NCBI RefSeq assembly: GCF_014762765.1
Contig: NZ_JABURH010000146.1
Span: 1 to 43,081 of the forward strand
Length of the DNA: 43,081 nt
Direction: 5' to 3'
Source: Alcanivorax sp.
GTDB lineage: Bacteria; Pseudomonadota; Gammaproteobacteria; Pseudomonadales; Alcanivoracaceae
Positions 1 through 43,081 of this stretch are shown piece after piece. How positions within the stretch are numbered: the stretch's first letter is position 1; each line of letters opens with the position of its first letter. The translations under genes were made by a program, and so were the position numbers. The notes beneath the pieces are model-generated. The model saw only the letters and a list, made by a program, of their open reading frames with translations, was not told the DNA's origin and did no database searches.

Positions 1-80
1 TGCAGACGACGCAGGCGGCGGCTCGCACCTTTCCCCATGTCGCTGCGGCTTTCAGCGAATAGCTGGAATTCATTGGACAT
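1..80 (-). CDS. rplY: 50S ribosomal protein L25, N-terminal fragment
   Basis: The reverse strand from position 80 to the window edge encodes 26 residues beginning MSNEFQLFAESR and continuing into a GKGASRRLRRL stretch. This is the usual start of L25/Ctc, which binds 5S rRNA in the large subunit. The ATG at 80-78 is preceded by GGAG at an 8-base spacing, which supports the start. It lies downstream of prs on the same strand, the common gammaproteobacterial order prs-rplY-pth. The rest of the gene is outside the window, so it cannot be told whether it is the short form or the longer Ctc form. Confidence 0.85.
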   Translation of the reverse strand, partial: MSNEFQLFAESRSDMGKGASRRLRRL

Positions 81-205
81 GATATGTCTCCATTTAGCTC
101 TCGGGCTTCCCGCGACCAGGTCGGCCAGAGAGGTTGATATAACCACGGAGGATTCCGCGGGGGCGCGATTATGCAGGAAAAAGGCGCCGCGTGCCAGCAG
201 AAAGG

Positions 206-345
206 GCTTCAAGCCGCAAGCTACAAGCTGCAACACGGTTTGGGATTGGGGGTGGCCCGGAATGAAAGAGGCCGCGCACAGGAGCTGTGCGCGGCCTCAG
301 GAGCTTCAATCTGGCAACAACGTGTTGAAGCTTGTAGCTTGTTGC
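206..345. repeat. Inverted GCYNCAA heptad repeat around the prs terminator
   Basis: Four contiguous 7-bp units fitting GCYNCAA (GCTTCAA, then variants at the third and fourth bases) fill 206-233. Three units in inverse orientation (TTGAAGC first) fill 325-345 and end 4 bases from the prs stop codon. Two further near-copies lie at 303-309 and 314-320. The arms enclose a core with a strong GC-rich hairpin at 268-298. The layout matches the RTTRAYA-armed elements elsewhere in the window, although the heptad sequence differs. Function unknown. Confidence 0.75.
268..298 (-). terminator. Probable prs transcription terminator
   Basis: A 13-bp perfect stem (GAGGCCGCGCACA pairing with TGTGCGCGGCCTC) closes a 5-base loop 52 bases past the prs stop. 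Read on the reverse strand, the stem is followed by TTTCATTCC, a short and imperfect U-tract. It would separate prs from rplY, or act as an attenuator between them. Confidence 0.65.
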
Positions 346-349
346 TGAT

Positions 350-1309
350 TTACACCAGCTCCAGCCGGTCGAACATGGCGCTCAGGGACTCTTCGTTGTT
401 CACCCGGCGGATCGTTTCGGCCAGCATCGGGGCCAGGCTGAGTACGCGGATGTTGGCGCAGGCGCGGCCGGCCTCGGACAGCGGGATGGTGTCGGTGACT
501 ACCAGCTGGTCCAGAGCGCTGTTGGCAATGTTATCGATGGCAGGGCCGGACAATACCGGGTGGGTAATGTAGGCGTAGACCTTGGCGGCACCGTGGTCTT
601 TCAGGGCCTGGGCTGCCTTGCACAGGGTGCCGGCGGTATCGACCATGTCGTCCACCAGGATACAGGTGCGACCTTCCACTTCACCGATGATGTGCATCAC
701 CTGGGATACATTGGCCTTGGGGCGACGCTTGTCGATGATGGCCAGGTCGGCATCGTTGAGTTGCTTGGCCAGGGCGCGGGCACGGACCACGCCGCCCACA
801 TCCGGGGATACCACCATCAGGTCATCGTGGTTCTGACGCTCGATATCCGCCACGATCAGCGGGGTGGCGTAGACGTTGTCCACCGGAATGTCGAAGAAGC
901 CCTGAATCTGATCGGCGTGCAGGTCGACGGTGACAACCCGGTCGATGCCCACGGCAGTGATCATGTCGGCAACCACCTTGGCGGTGATTGGTACCCGTGC
1001 GGAGCGCACCCGGCGATCCTGGCGGGCGTAGCCGAAGTAGGGCATCACGGCGGTGATCCGGCCTGCAGAGGAGCGACGCAGGGCGTCGGCCATGACCAGC
1101 AACTCCATGATGTTGTTGTTGGTCGGGTTGCAGGTGGATTGCACGATAAAGACGTCTTTGCCGCGCACGTTTTCCTGGATTTCCACGGCAACTTCGCCAT
1201 CGCTGAAGGTGCCCACATCGGCGTTGCCGATGGGCAGGTTCAGATGTTGAACCATGGCCTGGGCCAGTTCGGGATTAGCGTTACCGGTGAAAACGACGAG
1301 CTTGGACAC
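350..1309 (-). CDS. prs: Ribose-phosphate pyrophosphokinase
   Basis: This enzyme makes PRPP from ribose 5-phosphate and ATP for nucleotide, histidine, tryptophan and NAD synthesis in the cytoplasm. The 319-residue protein has the class I length. It shows the [11 protein letters not shown] segment (about 129-139), whose His contributes to catalysis in the family, and the PRPP-binding loop [10 protein letters not shown] (219-228). The start is GTG at 1309, preceded by GAGGGG at a 5-base spacing. It lies after ispE and the tRNA-Gln on the same strand, a conserved order. The stop codon is followed after 4 bases by a heptad array and then the hairpin at 268-298. Confidence 0.97.
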
Positions 1310-1378
1310 TGGCGCCCCTCTTGAGTCGTGAATTTCGGGAGCCTCCGAGGAAAGGGGGGAGGGCTCCGGGCAAGAAAA

Positions 1379-1454
1379 TGGCTGGGGTACCAGGACTCGA
1401 ACCTGGGAATGACGGGATCAAAACCCGTTGCCTTACCAACTTGGCTATACCCCA
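1379..1454 (-). tRNA. tRNA-Gln (anticodon TTG)
   Basis: The 76-nt reverse-strand sequence begins TGGGGTATAGCCAAG and ends with an encoded CCA. The acceptor stem pairs TGGGGTA with TACCCCA, the T-arm has the GGTTCGAGTCC core, and the anticodon stem ACGGG/CCCGT encloses a TTTTGAT loop. Positions 34-36 are therefore TTG, reading CAA/CAG glutamine codons. It sits between ispE and prs, a conserved arrangement, and may be co-transcribed with them. With gatCAB present in the window, charging could be direct (GlnRS) or through transamidation. Confidence 0.96.
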
Positions 1455-1475
1455 ACACTCGGTTTCAGGTCTGCA

Positions 1476-2384
1476 CTATTTGCCTTTTCGTGCAGATTTG
1501 CCTGAATTCTGTGTCGCTCGAAACTTCGCCAGTGTCTCTCCCAGTATCTGGTGGAGAGGAGAAGTATTACAGCTTCGAGCAACGAAACCTGTCCAGTGTT
1601 GTGGCAACTGTTGCAGCAAATGCTGCCCCTGTTGCGGTCCGGTGAGGCGCGCAAAACAACAAGCGCCGGTGCCGGTCATACGGGCGTTACCCGTATGATG
1701 CCTGAGCCAGTGGAGCAATTCTCCGATTTCCGGAAAATGCCTGGTTGCTGCCGCTTCACAGTCGTTGCGAAAGTCGCGGGTCAGCACCACCTCAAGCGAG
1801 GCCGGTAATTTACTGACGGGGGTATCCCTTGTCAATTGCCGGTCGCCGAAAATTCGAGCAGTTGATACATGAATTCCTGGATGAACGACCAAAAAATCAG
1901 CATCCGGCAGAGAAACGGGGGTAATTTGCTCGCCAACACCTTCTGCCCAGGCACTTTTGCCGCGCACGAAGACCGGCACATCTGCACCCAGCGATAACCC
2001 CAGTTCCGCCAGGGTATCTTCGGACAGATTCAGCTCCCACAGTGAATTGAGCCCCAACAGGGTGGTGGCCGCATCGGAGGAGCCACCGCCCACACCGCCG
2101 CCCATGGGCAGGTGCTTTTCCAGGCGGATGCGGGCGCCGGCACGGCAGCCGGTATTAGTCTGGAGCAGACGGGCGGCGCGCAGTATCAGGTTGCTGTCGT
2201 CGGTGGGCACGTCGGCCTGGTCACATTCCAGGCTCAGGGTGTCTGCCGGGGCAAAGTGCAGGATGTCACCCTGGTCGAGCAGGGCGAACAGGGTCTGCAG
2301 TTCATGGTAGCCGTCCGGCCGACGGCCGGTAATATGCAGAAACAGGTTCAGTTTGCCAGGGGCCGGAAGGGTGAACATGGTCAT
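1476..2384 (-). CDS. ispE: 4-diphosphocytidyl-2-C-methyl-D-erythritol kinase
   Basis: IspE is the fourth enzyme of the MEP isoprenoid pathway. It phosphorylates CDP-methylerythritol at the 2-hydroxyl using ATP. The 302-residue protein opens with PAPGKLNLFLHI, typical of IspE, and carries the GHMP-kinase glycine-rich loop PMGGGVGGGSSDAA near residue 95. The ATG start overlaps the lolB stop as ATGA, so translation is probably coupled. No clear Shine-Dalgarno is seen. The C-terminus is slightly long and basic (GKSARKGK) for the family. Confidence 0.96.
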   Translation of the reverse strand: MTMFTLPAPGKLNLFLHITGRRPDGYHELQTLFALLDQGDILHFAPADTLSLECDQADVPTDDSNLILRAARLLQTNTGCRAGARIRLEKHLPMGGGVGGGSSDAATTLLGLNSLWELNLSEDTLAELGLSLGADVPVFVRGKSAWAEGVGEQITPVSLPDADFLVVHPGIHVSTARIFGDRQLTRDTPVSKLPASLEVVLTRDFRNDCEAAATRHFPEIGELLHWLRHHTGNARMTGTGACCFARLTGPQQGQHLLQQLPQHWTGFVARSCNTSPLHQILGETLAKFRATQNSGKSARKGK

Positions 2385-2965
2385 TTTTCGGCGCCGGGCT
2401 GCCAGTCCTTGATCAACAGGGTGAAACGGTTGCCATTTTGCCGTGCCTTGATGCGATAGGGCAGGGTAATGCCGGCCACCGGCTGATAACGGTCGAATTC
2501 CAGGCTCCAGCCCAGTTGCTGCAGGGTTTGCAGTTGGCCGCTTTCGTCATAGTCGGCATCGCCACGAGCGCCGGGCCAGGGCAGCCCCCGGGCCCAGTAC
2601 TGGAGGGCCGAGACCGGCAGCCAGAAGCCGGTCAGGTGCCAGGCCAGTTCCCCGGGGCTGCGTGCCTGATATTGGTCCTTGGCGGTAATCAGTTCCGCAC
2701 GGCCACTGTCCCAGCGCAAATCGGCGCTACCGAATCCCAGGGGGCCGGAAAAGCGGATCTGGCCACGGTTGGGCTTCTGGGCCCAGTCGAAGGAGGCGCT
2801 GCCGCCGTCACTGGCGGTGCGGTAGCCAAGCTTGCCGCTCATTGTCCAGCGGTCGATCTGGTTCGGGTGCTCGAAGGTGCCAGTGACAGTGGGGCGCAGC
2901 TGGCAGGCACTCATGGCCAGAGTCAGCATGGCCAGGCTGATGATTCGGGTGGTGCTCAGGATCAC
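2381..2965 (-). CDS. lolB: Outer-membrane lipoprotein receptor LolB
   Basis: LolB receives lipoproteins from LolA in the periplasm and inserts them into the outer membrane. The 194-residue protein begins with a lipoprotein signal ending MSAC (Cys21), with Met in place of the usual Leu at -3. It continues with the family-like segments WTMSGKLGYR and SFDWAQ. The start is GTG, overlapping the stop of the TPR gene by 4 bases (GTGA), and the 3' end overlaps ispE by ATGA. These overlaps indicate a tightly coupled TPR-lolB-ispE unit, the order known from Pseudomonas. Confidence 0.93.
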   Translation of the reverse strand: MILSTTRIISLAMLTLAMSACQLRPTVTGTFEHPNQIDRWTMSGKLGYRTASDGGSASFDWAQKPNRGQIRFSGPLGFGSADLRWDSGRAELITAKDQYQARSPGELAWHLTGFWLPVSALQYWARGLPWPGARGDADYDESGQLQTLQQLGWSLEFDRYQPVAGITLPYRIKARQNGNRFTLLIKDWQPGAEK

Positions 2966-4665
2966 AGGCGGGCTCCGAGTTTTTCCATGACTTCACGGAT
3001 ATGGGGGGCGTCGGGATTGGTTTCCAGGGTGTCGCGCCATACCTGGCGGGCCTGGTTCTGGGCACCCAGTACCCAGAGAACTTCGCCATAATGGGCGGCC
3101 ACTTCCGGATCGGGGAATTTTTCATAGGCCCGGCGTAAATACTCGCGGGCGGCTTCCGGCTCGCCGCGCTTGTAGAGAACCCAGCCCATGGAATCCAGAA
3201 TGGCCGGGTCATCCGGGCGCAACTCCAGAGCCCGGGAGATGTAATCGTAGGCTTCGTCCAGGCGCTGGGTGCGGTTGGCCAGGGTATAACCCAGGGCATT
3301 CAGGGTGCTGGCATCGTCGGGATTGATTGATAACACGTGCCGAAGGTCGGTTTCCATTTTGTCCAGATCGCCGATAGTTTCCGCGACCATCGCCCGGCTG
3401 TAGAGCAGCTCGGTATTATCGGGTTCTGCCTTCACCGCCCGGTCCAGCAGAGCCAGAGCTCCCTGGGGGTTGCCGGTGCTGCTACGCATTTCCGCTTCCG
3501 TAATGATCAGGCTGGTGCTCAGTTCCGGGTGCTTCCCGGCGAGGCTGGCCATCAGGGCGCTGGCTTGATCCTGATTGTCTAGCTGGTAAAGCAGGCGAGC
3601 GGCCTGAACGTTGGCGCGGACGGCTTGAGCGCCCTGGACTTTCAGGTAGTGATCCACCGCCTCATTCAGATTTTCCGCCTGTTCGGCGGCCTGCCCCAGG
3701 TAGAGGTGCATGTCGTCGGGACGATAGTTTTCAGACAACAGGGCCTGGAGTTCCTGACGGGCTGAGTTGGTGGCACCGGCTTCCAGCGCTAGCAGGGCCA
3801 AGGAGAAACGCAAATCCAGATCCTGAGGGTGCTGTTCAGCCAAGATGGATAGCTGCTTTTCTGCGTTTCTTGTGGCGCCGGTGGCCAGCAACATGCGGAT
3901 ATAGGTAATGCGAGGGCGCCGCGCATCCGGGTATTTGCGGACCAGTTTCTTGAGATGGCGAAGCGCTTTTTTTTCTTCGCCGAGTTTGTGTAGTAACTGA
4001 GCCTTGAGTAGCAGCGCATCTTCGTGCCGAGGCATCAGATCAAGTGCCCGTTCGTCAGCCTCCAGGGCGCCGGCATAATCGCCTTCCTGTTCAAGCCACA
4101 GTGCGCGGGCGTACCACAGCGGTGCCTGATCCGGATAACGGTCGGAGAGCTGTGCCAGCGCCTGGACCAGTTGCCGGTTGCCCTGGGCATCCAATCCTCG
4201 GGCTTGGCCGACCAGGCGACCCAGAGCTTCACCGCCGTGTTCGCCAAGCAGGGTGTCCAGGTAACGGCTGGCGGCGTCAATGTTGCCCAGCCGGATTTCC
4301 GACAGAATGGCCAGTTGCAGGGCCTCTTCGTTAGCAGGTTCCTGTTCCAGCCATAGCTCGCTCAGTGCCAGGGCCTGTTGGTGGTCTTCCAGGTAATGGG
4401 CCAGCTGGGCCGCCTGGCTGATCACTTGTGGATCGCCGGTGTTGTGGGCTGCCTGGCTGTAATAGGCCAGCGTCACCCCAAGAGATTGACGTTGGGCGGC
4501 CACTTCCGCCACCAGCAGGTCGGAAAGGGTCTCGCTATCGTAGCTCGGGGCGGCCCGGGTGGCCGCAGGGGGCTCGGGCTCGGCAGCTTTCGGGGCCGGT
4601 GACTTGGTGGCGCAACCGTTGAGTAAGAGGGCGCCGCAAAGTGGCAGAAAAAGGAATCGCGTCAT
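2962..4665 (-). CDS. Tetratricopeptide-repeat lipoprotein
   Basis: The 567-residue protein has a lipoprotein signal with lipobox LNGC (Cys18), then a Pro/Ala-rich linker. The rest is largely helical TPR sequence with the usual W/L/G/Y-A/P spacing. The clearest repeats are near the C-terminus, for example DDASTLNALGYTLANR and DPAILDSMGWVLYKRG. TPR arrays mediate protein contacts, and with the lipid anchor the protein probably scaffolds something at the inner face of the outer membrane. It heads the lolB-ispE unit and diverges from hemA. Homologues occupy this position in Pseudomonas, but I know no settled function. Confidence 0.88.
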   Translation of the reverse strand: MTRFLFLPLCGALLLNGCATKSPAPKAAEPEPPAATRAAPSYDSETLSDLLVAEVAAQRQSLGVTLAYYSQAAHNTGDPQVISQAAQLAHYLEDHQQALALSELWLEQEPANEEALQLAILSEIRLGNIDAASRYLDTLLGEHGGEALGRLVGQARGLDAQGNRQLVQALAQLSDRYPDQAPLWYARALWLEQEGDYAGALEADERALDLMPRHEDALLLKAQLLHKLGEEKKALRHLKKLVRKYPDARRPRITYIRMLLATGATRNAEKQLSILAEQHPQDLDLRFSLALLALEAGATNSARQELQALLSENYRPDDMHLYLGQAAEQAENLNEAVDHYLKVQGAQAVRANVQAARLLYQLDNQDQASALMASLAGKHPELSTSLIITEAEMRSSTGNPQGALALLDRAVKAEPDNTELLYSRAMVAETIGDLDKMETDLRHVLSINPDDASTLNALGYTLANRTQRLDEAYDYISRALELRPDDPAILDSMGWVLYKRGEPEAAREYLRRAYEKFPDPEVAAHYGEVLWVLGAQNQARQVWRDTLETNPDAPHIREVMEKLGARL

Positions 4666-4945
4666 TAAAGGGGGTATGCCTGTTTTATGGTCCGGCTATC
4701 ATGGCACAGCGATCCGGGATTGCCCAAACCCGGGCTTTCTGTGCCGTTGATTCGCCGGCCCGTCATTGTTTTGGGGGGCGCTTTCACGCAAAATGCGTGA
4801 CCCTTGCGTGGCCTGTTTTCACCGGGCTATTGCCTTCTGACGGGTGCGGCAGGCAGACAGTTCCATACTGATCGCTTCATGTACTGCCGCCCTTGTGTAA
4901 ACCGGTGAGGAAAGTGGCCCGGGTCTGCTGCGGGCACGAGAGTCT
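4666..4945. promoter_or_regulatory. Divergent promoter region between TPR lipoprotein and hemA
   Basis: This 280-bp gene-free stretch separates two divergently read genes, so it must hold a leftward promoter for TPR-lolB-ispE and a rightward one for hemA-prfA-prmC. I see no confident -35/-10 pair. The one clear structured site is the inverted repeat at 4784-4800, listed separately. Short open frames here show no family resemblance. Confidence 0.6.
4784..4800. promoter_or_regulatory. 17-bp inverted repeat, possible operator
   Basis: TCACGCA and its exact complement TGCGTGA flank an AAA spacer. The perfect 7-bp half-sites, short spacer and position within a divergent promoter region suit a dimeric regulator. 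It is too short in stem and lacks a T-tract for a terminator. The regulator is not identified. Confidence 0.4.
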
Positions 4946-6217
4946 ATGAATCTAGTCGCTGTTGGCGTAAATCACACCACCGCGGATGTGGAGTTGCGTG
5001 AACGTCTGGCGTTTTCCACGCAGCAGGCGGAAGCGGCGCTGGCCAGCCTGCGAGACATGCCCGGGGTGCGCGAGGCGGCCCTGCTTTCTACCTGTAACCG
5101 TACCGAATTGTATTGTCTGGTTGACGAGACGGCGCCGGATTTTGCTGCCTGGCTGGCGCAAAGCCGCCATCTGCCGGTGGACAAGTTGGTGTCCGTGCTC
5201 TACCAGCACCAGGGCGAGCAGGCTCTCGAGCACATGATGCGGGTGGCCGGCGGCCTGGATTCGCTGGTCCTGGGTGAGCCGCAGATTCTGGGCCAGATGC
5301 GCGAAGCCTATGCCCGTGCCCATGAGGCGGGGTTGTTGAATGGCGAGTTGTCGCGGCTGTTCCAGGAAGTGTTTTCGGTGGCCAAGCGCATCCGGACAGA
5401 AACCGGAATCGGCGCCAATCCGGTATCCGTAGCCTATGCAGCGGTGTCCTTTGCCCGCCATATCTTTGCCGATCTGAAAAAGAGCCGTGCCCTGTTGATC
5501 GGGGCCGGTGAAATGATCGAACTGGTGGCCCGCCATCTGAGTGAGCAGCAGGTCAGCGAGATTATCATCGCCAACCGCACCCAGCAGCGTGCCGCGGAGC
5601 TGGCTGCCAGTGTTGGCGGGCGAGGAATCAGCCTGGAAGAGCTGCCGGTGGCTCTGGAACGGGCAGATATCCTGATTTCCTGTACAGCGGCGCCTCTGCC
5701 AATTCTGGGTAAAGGCATGGTGGAGCGGGCGCTGAAGAAACGTCGTCACAAACCCATGTTCATGGTGGATATTGCCGTGCCCCGGGATATCGAACCGGAG
5801 GTGGGGGATCTGGATGATGTCTATCTGTACACGGTGGATCACCTGCAGGAAGCCATTCAGGAAAATGTCCGAGCCCGTCAGCAGGCGGCCCAGGAGGCTG
5901 CCGAGCTGATCCGTGATGCCATAGTGCGTCACCGCCGCCAGCGCCGTGAGCAGGATGCAGTGAGCGTGTTGCGAGAGTATCGCCAGCAGCGAACCAGCCT
6001 TGCCGAGAGCGAGCTGGAGAAAGCGCTTCAGCAGCTGCAAAACGGCGCAGACCCGGAACAGGTGCTGCGCAAATTTCAGCACTCCCTGGTCAACAAGTGG
6101 CTGCATACGCCCAGTGTGACCCTGCGCAAGCTGGCTGCGGAGGGCCGGGCAGAATCATTGCTTTTGGCCCGCGAGTTGCTGCTTGACGACCCGGACTCCC
6201 CGTCCGAACCGAAATAA
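4946..6217 (+). CDS. hemA: Glutamyl-tRNA reductase
   Basis: HemA reduces glutamyl-tRNA with NADPH to glutamate-1-semialdehyde, the first committed step of C5-pathway tetrapyrrole synthesis. The 423-residue protein starts with the family N-terminus [13 protein letters not shown] and has the nucleophile in [11 protein letters not shown] (Cys50). It carries the [16 protein letters not shown] segment (about 102-117), an NADPH-binding region near LLIGAGEM, and a helical C-terminal dimerisation domain. It is followed after 17 bases by prfA, as in many gammaproteobacteria. The 280 bp upstream is shared with the divergent TPR gene. Confidence 0.97.
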
Positions 6218-6234
6218 ATCCCTCTGAGGGTCTT

Positions 6235-7320
6235 ATGAAAGCGTCTTTGCAAGGCAAGCTGGAAAAGCTGGCCGACCGTTTTGAAGAATTGTCCGGTCTT
6301 TTGTCGGATCCGGAGATTATCGGTAACCAGAAAAAATTTCGGGACCTGTCCCGGGAATATTCGGAAATCGATCCGGTGGTGAAGTGTTATCAGGATTACC
6401 TGAAAGTCGCTGCCAATCTGGAGGCGGCCAGGGCAATGCAGGATGACAGTGATCCCGAGATGCGTGAAATGGGGCAGGAAGAAGCCCGTGAGGCGACGAC
6501 CAGGATGGATGCGCTGGCCGACGAGCTGCAGAAACTGATGTTGCCCAAGGATCCTCGTGACGGCGCCAATGTGTTCCTGGAAGTGCGCGCCGGTACCGGC
6601 GGAGATGAGGCGGCGATTTTTGCCGGTGATCTGTTTCGCATGTACAGCAAATATGCCGAGCAAAATGGCTGGAAAGTCGAGTTGGTGAGCGCCAGCGAAG
6701 GTGAGCACGGCGGCTACAAGGAAGTGATTGCGCGGGTCATCGGTGATGGTGTCTATTCCCGCTTCAAATTTGAATCCGGTGCCCATCGGGTGCAACGGGT
6801 ACCCGCGACGGAATCCCAGGGGCGCATTCATACCTCCGCGTGTACGGTTGCGATCATGGCGGAAGCCGAAGACCTCGGTGATATCCAGATTCGCACCGAA
6901 GACCTGCGTATCGACACCTACCGCTCCTCCGGTGCCGGTGGGCAGCACGTGAACACAACCGACTCCGCCGTGCGCATTACCCACTTGCCCACCGGCGTGG
7001 TAGTGGAATGCCAGGACGAGCGTAGCCAGCACAAGAACAAGGCCAAGGCCATGAGCCTGCTCAGCGCCAAACTGTACGATGCCCAGCAGAATGCGGCCCA
7101 TGCGGAACAGGCGGCCGAGCGTAAATCCCTGGTGGGCTCCGGTGACCGTTCCGAGCGTATTCGTACCTACAATTACCCTCAGGGCCGGGTCAGCGATCAT
7201 CGTATTAACCTGACGCTCTACCGGCTCGGTGAAATCATGGAAGGGGATCTGGATGAGCTGCTGGGTGCGCTGATGTCCGAACACCAGGCAGATTTGCTGG
7301 CGACACTGGGCGACAGCTGA
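6235..7320 (+). CDS. prfA: Peptide chain release factor 1
   Basis: RF1 recognises UAA and UAG in the ribosomal A site and triggers peptidyl-tRNA hydrolysis. The 361-residue protein has the expected length. It shows the stop-codon-reading PAT motif (Pro190-Ala191-Thr192 in [14 protein letters not shown]) and the catalytic GGQ (235-237 in [12 protein letters not shown]), whose Gln is methylated by PrmC. The stop codon is followed one base later by the prmC start, placing the factor and its modifying enzyme in one operon. Confidence 0.98.
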
Positions 7321-7321
7321 G

Positions 7322-8158
7322 ATGCGCATCGACACCGCGCTGCGCCAGGCCCGTGAGCGGCTGGCTGTTTCCCCCAGTGCGGATCTGGACGCCCAGATAC
7401 TGCTTTGCCATGTGCTGGAGCGTCCTCGTAGCTACCTGTTTACCTGGCCCGAGCGGACGCTGAACGAGGAGCAACAGCAGCGTTTCGAATCACTGCTGAT
7501 CCGTCGTGAGGCGGGCGAGCCGGTGGCCTTCCTGACCGGCCAGCGGGAATTCTTCGGGCACAATTTCCTGGTGACCGCCGATACGCTGATCCCGCGTCCG
7601 GACACTGAAACCCTGGTGGAGCTGGCTCTGCAACTGGGGCCGGCGGGCCCGGCCCGGGTGGTGGACCTGGGCACGGGTACTGGTGCCATTGGCTTGTCTC
7701 TGGCCCTGGAGCGTCCCCTGTGGCAGGTAACGCTGACCGACCTGAGTGCCGCCGCCCTGTCCGTGGCCGAGAGCAATGCCCGTCAGCTGGCCGCCCGCGT
7801 TACCTTGCAGCAGGGCAGTTGGCTGCAAGGTTGCGATGGCCCCTTTGACCTGATCGTCAGCAACCCGCCCTATATCGACCCGACGGATCATCATCTTCAA
7901 GAAGGCGATGTGCGCTTCGAGCCGCGTTCTGCGTTAGTGGCAGATCAGCGGGGCCTGGCGGACCTGGCCACCATCATCAATCAGGCCTCCACTCGGCTGG
8001 TTGCCGGCGGCTGGTTGCTGCTGGAACATGGTTACCAACAGGGTGGCGAGGTGCGTGCGCTGATGGAGGCGGATGGTTTTGACGCGGTGCGCACAGAGCG
8101 GGACCTGGGGGGGAATGAGCGGGTGACGTTGGGGAGGAAGTTGACAGTTGATAGTTGA
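7322..8158 (+). CDS. prmC: Release factor glutamine methyltransferase; 3' end formed by a repeat
   Basis: PrmC N5-methylates the Gln of the GGQ loop in RF1 and RF2 using SAM. The 278-residue protein has a helical N-terminal domain, the SAM-binding motif VVDLGTGTGAIGLSLA (about 113-128) and the signature NPPY (181-184), which binds the target glutamine. Start and reading frame follow directly from prfA. The last six codons (KLTVDS) and the stop are encoded by the heptad array at 8140-8167, so the native C-terminus has apparently been replaced. The recognisable fold is complete before that point, so activity is probably unaffected. Confidence 0.97.
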   Translation: MRIDTALRQARERLAVSPSADLDAQILLCHVLERPRSYLFTWPERTLNEEQQQRFESLLIRREAGEPVAFLTGQREFFGHNFLVTADTLIPRPDTETLVELALQLGPAGPARVVDLGTGTGAIGLSLALERPLWQVTLTDLSAAALSVAESNARQLAARVTLQQGSWLQGCDGPFDLIVSNPPYIDPTDHHLQEGDVRFEPRSALVADQRGLADLATIINQASTRLVAGGWLLLEHGYQQGGEVRALMEADGFDAVRTERDLGGNERVTLGRKLTVDS

Positions 8159-8167
8159 CAATTGACA
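8140..8167 (+). repeat. RTTRAYA heptad array, single arm
   Basis: Four contiguous 7-bp units (GTTGACA, GTTGATA, GTTGACA, ATTGACA) overlap the last codons and stop of prmC. They are followed by GCGAAAA, the same junction seen in the element at 20409-20517. No inverse arm is found downstream. A REP hairpin begins 23 bases later. Because 7 is not a multiple of 3, the array offers stops in more than one frame. Confidence 0.8.
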
Positions 8168-8190
8168 GCGAAAAGCCAGAAAACCGAACC

Positions 8191-8223
8191 GTAGGGTGCA
8201 CTGAGCCTAAGGCGAACTGCACC
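8191..8223 (+). repeat. REP-type hairpin with GTAG head
   Basis: The 33-bp unit starts with GTAG, followed by a stem pairing GGTGCA with TGCACC and an inner stem-loop GCC-TAA-GGC. A GTAG or GTGG tetranucleotide 5' of an imperfect hairpin is the known hallmark of REPs mobilised by RAYT transposases. Near-identical copies occur at 10945-11025 (inverted pair) and 29252-29284. No RAYT gene is in the window. Confidence 0.8.
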
Positions 8224-8261
8224 GTGGAATTCCAATACCTTCTCGGGCCTGCGAGAGAATC

Positions 8262-9005
8262 ATGCTCAACGACGACCAGCTACTTCGCTACAGCCGCCAG
8301 TTGATGGTAGAGGAATTTGATCTGGCCGGGCAGGAAGCCCTGGCCGGGGCGAGGGTGTTGGTGGTGGGCTGTGGCGGGTTGGCCAATCCGGCGGCGTTGT
8401 ACCTGGCCGGTGCCGGGGTTGGCGAGCTGGTGCTGGCGGATGATGATGCGGTGGAGCTGAGTAATCTGCATCGGCAGGTGGCTTTCCGGGGCAAGGATGT
8501 GGGCCAGTCCAAGGCCGAGGCCCTGAAGGCGCAATTGCAGGCGCTGAACTCGGACGTGTCGGTGCAGGCGCACACAGTGCGGGTGGATGCGGACTGGCTG
8601 GACCGGGAAGTGGCCTCGGCCACTGTGGTGCTGGACTGCACCGATAATTTCGCTACCCGGCAGAGTATCAATCAGGCCTGTGTGACTCACCGGACACCGC
8701 TGGTCAGCGGCGCCGCCATCCGCATGGACGGACAGTTGGCGGTATTCGATCTGCGCCAACCGGACAGCGCCTGCTACGCCTGCGTCTATGGTGACGGTAC
8801 GGACGGCGACCTGGCCTGCAGTCAGGCGGGTATTGTCGGCCCGGTGGTGGGTATCGTCGGCACCTTGCAGGCCCTGGCCGCCATGCAGGTACTGCTGGGC
8901 AATCCAATGCCTGCCACCCTGCGATTGTTCGACGGGCGCACCCTGTCCTGGCGGGAAATGCGCTTCCACAAGGATCCGGCCTGCCCGGTCTGTTCCCGGC
9001 GATAG
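8262..9005 (+). CDS. moeB: MoeB/ThiF-type adenylyltransferase (E1-like)
   Basis: Enzymes of this family use ATP to adenylate the C-terminal glycine of a small sulfur carrier (MoaD or ThiS) for molybdopterin or thiazole synthesis. The 247-residue protein has the nucleotide loop VLVVGCGGLANPAALYLA (about 32-49), the DCTDNF motif (125-130), a conserved Cys186 in DLACSQAG, and two zinc-binding CxxC pairs (171/174 and 241/244). There is no rhodanese extension. The position after prmC matches Pseudomonas moeB, though murI, which follows there, is absent. MoeB is favoured from context; a ThiF or generic HesA role cannot be excluded. Confidence 0.88.
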   Translation: MLNDDQLLRYSRQLMVEEFDLAGQEALAGARVLVVGCGGLANPAALYLAGAGVGELVLADDDAVELSNLHRQVAFRGKDVGQSKAEALKAQLQALNSDVSVQAHTVRVDADWLDREVASATVVLDCTDNFATRQSINQACVTHRTPLVSGAAIRMDGQLAVFDLRQPDSACYACVYGDGTDGDLACSQAGIVGPVVGIVGTLQALAAMQVLLGNPMPATLRLFDGRTLSWREMRFHKDPACPVCSRR

Positions 9006-9173
9006 TTGCAGAGCAGGGGTGAACTGCGAGAAGCGAGCCTCAAAAGGCCCCCCACGACGCCCCCAGGTTTTGCTCCTCCCTCCTCGAAGCTGGAAGCTGT
9101 CACTTACACAGCGACACTGTTTCCCTTTTCTGCCCGGGCGTAGGCTTGAAAGTAGTCTACTGTGGAGGCTGAG

Positions 9174-10934
9174 GTGAGCGAGACACGAGCCCGACTGGCG
9201 TCCCTGCCCCTGTTTTCGGATCTTCCCGGTGCCGCTGTCACCGCCCTGGCGGATCTGGCGGAGCCTGTCTCCCTGCCTGTGGGAGAGGTGTTGTGCCGAG
9301 CCGGGGATACCCCGCGGTGGCTGTTCGTGCTGGTGAGCGGGCGGTTGCAACAAACGGTGGCTGATTCGACCGTGCCGATCAATCCCGGTGCCTTGATCGG
9401 TGCCAGTGAGTTGCTCGGAAATCACCCCTTTGCACAGGACATTCTGGTTCTGCGTGACAGCCAGTTGCTGCGTTTTCCTGCCGAGGCCCTGGAGCCTTTT
9501 CTTCTGGAGCATCCGCCGGTGCTGCTGGCACTGAGTCGCTACCTGTTACGTCAGCGGGAAGCATCGCGCCCCGGCCATGTTGCCCGCCAGGGGACTCTGT
9601 CTCTGGTGCCGGCCAGCCCCGGGGTGCCGGCAGCCACTCTGGGGGAGGAGCTGGTGGGGCGGCTAGGCGGTTGGCCTGGGGCGCGTATGGTCACCGAGGC
9701 CCATGTACTGGCGGAGCTGGGGCAGGACAGTCTTGCCGGGGATGATGATAGCGAACAGAAGCTGGAAACCTATCTGCATCGTCTGGAGGCGGCCCATCCC
9801 CATCTGGTCTATGTGGCCGATCAGGGGCAAGGCATCTGGGCCGAGCGTTGCCTGCGCCACGGTGACCGGGTACTGATGCTGGTGGAAGCCGGCGCCGAGC
9901 CGCGACCGGTGCCGGCCCTTGCCGGGTTGCCTGGGCCGTTGCTGGCACCGCTGGAACTGGTGTTGTTGTGTGCCCGGGGCGACGCCTCCCCGCATACCCG
10001 AGCCTGGCGGGAGCTACTGAAAGCGCGCAGCCATTATTATGTGCAGCCCTGGTACGGGCCGGATCTGGATGCCCTGGCCCGGCAGATTACTGGTCGTGGG
10101 CTGGGCCTGGTGCTGGGGGGTGGTGGCGCCCGCGGCTTTGCCCATATCGGCCTGATCCGGGCGCTGGAGCAGCTGCAAATGCCGGTGGACGTGATGGGAG
10201 GTACCAGCATGGGGGCCTTCGTCTCGGCCCTGTTGGCCTGCGGGTTCAGTGCGGTGGAAATGATGCAGGTGGCAAGGGATACCTTCGTTAGCCGCAACTA
10301 CCTCAATGACTATACCTTGCCTCGGGTATCGCTGATCCGTGGCCGCAAATTCCATCAGCGTCTGCAATCGGTGTTTGGCGAGCGCACCATCGAATCCCTG
10401 TGGCGCAGCTATTTCTGTGTCTCCAGCAACCTGTCCAGCGGTGAAGCGGTGGTGCATGAGTTCGGTAGTCTGGCCACCTGGGTCGGCACCAGCATGTGTG
10501 TGCCCGGGGTGGCGCCGCCGGTGCTCTTTGAAGGTGAGTTGCTGTGCGATGGCGGGGTGGTGGATAACCTGCCTACGGATGTGATGCAGGCCATGGAGCG
10601 CGGTGCCATTATCGCCTCCAGTGTCAGCGCCCAGAGCGATATTGCCCTGGAAGAGATGAAATCCAGCCTGCCGGATCCGGGGGCGCTGTTGCGTCGCCAG
10701 CGTGGTGCCAGCTGGCCCGGCTTCGGCGAGATTCTCTTGCGTACCGCTACGCTCAACAGCGACACCGTGGTCTATCCTGCCTCGGTGGCGCGCTCCGATG
10801 TGTGTCTGCATATGCCGGTGACAGATGTGAATATGTTCGATTGGAAAGCCCTGGATGCGCTGGTGGAGCGTGGGTATCAGCATGCCTTGCAGGTACTGGA
10901 ACCGCTGCGGGATGAGCTGTTGGGGGAGGGCTGA
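9174..10934 (+). CDS. Patatin-like phospholipase with N-terminal cyclic-nucleotide-type domain
   Basis: Residues about 10-125 form a cNMP-binding-like beta-roll (LPLFSDLPGAAVTALADLAE onward). The phosphate-binding Arg of the fold is missing: the loop reads PGALIGASELLGNHPFAQ, so ligand binding is doubtful. The C-terminal patatin domain, from about residue 310, has the oxyanion loop GGGGARGFAHIG, the nucleophile GTSMG (Ser345) and the DGG motif (Asp459), the complete Ser-Asp dyad. The order resembles NTE-type lysophospholipases/esterases, so a membrane-lipid substrate is likely. The start is GTG 9174, with GGAGG five bases upstream; an in-frame GTG at 9162 is less well placed. The gene ends before an inverted REP pair. 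Confidence 0.9.
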   Translation: MSETRARLASLPLFSDLPGAAVTALADLAEPVSLPVGEVLCRAGDTPRWLFVLVSGRLQQTVADSTVPINPGALIGASELLGNHPFAQDILVLRDSQLLRFPAEALEPFLLEHPPVLLALSRYLLRQREASRPGHVARQGTLSLVPASPGVPAATLGEELVGRLGGWPGARMVTEAHVLAELGQDSLAGDDDSEQKLETYLHRLEAAHPHLVYVADQGQGIWAERCLRHGDRVLMLVEAGAEPRPVPALAGLPGPLLAPLELVLLCARGDASPHTRAWRELLKARSHYYVQPWYGPDLDALARQITGRGLGLVLGGGGARGFAHIGLIRALEQLQMPVDVMGGTSMGAFVSALLACGFSAVEMMQVARDTFVSRNYLNDYTLPRVSLIRGRKFHQRLQSVFGERTIESLWRSYFCVSSNLSSGEAVVHEFGSLATWVGTSMCVPGVAPPVLFEGELLCDGGVVDNLPTDVMQAMERGAIIASSVSAQSDIALEEMKSSLPDPGALLRRQRGASWPGFGEILLRTATLNSDTVVYPASVARSDVCLHMPVTDVNMFDWKALDALVERGYQHALQVLEPLRDELLGEG

Positions 10935-10944
10935 GTTTTTTTTG

Positions 10945-11025
10945 GTAGGGTGCACTGAGCCTAAGCGAACTGCACCATGTCGGCGGTGAAGATGGTGCAG
11001 TTCGCTTAGGCTCAGTGCACCCTAC
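10945..11025. repeat. Inverted pair of REP units (BIME-like), possible bidirectional terminator
   Basis: A GTAG-headed REP (10945-10976) faces an inverse copy (10994-11025) across a 17-bp spacer, giving an almost perfect 32-bp stem. Both copies lack one G of the GCC-TAA-GGC inner stem found at 8191 and 29252. The pair lies between two convergent genes, follows a run of eight T on the + strand, and is well placed to stop or stabilise transcripts from either side. Confidence 0.85.
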
Positions 11026-11049
11026 ACAATAGGAAAAGCTTTGGTGGCG

Positions 11050-12216
11050 TCAGGTGAACAACGCCTGCAGCCCATTCTCTTTTGCCAGTGTCACCAGCCG
11101 CTGTCGTAGTGCCGGATCCACCTTGCCGTAGCCATCAATGATCTCGGCGATGTCCTGTTGCCGTTGTGCAGGAAGGTATTGGGCAACCCTGACCAGGGCA
11201 TGCCACTGCTCTGTGGTCAGGGCGGCTTCCATGGCCCGTTCGATGGCAGCCCGGTCCAGCATGGCGGCTTGATTGCCCACTTCCTGCAGCAGCCCCGGGT
11301 CCATCATGCCGACCAGCGGCAATAACCGGCTCCACAGGCCATGCCGATCAGCGGCAGTGATGATATGACCGAGGATCTCCGGCTGCTGCCGAAGGACAGG
11401 CAGTTCCAGCAGCCGTTGCTGAGTAGCAGGCGACAGCTCGGCGATCACCGGAACCAGGTCTGGCCATAGCTGATGCTGTTCGGCCACCTTAATAATTCGC
11501 GCCAGCACGGTGGCGGGCTGGTTGGCCACCTGATCACCGAGCTGGTGTTTCAGTTCGTAGCCCAGGTTGCCGAGCAAGGCGATCACTTCCAGCATCAGGT
11601 CGTTGTCCGGGTCCGTGGCGAGCAGCACGGCCTGAGCCAGTCGTTCCCGGGGCAGTAATCGCACCAGGTGGTCCAGTCGGGTACGTGATTCCATGAACAG
11701 GGCAATGCGTAGCAGGTGGCCGTCGTCGTCCACCGCGTCCATGACGGCCCGGGTGGCGTCGTCGTCCAGGGCGTCGGCTACCCGGCCGAGCAGTATGAAG
11801 GCGCCCTCATCAATCAGTGCCAGGGCGGTGTCCACCAGCAGGGCCGCGGGCAGTTGGCGAATCAGTTCACGGCTGCGCTGGGGGTCAAGATGCTGGCAAA
11901 CCCGGGCCAGAAACGAGGCAGGGAGGCGTTGGGCAATGGCTGCACCTCGATGGGACGGCATTTCTGTGGCGATACGGGCGGTGAGCAATGGTCCGGCACG
12001 GCGAGCCAGGGCAGCCATAAGAGGTGACGGTGCGATCGAGGTCCATTGCGCCCAGCGGCGGAACCGGTCTCGATCAGCGGTAAGGCACGTTTCCTCACAA
12101 AGATGGCGGAGCTGACGAAGGGCTTCCGGCGGGTAGACAGTCAGGTCCGCCAGTGACGACGCCGGCTGGTCCAGCAGGGCTGACAGTTTGCGCACCTCGA
12201 TCTGGCTGGCCAGCAT
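11050..12216 (-). CDS. Hypothetical helical-repeat protein
   Basis: The 388-residue protein has no signal peptide or membrane segment and is nearly all helix. It contains imperfect repeats of about 44 residues. Examples are LARIIKVAEQHQLWPDLVPV and ILGHIITAADRHGLWSRLLP, with a weaker third copy around EQWHALVRVAQYLPAQ. These suggest a HEAT- or MgtE_N-like solenoid that binds other proteins. The start ATG lies one base past the stop of the preceding 84-residue gene, so the two are co-translated. I do not recognise the family. It belongs to the accessory block at 9-14.5 kb. Confidence 0.8.
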   Translation of the reverse strand: MLASQIEVRKLSALLDQPASSLADLTVYPPEALRQLRHLCEETCLTADRDRFRRWAQWTSIAPSPLMAALARRAGPLLTARIATEMPSHRGAAIAQRLPASFLARVCQHLDPQRSRELIRQLPAALLVDTALALIDEGAFILLGRVADALDDDATRAVMDAVDDDGHLLRIALFMESRTRLDHLVRLLPRERLAQAVLLATDPDNDLMLEVIALLGNLGYELKHQLGDQVANQPATVLARIIKVAEQHQLWPDLVPVIAELSPATQQRLLELPVLRQQPEILGHIITAADRHGLWSRLLPLVGMMDPGLLQEVGNQAAMLDRAAIERAMEAALTTEQWHALVRVAQYLPAQRQQDIAEIIDGYGKVDPALRQRLVTLAKENGLQALFT

Positions 12217-12217
12217 C

Positions 12218-12469
12218 TCAGTTCTCCCGGCCGGTAGCAGAACCCAGTAGCGGGCGCAGCAAGCGGGGCAGGGCAGCGCGTAGAGCCTGCTTCAGGGCCT
12301 GGTGCTGTCTTTGCTGACAGCCCTGAATCAGGGTCGCCAGCTGTTGCTGGCGGTCTCTGTCCAGCGTACCCAATTCCGCCAGGGTGCTTGGGGGGCAGCC
12401 CAGCGTGTCGGCCAGGGGGCCGGAATCGCTGTTGTCGCCGTTACTCTGCGGGTGTTTGCGTTTCACCAT
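12218..12469 (-). CDS. Small hypothetical protein
   Basis: A protein of about 83 residues: a polar, Ser/Asp/Asn-rich N-terminus (VKRKHPQSNGDNSDSG), then a predicted amphipathic helix rich in Gln, Leu and Arg. It has no signal or membrane segment. Two adjacent ATGs (12472 and 12469) are possible. The second is preferred because AGGA then stands 5 bases upstream. Its start overlaps the end of the upstream 64-residue gene by about 30 bases in another frame, and it is joined by one base to the helical-repeat gene downstream. I do not recognise it; the tight packing argues it is real. Confidence 0.65.
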   Translation of the reverse strand: MVKRKHPQSNGDNSDSGPLADTLGCPPSTLAELGTLDRDRQQQLATLIQGCQQRQHQALKQALRAALPRLLRPLLGSATGREN

Positions 12470-12635
12470 CATTGTCCTGGCGGATGGGAGGACTCTCCGG
12501 TGGGGTACTGTTTTGCTGTTCCGGTGTCAGGTTGAAACCGGGTTGGGTGATCTCTGGCTCGGAATCAGACAGGAAATAAACGGCCACCAGAATCAACAGG
12601 CAGATAATGATGGCGATGGAGAGAATATGGCGCAT
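12441..12635 (-). CDS. Small single-pass membrane protein, hypothetical
   Basis: The 64-residue protein starts MRHILSIAIIICLLILVAV, one transmembrane helix (about residues 4-23). A short acidic, Pro/Gln/Thr-rich tail without defined structure follows. The start at 12635 is chosen because GGGAGG lies 8 bases upstream; a longer open frame reaches 12704 but adds charged residues before the helix and no better ribosome site. It opens a three-gene leftward group with the 84-residue and helical-repeat genes. Function unknown. The tail probably faces the periplasm, but the orientation is inferred. Confidence 0.65.
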   Translation of the reverse strand: MRHILSIAIIICLLILVAVYFLSDSEPEITQPGFNLTPEQQNSTPPESPPIRQDNDGETQTPAE

Positions 12636-12758
12636 GGTCGGAACCTCCCTGGCTGAGCGCGAAGGTCGGCCTTGCAAGAAGCTGTGCTGGCCAACCTCTG
12701 TCACTCCAATATAGGCCCCTTTGTCGGGAGGGACAATGCGGGGCTCCCACGCACATGT

Positions 12759-13541
12759 TCAGGCAGACAGCTGAACAACCTGACTGTTTAGGTCCGTGAT
12801 TTGCCGGGCCATGTCGGTAAGCAGGCTGTGAATCATGCCCGGGTTGGTGCGGATCAGGTCTTTGAACTGGTGCTTGGGCACCTTGACCACGGAGCAGCGT
12901 TGTTTTGCTCTCACCGTGGCGCTGCGCGGGGAGTGGGTGAGCAGGGCAATGGCGCCAAGCACCTCGCCTTCGCTGACACGGCCGACGACCACGTCATCCA
13001 CCAGCACATCTGCCTGGCCTTCGAACAAGCTGAACACATAGTCTGCGGGCTCGCCCTGGCGAATGATCACGTCGCCGGGCTCGAAATAGGCAAAACCCGG
13101 TGTAGTGTGACTTTCTTCCGGTACATAGGCTGCCAGCAAGCGCACTAGCATGGCCTGCTGGATGGTGAGGATGCGGGTCCAAAGGCGTGCCAGCTGTTCA
13201 TCGGCCAGTGCCGCTTCCACCAGTTTGACGGTGGGGTAGGCGGCCAGAAGCACGGCGCTTTCCGCGTAGTAGGTGACCTCATCGTTGCCAGCATCGGGGA
13301 GAATCATGTCCCCCTCGTCCCAGGTGAACAACTTGCGCTCCTGGCAGCGCATGCCCAGCATGCCGCCTTTCACCACATAGGTGGTATCGGCACACATACC
13401 CTGCTGGAAGGCATCCTCTGTGGGGGCCAGGGGAAAGGACTGGGGCTGTAGCGGGAGCTGCCCGATAAATTCATCGACCAGACGTTTGTACATGCGGGTC
13501 AGGGCGGAAAAGCCGCCACTGGCTTCGGCCACGGAAATCAT
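12759..13541 (-). CDS. Two-lobed cyclic-nucleotide-fold protein without DNA-binding domain
   Basis: The 260-residue protein has two cNMP-type beta-rolls. The first (about 40-130) is degenerate. The second (about 145-235) has FEPGDVIIRQGEPADYVFSL and a phosphate-cassette region in which Arg206 of PRSATV is present, but the usual ribose-binding Glu is Ala197 (LGAIALL instead of GEIAL). Ligand preference may therefore be altered or lost. No helix-turn-helix or enzymatic domain follows, so it would act by protein contact. ATG 13541 is preferred over an upstream start at 13556 because GAGG stands 6 bases before it. Confidence 0.85.
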   Translation of the reverse strand: MISVAEASGGFSALTRMYKRLVDEFIGQLPLQPQSFPLAPTEDAFQQGMCADTTYVVKGGMLGMRCQERKLFTWDEGDMILPDAGNDEVTYYAESAVLLAAYPTVKLVEAALADEQLARLWTRILTIQQAMLVRLLAAYVPEESHTTPGFAYFEPGDVIIRQGEPADYVFSLFEGQADVLVDDVVVGRVSEGEVLGAIALLTHSPRSATVRAKQRCSVVKVPKHQFKDLIRTNPGMIHSLLTDMARQITDLNSQVVQLSA

Positions 13542-13689
13542 GCAGTGCCTCAACAAACTCAGATTTTTGCCTGAGTATGCAGCAAGATGAGGCTACGAAA
13601 CAGGGGTGAGTTGGCAGTTGCAGGGGGGCTATCTTGCTGTTTGATCAGGGAGCAACCCGCAGCGCGCTTGGCTCCCCGAGGTCATTGTT

Positions 13690-14508
13690 TTAGTAATCCC
13701 GTTCGCGGGAAGCAAATTTCGGTGGGGCTTTTTTCTGGTTGGCCTGCATGGCGCGGCGCTGGTTCTTGCTGCGTAACAGCTTGAATTGCAGCTTGCTTTC
13801 CACATCGAATGCCTGGGCTTCGGGGGCATTCCAGGTTTGCTGGAACAGACTTTTGGCGGCACTGATGCCGTCCGGTGAGCGACTCTTTATCGCCTCTGCC
13901 AGTTGTTCCGCCTCCGCCAGCGGGTCGTTGGCCACCCGTGTGACCAGGTTCAGGGTCTTGGCTTCTTCACCTTTGAACAGGCGGCCGGTCATGGTCAATT
14001 CCTTGGCCACATCCATGGGTACCAGCTCACGTAGGGTGACGCTGCCGGTCATGTCCGGTATCAGGCCCCACTTGATTTCCATGATGGACATTTCGCAGTC
14101 CGGGGTGCTGATACGGAAATCCGCGGCCAGGGCGATCTGCATACCGCCGCCGTAGCAGTAACCATGCAGTACTGTGATGACCGGAATGGGTAGTTCGCGC
14201 CAGCACCAGCAGACTTCCTGAAACAGGTTGGTTTTCTTGACGCCGTATTTGGTGAAACCTTTCAGCAATTTCAGTGGTTGCTTCATCACTGTGCCGAAAT
14301 CCAGCCCGGCACAAAATGCCTTGCCGTCGCCTTGCATGATCACCACGCGCAGGCTCTTGTCTTTGCGCACGGCTTTGGCAGCTTCCACCAGACCCTCCAT
14401 CATGGCGAAATCCAGGCCGTTGTACTTGTCGGCGCGGTTCAGAGTGACATAGGCAATGTCGTTTTTCTTTTCCAGGGTGACGCGGTTCTGGAATGTTTGA
14501 ATGGTCAT
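13690..14508 (-). CDS. Crotonase-family enoyl-CoA hydratase/isomerase
   Basis: The 272-residue protein has the crotonase fold with the oxyanion-hole segments KAFCAGLDF (about 63-71) and HGYCYGGGMQIA (115-126). The first catalytic Glu of classical hydratases is Gln124. Glu144 is kept (SIMEIKWG) and an Asp152 follows in LIPDMTG. A Glu/Asp pair eight residues apart is the dyad of dienoyl-CoA isomerases (ECH1), so double-bond isomerisation during fatty-acid or alkane-derived acyl-CoA oxidation is more likely than simple hydration. The C-terminus is Lys/Arg-rich. AGGA stands 7 bases before the ATG. It lies 54 bases past gatB but is not functionally tied to it. Confidence 0.88.
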   Translation of the reverse strand: MTIQTFQNRVTLEKKNDIAYVTLNRADKYNGLDFAMMEGLVEAAKAVRKDKSLRVVIMQGDGKAFCAGLDFGTVMKQPLKLLKGFTKYGVKKTNLFQEVCWCWRELPIPVITVLHGYCYGGGMQIALAADFRISTPDCEMSIMEIKWGLIPDMTGSVTLRELVPMDVAKELTMTGRLFKGEEAKTLNLVTRVANDPLAEAEQLAEAIKSRSPDGISAAKSLFQQTWNAPEAQAFDVESKLQFKLLRSKNQRRAMQANQKKAPPKFASRERDY

Positions 14509-14539
14509 GGTTGGATCCTGTTAGGGGTCGGGCGTCTGA

Positions 14540-14555
14540 GGCCGGACGTCCGGCC
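14540..14555. terminator. Perfect 16-bp palindrome after gatB
   Basis: GGCCGGAC directly abuts its complement GTCCGGCC, 7 bases past the gatB stop and about 30 bases before the crotonase start. It could form a cruciform or a hairpin with a minimal loop at the end of the gatCAB transcript, but there is no T-tract on the reverse strand. Alternatively it is a binding site in front of the crotonase gene. Confidence 0.35.
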
Positions 14556-14562
14556 CTGATCT

Positions 14563-15998
14563 TTATCCCAGTTTTTCCTTGAGCAACTGATTCAGTTGCT
14601 GCGGGTTCGCCTTGCCCTGTGTCGCTTTCATTGCCTGGCCCACAAAGAAACCGATTTTTTTCTTTTTCTTGGCATCATCAGAGTTGCGGTAATCCTCAAC
14701 CTGGGGCGCGTTATTGGCGATGATGTCATCGACAATTTTTTCCAGCTCACCGCTGTCGCTCATCTGCTTGAGGCCCTTGGCCTCAATGATGGCATCCGGG
14801 TCGCCTTCACCGGCCCAGCAGGCTTCGAAGACCTGCTTGGCAATCTTGGAACTGATGGTGCCGTCTTTCAGGCGGGCAATCAGCTGGCCCAGTTGTTCGG
14901 CGCTGACCGGACTGTCGCTGATGTCTTTTTCTTCCGCGTTCAATCTGGCGGCCAGTTCGCCCATCACCCAGTTGGCTGCCAGCTTGGCGTCACCACCGGC
15001 GTTGGCGACTCCTTCAAAGAACGCAGAGGTGGCGATGGAGCCGGATAATAGATCCGCGTCGTACTCGGACAGCTGGTAGTCGTCCATGAACCGTGCCTTG
15101 CGCGCATTGGGCAGCTCCGGCATGGCCGCTTTCAGTGCTTCCAGGTCTGCGTCGGTGATGGCCACTGGCAGCAGATCCGGGCAGGGGAAATAACGGTAAT
15201 CGTTGGCGTCTTCCTTGCTGCGCATGGAGCGGGCGGTGTGGGTGTCGCCATTGTACAAACGGGTTTCCTGCACAATCTCGCCGCCGTCTTCCAGCACATC
15301 AATTTGCCGTTCCACTTCCAGCTTGATGGCCCGTTCCATAAAACGGAAAGAGTTCAGGTTCTTGGTCTCCGTGCGGGTGCCCAGCGGGTCGCCAGGTTTG
15401 CGGATGGACACGTTCACATCGAAGCGCATGTTGCCCTGGGACATGTCGCCATCGCAGATGCCGATGGAGGTGACAATCGCATGGAGTTTGCGTGCAAAGG
15501 CTACGGCTTCTTCCGCATTGCTCATGTCCGGTTCGGTGACCACTTCGATCAGCGGTGTGCCGGCCCGGTTCAGGTCAATCCCGGTCATGCCATGGAAGTC
15601 TTCGTGCAGGGACTTGCCAGCGTCTTCTTCCAGGTGCGCATGATGAATGCGCACGGTTTTTTTCTCACCGTTTTCCAGCTGGATTTCTACCTCGCCGGCA
15701 CCCACGATGGGCTCGGCCAGCTGGGTGGTTTGATAGCCTTTTGGCAGATCCGGATAAAAATAGTTTTTCCGTTCAAACACACTGTGACGGCAGATATCGG
15801 CATTGATGGCCAGACCAAAAAGCGCGGCTTTGCGCACCGCTTCCTTGTTCACCACCGGCAGGGTGCCGGGCATGCCCAGATCCACCAGCGATGCCTGGGT
15901 GTTAGGCTCGGCACCGGTGGACAGTTTGCTGCCGGAGAATAGTTTACTGACGGTGTTGAGCTGGACGTGAATTTCCAGACCGATCACGACTTCCCAAC

Positions 15999-16002
<4 letters not shown>
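14563..16002 (-). CDS. gatB: Asp/Glu-tRNA amidotransferase subunit B
   Basis: GatB binds misacylated Glu-tRNA(Gln) or Asp-tRNA(Asn) and activates the acyl group with ATP, while GatA supplies ammonia. The 479-residue protein opens with [13 protein letters not shown] and has the [14 protein letters not shown] segment (near 80) and the helical YqeY-like tail domain. GGAGGTG stands just before the ATG, which overlaps the gatA stop by ATGA. It is the last gene of gatC-gatA-gatB. In an organism with a tRNA-Gln and probably GlnRS, the main role may be Asn-tRNA formation, but that depends on genes outside the window. Confidence 0.97.
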
Positions 16003-17471
<1,469 letters not shown>

Positions 17472-17478
17472 CACCTGT

Positions 17479-17766
17479 TTACTCAATCACCCGGGGAACC
17501 AGGAAACAGCCGTCTTCGGCGGCGGGGGCGATGTCCAGTGCCTTGTCGCGCACGTTGGGCTCGCTGACTTCGTCTTCTCGCAGGGGCTGGGTCACGTCCA
17601 GCGGGTGGGCCATGGGCGCCACATCAGTCACATCGGCCTGCTGCAGCTGGTCCACCATGGCCAGGATGTCATTGAGTCGGTCGGACAGGGCGGCGCTGTC
17701 TGCCTCGTCCACTTTCAGGCGCGCCAGATGGGCCACCTGGGCTACCACCTTGGAATCAATGGCCAT
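17479..17766 (-). CDS. gatC: Asp/Glu-tRNA amidotransferase subunit C
   Basis: GatC is a small subunit that wraps around and stabilises GatA. The 95-residue protein begins [19 protein letters not shown], the typical N-terminus, and ends near FLVPRVIE. The start at 17766 is supported by GGAGAG at a 4-base spacing. The open frame extends to 17832, but that extension is unlike the family. It is the first gene of gatCAB and diverges from mreB across about 235 bp. Confidence 0.96.
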
Positions 17767-19045
<1,279 letters not shown>

Positions 19046-19066
19046 ACCGGGTTTCCGGGCTAGATC

Positions 19067-19921
19067 ATGACGGCACCTGCCAATCCCACCTACCGACTGC
19101 TGATTGCGCTGGTTCTGGCCATCGTCATGATGGTGCTGGACCAGCGCACGCCTTGGGCTGCGCCCGTGCGGCATGTGCTCGGCTATCTCACCGCCCCGAT
19201 CCATTATCTGGCTCACCTGCCGGTGGATTCCGGTGAGTGGTTGTCCGAGCAGACCCAGACCCGCGGTTCCCTGATGGATGAAAACCGGCGCCTGCAGCGC
19301 CAAGCGTTGATTCTCGAGCAGAAGGTTCAGCGGCTGGCAGTACTGGAGGCGGAAAACGTGCGTCTGCGTGAGTTGCTCAACTCTTCGGCGGACCTGGATG
19401 CCAATGTGCTGGTGGCCGAGATCATCGGCGTGGATCCGGATCCGAACCGCCAGGAGCTGGTCATCAACAAGGGCAGGGGCGATAAGGTCTTGCGCGGGCA
19501 AGCGGTGCTTGATGCCCAGGGGCTGATCGGTCAGGTGGTGGATGCGGGGCCGCTTAGTTCCCGGGTGTTGCTGGTCACTGATGCCAGTCATGCCATGAGC
19601 GTACAGGTGAATCGCAACGGGGTGCGTGCGATTCTGGCGGGTACCGGTCAGTCCGATGGCTTGAAGCTCCTCTATGTGCCGGACACGGCGGATATCAACG
19701 AAGGGGATCTGCTGGTGAGCACCGGTTTAGGCCAGCGTTATCCGCGGGGTTATCCGGTGGCAACAGTCACCGCCGTACGCCATCAGTCTGGTGCGCCTTT
19801 CGCGGAAATCGCCGCTCGCCCTACCGCCAGAGTGGATCGTGCCAGTCACGTGCTGTTGGTGCAGTCCACTGATAAGCCCCTGATTCCGGTTCCTGACCCG
19901 GAGGCCGCCAATGATTCATGA
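19067..19921 (+). CDS. mreC: Rod-shape-determining protein MreC
   Basis: MreC is a bitopic inner-membrane protein whose periplasmic part links MreB to PBP2 and RodA. The 284-residue protein has a transmembrane helix at about 10-24 (LLIALVLAIVMMVLD), a coiled coil at about 65-105 (RRLQRQALILEQKVQRL), and a beta-rich domain with the RQELVINKG and GLIGQVVDAG segments. It starts 21 bases after mreB and overlaps mreD by 11 bases. Confidence 0.96.
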   Translation: MTAPANPTYRLLIALVLAIVMMVLDQRTPWAAPVRHVLGYLTAPIHYLAHLPVDSGEWLSEQTQTRGSLMDENRRLQRQALILEQKVQRLAVLEAENVRLRELLNSSADLDANVLVAEIIGVDPDPNRQELVINKGRGDKVLRGQAVLDAQGLIGQVVDAGPLSSRVLLVTDASHAMSVQVNRNGVRAILAGTGQSDGLKLLYVPDTADINEGDLLVSTGLGQRYPRGYPVATVTAVRHQSGAPFAEIAARPTARVDRASHVLLVQSTDKPLIPVPDPEAANDS

Positions 19922-20402
19922 TCGTCCTGCCGGCACGGGCGTCATTGTCGTCACCTTGCTGATCGCCGCGTTGCTGGAAGTGGTGCCCCTTCCCGAGAGT
20001 GTCAACTGGGTGCGCCCGGAGTGGATGCTGCTGGTGCTGGTTTACTGGGTACTGGAATTGCCCAGTCGCATCGGTGTGCTGTGGGGCTTCTTCGTTGGCC
20101 TTTATCACGATGTGCTGGTGGGTACCACGCTGGGGCAATGGGGGCTGGCTTATGCTCTGGGCGCCTTTGTGATGCTGGCCGCCTATAAACGCATGCGGGT
20201 GTTCACCTCGCTGCAGCAGTGTGCCGTGGTTTTCCTGCTGGTAGGTACGGTCAGCCTGCTGGCCTTTCTGGTGCAGGAGTCCGTGGGTCGTACCCTGTAT
20301 CCGCCCTACACCATTCTTTATGCTTCCCTGACCAGCGCAGTGCTTTGGCGTCCGGTTTGTGCGCTATTGCGCTGGGTACAGCTGCGTTTTCTAGTACGCT
20401 GA
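19911..20402 (+). CDS. mreD: Rod-shape-determining protein MreD
   Basis: MreD is a small polytopic inner-membrane partner of MreC. The 163-residue protein is strongly hydrophobic with about five predicted membrane helices, and includes WVRPEWMLLVLVYWVLELP and GVLWGFFVGLYHDVLVGTTLG, typical of the family. It overlaps mreC by 11 bases. Its stop codon is followed after six bases (AGAGCA) by the heptad-armed element at 20409-20517. Confidence 0.95.
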   Translation: MIHDRPAGTGVIVVTLLIAALLEVVPLPESVNWVRPEWMLLVLVYWVLELPSRIGVLWGFFVGLYHDVLVGTTLGQWGLAYALGAFVMLAAYKRMRVFTSLQQCAVVFLLVGTVSLLAFLVQESVGRTLYPPYTILYASLTSAVLWRPVCALLRWVQLRFLVR

Positions 20403-20408
20403 AGAGCA

Positions 20409-20517
20409 ATTGACAGTTGATAATTGAGAATTGATAGCGAAAACCACCGACTGCTCGTAGTAATACGTGGGGTGCTCCGTCAGTTTCGTTATCAATTACC
20501 CATTATCAATTATCCAT
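20409..20517. repeat. RTTRAYA heptad-armed palindromic element
   Basis: The left arm has four contiguous 7-bp units (ATTGACA, GTTGATA, ATTGAGA, ATTGATA; 20409-20436). The right arm has four inverse units (TATCAAT-type; 20490-20517). Each arm meets the 53-bp core through a matching junction, GCGAAAA on the left and TTTCGT on the right. The element fills the mreD-maf interval, starting 6 bases after the mreD stop and ending 13 bases before the maf ATG. No direct target duplication is obvious. Confidence 0.85.
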
Positions 20518-20530
20518 TTTTTCTGATCCT

Positions 20531-21118
20531 ATGATTCTTTACCTCGCCTCAGGTTCGCCACGTCGGGCAGAGCTGCTACGGCAGATTGCTGTCCCCTTTT
20601 CCGTGCTACCCGCTCCGGATATCGATGAAACCCCGTTGCCGCAGGAGCTGCCCCTGGAGTATGTGTGTCGCATGGCCCGTGAGAAGGCCCAGGCCGGGGC
20701 GGCGGCAGCTCATGGCCAGCCGGCTGGCGCTGTGCTTGGTGCCGACACTGCGGTGGTATTGGGTGATGAGATACTGGGCAAGCCGGCGGATAAACAACAG
20801 GCGCTGGCCATGCTGAAGAGTCTTAACGGAGGGGAGCATCAGGTCATGTCTGCGCTTGCCTTGTTGCACCGGGGGCAGCTGGAGGTGCGGTACGCCATTA
20901 CCCAGGTTCAATTCCGTGATCTTGATGAGGCGCAGTTGCAGGCTTATGTGGACACTGGTGAAGGCGCTGACAAGGCCGGTGGTTATGGGATTCAGGGGCT
21001 AGGTGCGGCGCTGGTGGCTTCGTTGACGGGCAGTTACAGTGGGGTAGTCGGCCTGCCGCTGGAACAGATGGTGGAATTGCTGGATCAGGTCGGCATCCGT
21101 TACTGGCAAACCAACTGA
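20531..21118 (+). CDS. maf: Maf-family nucleotide pyrophosphatase (YhdE-type)
   Basis: Maf proteins hydrolyse non-canonical or excess nucleoside triphosphates; the YhdE branch acts on dTTP and UTP. The 195-residue protein begins MILYLASGSPRRAELL with the substrate-binding SxxR motif. It has GADTAVVL (about 70-77), EHQVMSALAL and the C-terminal DKAGGYGIQGLGAALV segment, close to E. coli YhdE from memory. No Shine-Dalgarno is visible: the leader lies against the heptad element. The stop is only two bases from yhdP, whereas rng usually lies between them. Confidence 0.93.
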   Translation: MILYLASGSPRRAELLRQIAVPFSVLPAPDIDETPLPQELPLEYVCRMAREKAQAGAAAAHGQPAGAVLGADTAVVLGDEILGKPADKQQALAMLKSLNGGEHQVMSALALLHRGQLEVRYAITQVQFRDLDEAQLQAYVDTGEGADKAGGYGIQGLGAALVASLTGSYSGVVGLPLEQMVELLDQVGIRYWQTN

Positions 21119-21120
21119 CT

Positions 21121-24100
21121 ATGGCCTCGACCCGATCTAATCGCTGGCATCGACTTTATCCGTCCCTCTGGTGGCTGACGGTGGCCTTGCTGCTGCTGAT
21201 GGCGGCCTATGTCGTCGTCGGCCGCCAGTTGATGCTGCTGGTGCCGGATTATCGCGAACGGCTTGAAGTCCTCTTTGAAGAACGTATCCAGACACCGCTG
21301 ACCATCGCCGAGTTGGACGGCAAGATGTCTGGCCTGGTGCCCCAGTTTGTGGCCCGTCAGATTCGTCTGCCTGCCCCGGAAGGGGATACCGCTTTGGAGC
21401 TGGACGAAGTGGTTTTGGGGATCGATGTTTTTCGTTCCTTGTGGCACCGGGATCTGGTGCTCAGGGAACTGCGCATTCATGGTGTGGAGCTGAATCTTGT
21501 GCGCGGCGAGGATGGCAGCATCCGTTTGCGCGGACTGGAAGCGCTGGGCAGCAAGGATCCGGAGCAGCGCCCGCCGCTGGAGCGTATCCTCACCCTGTTC
21601 TACCGCCAGCAGTTGCTGGCGATCAGTGATGCCCGTCTGACTCTGGAGTGGCCGGGGATGCCGCCACTGGCGGCATCTGAACTGGATGCCACCTTGATTA
21701 ACCGCGGTGACGAGCACCGGTTGGCGCTGAACCTTGAAGCCCGTGACCGCCCCCTGTCCCTGCAGGCGCGGATTCACCTGCATGGAGATGCCTTTTCCCT
21801 GGAAGAGGTGGAGGCGGATCTCTATGCCAGCCTCAAGGGGGAGCGCCTACACGAGTGGCTGCCCGAGGAGCTGGGCTGGCCGGTGCAGGTGGCCGCGCTG
21901 GATGGGCGTATGAAAGTCTGGTCTACCCTGAAACAGGGGCAACCCCATGACGCCCGCATCAATCTGAACCTGCCCGCCCTGACACTACAGCAGGAGGGGC
22001 TGGTCTGGCCCATGACCGAGCTGTCTGCGCGGTTGGCTCTGGCCAGGGATGGGGAGAGGGCAACCCTGTCCCTGACTCGCCTGTCCGGTGATTCACCGGC
22101 CGGCGCGCTCAATTTAGGAGACATGGCGCTGCTTTGGCAGACTCGTGGCGAGCAGCGCCAATGGCAGTTCCGGGGCACTGAACTGCCGCTCCATGGACTC
22201 AATCAGCAGTTTCAGCAATGGCCATTTGCCTTGCCCGGTAGCCTGCAACAGGTCCGTGAACGTTTGGCGGTACAGTCGCCACGGGGGGTGCTGAATGGTG
22301 TCTATGTACGTGGCCGTGCACGGCAAGTAAAGAAGTTCCAGGTGCGCTTCACTGATCTGTCGAGCCAGGCGCAGGATCGAATACCGGGTGTGCAGGGGCT
22401 TTCCGGCTGGGTGTCCGGCAGCCCGTCCGAAGGCTTGGCGCACCTGCACAGCGATAATCTCAGCCTGCAATTTCCGAGGCTTTATGACCATGCCCTGGGA
22501 GGCCAGGTCAGTGGGTTGCTGGACTGGCGTCGGGACGGCGACCAGCTGCAGGTTCGTTCCGGGCGGTTGCGGGTGGTCAATCCTGATGCCCATGGCGAGG
22601 CGATGATGCAGCTCAGCCTGAGCCCCGAAAAGATTCCGCAATTGCGCCTGGCGGCAGAAATCTACGAAGGTAGCGGCGCCCGTGCCAGCCATTACATGCC
22701 GCTCAAACGGTTACCCGAGGGGCTGTCCGGCTGGCTCGCGCAAGCCATTCAGGGTGGGCACCTGCAACGTGGCCAGATTCTTTACCAGGGCCCGGTGAAA
22801 ATCGACAAGAGCCGGCAACAGGATCGTACCCTGCAGATGCGTTATCAGGGCCGCGATGTGCGGTTGTCTTTCCTGCCGGATTGGCCGGTGGCCAGTGACG
22901 TGTCGGCGGATGTGCTGATCAATGGTCGCCAGGTTCGCGGGCTGGCTCACAGTGGCAAACTGTTGGGTAGCCAACTGAAAGATGTGCACGTGGATGTGGC
23001 CGATTTTGAAATCGGCGAGACGCCCCGGCTGGTTGTTTCCGGCCAGGCCCGGGGGCCGTTACAGGATCTGGATACGCTCTTTCAGGATACCCCGCTGCGT
23101 AAACAGCTCCCCGAAGAGTTGCTGGACTGGCGTTTCCGGGACGGCAGTATGTCTGGTTATCTGTTGCTGGATATTCCCTTGCAGAAAGATAACGACGCCC
23201 CTGTGGTCATTGTGGATGCACAGGTGGACGATGCCACGCTATACAATGCGCCGCGCAAACTTCGGGTCACTGAAGCCTCGGCGCCAGTCTATTTCCATTT
23301 GCGTGACGGCATGCAGATCGACCGGCTGCAGGCTCGTGCTCTGGGTGGAACGTTCGGCGGTCAGTGGCTGACCCGGGATGGTCGCAGTCGTTTGCAGCTC
23401 GATGGCCGTCTGCCCATGAAGCAAGCGGCAAACTGGCTGGGGTTTGCCTGGCTCGAGCCGCTGTCAGGGCAGTTGCCGCTGGGGCTGACCGTACAGATCC
23501 CCTGGCAGGGCACGCCGTTTTCCCTGCGTGCAGCATCGTCGATGAAGGGTGTGACCGTGGATGCGCCGGCACCACTGGGTAAGTCAGCCGGGTCAACCCG
23601 TCCGCTGGATATCCGTCTCAGCAACCCTGGCGGTCGCCTGGCGATGAATCTGGAGTATGGTGGATTGTTGCGAGGCGCTTTGCGCATCGACAAGCGTATA
23701 CAGGGCGATCTGCTGCTGGGAAGCGGCACACTGCAAGTGCCGAGCGAGGGAATTCAGGTTCGCGGCCAACTGGCGGAAATCAGTGCGGAGCCCTGGATCG
23801 ACTTTATCGGTAACCGTCTGGTGCCCTCATTGAATGCGGGCAGCGGCGGTGGTGTCGGTTCCGCCGAGGCTACACTGAGCAAAGTCAGCCTGCAGGTGGA
23901 TCGCCTGGATCTGTTTGGCGTTGAAGTCGCTGACTCTCGGTTGTCTGTGCTGCCGGGGGATGCCGGGTGGGATATGGCGTTGAGTAGTCGTGCGGTGGCA
24001 GGGTCTGTGCGGATTCCCGACGGGTTTTCCGCTCGCGGTGAGGCGCCTCTGGAAATGTCGGTGTCCCGTCTCAATCTGACATTGCCTGAAGGGGCGCTTG

Positions 24101-24948
24101 GTGACGACGGAGAAACCCAGCCAGTGTCTCCGCTGATGCTGCCGCCTATGGATGCGGATTTCAGCAGCATCGTTATCAACGACGAGGATTACGGCCAATG
24201 GCGGGGCAAGGTACGGCCAGTGAAAGAGGGGGTACGTATTTCCGATCTGGATGGGCGTTGGCGGTCCAGTCGTTTTCAGGGCACGCTGGACTGGACTGAG
24301 CAAGCGGGTGAACAGTACAGCCGCTTCAATGGTAGCCTGACGTCGGACGACCTTGGGCATTCCCTGAAAGCCTGGGGGTTACCGGCTCTGATCGAGTCCG
24401 ATGATGCCCGCGCCCAGGTGGTATTGGGCTGGGCTGACTGGCCGCTGGGGATGAATTATCTTGCTCTGGAAGGGCAAGCCCAGGTGGATATCGGTGAATG
24501 CCGGATTCCCGATACCGATACCAAAACCTCGTTCCTGCGTTTGCTGGGAATTCTAAATATCGGGACTATCCAGCGTCGACTGAGGCTGGACTTCTCTGAC
24601 CTGTACAAGAAGGGCATGAGCTGCGACAGCATCACCGGCGATTTCTCTATCGATGGCTCTCGCGTGGCCACATCCAATCTGGCCATTGACTCGCCTTCTG
24701 CTGCGATTCGGGTGAAGGGTGCCATTGATCTGGAAAAGGAAACCCTGGATCACAACATGGAAGTCACGTTGCCATTGTCCAGTAACCTGTATGCAGGATG
24801 TCTTGCCGGGCCGGCAGCGTGCGCGGGCATCTTTGTCGTAGAGCGTATCTGGGGCGACCGGCTCGATAAGACTACTACCATGGAATATCGGGTAACCGGT
24901 AACTGGAGCAGCCCGCAGGTGAAAGAAACCGAGGGGATATTCGAATGA
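21121..24948 (+). CDS. yhdP: YhdP family AsmA/TamB-like envelope protein
   Basis: YhdP is a long inner-membrane-anchored periplasmic protein implicated in phospholipid transport to the outer membrane. The 1275-residue length fits. A transmembrane helix at about 18-40 (WWLTVALLLLMAAYVVVG) is followed by an AsmA-like opening (LTIAELDGKMSGLVPQF) and a long series of beta-rich repeats that would form a hydrophobic groove. The C-terminal segment (STSFLRLLGILNIGTIQRR to the YRVTGNWSSPQV end) is typical of the family. It is followed by nit with an ATGA overlap. Since mlaFEDB is absent near mlaC, this may be a more important lipid route here (inference). Confidence 0.94.
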   Translation: MASTRSNRWHRLYPSLWWLTVALLLLMAAYVVVGRQLMLLVPDYRERLEVLFEERIQTPLTIAELDGKMSGLVPQFVARQIRLPAPEGDTALELDEVVLGIDVFRSLWHRDLVLRELRIHGVELNLVRGEDGSIRLRGLEALGSKDPEQRPPLERILTLFYRQQLLAISDARLTLEWPGMPPLAASELDATLINRGDEHRLALNLEARDRPLSLQARIHLHGDAFSLEEVEADLYASLKGERLHEWLPEELGWPVQVAALDGRMKVWSTLKQGQPHDARINLNLPALTLQQEGLVWPMTELSARLALARDGERATLSLTRLSGDSPAGALNLGDMALLWQTRGEQRQWQFRGTELPLHGLNQQFQQWPFALPGSLQQVRERLAVQSPRGVLNGVYVRGRARQVKKFQVRFTDLSSQAQDRIPGVQGLSGWVSGSPSEGLAHLHSDNLSLQFPRLYDHALGGQVSGLLDWRRDGDQLQVRSGRLRVVNPDAHGEAMMQLSLSPEKIPQLRLAAEIYEGSGARASHYMPLKRLPEGLSGWLAQAIQGGHLQRGQILYQGPVKIDKSRQQDRTLQMRYQGRDVRLSFLPDWPVASDVSADVLINGRQVRGLAHSGKLLGSQLKDVHVDVADFEIGETPRLVVSGQARGPLQDLDTLFQDTPLRKQLPEELLDWRFRDGSMSGYLLLDIPLQKDNDAPVVIVDAQVDDATLYNAPRKLRVTEASAPVYFHLRDGMQIDRLQARALGGTFGGQWLTRDGRSRLQLDGRLPMKQAANWLGFAWLEPLSGQLPLGLTVQIPWQGTPFSLRAASSMKGVTVDAPAPLGKSAGSTRPLDIRLSNPGGRLAMNLEYGGLLRGALRIDKRIQGDLLLGSGTLQVPSEGIQVRGQLAEISAEPWIDFIGNRLVPSLNAGSGGGVGSAEATLSKVSLQVDRLDLFGVEVADSRLSVLPGDAGWDMALSSRAVAGSVRIPDGFSARGEAPLEMSVSRLNLTLPEGALGDDGETQPVSPLMLPPMDADFSSIVINDEDYGQWRGKVRPVKEGVRISDLDGRWRSSRFQGTLDWTEQAGEQYSRFNGSLTSDDLGHSLKAWGLPALIESDDARAQVVLGWADWPLGMNYLALEGQAQVDIGECRIPDTDTKTSFLRLLGILNIGTIQRRLRLDFSDLYKKGMSCDSITGDFSIDGSRVATSNLAIDSPSAAIRVKGAIDLEKETLDHNMEVTLPLSSNLYAGCLAGPAACAGIFVVERIWGDRLDKTTTMEYRVTGNWSSPQVKETEGIFE

Positions 24949-25793
24949 CGGTGACACGCTATCCGATTGCCGCCATCCAGATGACCAGCGGCAAGGAGCC
25001 GGATGACAATCTGCGCCAGGCCGGCGCGCTGCTGACAGAGGCCCGGAAAAAGGGGGCCTGTCTGGCTGTGCTGCCGGAAAACTTCGCCGCTTACGGTGGG
25101 GACTATCGGGCTCTGGGTGAGCGCCATGACGAGCTGGTTAGCTGGTTGTGTGGTCAGGCCCGGTCTCTGGACATGGCCATCATTGGCGGTAGCCTGCCGG
25201 CCCTGCAGCGCCCGGACGGCCAGCCGGTACCATCTCCTCTGGTACGCACCTGTTCCATCGCAGTCAGTGCTGCGGGGGAGCCGTTGGCACGTTATGACAA
25301 GCTGCATTTGTTCGATGCGGATGTGCAGGATGCTCAGGGACGCTACCGGGAGTCGGATTTCTTTGAGCCCGGCCAGGAGGTGGTGATGACCTCTGTGGGT
25401 GACCTGCAGGTGGGTATGGCAATCTGTTATGACCTGCGCTTTCCCGCTTTGGCCCAACGGTTGGTTGCCGCCGGAGCCCAGTTGCTGGTGTACCCCTCGG
25501 CCTTTACTGCTGTCACCGGGGCTGCCCACTGGCAACTGCTGCTGCGTGCCACGGCGGTACAGACCGGTTGCTATGTGCTGGGTGCCAACCAATGCGGCCA
25601 GCATGGTCCGCGCCGGGCCACCTACGGGCATTCCATGTTGGTGGACCCCTGGGGCCGAGTGGTAGACAGTCTGGGTGATTCTCCCGGGGCTCTTGTGACC
25701 GAGCTGGACCTTGCTACCATGAATGAGCTTCGGCAAAGAATGCCGGTTCAACAGCATCAACGATTCCGAATTGAAGGACCCTATGACACATAA
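24945..25793 (+). CDS. Nitrilase-superfamily amidase (Nit2-type)
   Basis: Carbon-nitrogen hydrolases of this branch act on small amides; several relatives are omega-amidases or deaminated-glutathione amidases. The 282-residue protein has the complete catalytic triad: Glu45 in LPENF, Lys119 in RYDKLHLFD and Cys161 in [10 protein letters not shown]. The start overlaps the yhdP stop as ATGA, with GAGGGG about 8 bases upstream. The end overlaps tldD by 11 bases. This yhdP-nit-tldD order is conserved in Pseudomonas. The exact substrate is not determined from sequence. Confidence 0.93.
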
Positions 25794-27225
25794 CGACGCC
25801 CTATCCATTGCCGAGTCCGTATTGTTGGCACCGGCAAACCTGCACACCCCGCAATTGGCGTCGCTGCTGAACGGTAAGCTCACTGGCCGGGCAGATTATG
25901 CCGACATGTATTTCCAGCACAGCCGTCACGAGGCCTGGGTGCTGGAAGACGGTATTGTTCGCGATGCCAGTTTCAATACCGAACGCGGTGCCGGGGTGCG
26001 TATTGTCCAGGGCGACAAGACCGGTTTTGCCTATAGTGACGACATCACCCTGGACGCGTTGCAGCAGGCCAGCGGTGCGGCCCGGGCCATTACCCGCCAG
26101 GGTCAGGACCGGCAGATTCAGCTTGCCAGTAGGGCGGTGCCGGCCCGTTATGCGGCCATTGATCCTCTGTTGGGCTGGCCTGCAGAAGACAAGGTGGCTC
26201 TACTGCAACGTATCGATGCCCTGGCTCGTTCATTGGACCCGGCCATCGTGGAAGTCACTGCAAGCCTTAGCGCCGAGCAGGATGTGATCATGGTGGTGGC
26301 CAGTGACGGCACCCTGGCAGCGGATGTGCGGCCGTTGATCCGCTGCAATGTAAGCGTGATTGCCGAGCGCAATGGTCGCCGTGAGCGTGGTAGTGCTGGT
26401 GGAGGCGGTCGTGTGGCCTATGACTGGTTGTTGCAGGAAGAACGTATCGAGACCTGGGCCCGGGAAGCGGTGCGCGGCGCCTTGCTGAATCTGGACGCCG
26501 AAGCTGCACCGGCGGGCACCATGCCGGTGGTGCTGGGGCCGGGCTGGCCCGGTGTGCTGCTGCACGAAGCCGTGGGTCATGGCCTGGAAGGTGACTTCAA
26601 TCGCAAGGGTACCTCCATGTTTGCCAAGAAATTTGGCCAACAGGTGGCATCCCCCCTGTGTACCGTGGTGGATGACGGCACTCTGGCGGATCGACGAGGT
26701 TCCCTGACCATTGATGACGAGGGTACGCCCACCGCCTGCAATACCCTTATCGAAAACGGCAAGCTGGTAGGCTTTATGCAGGACAAGACCAACGCTCGCT
26801 TGATGGGGGTGGCACCCACCGGCAATGGTCGCCGGGAGTCCTATGCCCACCTGCCCATGCCTCGAATGACCAACACCTATATGCTCCCCGGCGAGAGTGA
26901 CCCGCAGGATATCGTTGCCAGTCTCGACCGGGGCATCTATGCGGTGAACTTCGGTGGTGGGCAGGTGGATATCACCTCAGGGCGTTTTGTATTTTCTACC
27001 AGCGAAGCCTATCTGGTGGAAAAGGGCAAAATTGTCTGCCCGGTGAAAGGCGCCACCCTGATTGGTAGCGGTGCGGAAGTGATGAGCCGCATCTCCATGG
27101 TGGGTAATGATCTGGCCCTGGATAGTGGCATCGGCGTGTGCGGCAAGGACGGCCAGTCCGTGCCGGTGGGGGTGGGGCAGCCCACTCTCCGCGTGGATGC
27201 TCTCACCGTGGGGGGCACTGCCTGA
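25783..27225 (+). CDS. tldD: Metalloprotease subunit TldD
   Basis: TldD pairs with PmbA (TldE) to form a zinc protease that degrades unfolded peptides and matures peptides such as microcin B17 and CcdA-related substrates. The 480-residue protein has the metal site HEAVGH (His261, Glu262, His266) and the usual C-terminal beta domain. The start at 25783 is chosen because AAGGA stands 4 bases upstream and the length then matches E. coli; the frame runs open from 25723. Its partner pmbA is about 2.7 kb away, beyond an inserted gene pair and darP. It shares one base with the next gene (TGATG). Confidence 0.97.
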
Positions 27226-27686
27226 TGTCCCAGGTACTGGACGTTCTGTCACGCATGCGCCTGTTTGCCGGGCTCAGTGATGATGAGCTGGCAGTACTGG
27301 AAAAACTGGTGTTTGTTAATCGCGTCCCTGCCGGGGAGCCTGTTTGCCGGGAAGGGGATCGCAGTGACTTTGTCTGTTTTGTGGTGCGCGGTTGTCTGGA
27401 TATCGTCAAGAACAGCGAAGCGGGTGGAGAAGTGGTGATTGCTCATCTGCGCCCGGGTGATTCCATGGGCGAGATGGCACTGGTGGATCACGAGCCCCGT
27501 TCGGCGACGGTACGAGCTGCCGAAGACGCTACTCTGATCGTGCTCACCCGCAAGGGCGTCGAGCAATTGCGCAAACGCAGCCCCCATGCGGTCAGTCTGA
27601 TCATGGAAAACATCGCCCGCTTGCTGTGCCTGCATTTGCGACGCACCTCGTCACAGCTGGCCCAGTTCAAACTGCCGGTTGGATAA
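27225..27686 (+). CDS. Single-domain cyclic-nucleotide-binding protein
   Basis: The 153-residue protein is one cNMP-binding beta-roll plus C-terminal helices, with no helix-turn-helix or enzyme domain. The phosphate-binding cassette is intact: GEMAL (Glu83) and PRSATV (Arg92), so it should bind cAMP, cGMP or a related nucleotide. It starts within the tldD stop (TGATG), making it the last gene of the tldD unit, and ends 28 bases before the MORN-C13 lipoprotein. With no output domain it must signal by binding a partner. The downstream gene is a candidate partner, which is inference from position only. Confidence 0.9.
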   Translation: MSQVLDVLSRMRLFAGLSDDELAVLEKLVFVNRVPAGEPVCREGDRSDFVCFVVRGCLDIVKNSEAGGEVVIAHLRPGDSMGEMALVDHEPRSATVRAAEDATLIVLTRKGVEQLRKRSPHAVSLIMENIARLLCLHLRRTSSQLAQFKLPVG

Positions 27687-27714
27687 CGCCAATAAATACG
27701 CTGCAGGTTTGTCG

Positions 27715-29211
27715 ATGAAAGTATGCTGTCTTGGAATGGTTCTTGTCGCGTTGGCTGGCTGTGATCCAGTGCAATGGCCGGCAGATGTGCGTTTGCCGGA
27801 CGGGGCTGTCTACGATGGTGAAACCCGTAATGATCTCTTCCATGGTGAAGGCCGGCTCACCTGGCCCGATGGTCGTTACTATGAAGGAGCGTTTCGCGAA
27901 GGGCTTCTTGATGGCCATGGCAAGCTGGTAGACCGGCGCGGTTGTGTTCAGGAGGGTCAGTTTGTCGATGGCGTGTTGCATGGCGATGGGCAGTTCACCT
28001 GTGACGATGCCATCTGGCAGGGCCGGTTCGAACAGGGTGAGCTGGTAGAGGGCACCGTCAGCTATGCGGAAGGTGGCTCTTATCAGGGAGAGTTTCTGGA
28101 TCTCGCACCCCATGGCCAGGGGCTCTGGGTCACAGAAGGTGGCGAGCACTATGAAGGCCGATTCGAGAATGGCGAGTTACTGGAGGGCAGTTACCGGGAT
28201 GAGGAAGGTTACCGGTACGAAGGAGAGTTCCGCTATTTTTCCTACCATGGTCAGGGAGTTTTGACCCGGCCGGATGGTGTGGTGATCAAGGGTGAGTTTG
28301 AAAAGGGCTACGCCCATGGTAGCGGCACGCGCACTCAGCCGGCAGAGGGCGATGCTGAACCACAGGTAGAAAAAGGCTATTTCGTACGTGGTCGCTATTA
28401 TGCCAGTGAGCAGGCCTATCGGGAAAACCGCCATGCCCGGGCGGCGCAAATTGAGGCACGTCTATACACTGAGTCCAGCCGCTTGCAGTCGGTATTGTCC
28501 TCCCTGGCCCCGCAGCGGCCAGGTGTTCGTGATGTGTACCTGCTGGTGGTGGGCGGTGATGGCACCGAGGCCGTGTTTGCCCGTGAAGTGGACTGGGTGA
28601 CGGAACGGTTGGGGTCGGTGTTCGATCTCAAGCGCCGTCAGGTGCGTCTGATCAACGGTGGCAGTGATGACCTGCCCCTGGCTACCCGAACCAGTGTGCG
28701 TGAATCCCTGGAGGCACTGGATGCATTGATGGACCCGCAAGAAGACCTGCTCATGGTGCATCTGGTCAGTCATGGCTCCAAAGAGGGTGCCCTGTTGCTG
28801 GATGACCGGAACCTCAAGCTTAATGATCTGAGCGTGGCGGATGGCAAAAAGTGGTTCAACGCCCTGAAGGCGAAGCATCAGTGGCTGGTGGTGTCGGCCT
28901 GTTATTCCGGGAAATGGGTTGAAGCCCTGGCTTCCCCGCAGCGAGTGGTGTTCTCCTCCGCGGCATCGGATCGCACGTCCTTCGGTTGTGGTGACGACTC
29001 CGACCGCACCTGGTTCAGCAAGGCGTTATATGGTGAGGACATGGCTGCGGGCATTGATGACCCGGATGCCTGGTTTGCCGCGGCCAACCGCGAGGTGGCG
29101 CGGATGGAAGAAGAGCAGGGCATTGATGGGGAGGCGCACTCCATGCCGCAAAAAGCGGTGGGGGAGGCCTTTGTGCGCTGGTGGCAGGGTAAAGCAGTTA
29201 ATAGTGAATAG
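27715..29211 (+). CDS. Lipoprotein with MORN repeats and caspase-like C13 peptidase domain
   Basis: The 498-residue protein has a lipoprotein signal (lipobox ALAGC, Cys16). About eight MORN repeats follow (about 32-205), each of the YxGxFxxGxxxGxG type, for example YYEGAFREGLLDGHGK. A linker then leads to a C13/legumain-like peptidase domain (about 265-490). The catalytic dyad is visible as His353 in LVSHGS and Cys396 in VVSACYSG, and DRTSFGCG is another family segment. The lipid anchor predicts an envelope location. ATG 27715 places the signal at the N-terminus; a TTG at 27679 would bury it. The last codons (VNSE) and the stop lie in a heptad array, so the C-terminus has been rewritten. Confidence 0.88.
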   Translation: MKVCCLGMVLVALAGCDPVQWPADVRLPDGAVYDGETRNDLFHGEGRLTWPDGRYYEGAFREGLLDGHGKLVDRRGCVQEGQFVDGVLHGDGQFTCDDAIWQGRFEQGELVEGTVSYAEGGSYQGEFLDLAPHGQGLWVTEGGEHYEGRFENGELLEGSYRDEEGYRYEGEFRYFSYHGQGVLTRPDGVVIKGEFEKGYAHGSGTRTQPAEGDAEPQVEKGYFVRGRYYASEQAYRENRHARAAQIEARLYTESSRLQSVLSSLAPQRPGVRDVYLLVVGGDGTEAVFAREVDWVTERLGSVFDLKRRQVRLINGGSDDLPLATRTSVRESLEALDALMDPQEDLLMVHLVSHGSKEGALLLDDRNLKLNDLSVADGKKWFNALKAKHQWLVVSACYSGKWVEALASPQRVVFSSAASDRTSFGCGDDSDRTWFSKALYGEDMAAGIDDPDAWFAAANREVARMEEEQGIDGEAHSMPQKAVGEAFVRWWQGKAVNSE

Positions 29212-29224
29212 TTAACAGTTGATA
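29197..29224 (+). repeat. RTTRAYA heptad array, single arm
   Basis: Four contiguous units (GTTAATA, GTGAATA, GTTAACA, GTTGATA) overlap the final codons and TAG stop of the MORN-C13 gene. They are followed by GTGAAAC, similar to the GCGAAAA junction elsewhere. No inverse arm follows. A REP hairpin begins 27 bases later in the same relative order as at 8140-8223. Confidence 0.8.
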
Positions 29225-29251
29225 GTGAAACCCCTGAAGCGTGATGTGAGA

Positions 29252-29284
29252 GTAGGGTGCACTAAGCCTAAGGCGAACTGCACC
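29252..29284 (+). repeat. REP-type hairpin with GTAG head
   Basis: This copy differs from the 33-bp unit at 8191-8223 at one position (ACTAAGCC for ACTGAGCC). It keeps the GTAG head, the GGTGCA/TGCACC outer stem and the GCC-TAA-GGC inner stem. It sits between the convergent MORN-C13 and darP genes, where it could help to end or protect both transcripts. Confidence 0.8.
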
Positions 29285-29341
29285 AGCCGTTCATTGTTTC
29301 TCGGGCCAACGTTCATTGCTACAGGTTCAGTGCAGCACCTC

Positions 29342-29881
29342 TCAATACAGCGGCGCGGTTTTATCCAACTGGTTCAGGTAGCTCATCAGCTTGCGTCGCT
29401 CGCGTTTGAACTTGTCCTTTTCCGCTGCGGTGGCGGTGGCCGGGTCGGCCACCCGGGCCTTGAGGGCATTGCGGCTCAGGTTGCGTAATTGTTGCCGGTC
29501 CCCGTGGGGAAAGAACTCCAGGATCAGCTGCAGTGTGCTTTCGGCGTCCCGGGGTTGTTCGCAGGCCATGATTTGCTCTACCCAGTTGGTCAGCCGTTGC
29601 TGGCGGAATGGGTCATGAAACGCTTCCAGAGCCTGGATGATCTGCTCGCTGTTGGATTCGCGCATCAGACGGCCGATGTACTGGGCATGGCGACGACGCG
29701 CTTCGTGATGGTTGATGCGACTGGCTTCGTCCAGGGCCTTTTTCAGTTCATCGCCCAGGGGCAGCCGCTCGCGCTCTGCCGGCTTCATGTCCATTAACGA
29801 GAGTCCCAGCTCCTGCAAAGCACTGTCATCGCGTTTTTGTTGTGTCTTGCTGGTCAGCAGGTCGTCGTTATACTCGGTCAT
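29342..29881 (-). CDS. darP: Ribosome-associated protein DarP (YjgA, DUF615)
   Basis: DarP binds late 50S assembly intermediates and promotes peptidyl-transferase-centre maturation. The 179-residue, highly charged helical protein shows family features: KRDDSALQELGLSLMDM (compare KRDAEELKRLGAEIVDL in E. coli, from memory), ARRRHAQYIGRLMR, and FFPHGDRQQLRNLSRNA near 120. It diverges from pmbA with only 36 bases between the start codons, as in Pseudomonas. No clear Shine-Dalgarno precedes the ATG. Confidence 0.93.
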   Translation of the reverse strand: MTEYNDDLLTSKTQQKRDDSALQELGLSLMDMKPAERERLPLGDELKKALDEASRINHHEARRRHAQYIGRLMRESNSEQIIQALEAFHDPFRQQRLTNWVEQIMACEQPRDAESTLQLILEFFPHGDRQQLRNLSRNALKARVADPATATAAEKDKFKRERRKLMSYLNQLDKTAPLY

Positions 29882-29917
29882 TACATTTTCTGATTCTGGT
29901 TACGGAACCGCTATTTT
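29882..29917. promoter_or_regulatory. Very short divergent darP / pmbA intergenic region
   Basis: Only 36 bases separate two divergent start codons. Promoters for both genes must lie inside the opposite coding sequences or overlap here. An AT-rich tract and a GGTT-ACGG-AACC dyad are visible. Neither gene has a strong ribosome-binding site in this space. Confidence 0.45.
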
Positions 29918-31273
29918 ATGTCTGATTCCCCCGCAACGACAGCAGTACTGGATATTGCCCAATTACGCCAGGCAGAAGACACGGCTGCCTGGGTGCTGGA
30001 AGAGGCGAAACGTCAGGGCGCCGATGGTGTGGAAGTGAATGTGAGCCTGTCCCAGGGGTATTCGGTCAATGTGCGCCAGGGGGAGGTGGAAACCGTGGAA
30101 TTCCATCGTGACCGTGGGGTGTCGGTGACCGTGTTCCGTGGCCAGCGCAAGGGTCATGCCAGCAGTTCTGACGACAATCGTGACAGCCTCCGCGATACCA
30201 TTCAGGCGGCGGCCTCTATTGCCCGTTACACCGAGGAAGACCGGTATGCGGGTCTGGCGCCAGCTGACATGCTGGCTCGGGAGGTGCCCGACCTGGATCT
30301 GTATCACCCCTGGGCAATGGATACCCAGGCGGCCATTGACGAGGCATTGCGCTGTGAAACCGTGGCTCGCAATGATGCCCGCATCGTCAATTCCGAAGGG
30401 GCTTCCATCAACAGTGGCGCCAGTCTGCGGGTCTTCGCGACCTCTGAAGGTTTCTTGCACGGCTATCGCGGCACCCACCACAGCCGGGTCTGTAGTGTGG
30501 TGGCGGAAGATGAAAACGGCATGCAGCGCGATTACTGGTATGACGGCGGGCGTATCGGCGAGCGACTGGCCGCTGCCGAGGAGATTGGCGAGAAAGCCCG
30601 GGAGCGGACATTGGCCAGACTGGGGGCCAGCATTCCCGAAACTGGTGAATTACCGGTGATTTTTGCACCGGAGGTGGCCTCAGGCCTGTTGGGCCACCTG
30701 GTATCCGCCATCAGCGGTGGTGCCCTTTACCGGCGCAGTTCCTTCCTGCAGGACAGTATCGGTACCGCTGTGCTGCCCAAGGGATTTTCGCTCACAGAAA
30801 ACCCGCATCTGTCTGCCGGTAATGCTTCCGCGCCCTTCGATGGGGATGGCTTGCCCACCCATGCACAGTCTTTTGTGGAGGATGGTGTGCTGCGCCAGTA
30901 TGCACTGGGCCTGTATGCCAGTCGCCGTTTACAGATGGCGCCCACCGGCAATGGCGGCGGGGTGCGTAACCTGTCCATCACCGATACCGGCGAGTCGCTG
31001 GCGGCGTTGATGGCCCGGGTGCCGAAAGGCATCCTGGTCACGGAAGTCATGGGGCAGGGGGTAAATCTGGTGACCGGGGACTATTCCCGTGGTGCCAGCG
31101 GTTTCTGGTTTGAGAACGGTGTCATACAAGGAGCCTTGCAAGAGTTTACCATTGCGGGGCATTTGGGGGAGATGCTCAAGGGTATTCAGGGGAGCGGCAC
31201 CGATGTGGATTATCGGGGTAACATTGCCAGCGGCTCTCTATTGCTGTCGCCAATAAAGATCGCCGGACGATAG
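29918..31273 (+). CDS. pmbA: Metalloprotease subunit PmbA (TldE)
   Basis: PmbA is the partner of TldD in a heterodimeric zinc protease. By family knowledge it lacks the HExxxH site and supports the TldD active site. The 451-residue protein has the expected length and the segments EVNVSLSQGYSVNVRQGEVE (about 39-58), ENPHLSAGNASAPFDGDGLP, and the C-terminal NLVTGDYSRGASGFWFENG. No HExxxH is present, consistent with the PmbA rather than the TldD branch. It diverges from darP and is followed by a separately started membrane protein. Confidence 0.96.
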   Translation: MSDSPATTAVLDIAQLRQAEDTAAWVLEEAKRQGADGVEVNVSLSQGYSVNVRQGEVETVEFHRDRGVSVTVFRGQRKGHASSSDDNRDSLRDTIQAAASIARYTEEDRYAGLAPADMLAREVPDLDLYHPWAMDTQAAIDEALRCETVARNDARIVNSEGASINSGASLRVFATSEGFLHGYRGTHHSRVCSVVAEDENGMQRDYWYDGGRIGERLAAAEEIGEKARERTLARLGASIPETGELPVIFAPEVASGLLGHLVSAISGGALYRRSSFLQDSIGTAVLPKGFSLTENPHLSAGNASAPFDGDGLPTHAQSFVEDGVLRQYALGLYASRRLQMAPTGNGGGVRNLSITDTGESLAALMARVPKGILVTEVMGQGVNLVTGDYSRGASGFWFENGVIQGALQEFTIAGHLGEMLKGIQGSGTDVDYRGNIASGSLLLSPIKIAGR

Positions 31274-31325
31274 CATATCCGGGCATTTTCAATGGATGAA
31301 AATTTTTTCGGGAAAGGAGCAAACC

Positions 31326-32081
31326 GTGAGTGAAATCAATCCGTATCAACAGCCGCAAGCCGAGCTGGTTGACGACAATAATCCACCAGCACAACCGCTC
31401 ACCATTCTGGCTGAGCCACGCAAGGTGAGTGTGGGAGATGCGCTGGGCTGGATCGGTAGTGGACACAAGATGCTGCCGGGTCACTGGGGTGTCGTGTTGG
31501 GGGCCTTGGTGGTTACTGTGCTGATCACCTCCGCTTTCCAGATTATTCCGCTGCTTGGCATGATCGCGCAGGTGTTGGCCACGCCCCTGCTATACGCCGG
31601 GATCGTGAAAATCTTCCATCGCATGGAAACCGAAGGTACGTCGGATTTTGCCGACCTGTTCGCTGCTTTCTCCGAGCGGACCGGCCCTCTTATTCTGATG
31701 GCCCTGGCTCAGCTCGGCGTGATGCTGCTGCTCGGGATTATCTTCGGGGGGCTGGGGTATGCAATGGGTGCTGGAGGCGGCGCTACTACAGGAGCCATGG
31801 TGGTGATCGGGCTGCTGGGGGTGGTAGCCGTGTTCGGTTTCGTATACCTGTTCTATTTCACTGTGCCACTGATCTTTCTGGGCAATAAGGGGGTAGGCGA
31901 AGCCATGAAACTGAGCCTCGGCGGCTTCACCCGTAATGTGATCCCCTTGATCGTTTACCTTCTGGTGACCATGGTGATCGTGCTGGTAGCCGCTTTGCCA
32001 CTGTTGCTGGGGTGGCTGTTCGTTATGCCGATTCTTGCCGGCGCCTACTACGTGTCCTTCCGGCAGATTTTTGTGGAGTAA
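31326..32081 (+). CDS. BPSS1780-type integral membrane protein
   Basis: The 251-residue protein has a polar N-terminal tail (SEINPYQQPQAELVDDNN) with the NPYQ motif common in this membrane family. About five or six hydrophobic segments follow, with a Gly/Ala-rich stretch near 150-160. The GTG at 31326 is chosen because AAAGGAG stands 6 bases upstream. An in-frame ATG at 31296 lacks this. The resemblance to the BPSS1780 family (COG5473) is from memory of its NPYxxP opening and membrane pattern, and its function is not known. It ends before the bidirectional terminator at 32104-32133. Confidence 0.8.
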   Translation: MSEINPYQQPQAELVDDNNPPAQPLTILAEPRKVSVGDALGWIGSGHKMLPGHWGVVLGALVVTVLITSAFQIIPLLGMIAQVLATPLLYAGIVKIFHRMETEGTSDFADLFAAFSERTGPLILMALAQLGVMLLLGIIFGGLGYAMGAGGGATTGAMVVIGLLGVVAVFGFVYLFYFTVPLIFLGNKGVGEAMKLSLGGFTRNVIPLIVYLLVTMVIVLVAALPLLLGWLFVMPILAGAYYVSFRQIFVE

Positions 32082-32103
32082 ATCCCGCTGGAAAGCATGA
32101 CCC

Positions 32104-32133
32104 AAAAAGGCGCCATTGATTGGCGCCTTTTTT
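32104..32133. terminator. Bidirectional intrinsic terminator
   Basis: A run of five A precedes a GGCGCCA/TGGCGCC 7-bp stem with a 5-base loop, followed by six T. The symmetry gives a U-tract after the stem on both strands. It lies between the convergent membrane-protein gene and mgtE and should terminate both. It is the clearest intrinsic terminator in the window. Confidence 0.92.
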
Positions 32134-32149
32134 GTGGGCGAATGAAAAA

Positions 32150-33514
32150 TCAGACCAGCAGATGCGCGTAGAGCACGGTGGCCAGACCCAGGAAGGCAAA
32201 GAAACCCACGATATCGGTGATGGTGGTAAGCACCACGGAGCCGGCCAGAGCCGGATCGATACCCATCTTCTTCATGATCATCGGCAGCATGGCGCCGGCA
32301 CAGGCGGCCATGATCAGGTTGATGATCATGGCGGCAGCGATGACCATGCCGATACTGGGGTCGTCAAACCACAGTGCTGCCGTAATGCCGATCACCGTGG
32401 CCCAAAGCAGGCCGTTCAGTGCGCCAACGGACAATTCCTTGACCAGCAGATAGCGGGTATTACTGGACTGGATCTGTCCCAGTGCCATGGCCCGGATCAC
32501 CAGGGTCAGGGTCTGACTGCCAGCGATACCGCCCATGCTGGCAACAATGGGCATCAGAATGGCCAGCGCCACCACTTTTTCCAGGGTGGCTTCAAACAGA
32601 CCGATCACGGCGGAGGCAGCCAGGGCGGTAAGCAGATTGATGCCCAGCCAGACAGCCCGACGCCGCGCCGTTTGCCAAACGGAACCAAAGGTGTCCTCGT
32701 CCTCATCCAGACCGGCCATGCTCATCAGTGAGTGGTCGGCTTCCTCGATGATCACGTCTACCACGTCATCAATGGTAATCCGGCCGACCAGCATGCCGTC
32801 TTCGTCCACCACCGGGGCGGTTACCAGATCCTGGCGCTCAAAGATCTTGGCCACTTCGTGAGCAGGCAAGTTGGCGGGAATGGATTCGGTATCAGTGATC
32901 ATGGCCTCGCGCACGGTGGTGCCGGGATCGCTGATCAGAACCTTGGTCAGTGGTAACAACCCGATAAACTGATTACGGCGATTGACCACTGCCAGGTTAT
33001 CGGTGGTGCGAGGGATTTCCCCCCGACGGCGCAGGTAGCGTTGCACCACTTCGAAGGTGATTTCCGGGCGGATGGTAATCACATCCGTGTTCATCAGGCC
33101 CCCGGCGGTATCCTCCGGGTAGCTCATCACCTGTTCCAGCCGGTCGCGATTCTGCTCGTCCAGGCTGGCCATGACCTGGCTGGTCACATGATCAGGCAGC
33201 TCCTGCAGCAAGTCGGCAAGGTCATCGGTGTCCAGCTCTTCCACCAGAGAGACCAGCTCATCAGTGCTCAGGTTGCGCAGTAGCTCAACCCGCACTTCCT
33301 CACCCAGATACTGGAGAACCTCGCTTTCCTGGTCCTTGCTGAGCAGTTGCCAGAGAATCTCCCGTTCCCGGGGCGGAAAGGATTCCAGCAAATGCGCCGC
33401 CTCAGCACCGGGCAGATTATTGAACAGCTGTCGAACCTGCGTATAGGTGCCGCTGGACAAGGCGCGGTTGATGACTTTGTGGTGTTGCTGGCTACGGCTG
33501 GTATCGGCGGGCAT
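32150..33514 (-). CDS. mgtE: Magnesium transporter MgtE
   Basis: MgtE is a homodimeric Mg2+ channel/transporter gated by cytoplasmic magnesium. The 454-residue protein has an acidic helical N domain (about 1-125), two CBS domains (about 130-255; MNTDVITIRPEITFE, VTAPVVDEDGMLVGRITIDD), a plug helix, and five membrane helices including GSQTLTLVIRAMALG and IINLIMAACAGAMLP. The ATG at 33514 (MPADTSRS) is chosen. The open frame runs to 33571, but its extra 19 residues are encoded by the heptad element. No Shine-Dalgarno is visible. It is the last gene of the rpoN-ptsN-rapZ-ptsO series. Confidence 0.94.
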   Translation of the reverse strand: MPADTSRSQQHHKVINRALSSGTYTQVRQLFNNLPGAEAAHLLESFPPREREILWQLLSKDQESEVLQYLGEEVRVELLRNLSTDELVSLVEELDTDDLADLLQELPDHVTSQVMASLDEQNRDRLEQVMSYPEDTAGGLMNTDVITIRPEITFEVVQRYLRRRGEIPRTTDNLAVVNRRNQFIGLLPLTKVLISDPGTTVREAMITDTESIPANLPAHEVAKIFERQDLVTAPVVDEDGMLVGRITIDDVVDVIIEEADHSLMSMAGLDEDEDTFGSVWQTARRRAVWLGINLLTALAASAVIGLFEATLEKVVALAILMPIVASMGGIAGSQTLTLVIRAMALGQIQSSNTRYLLVKELSVGALNGLLWATVIGITAALWFDDPSIGMVIAAAMIINLIMAACAGAMLPMIMKKMGIDPALAGSVVLTTITDIVGFFAFLGLATVLYAHLLV

Positions 33515-33522
33515 GGAATATA

Positions 33523-33608
33523 ATGAATAGTTAATAGTGAATAATGAATAACTCTCTGGATGGTACCCCAAATCCTGCGCTATTAATTATTCATTATTAA
33601 TAATTCAT
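33523..33608. repeat. RTTRAYA heptad-armed palindromic element
   Basis: Four units on the left (ATGAATA, GTTAATA, GTGAATA, ATGAATA; 33523-33550) face four inverse units on the right (TATTAAT, TATTCAT and variants; 33581-33608) around a 30-bp core containing GGTACC. It fills the interval between ptsO and mgtE. The right arm ends 6 bases (TGCCTT) from the ptsO stop, and the left arm begins 8 bases before the mgtE start, removing any usual ribosome site. Confidence 0.85.
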
Positions 33609-33614
33609 TGCCTT

Positions 33615-33884
33615 TTACTCTTCTTCATCAAAGCGACGGGCGAACAGATCGGTGAGTTCTTCCATGGCAGCGGTTTCATCATTCCCCTCCACCTGAAAGG
33701 TAATGCTGCTGCCCTTGGCCGCGCCAAGCATCAGCAGACCCATGATGCTCTTGGCATCTATCGGGTTGCCATTGTGAAGAACATGGATGCGACTTTCATA
33801 GCGAGAGGCCACGCTGACCACCTTGGCGGCAGCACGGGCATGGAGGCCGAGTTTATTGATGATATCCAGTTGTTTTTCGATCAT
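33615..33884 (-). CDS. ptsO: HPr-like phosphocarrier NPr
   Basis: NPr passes phosphate from EI-Ntr (PtsP) to PtsN in the nitrogen PTS. The 89-residue protein has the phosphorylation site KLGLHARAAA (His15) and the regulatory-site region DAKSIMGLLML (Ser46), and ends in an acidic tail (RRFDEEE). It follows rapZ by 15 bases, the usual order. Its stop is followed by AAGGCA and then a heptad-armed element. Confidence 0.94.
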   Translation of the reverse strand: MIEKQLDIINKLGLHARAAAKVVSVASRYESRIHVLHNGNPIDAKSIMGLLMLGAAKGSSITFQVEGNDETAAMEELTDLFARRFDEEE

Positions 33885-33899
33885 TGAGTGGCGTTGCCC

Positions 33900-34751
33900 T
33901 TAGTCCAGTTCGCGGTGGCGGACCTGGAGGGGAGTGCCCTCATCGCGCAGCCGTTTTGCCAGCTGCTCGGTAATGAATACCGAACGATGGCGGCCACCGG
34001 TGCAGCCGATGGCGACAGTCACATAGCTGCGATCACTTTCGGCAAACGCCGGCAACCAGCGTTTTACGAAATGATGAATATCCTCAAGCATGTCGTGGCT
34101 GGCCTCATGCTGCTGGAGAAAATCGATGATGGCGTCATCGCGGCCGGTAAAGGGTCGCAGGTCGGCCCGCCAGTGAGGGTTGGGCAGTACCCGTACGTCA
34201 AACACCAGGTCAGCATCATTGGGCAAACCGTTCTTGAAGCCGAAGGATTCCAGTTGCAGCGACAGGGTGGCACTGCGATTGGCTACCCGCTCGCGCATCA
34301 GGTTGCGGAGGCTGTGAACGTCGTAGTTGCTGGTGTCGATCACCAGGTCGGCACGCAGGCGGATGTTGGCCAGCAATTCCCGTTCGTGCTGTATGGCCGC
34401 TTCCAGAGAGCCTTGCTGGGCGCCCAGTGGGTGACGACGACGGGTGGCGCTGAAGCGTTTCAACAGGGTGCTGTCGTCCGCATCCAGATAAATGATCTCG
34501 GTCTTCACCTGCTGCTGGTGCAGGGCATCCAGGATGGCATCAAAGGCCAGCAGCTGGGTGGGTAGATTGCGGGCATCAATGCCCACCGCCGCACGCTCTA
34601 TTGGGAGCTCACCCTGGTCAAGCTGTTCCGCGAGTATCGGGAGCATGCCCACTGGCAAGTTGTCGACGCAGTAGTAGTTCTGGTCTTCCATGGCTTGCAG
34701 GGCGGTGGTTTTGCCCGAGCCGGAACGGCCGCTGATGATGGTGAGTTTCAT
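33900..34751 (-). CDS. rapZ: RNase adapter protein RapZ
   Basis: RapZ is an ATP/GTP-binding protein. In enterobacteria it senses glucosamine-6-phosphate and targets the sRNA GlmZ to RNase E. The 283-residue protein has a Walker A GRSGSGKT (8-15), the NYYCVDNLPVGMLP segment (about 25-38) and a C-terminal domain with GCTGGRHRSVFI. It lies between ptsN and ptsO as in most proteobacteria. Whether a GlmZ-type RNA exists here cannot be told, and the function outside enterobacteria is less certain. Confidence 0.95.
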   Translation of the reverse strand: MKLTIISGRSGSGKTTALQAMEDQNYYCVDNLPVGMLPILAEQLDQGELPIERAAVGIDARNLPTQLLAFDAILDALHQQQVKTEIIYLDADDSTLLKRFSATRRRHPLGAQQGSLEAAIQHERELLANIRLRADLVIDTSNYDVHSLRNLMRERVANRSATLSLQLESFGFKNGLPNDADLVFDVRVLPNPHWRADLRPFTGRDDAIIDFLQQHEASHDMLEDIHHFVKRWLPAFAESDRSYVTVAIGCTGGRHRSVFITEQLAKRLRDEGTPLQVRHRELD

Positions 34752-34857
34752 GGTTGCACCGTTTGCATGCTAATTGCAGCGCGTTGGCACGTAACATTGA
34801 TAGACGAGGCAATACCGTGGGTGTGTGCGGTGATGCCTGAAAGCGTGTTGCGTTCCT

Positions 34858-35331
34858 TCATGAGGCCAGTCGCAACTCCGCTTCGGATTCTACGGCGGTG
34901 TGATAAAGGTGGTGGTCGTTCTTGCTCAATCGCAGCTCGGCACGGTAATCGTCGTCGTTGAACAGGGAAGCCAGGTGACTGAGCGTTTTCAGGTGCTGTT
35001 CCGGGTTTTCCTGGGGAACCAGCAGTACAAAAACCAGATCTACCGGGCGGCCGTCAACGGCGTCAAAATCGATGGGGGTAGAGAGTTTCAGCAGCAGCCC
35101 GATGGGTTGCTGGCAGTGACCAAGACGGCAGTGAGGAATGGCTATGCCTTCACCGATGCCCGTGGAGCCCAGCTTTTCCCGGGCTACCAGGGCATCGAAG
35201 ACCTCCTGTTCGTTTAGGCTGTCGCAGCCGGCCGCGGCCAGCTGCGCAACCTGGTCCAGCAGCTGTTTCTTGCTGCTGGCCTGCACCTCGCTATGGGTGC
35301 GTGCTTCGGTGAGTAGTTCGCGAACTCGCAT
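34858..35331 (-). CDS. ptsN: Nitrogen PTS IIA component PtsN
   Basis: PtsN (EIIA-Ntr) is phosphorylated by NPr and regulates potassium uptake, nitrogen and envelope-stress responses by protein contact. The 157-residue protein has the phosphorylated His67 in GIAIPHCRL and segments REKLGSTGIGEG and VFVLLVPQENPEQHL, typical of the family. It lies between hpf and rapZ. About 106 bases separate it from rapZ, and the leader there has no clear promoter. Confidence 0.95.
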   Translation of the reverse strand: MRVRELLTEARTHSEVQASSKKQLLDQVAQLAAAGCDSLNEQEVFDALVAREKLGSTGIGEGIAIPHCRLGHCQQPIGLLLKLSTPIDFDAVDGRPVDLVFVLLVPQENPEQHLKTLSHLASLFNDDDYRAELRLSKNDHHLYHTAVESEAELRLAS

Positions 35332-35347
35332 AATTGTCGCTTTGGGT

Positions 35348-35647
35348 TCAGTGGCCGTGTTTGTGGCTGACGGCCTTTTCCTTGTGTTTGAGGATCTGGC
35401 GGTCGAGCTTGTCCGTCAGCTTGTCGATGGCAGCGTACATGTCCACTGCCTCAGCGGTGGCGAAGACGTCGGCCCCGGAGATATGGATAGTGGATTCCGC
35501 CTTGTGGGTCTTGGGTTCCGGGGAAAGAATCACCTGGACACTGGTAATCTGGTCGAAATGCCGTTCAAGACGGGAAAACTTGTCTCCCACATAGGCTCGC
35601 AAAGCGTCGGTAATTTCCAGGTGATGACCGCTGATATTAATTTGCAT
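35348..35647 (-). CDS. hpf: Ribosome hibernation promoting factor, short form
   Basis: Short HPF binds the 30S A/P-site region and, with RMF, drives 100S dimer formation in stationary phase. The 99-residue length and the segments ISGHHLEITDALRAYV and DMYAAIDKLTDKLDRQI identify it. The tail is His/Lys-rich (KHKEKAVSHKHGH). AAGGAG stands 6 bases before the ATG. It follows rpoN by 38 bases, the common rpoN-hpf-ptsN order. Confidence 0.96.
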   Translation of the reverse strand: MQINISGHHLEITDALRAYVGDKFSRLERHFDQITSVQVILSPEPKTHKAESTIHISGADVFATAEAVDMYAAIDKLTDKLDRQILKHKEKAVSHKHGH

Positions 35648-35685
35648 GTCTGGCTCCTTTACCTGCTCTTGGGCCGTCCCGGCGC

Positions 35686-37152
35686 CTACACCAAACGCTT
35701 GCGGGCGCTGGATGACGGTATTCTCATCGCCTCTCTGTACTTGGCGACTGTCCGGCGCGCCACGTTGATTCCCTGCTCGTTCAGCAAGCTTGCCAGCTTG
35801 TTGTCGCTGAGCGGCTTGCGGGGATTCTCGGCAGCGACCAGCTTCTTAATAATGGCACGAATAGCGGTGGAGGAACACTCACCGCCGCCGTCTGTTCCCA
35901 CGTGACTTGAGAAGAAATATTTCAGCTCAAAGACGCCGCGGGGTGTCATCATGTATTTCTGGTTGGTGACCCGACTAATGGTCGATTCGTGCATCTCGAC
36001 GGCATCGGCAATGTCGGCCAGAACCAGGGGTTTCATGGCCTCCTCTCCATAATCGAAGAAGTCCTGCTGGACTTCAACAATGCGGGTGGCCACCTTCAGC
36101 AGGGTGTCGTGGCGGCTTTGCAGGCTCTTGATGAACCACTTGGCCTCCTGCACGCAGTTGCGCAGGTACTGACCATCCTCTCCCCCGGCTTTGCGGGCCA
36201 TGGCGGCGTACTGCTGCTGCAGGTTGACCTTGGGCAGCACCTCCTCGTTCAGGCTCACCTGCCAGTGGCCCTGATGCTGGCGCACGATCACGTCCGGCAC
36301 CGCATAATCTACCTGGCTTTCACCGATCTGCTCCCCGGGTGCCGGGTCCAGGGTGCGTAGCAGCGAGAGAGCGTCGAGCAGGTTTTCCTCGCTGATCTGC
36401 AGTACCCGGCGCAGGGCGGCATAGTCGTGCTTTTCCAGTAGCTCCAGATGCCCCAGCAGGGCCAGGGCATAGTCCAGAAAGGGGGTGTCCGTGGGCAGTT
36501 GGCGCAGCTGCACCTGCAGGCAGTCGGCCAGATCCAGACTGGCGACTCCTACCGGGTCGAATTGTTGCAGGCGGTGCTGGACAGCCAGGACTTCATCGGC
36601 TTCCAGCTCGTCACCTTCGGTGAGCAGGTCATCCTGGGCGTTCATCATTGCCACAATGTCGTCCACGGTGACGGTCAGATAGCCGCGATCGTCCAGGGAT
36701 TCGATGATGGTCATGGCGATAATGCGGTCCACATCGCTCATGGGGGTCAGGTTCAGTTGCCAGAGCAGATGGTCCTGCAGGTTGCCGGCCACGCTATGGC
36801 GTTGCTGCCAGTCGTCGGCGTCGTCGGGGAGGGCGGCGGAAGTGCTGCTGGTCTGACCGGAATAGACATCGTCCCATTCCGTTTCGATGCCCGGCTCGTC
36901 GTCCACGAACTCTTCCAGGGCATCGTCCCGCTCGGTATCCAGCTCCTGGTCGTCCTGACGTTCTTCGTCAGCGTCGGGCAGGGATTCGTCACCAAAATCG
37001 TCGGCCAGCTCCAGCAATGGATTGCTTTCCACGGCCTGCTGAATCTCCTGACGCAGGTCCAGCGTGGAGAGCTGCAAAAGGCGGATAGCCTGCTGCAGCT
37101 GCGGTGTCATGGTCAGCTGCTGGCCGATTTGTAGTTGTAGGCTTGGCTTCAT
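35686..37152 (-). CDS. rpoN: RNA polymerase sigma-54 factor
   Basis: RpoN directs polymerase to -24/-12 promoters that need AAA+ activators, covering nitrogen, motility and other regulons. The 488-residue protein has the Gln/Leu-rich region I (MTPQLQQAIRLLQLSTLDL), an acidic region II (about 55-115), the core-binding region, and the RpoN box ARRTVAKYRE (about 465-474) that reads the -24 element. It is preceded by lptB, with a 256-bp gap holding a heptad-armed element and hairpins, longer than usual for this junction. Confidence 0.97.
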   Translation of the reverse strand: MKPSLQLQIGQQLTMTPQLQQAIRLLQLSTLDLRQEIQQAVESNPLLELADDFGDESLPDADEERQDDQELDTERDDALEEFVDDEPGIETEWDDVYSGQTSSTSAALPDDADDWQQRHSVAGNLQDHLLWQLNLTPMSDVDRIIAMTIIESLDDRGYLTVTVDDIVAMMNAQDDLLTEGDELEADEVLAVQHRLQQFDPVGVASLDLADCLQVQLRQLPTDTPFLDYALALLGHLELLEKHDYAALRRVLQISEENLLDALSLLRTLDPAPGEQIGESQVDYAVPDVIVRQHQGHWQVSLNEEVLPKVNLQQQYAAMARKAGGEDGQYLRNCVQEAKWFIKSLQSRHDTLLKVATRIVEVQQDFFDYGEEAMKPLVLADIADAVEMHESTISRVTNQKYMMTPRGVFELKYFFSSHVGTDGGGECSSTAIRAIIKKLVAAENPRKPLSDNKLASLLNEQGINVARRTVAKYREAMRIPSSSARKRLV

Positions 37153-37315
37153 ACTGCTCAGGCTGATGTCGTCCCCAAAACCTGAGAATAGCAGTCTATC
37201 TGCAATACAAGCAATATTTGTGCCAATGGTGGTTCTGTGCTAAGGGAGGCAATTAATAGTTAATAATGAATAATTAATAACGTCGCGGAATAGCTTGTCT
37301 TTTTTTCAAGGTAAG

Positions 37316-37344
37316 AGGCCGCGCTCATGCTTTGGGCGCGGCCT
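37316..37344. terminator. GC-rich hairpin in element core
   Basis: AGGCCGCGC pairs with GCGCGGCCT (9 bp, 11-base loop). No T-tract follows on either strand, so intrinsic termination is uncertain. The stem shares AGGCCGCGC with the prs hairpin at 268-298, which is also enclosed by heptad arms. It may act as an attenuator or RNA stabiliser between lptB and rpoN. Confidence 0.5.
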
Positions 37345-37347
37345 AAT

Positions 37348-37368
37348 CGCTTGCAAACAGTGCAAGCG
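37348..37368. repeat. Second hairpin in element core
   Basis: CGCTTGCA and TGCAAGCG form a perfect 8-bp stem with a 5-base AACAG loop, immediately beside the hairpin at 37316-37344. No T-tract is present. Its role is unknown. Confidence 0.5.
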
Positions 37369-37408
37369 GCTGTCGCGTAGCTATTCATTATTAACTATTA
37401 ATTGCCTT

Positions 37409-38134
37409 TTACAGCCTGAAGTCCGCCCCTAGATACACATCCCGTACCTGCTGGTTGCCGAGGATAGTGTCTGCATCGCCGGAGGCAATGATGTGGCCGG
37501 CGCTGACGATGTAGGCAGTGTCGCAGATATCCAGCGTTTCACGCACGTTGTGGTCGGTGATCAGTACGCCGATGCCCCGTTCTTTCAGGTGGCGAATGAT
37601 GCCCTTGATGTCGTTCACGGAAATCGGATCCACCCCGGCAAAGGGCTCATCCAGCAGAATGAAATCCGGGTCGGTGGCCAGGCCGCGGGCGATTTCCGCC
37701 CGGCGCCGTTCGCCGCCGGACAGGCTCATTCCCAGGGAATCGCGAATGTGAGTGATATGGAATTCCTTGAGCAGGCTTTCCATGCGCTCGTGACGTTCCG
37801 CCTTGCTCAGTTCCTTGCGGGTTTCCAGGATCGCCATGATGTTTTCTTCCACGGTCAGGCGGCGGAAGATGCTGGCTTCCTGGGGCAGATAGCCGATGCC
37901 GCGCTGAGCGCGGCCATGCATGGGCAGATGGGTGATGTCTGCCTCATTGATATCGATCCGTCCGGCATCCGCTTCCACCAGGCCCACGATCATGTAGAAA
38001 CAGGTGGTCTTGCCGGCCCCGTTGGGGCCGAGCAGGCCGACGATCTGGCCGGCTTCCACGTCCAGGGAGACATCTTCGATAACCCGGCGGCCCTTATAGC
38101 TTTTTGCCAGGTGGTGGGCGCGTAAATGGCTCAT
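37409..38134 (-). CDS. lptB: LPS export ABC transporter ATPase LptB
   Basis: LptB powers extraction of LPS from the inner membrane with LptF and LptG. The 241-residue protein has Walker A GPNGAGKT (36-43), signature LSGGE (138-142), Walker B LLDEP (160-164) and the switch His in TDHNVRE. The start overlaps the lptA stop by ATGA, so the two are translationally coupled. Its stop is followed by AAGGCA and a heptad-armed element before rpoN. Confidence 0.97.
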
Positions 38135-38691
38135 TGGGTGTTTGGCTCCGCCTCGGGGGAGGGCTCTTCGGGCGCCTCGCCGTTTTCATTGTCGTCTGCG
38201 GGTGGGGCTTGCTCGGGTGTCTGGTTCTCGGCCGGGATCACCAGTCGCACCCGCTTGTCGCCTTCACTACTGGCGTCCACCCGCTTGGAGTCCAGACTGT
38301 ATTCCACCTTGGCGCCTTCGAAGGTGTTGCCCAGGTGCTCAATATAGGCGTCTCCGGTGAGGACCAGGGTGCGTTTGCGGATATCGTAAACCAGGTTGTT
38401 GGCGTGGGCCTGCAGGTCCTTGCCTTCTTCCATGCGTACCGGGGTGCCGGAGGCTTCCACGCGGGTCAGTTCGCCATTGCGTGTATACAGACGCATTTCG
38501 TCGGCAAACAGTTTGCGTTTTCCCTGTATCAGCTCCACGTTGCCGCGATACAGGCCGCTGCCTGCATCCTGTTCGAAGCGGCCGGAGTCAGCGGTGACAG
38601 ACACCGGCATTTGCGGCGGAGCGGCCACAGCGCTTACGGGCAGGGTAACTGCCAGGGCGATGATGTTAAGAAGCCGGCGCGTCAAACTCAC
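38131..38691 (-). CDS. lptA: LPS transport periplasmic protein LptA
   Basis: LptA oligomerises into the periplasmic bridge that carries LPS from LptC to LptD. The 186-residue protein has a signal peptide with likely cleavage after about residue 23 (SAVA/APPQ). An OstA-type beta-jellyroll follows, with [20 protein letters not shown] and [18 protein letters not shown], and then an acidic Pro/Glu-rich tail. The start is GTG at 38691, supported by GGAG at 6 bases. It overlaps the end of lptC by 26 bases in another frame. Confidence 0.94.
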
Positions 38692-39223
38692 TCTTTACTC
38701 CTTTTTCAAGGGTCAGGATGCCCTTGTCGAGATCGGCCTCCAGCGCTCCCGCGCGGGTTTTACCGGATTCAAATTCCAGGTCCACACTGCCGGGAGAGCT
38801 GGCGATATTGGTGTCGCTACGAAAGCGCAACTCCTGGGTATCCAGGGTGATTTTCTGTTGCTGGTTACGGGCTTTTACATCGCCGGAGAATACAATCAGA
38901 TCGCCGTTTTCCTGGACCACTCCCTGTTCGCTAACAATGGTCCAGCTGCCTTTGTCGTTGGCCATTTCCAGCTCGGGTTGCTGCATTTCCGTGAGCGGGT
39001 TGTGATCATACTGGGTCAGGGTCTCGGCGGTCAGATAGTACTGGAGACTGCCGTCCTCTTCACTAAAAGCCCGTGCCGTTATGCTTTTGGCGACAATTGC
39101 GGGCGCGGTGAGGATGCCGTCTTCCTGCCCGGGGAGGGTGTCATCCCACTCATGCAGAGTCATCAGCATGACCAGCCCCAGCATCAGGATGCCGGTGGCA
39201 CTGAGCAGGCCCTGGCGCTTCAT
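38666..39223 (-). CDS. lptC: LPS export protein LptC
   Basis: LptC is an inner-membrane-anchored protein that receives LPS from LptB2FG and hands it to LptA. The 185-residue protein has one N-terminal membrane helix (about 7-23, LSATGILMLGLVMLMTL) and an LptC/OstA-like beta fold with AEDGSLQYYL-type and VFSGDVKARN segments. It starts with ATGA over the kdsC stop. Sequence identity across this family is low, so position adds weight to the call. Confidence 0.92.
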   Translation of the reverse strand: MKRQGLLSATGILMLGLVMLMTLHEWDDTLPGQEDGILTAPAIVAKSITARAFSEEDGSLQYYLTAETLTQYDHNPLTEMQQPELEMANDKGSWTIVSEQGVVQENGDLIVFSGDVKARNQQQKITLDTQELRFRSDTNIASSPGSVDLEFESGKTRAGALEADLDKGILTLEKGVKSEFDAPAS

Positions 39224-39723
39224 GCCGGGCTCCGTTGCGCAAGGATAGCGTCGCAGATTTCACGAACCGCGCCTTCGCCGCCGCGCCGTTCGGTAATGTG
39301 ATCGGCAGCTGTCTTGGCGCAGTCATGGGCATTGGCAGGGGCAAAGCTGAGCCGGGCCCAGTCCAGGGCGCTCACGTCCGGTTCGTCATCGCCGGCATAG
39401 CCGGTCTCGCTGGCGGCGATGCCCAGCTTTTCCGCCAGATCCGCCAGGGCCACACCCTTGTCTTCGCGACCCTGTATCACATGGGTAATGCCCAGGTCGG
39501 CGGCGCGCTTGGCCACCATGGGCGTGTTGCGGCCGGTGATGATGGCGAGGGTGACGCCGCTGGCAGCCAGTTTTTTCAGGCCGTGGCCGTCCAGGGTGTT
39601 AAATACCTTGATGGCTTCGCCTTCAGGGCTGAAGTAGATGCGCCCGTCGGTCATCACCCCGTCCACGTCGAAGGCCATCAGGCGTAGATTCTGTGCATCA
39701 ATGGACGACAGTTGCATGGGCAT
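39220..39723 (-). CDS. kdsC: 3-deoxy-D-manno-octulosonate 8-phosphate phosphatase
   Basis: KdsC removes the phosphate from Kdo-8-phosphate in LPS core synthesis. The 167-residue HAD enzyme has the catalytic DVDGVMTDG (Asp19 and Asp21), motif II IITGRN and motif IV GDDEPDV, where many homologues have GDDLPD. It lacks a cap domain, as expected for a tetrameric C0-type HAD. It abuts kdsD with no gap and overlaps lptC by 4 bases. Confidence 0.95.
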   Translation of the reverse strand: MPMQLSSIDAQNLRLMAFDVDGVMTDGRIYFSPEGEAIKVFNTLDGHGLKKLAASGVTLAIITGRNTPMVAKRAADLGITHVIQGREDKGVALADLAEKLGIAASETGYAGDDEPDVSALDWARLSFAPANAHDCAKTAADHITERRGGEGAVREICDAILAQRSPA

Positions 39724-40692
39724 TTACACCACCCCCGCGCGCAGCAGGTCCTGCATGTTGAAGGCGCCCAGGGGCTTGTGGTCCATGTCGCAGACCATCA
39801 GGCCGTTGATTTTGCGGGTTTCCATGATCTGCAGGGCCTCTGCGGCCAGGTGGCCGGGTTCGATGGTGATCGGCTGAGCCACCATCACCTCATCGATGGT
39901 GGCCTTGCGGATGTCGATGTCGCGATCCAGCATGCGACGCAGGTCGCCATCCGTAAAGATGCCGGCCAGGGTGCCGTCGTCATGGGTGATGGCAGTCATG
40001 CCCAGGCCCTTGCGGGTCATTTCCAGCAGGGCTTCGCTGAGAGAAGTGCCGCTGGAGACTACCGGCAGTTGCTCGCCCGCATGCATGATGTCATCCACCT
40101 TCAATAGCAGGCGCCGGCCCAGGCTGCCGCCTGGGTGGCTCATGGCGAAATCTTCAGGGGTGAAGCCACGAGCTTCCAGCAGGGCGATGGCCAGGGCGTC
40201 GCCCATGGCCAGGGCGGCAGTGGTGGATGAGGTGGGGGCCAGATTGTGCGGGCAGGCTTCTTCGCTGACCGCCACGGTCAGGTGCACATCAGAGAGTTGT
40301 GCCAGGGCAGATTGCGGGCGGCCGGTCATGCCGATCAGCGCGGTACCCTTGCGCTTTATCACCGGCAAAATGGCCAGCACTTCGGCGGTTTCGCCGGAAT
40401 TGGACAGGGCCAGCACCACATCGTCGGGGGTGATCATGCCCAGGTCGCCGTGGGAGGCTTCGCCCGGGTGAACAAAGAAAGAGGGCGTGCCGGTGCTGGC
40501 CAGGGTGGCCGCCAGTTTGCTGCCCACATGGCCACTTTTCCCCATGCCGGTGACGATGACACGCCCGCGGGCGCCGAGCATAAGGTCGCAGGCGGCGGAA
40601 AAACTGTCATCCAGGCTGTCTTTCAGGGTCTCTACGGCTCTGGCTTCAATGTCCAGTACCCGCCGGCCTACGCCGATGTGGTCATGACTCAT
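39724..40692 (-). CDS. kdsD: Arabinose-5-phosphate isomerase
   Basis: KdsD converts ribulose 5-phosphate to arabinose 5-phosphate, the first step to Kdo. The 322-residue protein has an N-terminal SIS sugar-isomerase domain (VTGMGKSGHVGSKLAATLAS near 48-67; HPGEASHGDLGM) and two C-terminal CBS domains (about 205-320). GAGGAGAG stands just before the ATG. It heads the kdsDC-lptCAB unit and diverges from mlaC. Confidence 0.97.
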   Translation of the reverse strand: MSHDHIGVGRRVLDIEARAVETLKDSLDDSFSAACDLMLGARGRVIVTGMGKSGHVGSKLAATLASTGTPSFFVHPGEASHGDLGMITPDDVVLALSNSGETAEVLAILPVIKRKGTALIGMTGRPQSALAQLSDVHLTVAVSEEACPHNLAPTSSTTAALAMGDALAIALLEARGFTPEDFAMSHPGGSLGRRLLLKVDDIMHAGEQLPVVSSGTSLSEALLEMTRKGLGMTAITHDDGTLAGIFTDGDLRRMLDRDIDIRKATIDEVMVAQPITIEPGHLAAEALQIMETRKINGLMVCDMDHKPLGAFNMQDLLRAGVV

Positions 40693-40971
40693 TCAACTCT
40701 CCTCTGGTCGGGGCTGATTATACATTGCTGAACCGGCCACGTTGACCCGAATTGTGTTAAGGCGATTTTGAATAACACTAATGACAGCTGTTATCGGTCT
40801 TTACGGGTGGGACGCCTGCTTGTGGTTTCGTAATGCTTTGCAAAATAGGCGCAACAGATCCGGAACCGTTATGGGCTTTGTGACTCCAATAAACCAGACG
40901 CGGTTCAATGTGTTACTGGACAGCAGCGGTATAAAACCGTAAAACCGCCGGACATCAACAGGGAGTTTTCT
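40693..40971. promoter_or_regulatory. Divergent promoter region kdsD / mlaC
   Basis: This 279-bp gene-free stretch must hold a leftward promoter for kdsDC-lpt and a rightward one for mlaC. It is more AT-rich than the genes around it. An imperfect dyad ATAACA...TGTTAT spans 40772-40794, around CAGCTG. In Pseudomonas-type genomes mlaF, mlaE and mlaD lie between these two genes, and no remnant of them is visible here. Confidence 0.55.
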
Positions 40972-41616
40972 ATGCATTTGCAGCGTGTTATCCGGATCTG
41001 GCTGGCGATGGTGCTTACCGCCATGACCTCTTTGGCGGCGGCGGAAAATGATCCGCGACAGGTGGTGATGGAGGCGGTGGAACGCATGACATCACGCATT
41101 GAGGCAGAGCGGGAGCAACTGGAAGCGAATCCGGACCGGGCCAAGGAACTGGTGCGCGAGGAGCTTGGCGACCTTGTGGATTTCAAGCGCATCACCCGCA
41201 TGGTGATGGGCGATTACTTCGGGCCGTCCAGCAAGGAGCAGAAGTACCGCTTTCTGGATGTCTTCAAGAACAGCCTGATCAACACCTACGCCTCCGGTAT
41301 CACCCTTTATGAAGGTCAGAAGATTACCACCCTGCCCATGCAGGAAGGGGATCGTAAGGGTGACTATGCACGGGTACGCATGGAGGTGAAGACCAATTCA
41401 GGCAAGACTGTGCCGATCTATTACACCCTGTTCTTGCGTGATGGTCAGTGGCGGGTGATCAATGTTTACGTCAACGGTCTGGATTTGCGTGATACCTTCC
41501 AGAGTCAGTTCGCCCAGGGTATGCAGCAGTACAACGACATCGACAAGGTGATCGACAACTGGTCCGCGGACGCCAAGATCGATGCTGGCATCAAGGGCGA
41601 AGACCCGAAGGGCTGA
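40972..41616 (+). CDS. mlaC: Phospholipid-binding periplasmic protein MlaC (Ttg2D-like)
   Basis: MlaC carries phospholipid between the outer-membrane MlaA complex and inner-membrane MlaFEDB. The 214-residue protein has a signal peptide (likely cleavage after about residue 24, LAAA/EN). A MlaC-type domain follows with LEANPDRAKELVREEL, DFKRITRMVMGDYF and WRVINVYVNGLDL. GGGAG stands 6 bases before the ATG. Unlike the usual mlaFEDCB order, mlaF, E and D are missing upstream and mlaB is missing downstream, so the partners must be elsewhere or absent. Confidence 0.93.
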   Translation: MHLQRVIRIWLAMVLTAMTSLAAAENDPRQVVMEAVERMTSRIEAEREQLEANPDRAKELVREELGDLVDFKRITRMVMGDYFGPSSKEQKYRFLDVFKNSLINTYASGITLYEGQKITTLPMQEGDRKGDYARVRMEVKTNSGKTVPIYYTLFLRDGQWRVINVYVNGLDLRDTFQSQFAQGMQQYNDIDKVIDNWSADAKIDAGIKGEDPKG

Positions 41617-41678
41617 TTGTTAGGCCGCCGCCGCCGTGGCAAGGGGGCGCCGGCTCGCGTATTATTGGCGTTTTTACC

Positions 41679-41726
41679 AAGGAGCGGGTTTGTCCCGCTC
41701 CTTGCTGTTCGGGCCGCTGTCGGCCC
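41679..41726 (+). terminator. Two hairpins between mlaC and ibaG
   Basis: AAGGAGCGGG pairs with CCCGCTCCTT (10 bp, 5-base loop; 41679-41703). A second stem GGGCCG/CGGCCC follows at 41711-41726. Neither has a T-tract on the + strand, so they may attenuate or protect the transcript rather than end it. They occupy the space where mlaB would be expected. Confidence 0.45.
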
Positions 41727-41741
41727 TGATGAGGAGCGAAC

Positions 41742-41996
41742 ATGAATCCGGAAGAGGTAAAAGCGCTGGTCGAAGCCGGTTTTGATGATGCCGACGTGGC
41801 GGTAGAAGGCGGCGGTGACCGGTTCCAGATTCGCGTGATATCCAACGCCTTTGAGGGTCTGATGCCGGTGAAGAAGCAGCAGCTGGTGTACGCGACCATC
41901 AACGAGCAGATCCAGAGCAACACTATCCACGCGGTGCAGATCATTACCTATACACCGGCCGAGTGGGAAAAAGCCCAGAAAATGGGTATCGGCTGA
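41742..41996 (+). CDS. ibaG: BolA-family protein IbaG
   Basis: IbaG (YrbA) is a small BolA-like protein that binds monothiol glutaredoxin Fe-S clusters and is linked to acid stress. The 84-residue protein shows DRFQIRVISNAFEGLMPVKK and the conserved His of the C-terminal helix region (SNTIHAVQI). A GAGGAGCGAAC leader stands before the ATG. It precedes murA, as in most gammaproteobacteria. Confidence 0.94.
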   Translation: MNPEEVKALVEAGFDDADVAVEGGGDRFQIRVISNAFEGLMPVKKQQLVYATINEQIQSNTIHAVQIITYTPAEWEKAQKMGIG

Positions 41997-42027
41997 GGCA
42001 TTGCGCCCGGCCTTCTGACAAGCCTAG

Positions 42028-43081
<1,054 letters not shown>

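Follow-up and report, generated by a model that had tools for sequence, protein, structure and literature searches.

The intergenic palindromes in the genome of this marine Alcanivorax are probably non-coding copies of a mobile element whose coding form carries the gene of an S23p/IVP protein, in a relationship like that of REPINs to RAYT and with IVP as a putative trans-acting recognition factor. We analysed a stretch of 43,081 bp from Alcanivorax sp. (contig NZ_JABURH010000146.1; the window), in which arms of contiguous 7-bp units were found singly or facing an inverse arm across a core. The features are as follows, with gene names assigned by eye.

8140..8167, plus strand: single four-unit arm; overlaps ORF 7322-8158 (prmC-like) at its 3′ end
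20409..20436, plus strand: left arm, units ATTGACA GTTGATA ATTGAGA ATTGATA
20437..20489, no strand: short core of 53 bp, starting GCGAAAAC and finishing CAGTTTCGT
20490..20517, minus strand: right (inverse) arm of four units; element 20409-20517 is 4+4, between mreD-like and maf-like genes
29197..29224, plus strand: single four-unit arm; overlaps ORF 27679-29211 at its 3′ end
33523..33550, plus strand: left arm, units ATGAATA GTTAATA GTGAATA ATGAATA
33551..33580, no strand: short core of 30 bp
33581..33608, minus strand: right (inverse) arm of four units, the outermost imperfect; element 33523-33608 is 4+4, between npr-like and mgtE-like genes
37252..37279, plus strand: left arm of a standard element, units ATTAATA GTTAATA ATGAATA ATTAATA
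37280..37381, no strand: standard core of 102 bp with an inner hairpin GGCCGCG..CGCGGCC
37382..37402, minus strand: right (inverse) arm of three units; element 37252-37402 is 4+3, between rpoN-like and lptB-like genes

A sequence-only reading had placed arms at all of these positions, and both the paired and the two single four-unit arms are present, far above chance in shuffled and Markov sequences. The window held 12 matches of three contiguous RTKRANA units, overlapping registers included, against 0.00 expected from 100 dinucleotide shuffles, and (RTTRAYA)4 with up to five mismatches averaged 0 matches in 20 Markov sequences. A control using RTTRAYA read backwards provides no valid null because the reversed pattern is a rotation of itself. 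The tandem 7-bp units are real, but the pattern first given for them, RTTRAYA, fits less well than RTKRANA.

Searching the whole genome, as that reading had proposed, revealed many further copies, with 63 forward and 53 reverse matches to (RTTRAYA)4 at two mismatches or fewer. At no more than one mismatch (RTKGANA)4 gave 99 matches and (RTKAANA)4 gave 40, together about 139 arm matches in which an arm of more than four units is counted more than once. Among 52 paired elements from fetched stretches of this genome, allowing one mismatch per unit, exactly four units were present in 43 left arms and 40 right arms. Core length was 99-109 bp in 37 of the 52 and 20-81 bp in 13; the usual non-coding element is about 160 bp long, its homologous core making up about 103 bp, and shortened copies measure about 80-110 bp. 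The cores, originally described as unlike one another, are thus mostly homologous, and the description applies to the short variants only. The class at position 4 was identical between both arms in 52/52 elements, and in 34 elements with 4+4 units the likeness of the two arms was 0.887, against 0.851 with the units permuted and 0.801 with an arm from another element. These observations uphold the suggestion of selection for architecture over slippage: copies are plentiful and unit number does not vary freely in this genome. Near-constancy of unit number is a property of this genome but not of all relatives, since expanded arms reach eight perfect units in G006 and about 47 units in G005; an arm at a Pseudoalteromonas IVP locus reaches 23 units. 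For the stretch containing the 37252 element, each of the 17 genomes of the genus gave between 6 and 46 matches (the element's flanks being counted in, and only 23 candidates scored per genome), and matches confined to the element itself occurred in 15 of the 17, among the matches listed.

In its coding form the element is a cassette 434-464 bp long, made up of an arm of about four 7-bp units, an IVP gene and an inverse arm. The gene belongs to PF05635/TIGR02436, the 23S rRNA intervening-sequence protein (90.1 and 101.4 bits, respectively). A cognate IVP was present in 24 of 46 family genomes, as one copy each at a fixed locus between glyA and nrdR; it lay between such arms in 24/24 loci, and both flanks were homologous at all 22 loci compared (without G012 and G045). 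Coding and non-coding forms alike end in inverted repeats some 28 bp long (4×7 arms). Matches to (RTTRAYA)4 numbered 14-91 in exactly the 24 IVP-bearing genomes, compared with 0-2 in the other 22, and non-coding copies account for tens to hundreds of arm matches per IVP-bearing genome. Within genus g3, where IVP is present in 8 genomes and absent from 5, Fisher's exact p was 0.0008 without phylogenetic correction. Knowing the arm class at the IVP locus allows only a loose prediction of the class that prevails across the genome (10 v 14 genomes, p = 0.011, uncorrected); in G009, G001, G016, G044 and G002 the IVP arms are G-class and the copies mostly A-class. The predicted fold of IVP is a four-helix bundle (mean pLDDT 94.8) that matches 2rld and 2gsc, with a TM score of 0.92 to 2rld, a member of the S23 ribosomal protein family. 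No nuclease, recombinase or reverse transcriptase was seen in the element, IVP being the only recognised gene of the parent form.

Comparison of the glyA-nrdR locus between species shows that the cassette, from one arm to the other, has been exchanged among them. Judged by the flanks, the nearest relatives of the genome under study are G010, G001, G003 and G006 (glyA 90-95%, nrdR 81-98%), yet their identity to it is only 70-71% across the IVP segment and 60-75% across the arms. The corresponding values for G009, G002 and G005 are 87-93% in glyA and, in nrdR, 81-85% near and 61-65% far, with 80-84% in the IVP segment and 89-96% in the arms. Orthologous loci, a comparison also proposed in the sequence-only reading, proved empty in some species and occupied by other arm classes in others (G012 is absent from one alignment, and no region was recovered from G002 and G015 at some sites). 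No target-site duplication was resolved at the orthologous empty sites, the species being too diverged.

The glyA-nrdR site carries an AGTTRAA palindrome in G039 and RCAGGAT palindromes in G034 and G043; pure homing is an incomplete model because one site holds different heptamer families. We had predicted an AGTTRAA-type IVP in G039 and an RCAGGAT-type IVP in G034 and G043, and both predictions failed, no cognate IVP being found in those genomes. Unit and IVP are in agreement in G018. For the GTCNGNN family, 54-100 matches were counted in four genomes with a GTCNGNN-type IVP, one of whose four genes has an in-frame stop; a clean presence/absence match was contradicted by 102 and 163 matches in two genomes without this IVP, with 0-43 in the other 11, counts in this family being inflated by long arrays.

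Repeat arms also frame IVP genes in many phyla. The loci named here are the best 80 of a longer scan list and not a random sample. Of 78 usable loci (two with short flanks were left out), the best flanking inverted repeat had a period of 7 in 63 and of 8 in 8. A strict arm criterion, which required full flanks and so left out nine of the best 80, was passed by 50/71 loci against 0/289 dummy positions; 11 of the 71 had no convincing arms. Each locus has its own heptamer or octamer unit sequence. At IVP loci on cyanobacterial plasmids the period was 7 in 9/12 and 8 in 2/12. Unit similarity tracked IVP protein identity (Mantel r 0.317 against a largest value of 0.131 in 999 permutations, n = 91), a correlation that shared descent alone could explain. 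None of the best 80 loci listed contained two of four 23S motifs, which is a weak test.

Our preferred explanation is that IVP, a homologue of which has been reported as a ring of five, would recognise the repeat arrays, probably as DNA, and would act in trans so that palindromes are copied or swapped, by analogy with the role of RAYT for REPINs. A simpler origin, in which tandem repeats born of slippage turned into palindromes by chance or through local inversion, with no dedicated protein involved, would accommodate the expanded arms of G006, G005 and the Pseudoalteromonas locus; it deserves hardly any credence, and we reject it because unit number is mostly constant in this genome, the cores are homologous and IVP is linked to the arms across phyla, to which the concordant class of all 52 arm pairs can be added. 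We consider it decidedly improbable that REPIN-type elements are driven here by a RAYT/IS200-like Y1 transposase with IVP as a mere passenger. A palindrome population with one cognate gene does resemble REPIN/RAYT, and Y1_Tnp genes are common (present in 36 of the 45 family genomes covered, among them each of the 15 IVP-bearing congeners that were searched, not G015), but they are not adjacent to arms: three or more perfect RTKRANA units were found in 0/19 stretches around Y1 genes from eight genomes, as opposed to 18/24 IVP loci. Family members that lack the RTKRANA repeats, such as G026, G037 and G042, have Y1 genes too, and it is IVP genes that arms frame in many phyla.

It also seems quite unlikely that IVP is a host-beneficial DNA-binding protein acting on nucleoid, operon or terminator, with the palindromes as the sites of its regulon, disseminated by selection and horizontal gene transfer. 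Its fixed, single-copy locus and the repeated filling of identical intergenic sites would suit such a role; gain and loss among congeners, the exchange of cassettes together with their arms and the many relatives without IVP argue against it. An unlikely alternative, though one with structural parallels, places the interaction at the RNA level: IVP would bind the transcribed palindrome and control its processing or stability, the copies being cis-regulatory sites or being spread by reverse transcription as with Avd of diversity-generating retroelements. Avd works together with a reverse transcriptase, and the IVP model resembles both the Avd structure 4dwl (TM 0.76, Foldseek E 0.06) and chains of the retroelement ribonucleoprotein 8ub7. 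Avd is also said to resemble PF05635 (PMC10053308), RNase III excises rRNA intervening sequences (PMC4990558) and several IVP elements have genes running in the same direction on either side. However, selection on an RNA strand was not supported by any excess of G-U over A-C in gene-oriented arms, the counts being 87 v 109 (65 named loci from the best 80 listed), 23 v 18 (24 other loci of relatives) and 19 v 35 (20 loci of the same IVP subfamily; p = 0.04 in the opposite direction), nor by any such excess in 38 standard copies (22 v 21). An obligatory reverse transcriptase partner was likewise discarded, PF00078 being limited to 6/17 congeners and absent from this genome, a difference from Avd despite the similar predicted fold.

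The element we propose combines traits of several known systems. In REPIN/RAYT systems a genome has a single gene at a conserved locus and many intergenic palindromes; here too a single cognate gene accompanies many non-coding palindromes, but IVP takes the place of the Y1 tyrosine transposase RAYT, heptamer arrays replace REP hairpins and the palindromes do not adjoin Y1 genes. As in MITEs, non-coding copies share the same kind of terminal inverted repeats with the coding form. Intervening sequences with an S23p/IVP ORF are described in 23S rRNA of Coxiella, Leptospira and Brucella (PMC4990558), and that of Coxiella has a 28-bp terminal stem with tandem heptamers 5′ of the ORF, comprising two or three GACAGAT units depending on strain and a degenerate unit. 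The full-length form described here similarly encodes S23p/IVP between inverted repeats that are about 28 bp in length. Unlike the rRNA sequences, our elements are intergenic or within operons and have a large non-coding population, and both arms are heptameric; the accessible text of PMC4990558 does not describe the inverse arm as such. Nostoc and Xanthomonas heptanucleotide repeats (GGGGAYT, GGGAATC) also form intergenic arrays, with 70 cases of convergent pairs in X. campestris and a longest named perfect Xcc array of 14 units (PMC4692102), but the accessible account names no protein partner or general mobile-element association, in contrast to IVP here. The intergenic TAACTGA direct repeats of Beggiatoaceae likewise have 7-bp units, which carry stops in all three forward frames, and a repeat-binding protein has been proposed there as the possible mobile element; unlike ours they are reported mostly as lone direct arrays with two to six copies each, and one inverted case. 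The sequence-only reading did not know the inverted, four-unit layout as a described class: the Coxiella and Xanthomonas arrays are partial precedents, and a general association of arms with the IVP protein family was not found in searches of open-access literature.

More tentatively, IVP proteins may define phylum-spanning mobile elements whose inverted 7- or 8-bp arrays are read by an oligomeric ring and which encode neither a nuclease nor a reverse transcriptase for their copying and exchange. An intervening sequence that carries an IVP ORF would then be an element of this kind residing in rRNA, and such sequences and several puzzling heptamer families (cyanobacteria, Beggiatoaceae, Xanthomonas) could be traces with one shared cause. 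The function of S23p/IVP and the spread of rRNA intervening sequences are presented as open questions in PMC4990558; with IVP framed by heptamer arrays in many phyla and cognate palindromes in one family, both become testable, the arrays being predicted binding sites and the palindromes predicted substrates.

In the window the elements sit between protein ORFs or at ORF ends, and the sole Rfam match at gathering threshold over its whole length was a tRNA. A near-identical element is present in G003 at the site orthologous to the 20409 element. The left arm 33523..33550 falls within a 5′ extension of ORF 32150-33571 as mechanically called; the true start of this ORF is more likely further in. 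The stop codons of ORFs 7322-8158 and 27679-29211 come from the single arms 8140..8167 and 29197..29224, respectively.

The five heptamer sites that the sequence-only reading placed in the window were confirmed, namely three palindromes with four 7-bp units per arm (once three) and two four-unit single arms; the heptameric unit length also stood, with the consensus RTTRAYA better given as RTKRANA. The window held 12 matches to three contiguous RTKRANA units (overlapping registers included) against 0 expected. Across the 3.52 Mb, 211-contig genome to which it belongs, (RTTRAYA)4 with up to two mismatches gave 63 + 53 matches, and a wider unit gave 99 matches with G (G-class) and 40 with A (A-class) at unit position 4. 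A second repeat, GTAGGGTGCACTRAGCCTAAGGCGAACTGCACC, lay within about 30 bp after each single arm (8191-8223 and 29252-29284), and the orthologue of the latter site in the congeners G001, G003 and G010 carried GTAGGGTGCACTRAGCCTAAGGCGAACTGCACC or a related repeat plus an inverse copy; the single arms may therefore be elements broken up by another palindrome family. The ORF at 27679-29211, which we take to encode MORN-like repeats and, after them, a caspase-like part, has its stop codon inside a heptamer arm.

Arms in fetched stretches of this genome were paired into 52 elements, each consisting of a left arm, a core and an inverse right arm. Exactly four units, with one mismatch per unit tolerated, were found in 43 left and 40 right arms, and position 4 was G in both arms of 40 elements, A in both arms of 12 and mixed in none. 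Where both arms had four units (34 elements), the identity between an element's two arms was 0.887, compared with 0.851 when unit order was permuted (largest of 500: 0.871) and 0.801 against the arm of another element. Core length was 99-109 bp in 37 elements and 20-81 bp in 13, with outliers of 375 bp (the coding element described below, counted with an extended arm) and 1237 bp. The cores had been read as dissimilar, which does not hold for the standard ones: 38 copies, picked by core length, are homologous and aligned to a single consensus, which contains an inner GGCCGCGC..GCGCGGCC hairpin. Several short cores start with GCGAAAAC or GCTAAAAC. Matches confined to the palindrome at 37252 were found in at least 15 of the 17 genomes of the genus, among the matches listed.

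One element of the same genome contains a gene:

G000:C32:9407-9844, coding element with a 382-bp interior, encoding a 118-aa protein

The product scores 90.1 bits against PF05635 (23S rRNA-intervening sequence protein, IVP) and 101.4 bits against TIGR02436 (four helix bundle protein), and its fold, predicted from an alignment of 33 IVP proteins, consists of four helices (mean pLDDT 94.8). The model matched 2rld, a Bacteroides S23-family protein (TM 0.92, 55% identity), and 2gsc, Xcc0516 (TM 0.82); a weaker match was 4dwl, Avd of a diversity-generating retroelement (TM 0.76, E 0.06), with other helical bundles at similar E-values. The likeness of Avd to PF05635 is stated in PMC10053308. There are five chains in 2rld, and the Xanthomonas structure has been termed a homopentamer (PMC4990558). 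In the structural alignment our IVP (L255, G000:C32:9449-9802) shares this 55% identity with BT_0352 of Bacteroides (2rld) but only about 20% with aligned IVPs of other subfamilies, those of its own genus included, which suggests transfer between phyla.

The palindromes form a population tied to this single protein-coding element, and the arms are where exchange occurs. An IVP of this type was present as a single copy in each of 24 of the 46 family genomes (PF05635 genes in total reach four per genome of the genus), and (RTTRAYA)4 with at most one mismatch gave 14-91 matches in exactly these 24 genomes and 0, 1 or 2 in the other 22; Fisher values for the concordance disregard shared ancestry. 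Within genus g3 of the family, IVP and repeats occurred together in eight genomes, and five lacked the IVP (0-2 matches). Looser units gave more matches in some IVP-lacking g3 genomes, namely G039 (25 + 44), G018 (28 + 16), G043 (17 + 16) and G034 (6 + 10), those in G018 and G043 agreeing with the AGTTRAA-type arms of these genomes' own other IVP. Two predictions of a cognate IVP were not borne out, affecting three genomes.

Arms flanked the IVP cassette on both sides in 24/24 genomes (G012 and G045 among them), with homologous flanks on both sides in all 22 tested. It lay between glyA and nrdR in 23 of 30 genomes inspected (these names, like rpoN, lptB, mreD and mgtE, were assigned by eye from translations, without family search). 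The site was empty (<=59 bp) in G026 and G037, two genomes of another genus, held a palindrome of RCAGGAT units in place of the cassette in G034 and G043 or of AGTTRAA units in G018 and G039, and was without arms in G015. The congeners nearest our genome in the flanks (G010, G001, G003 and G006; glyA 90-95%, nrdR 81-98%) shared only 70-71% identity with it over the IVP segment and 60-75% over the arms, whereas G009, G002 and G005, more distant in the flanks (glyA 87-93%, nrdR 81-85% near and 61-65% far), shared 80-84% and 89-96%, respectively; glyA by itself distinguishes the two groups little. We read this as a swap of the cassette, arm to arm, between species at a fixed site; either lineage may have been the recipient. 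At the rpoN-lptB, mreD-maf and npr-mgtE gaps the class of arms and cores of non-coding copies varied between congeners, and some species were without copies. No target duplication was readable.

Heptamer arms also surround IVP genes more generally. Other PF05635 genes of the genus had inverse arrays of differing units (GTCGGAC, AGCTACA, CGAGTTT, CGCAACA and others), the scan finding an inverted repeat at 28 of 30 such loci, with the period judged by eye. Among the 80 best-matching named IVP loci from many phyla, 78 had usable flanks; with weak repeats counted, the best inverted repeat was of period 7 at 63 of these and of period 8 at 8, and 66/78 exceeded the 95% point of mismatched flanks. 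Under a stricter test 50 of the 71 loci with full flanks passed, compared with 0/289 dummy positions in those loci, and 11 of the 71 failed even a looser arm criterion. Five loci (L204, L207, L231, L234 and L236, placed in Bacteroidota/Ignavibacteria from record titles) had 8-bp units. The 12 cyanobacterial plasmid loci inspected, from 22 records found, comprised nine of period 7, two of period 8 and one without arms. Three cyanobacterial IVP genes with arms (L326, L330 and L333; periods 7, 7 and 8) lay between CRISPR genes, cas6/cas4 twice and cas10/cmr3 once. Arm-unit similarity tracked IVP protein identity, a correlation that linked descent alone could give.

Most likely, the IVP acts on the palindromes through binding in trans, in which case it would recognise heptamer arrays. 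Recognition of DNA rather than RNA is favoured because arm mismatches showed no surplus of G-U over A-C. The counts were 87 v 109 at 65 named loci oriented by the gene, 23 v 18 at 24 other loci of relatives, 19 v 35 at 20 related loci of the same IVP subfamily (here the difference ran the opposite way, p = 0.04) and 22 v 21, from 21 pairs, among 38 non-coding copies. A reverse transcriptase appears dispensable, since PF00078 was found in 6/17 congeners and is absent from our genome. A Y1 (RAYT/IS200-like) transposase as partner finds no support in adjacency, with arms in none of 19 stretches around Y1 genes; since such genes occur in most of these genomes, one might still act as an unlinked helper. 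Other results count against the trans-acting IVP, as do the two failed predictions and the lack of a readable target duplication. The arm class of the IVP predicts the genome-wide class only loosely: where the IVP arms are A-class (10 genomes) the G-class fraction is 0.02-0.24, and where they are G-class (14 genomes) it is 0.04-0.97 (p = 0.011, uncorrected). The GTCNGNN family does not cleanly track its IVP.

The observation that began with the window palindromes is real and points to something larger. These palindromes are a novel form of element resembling rRNA intervening sequences, but in intergenic sites, and are like RAYT/REPIN systems in population structure. In Coxiella the rRNA intervening sequence carries an IVP gene and ends in a terminal stem of 28 bp. 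Upstream of its ORF lie heptamers, with GACAGAT present two or three times depending on the strain and one further degenerate unit, which are regarded there as a variable repeat; a role of the ORF in mobility is also quoted as an idea (PMC4990558). Paired convergent heptamer arrays are known from Xanthomonas, where as a rule they were not associated with mobile elements (PMC4692102). In the open-access literature we found no paper linking IVP genes in general with heptamer arms. On a lenient count at 69 IVP loci, unit number had a mode of five (28 left and 24 right arms) and was mostly 3-6, with expansions up to 23. Slippage is acting on some arms, given the long expansions of about 47 GTCTGAG units in G005 (C4:129685-130016) and eight GTGAATA units in one arm in G006 (C1:2078492-2078547). 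Expanded arms were also seen at six Pseudoalteromonas IVP loci (L184-L187, L192 and L206), one side reaching as many as 23 units.
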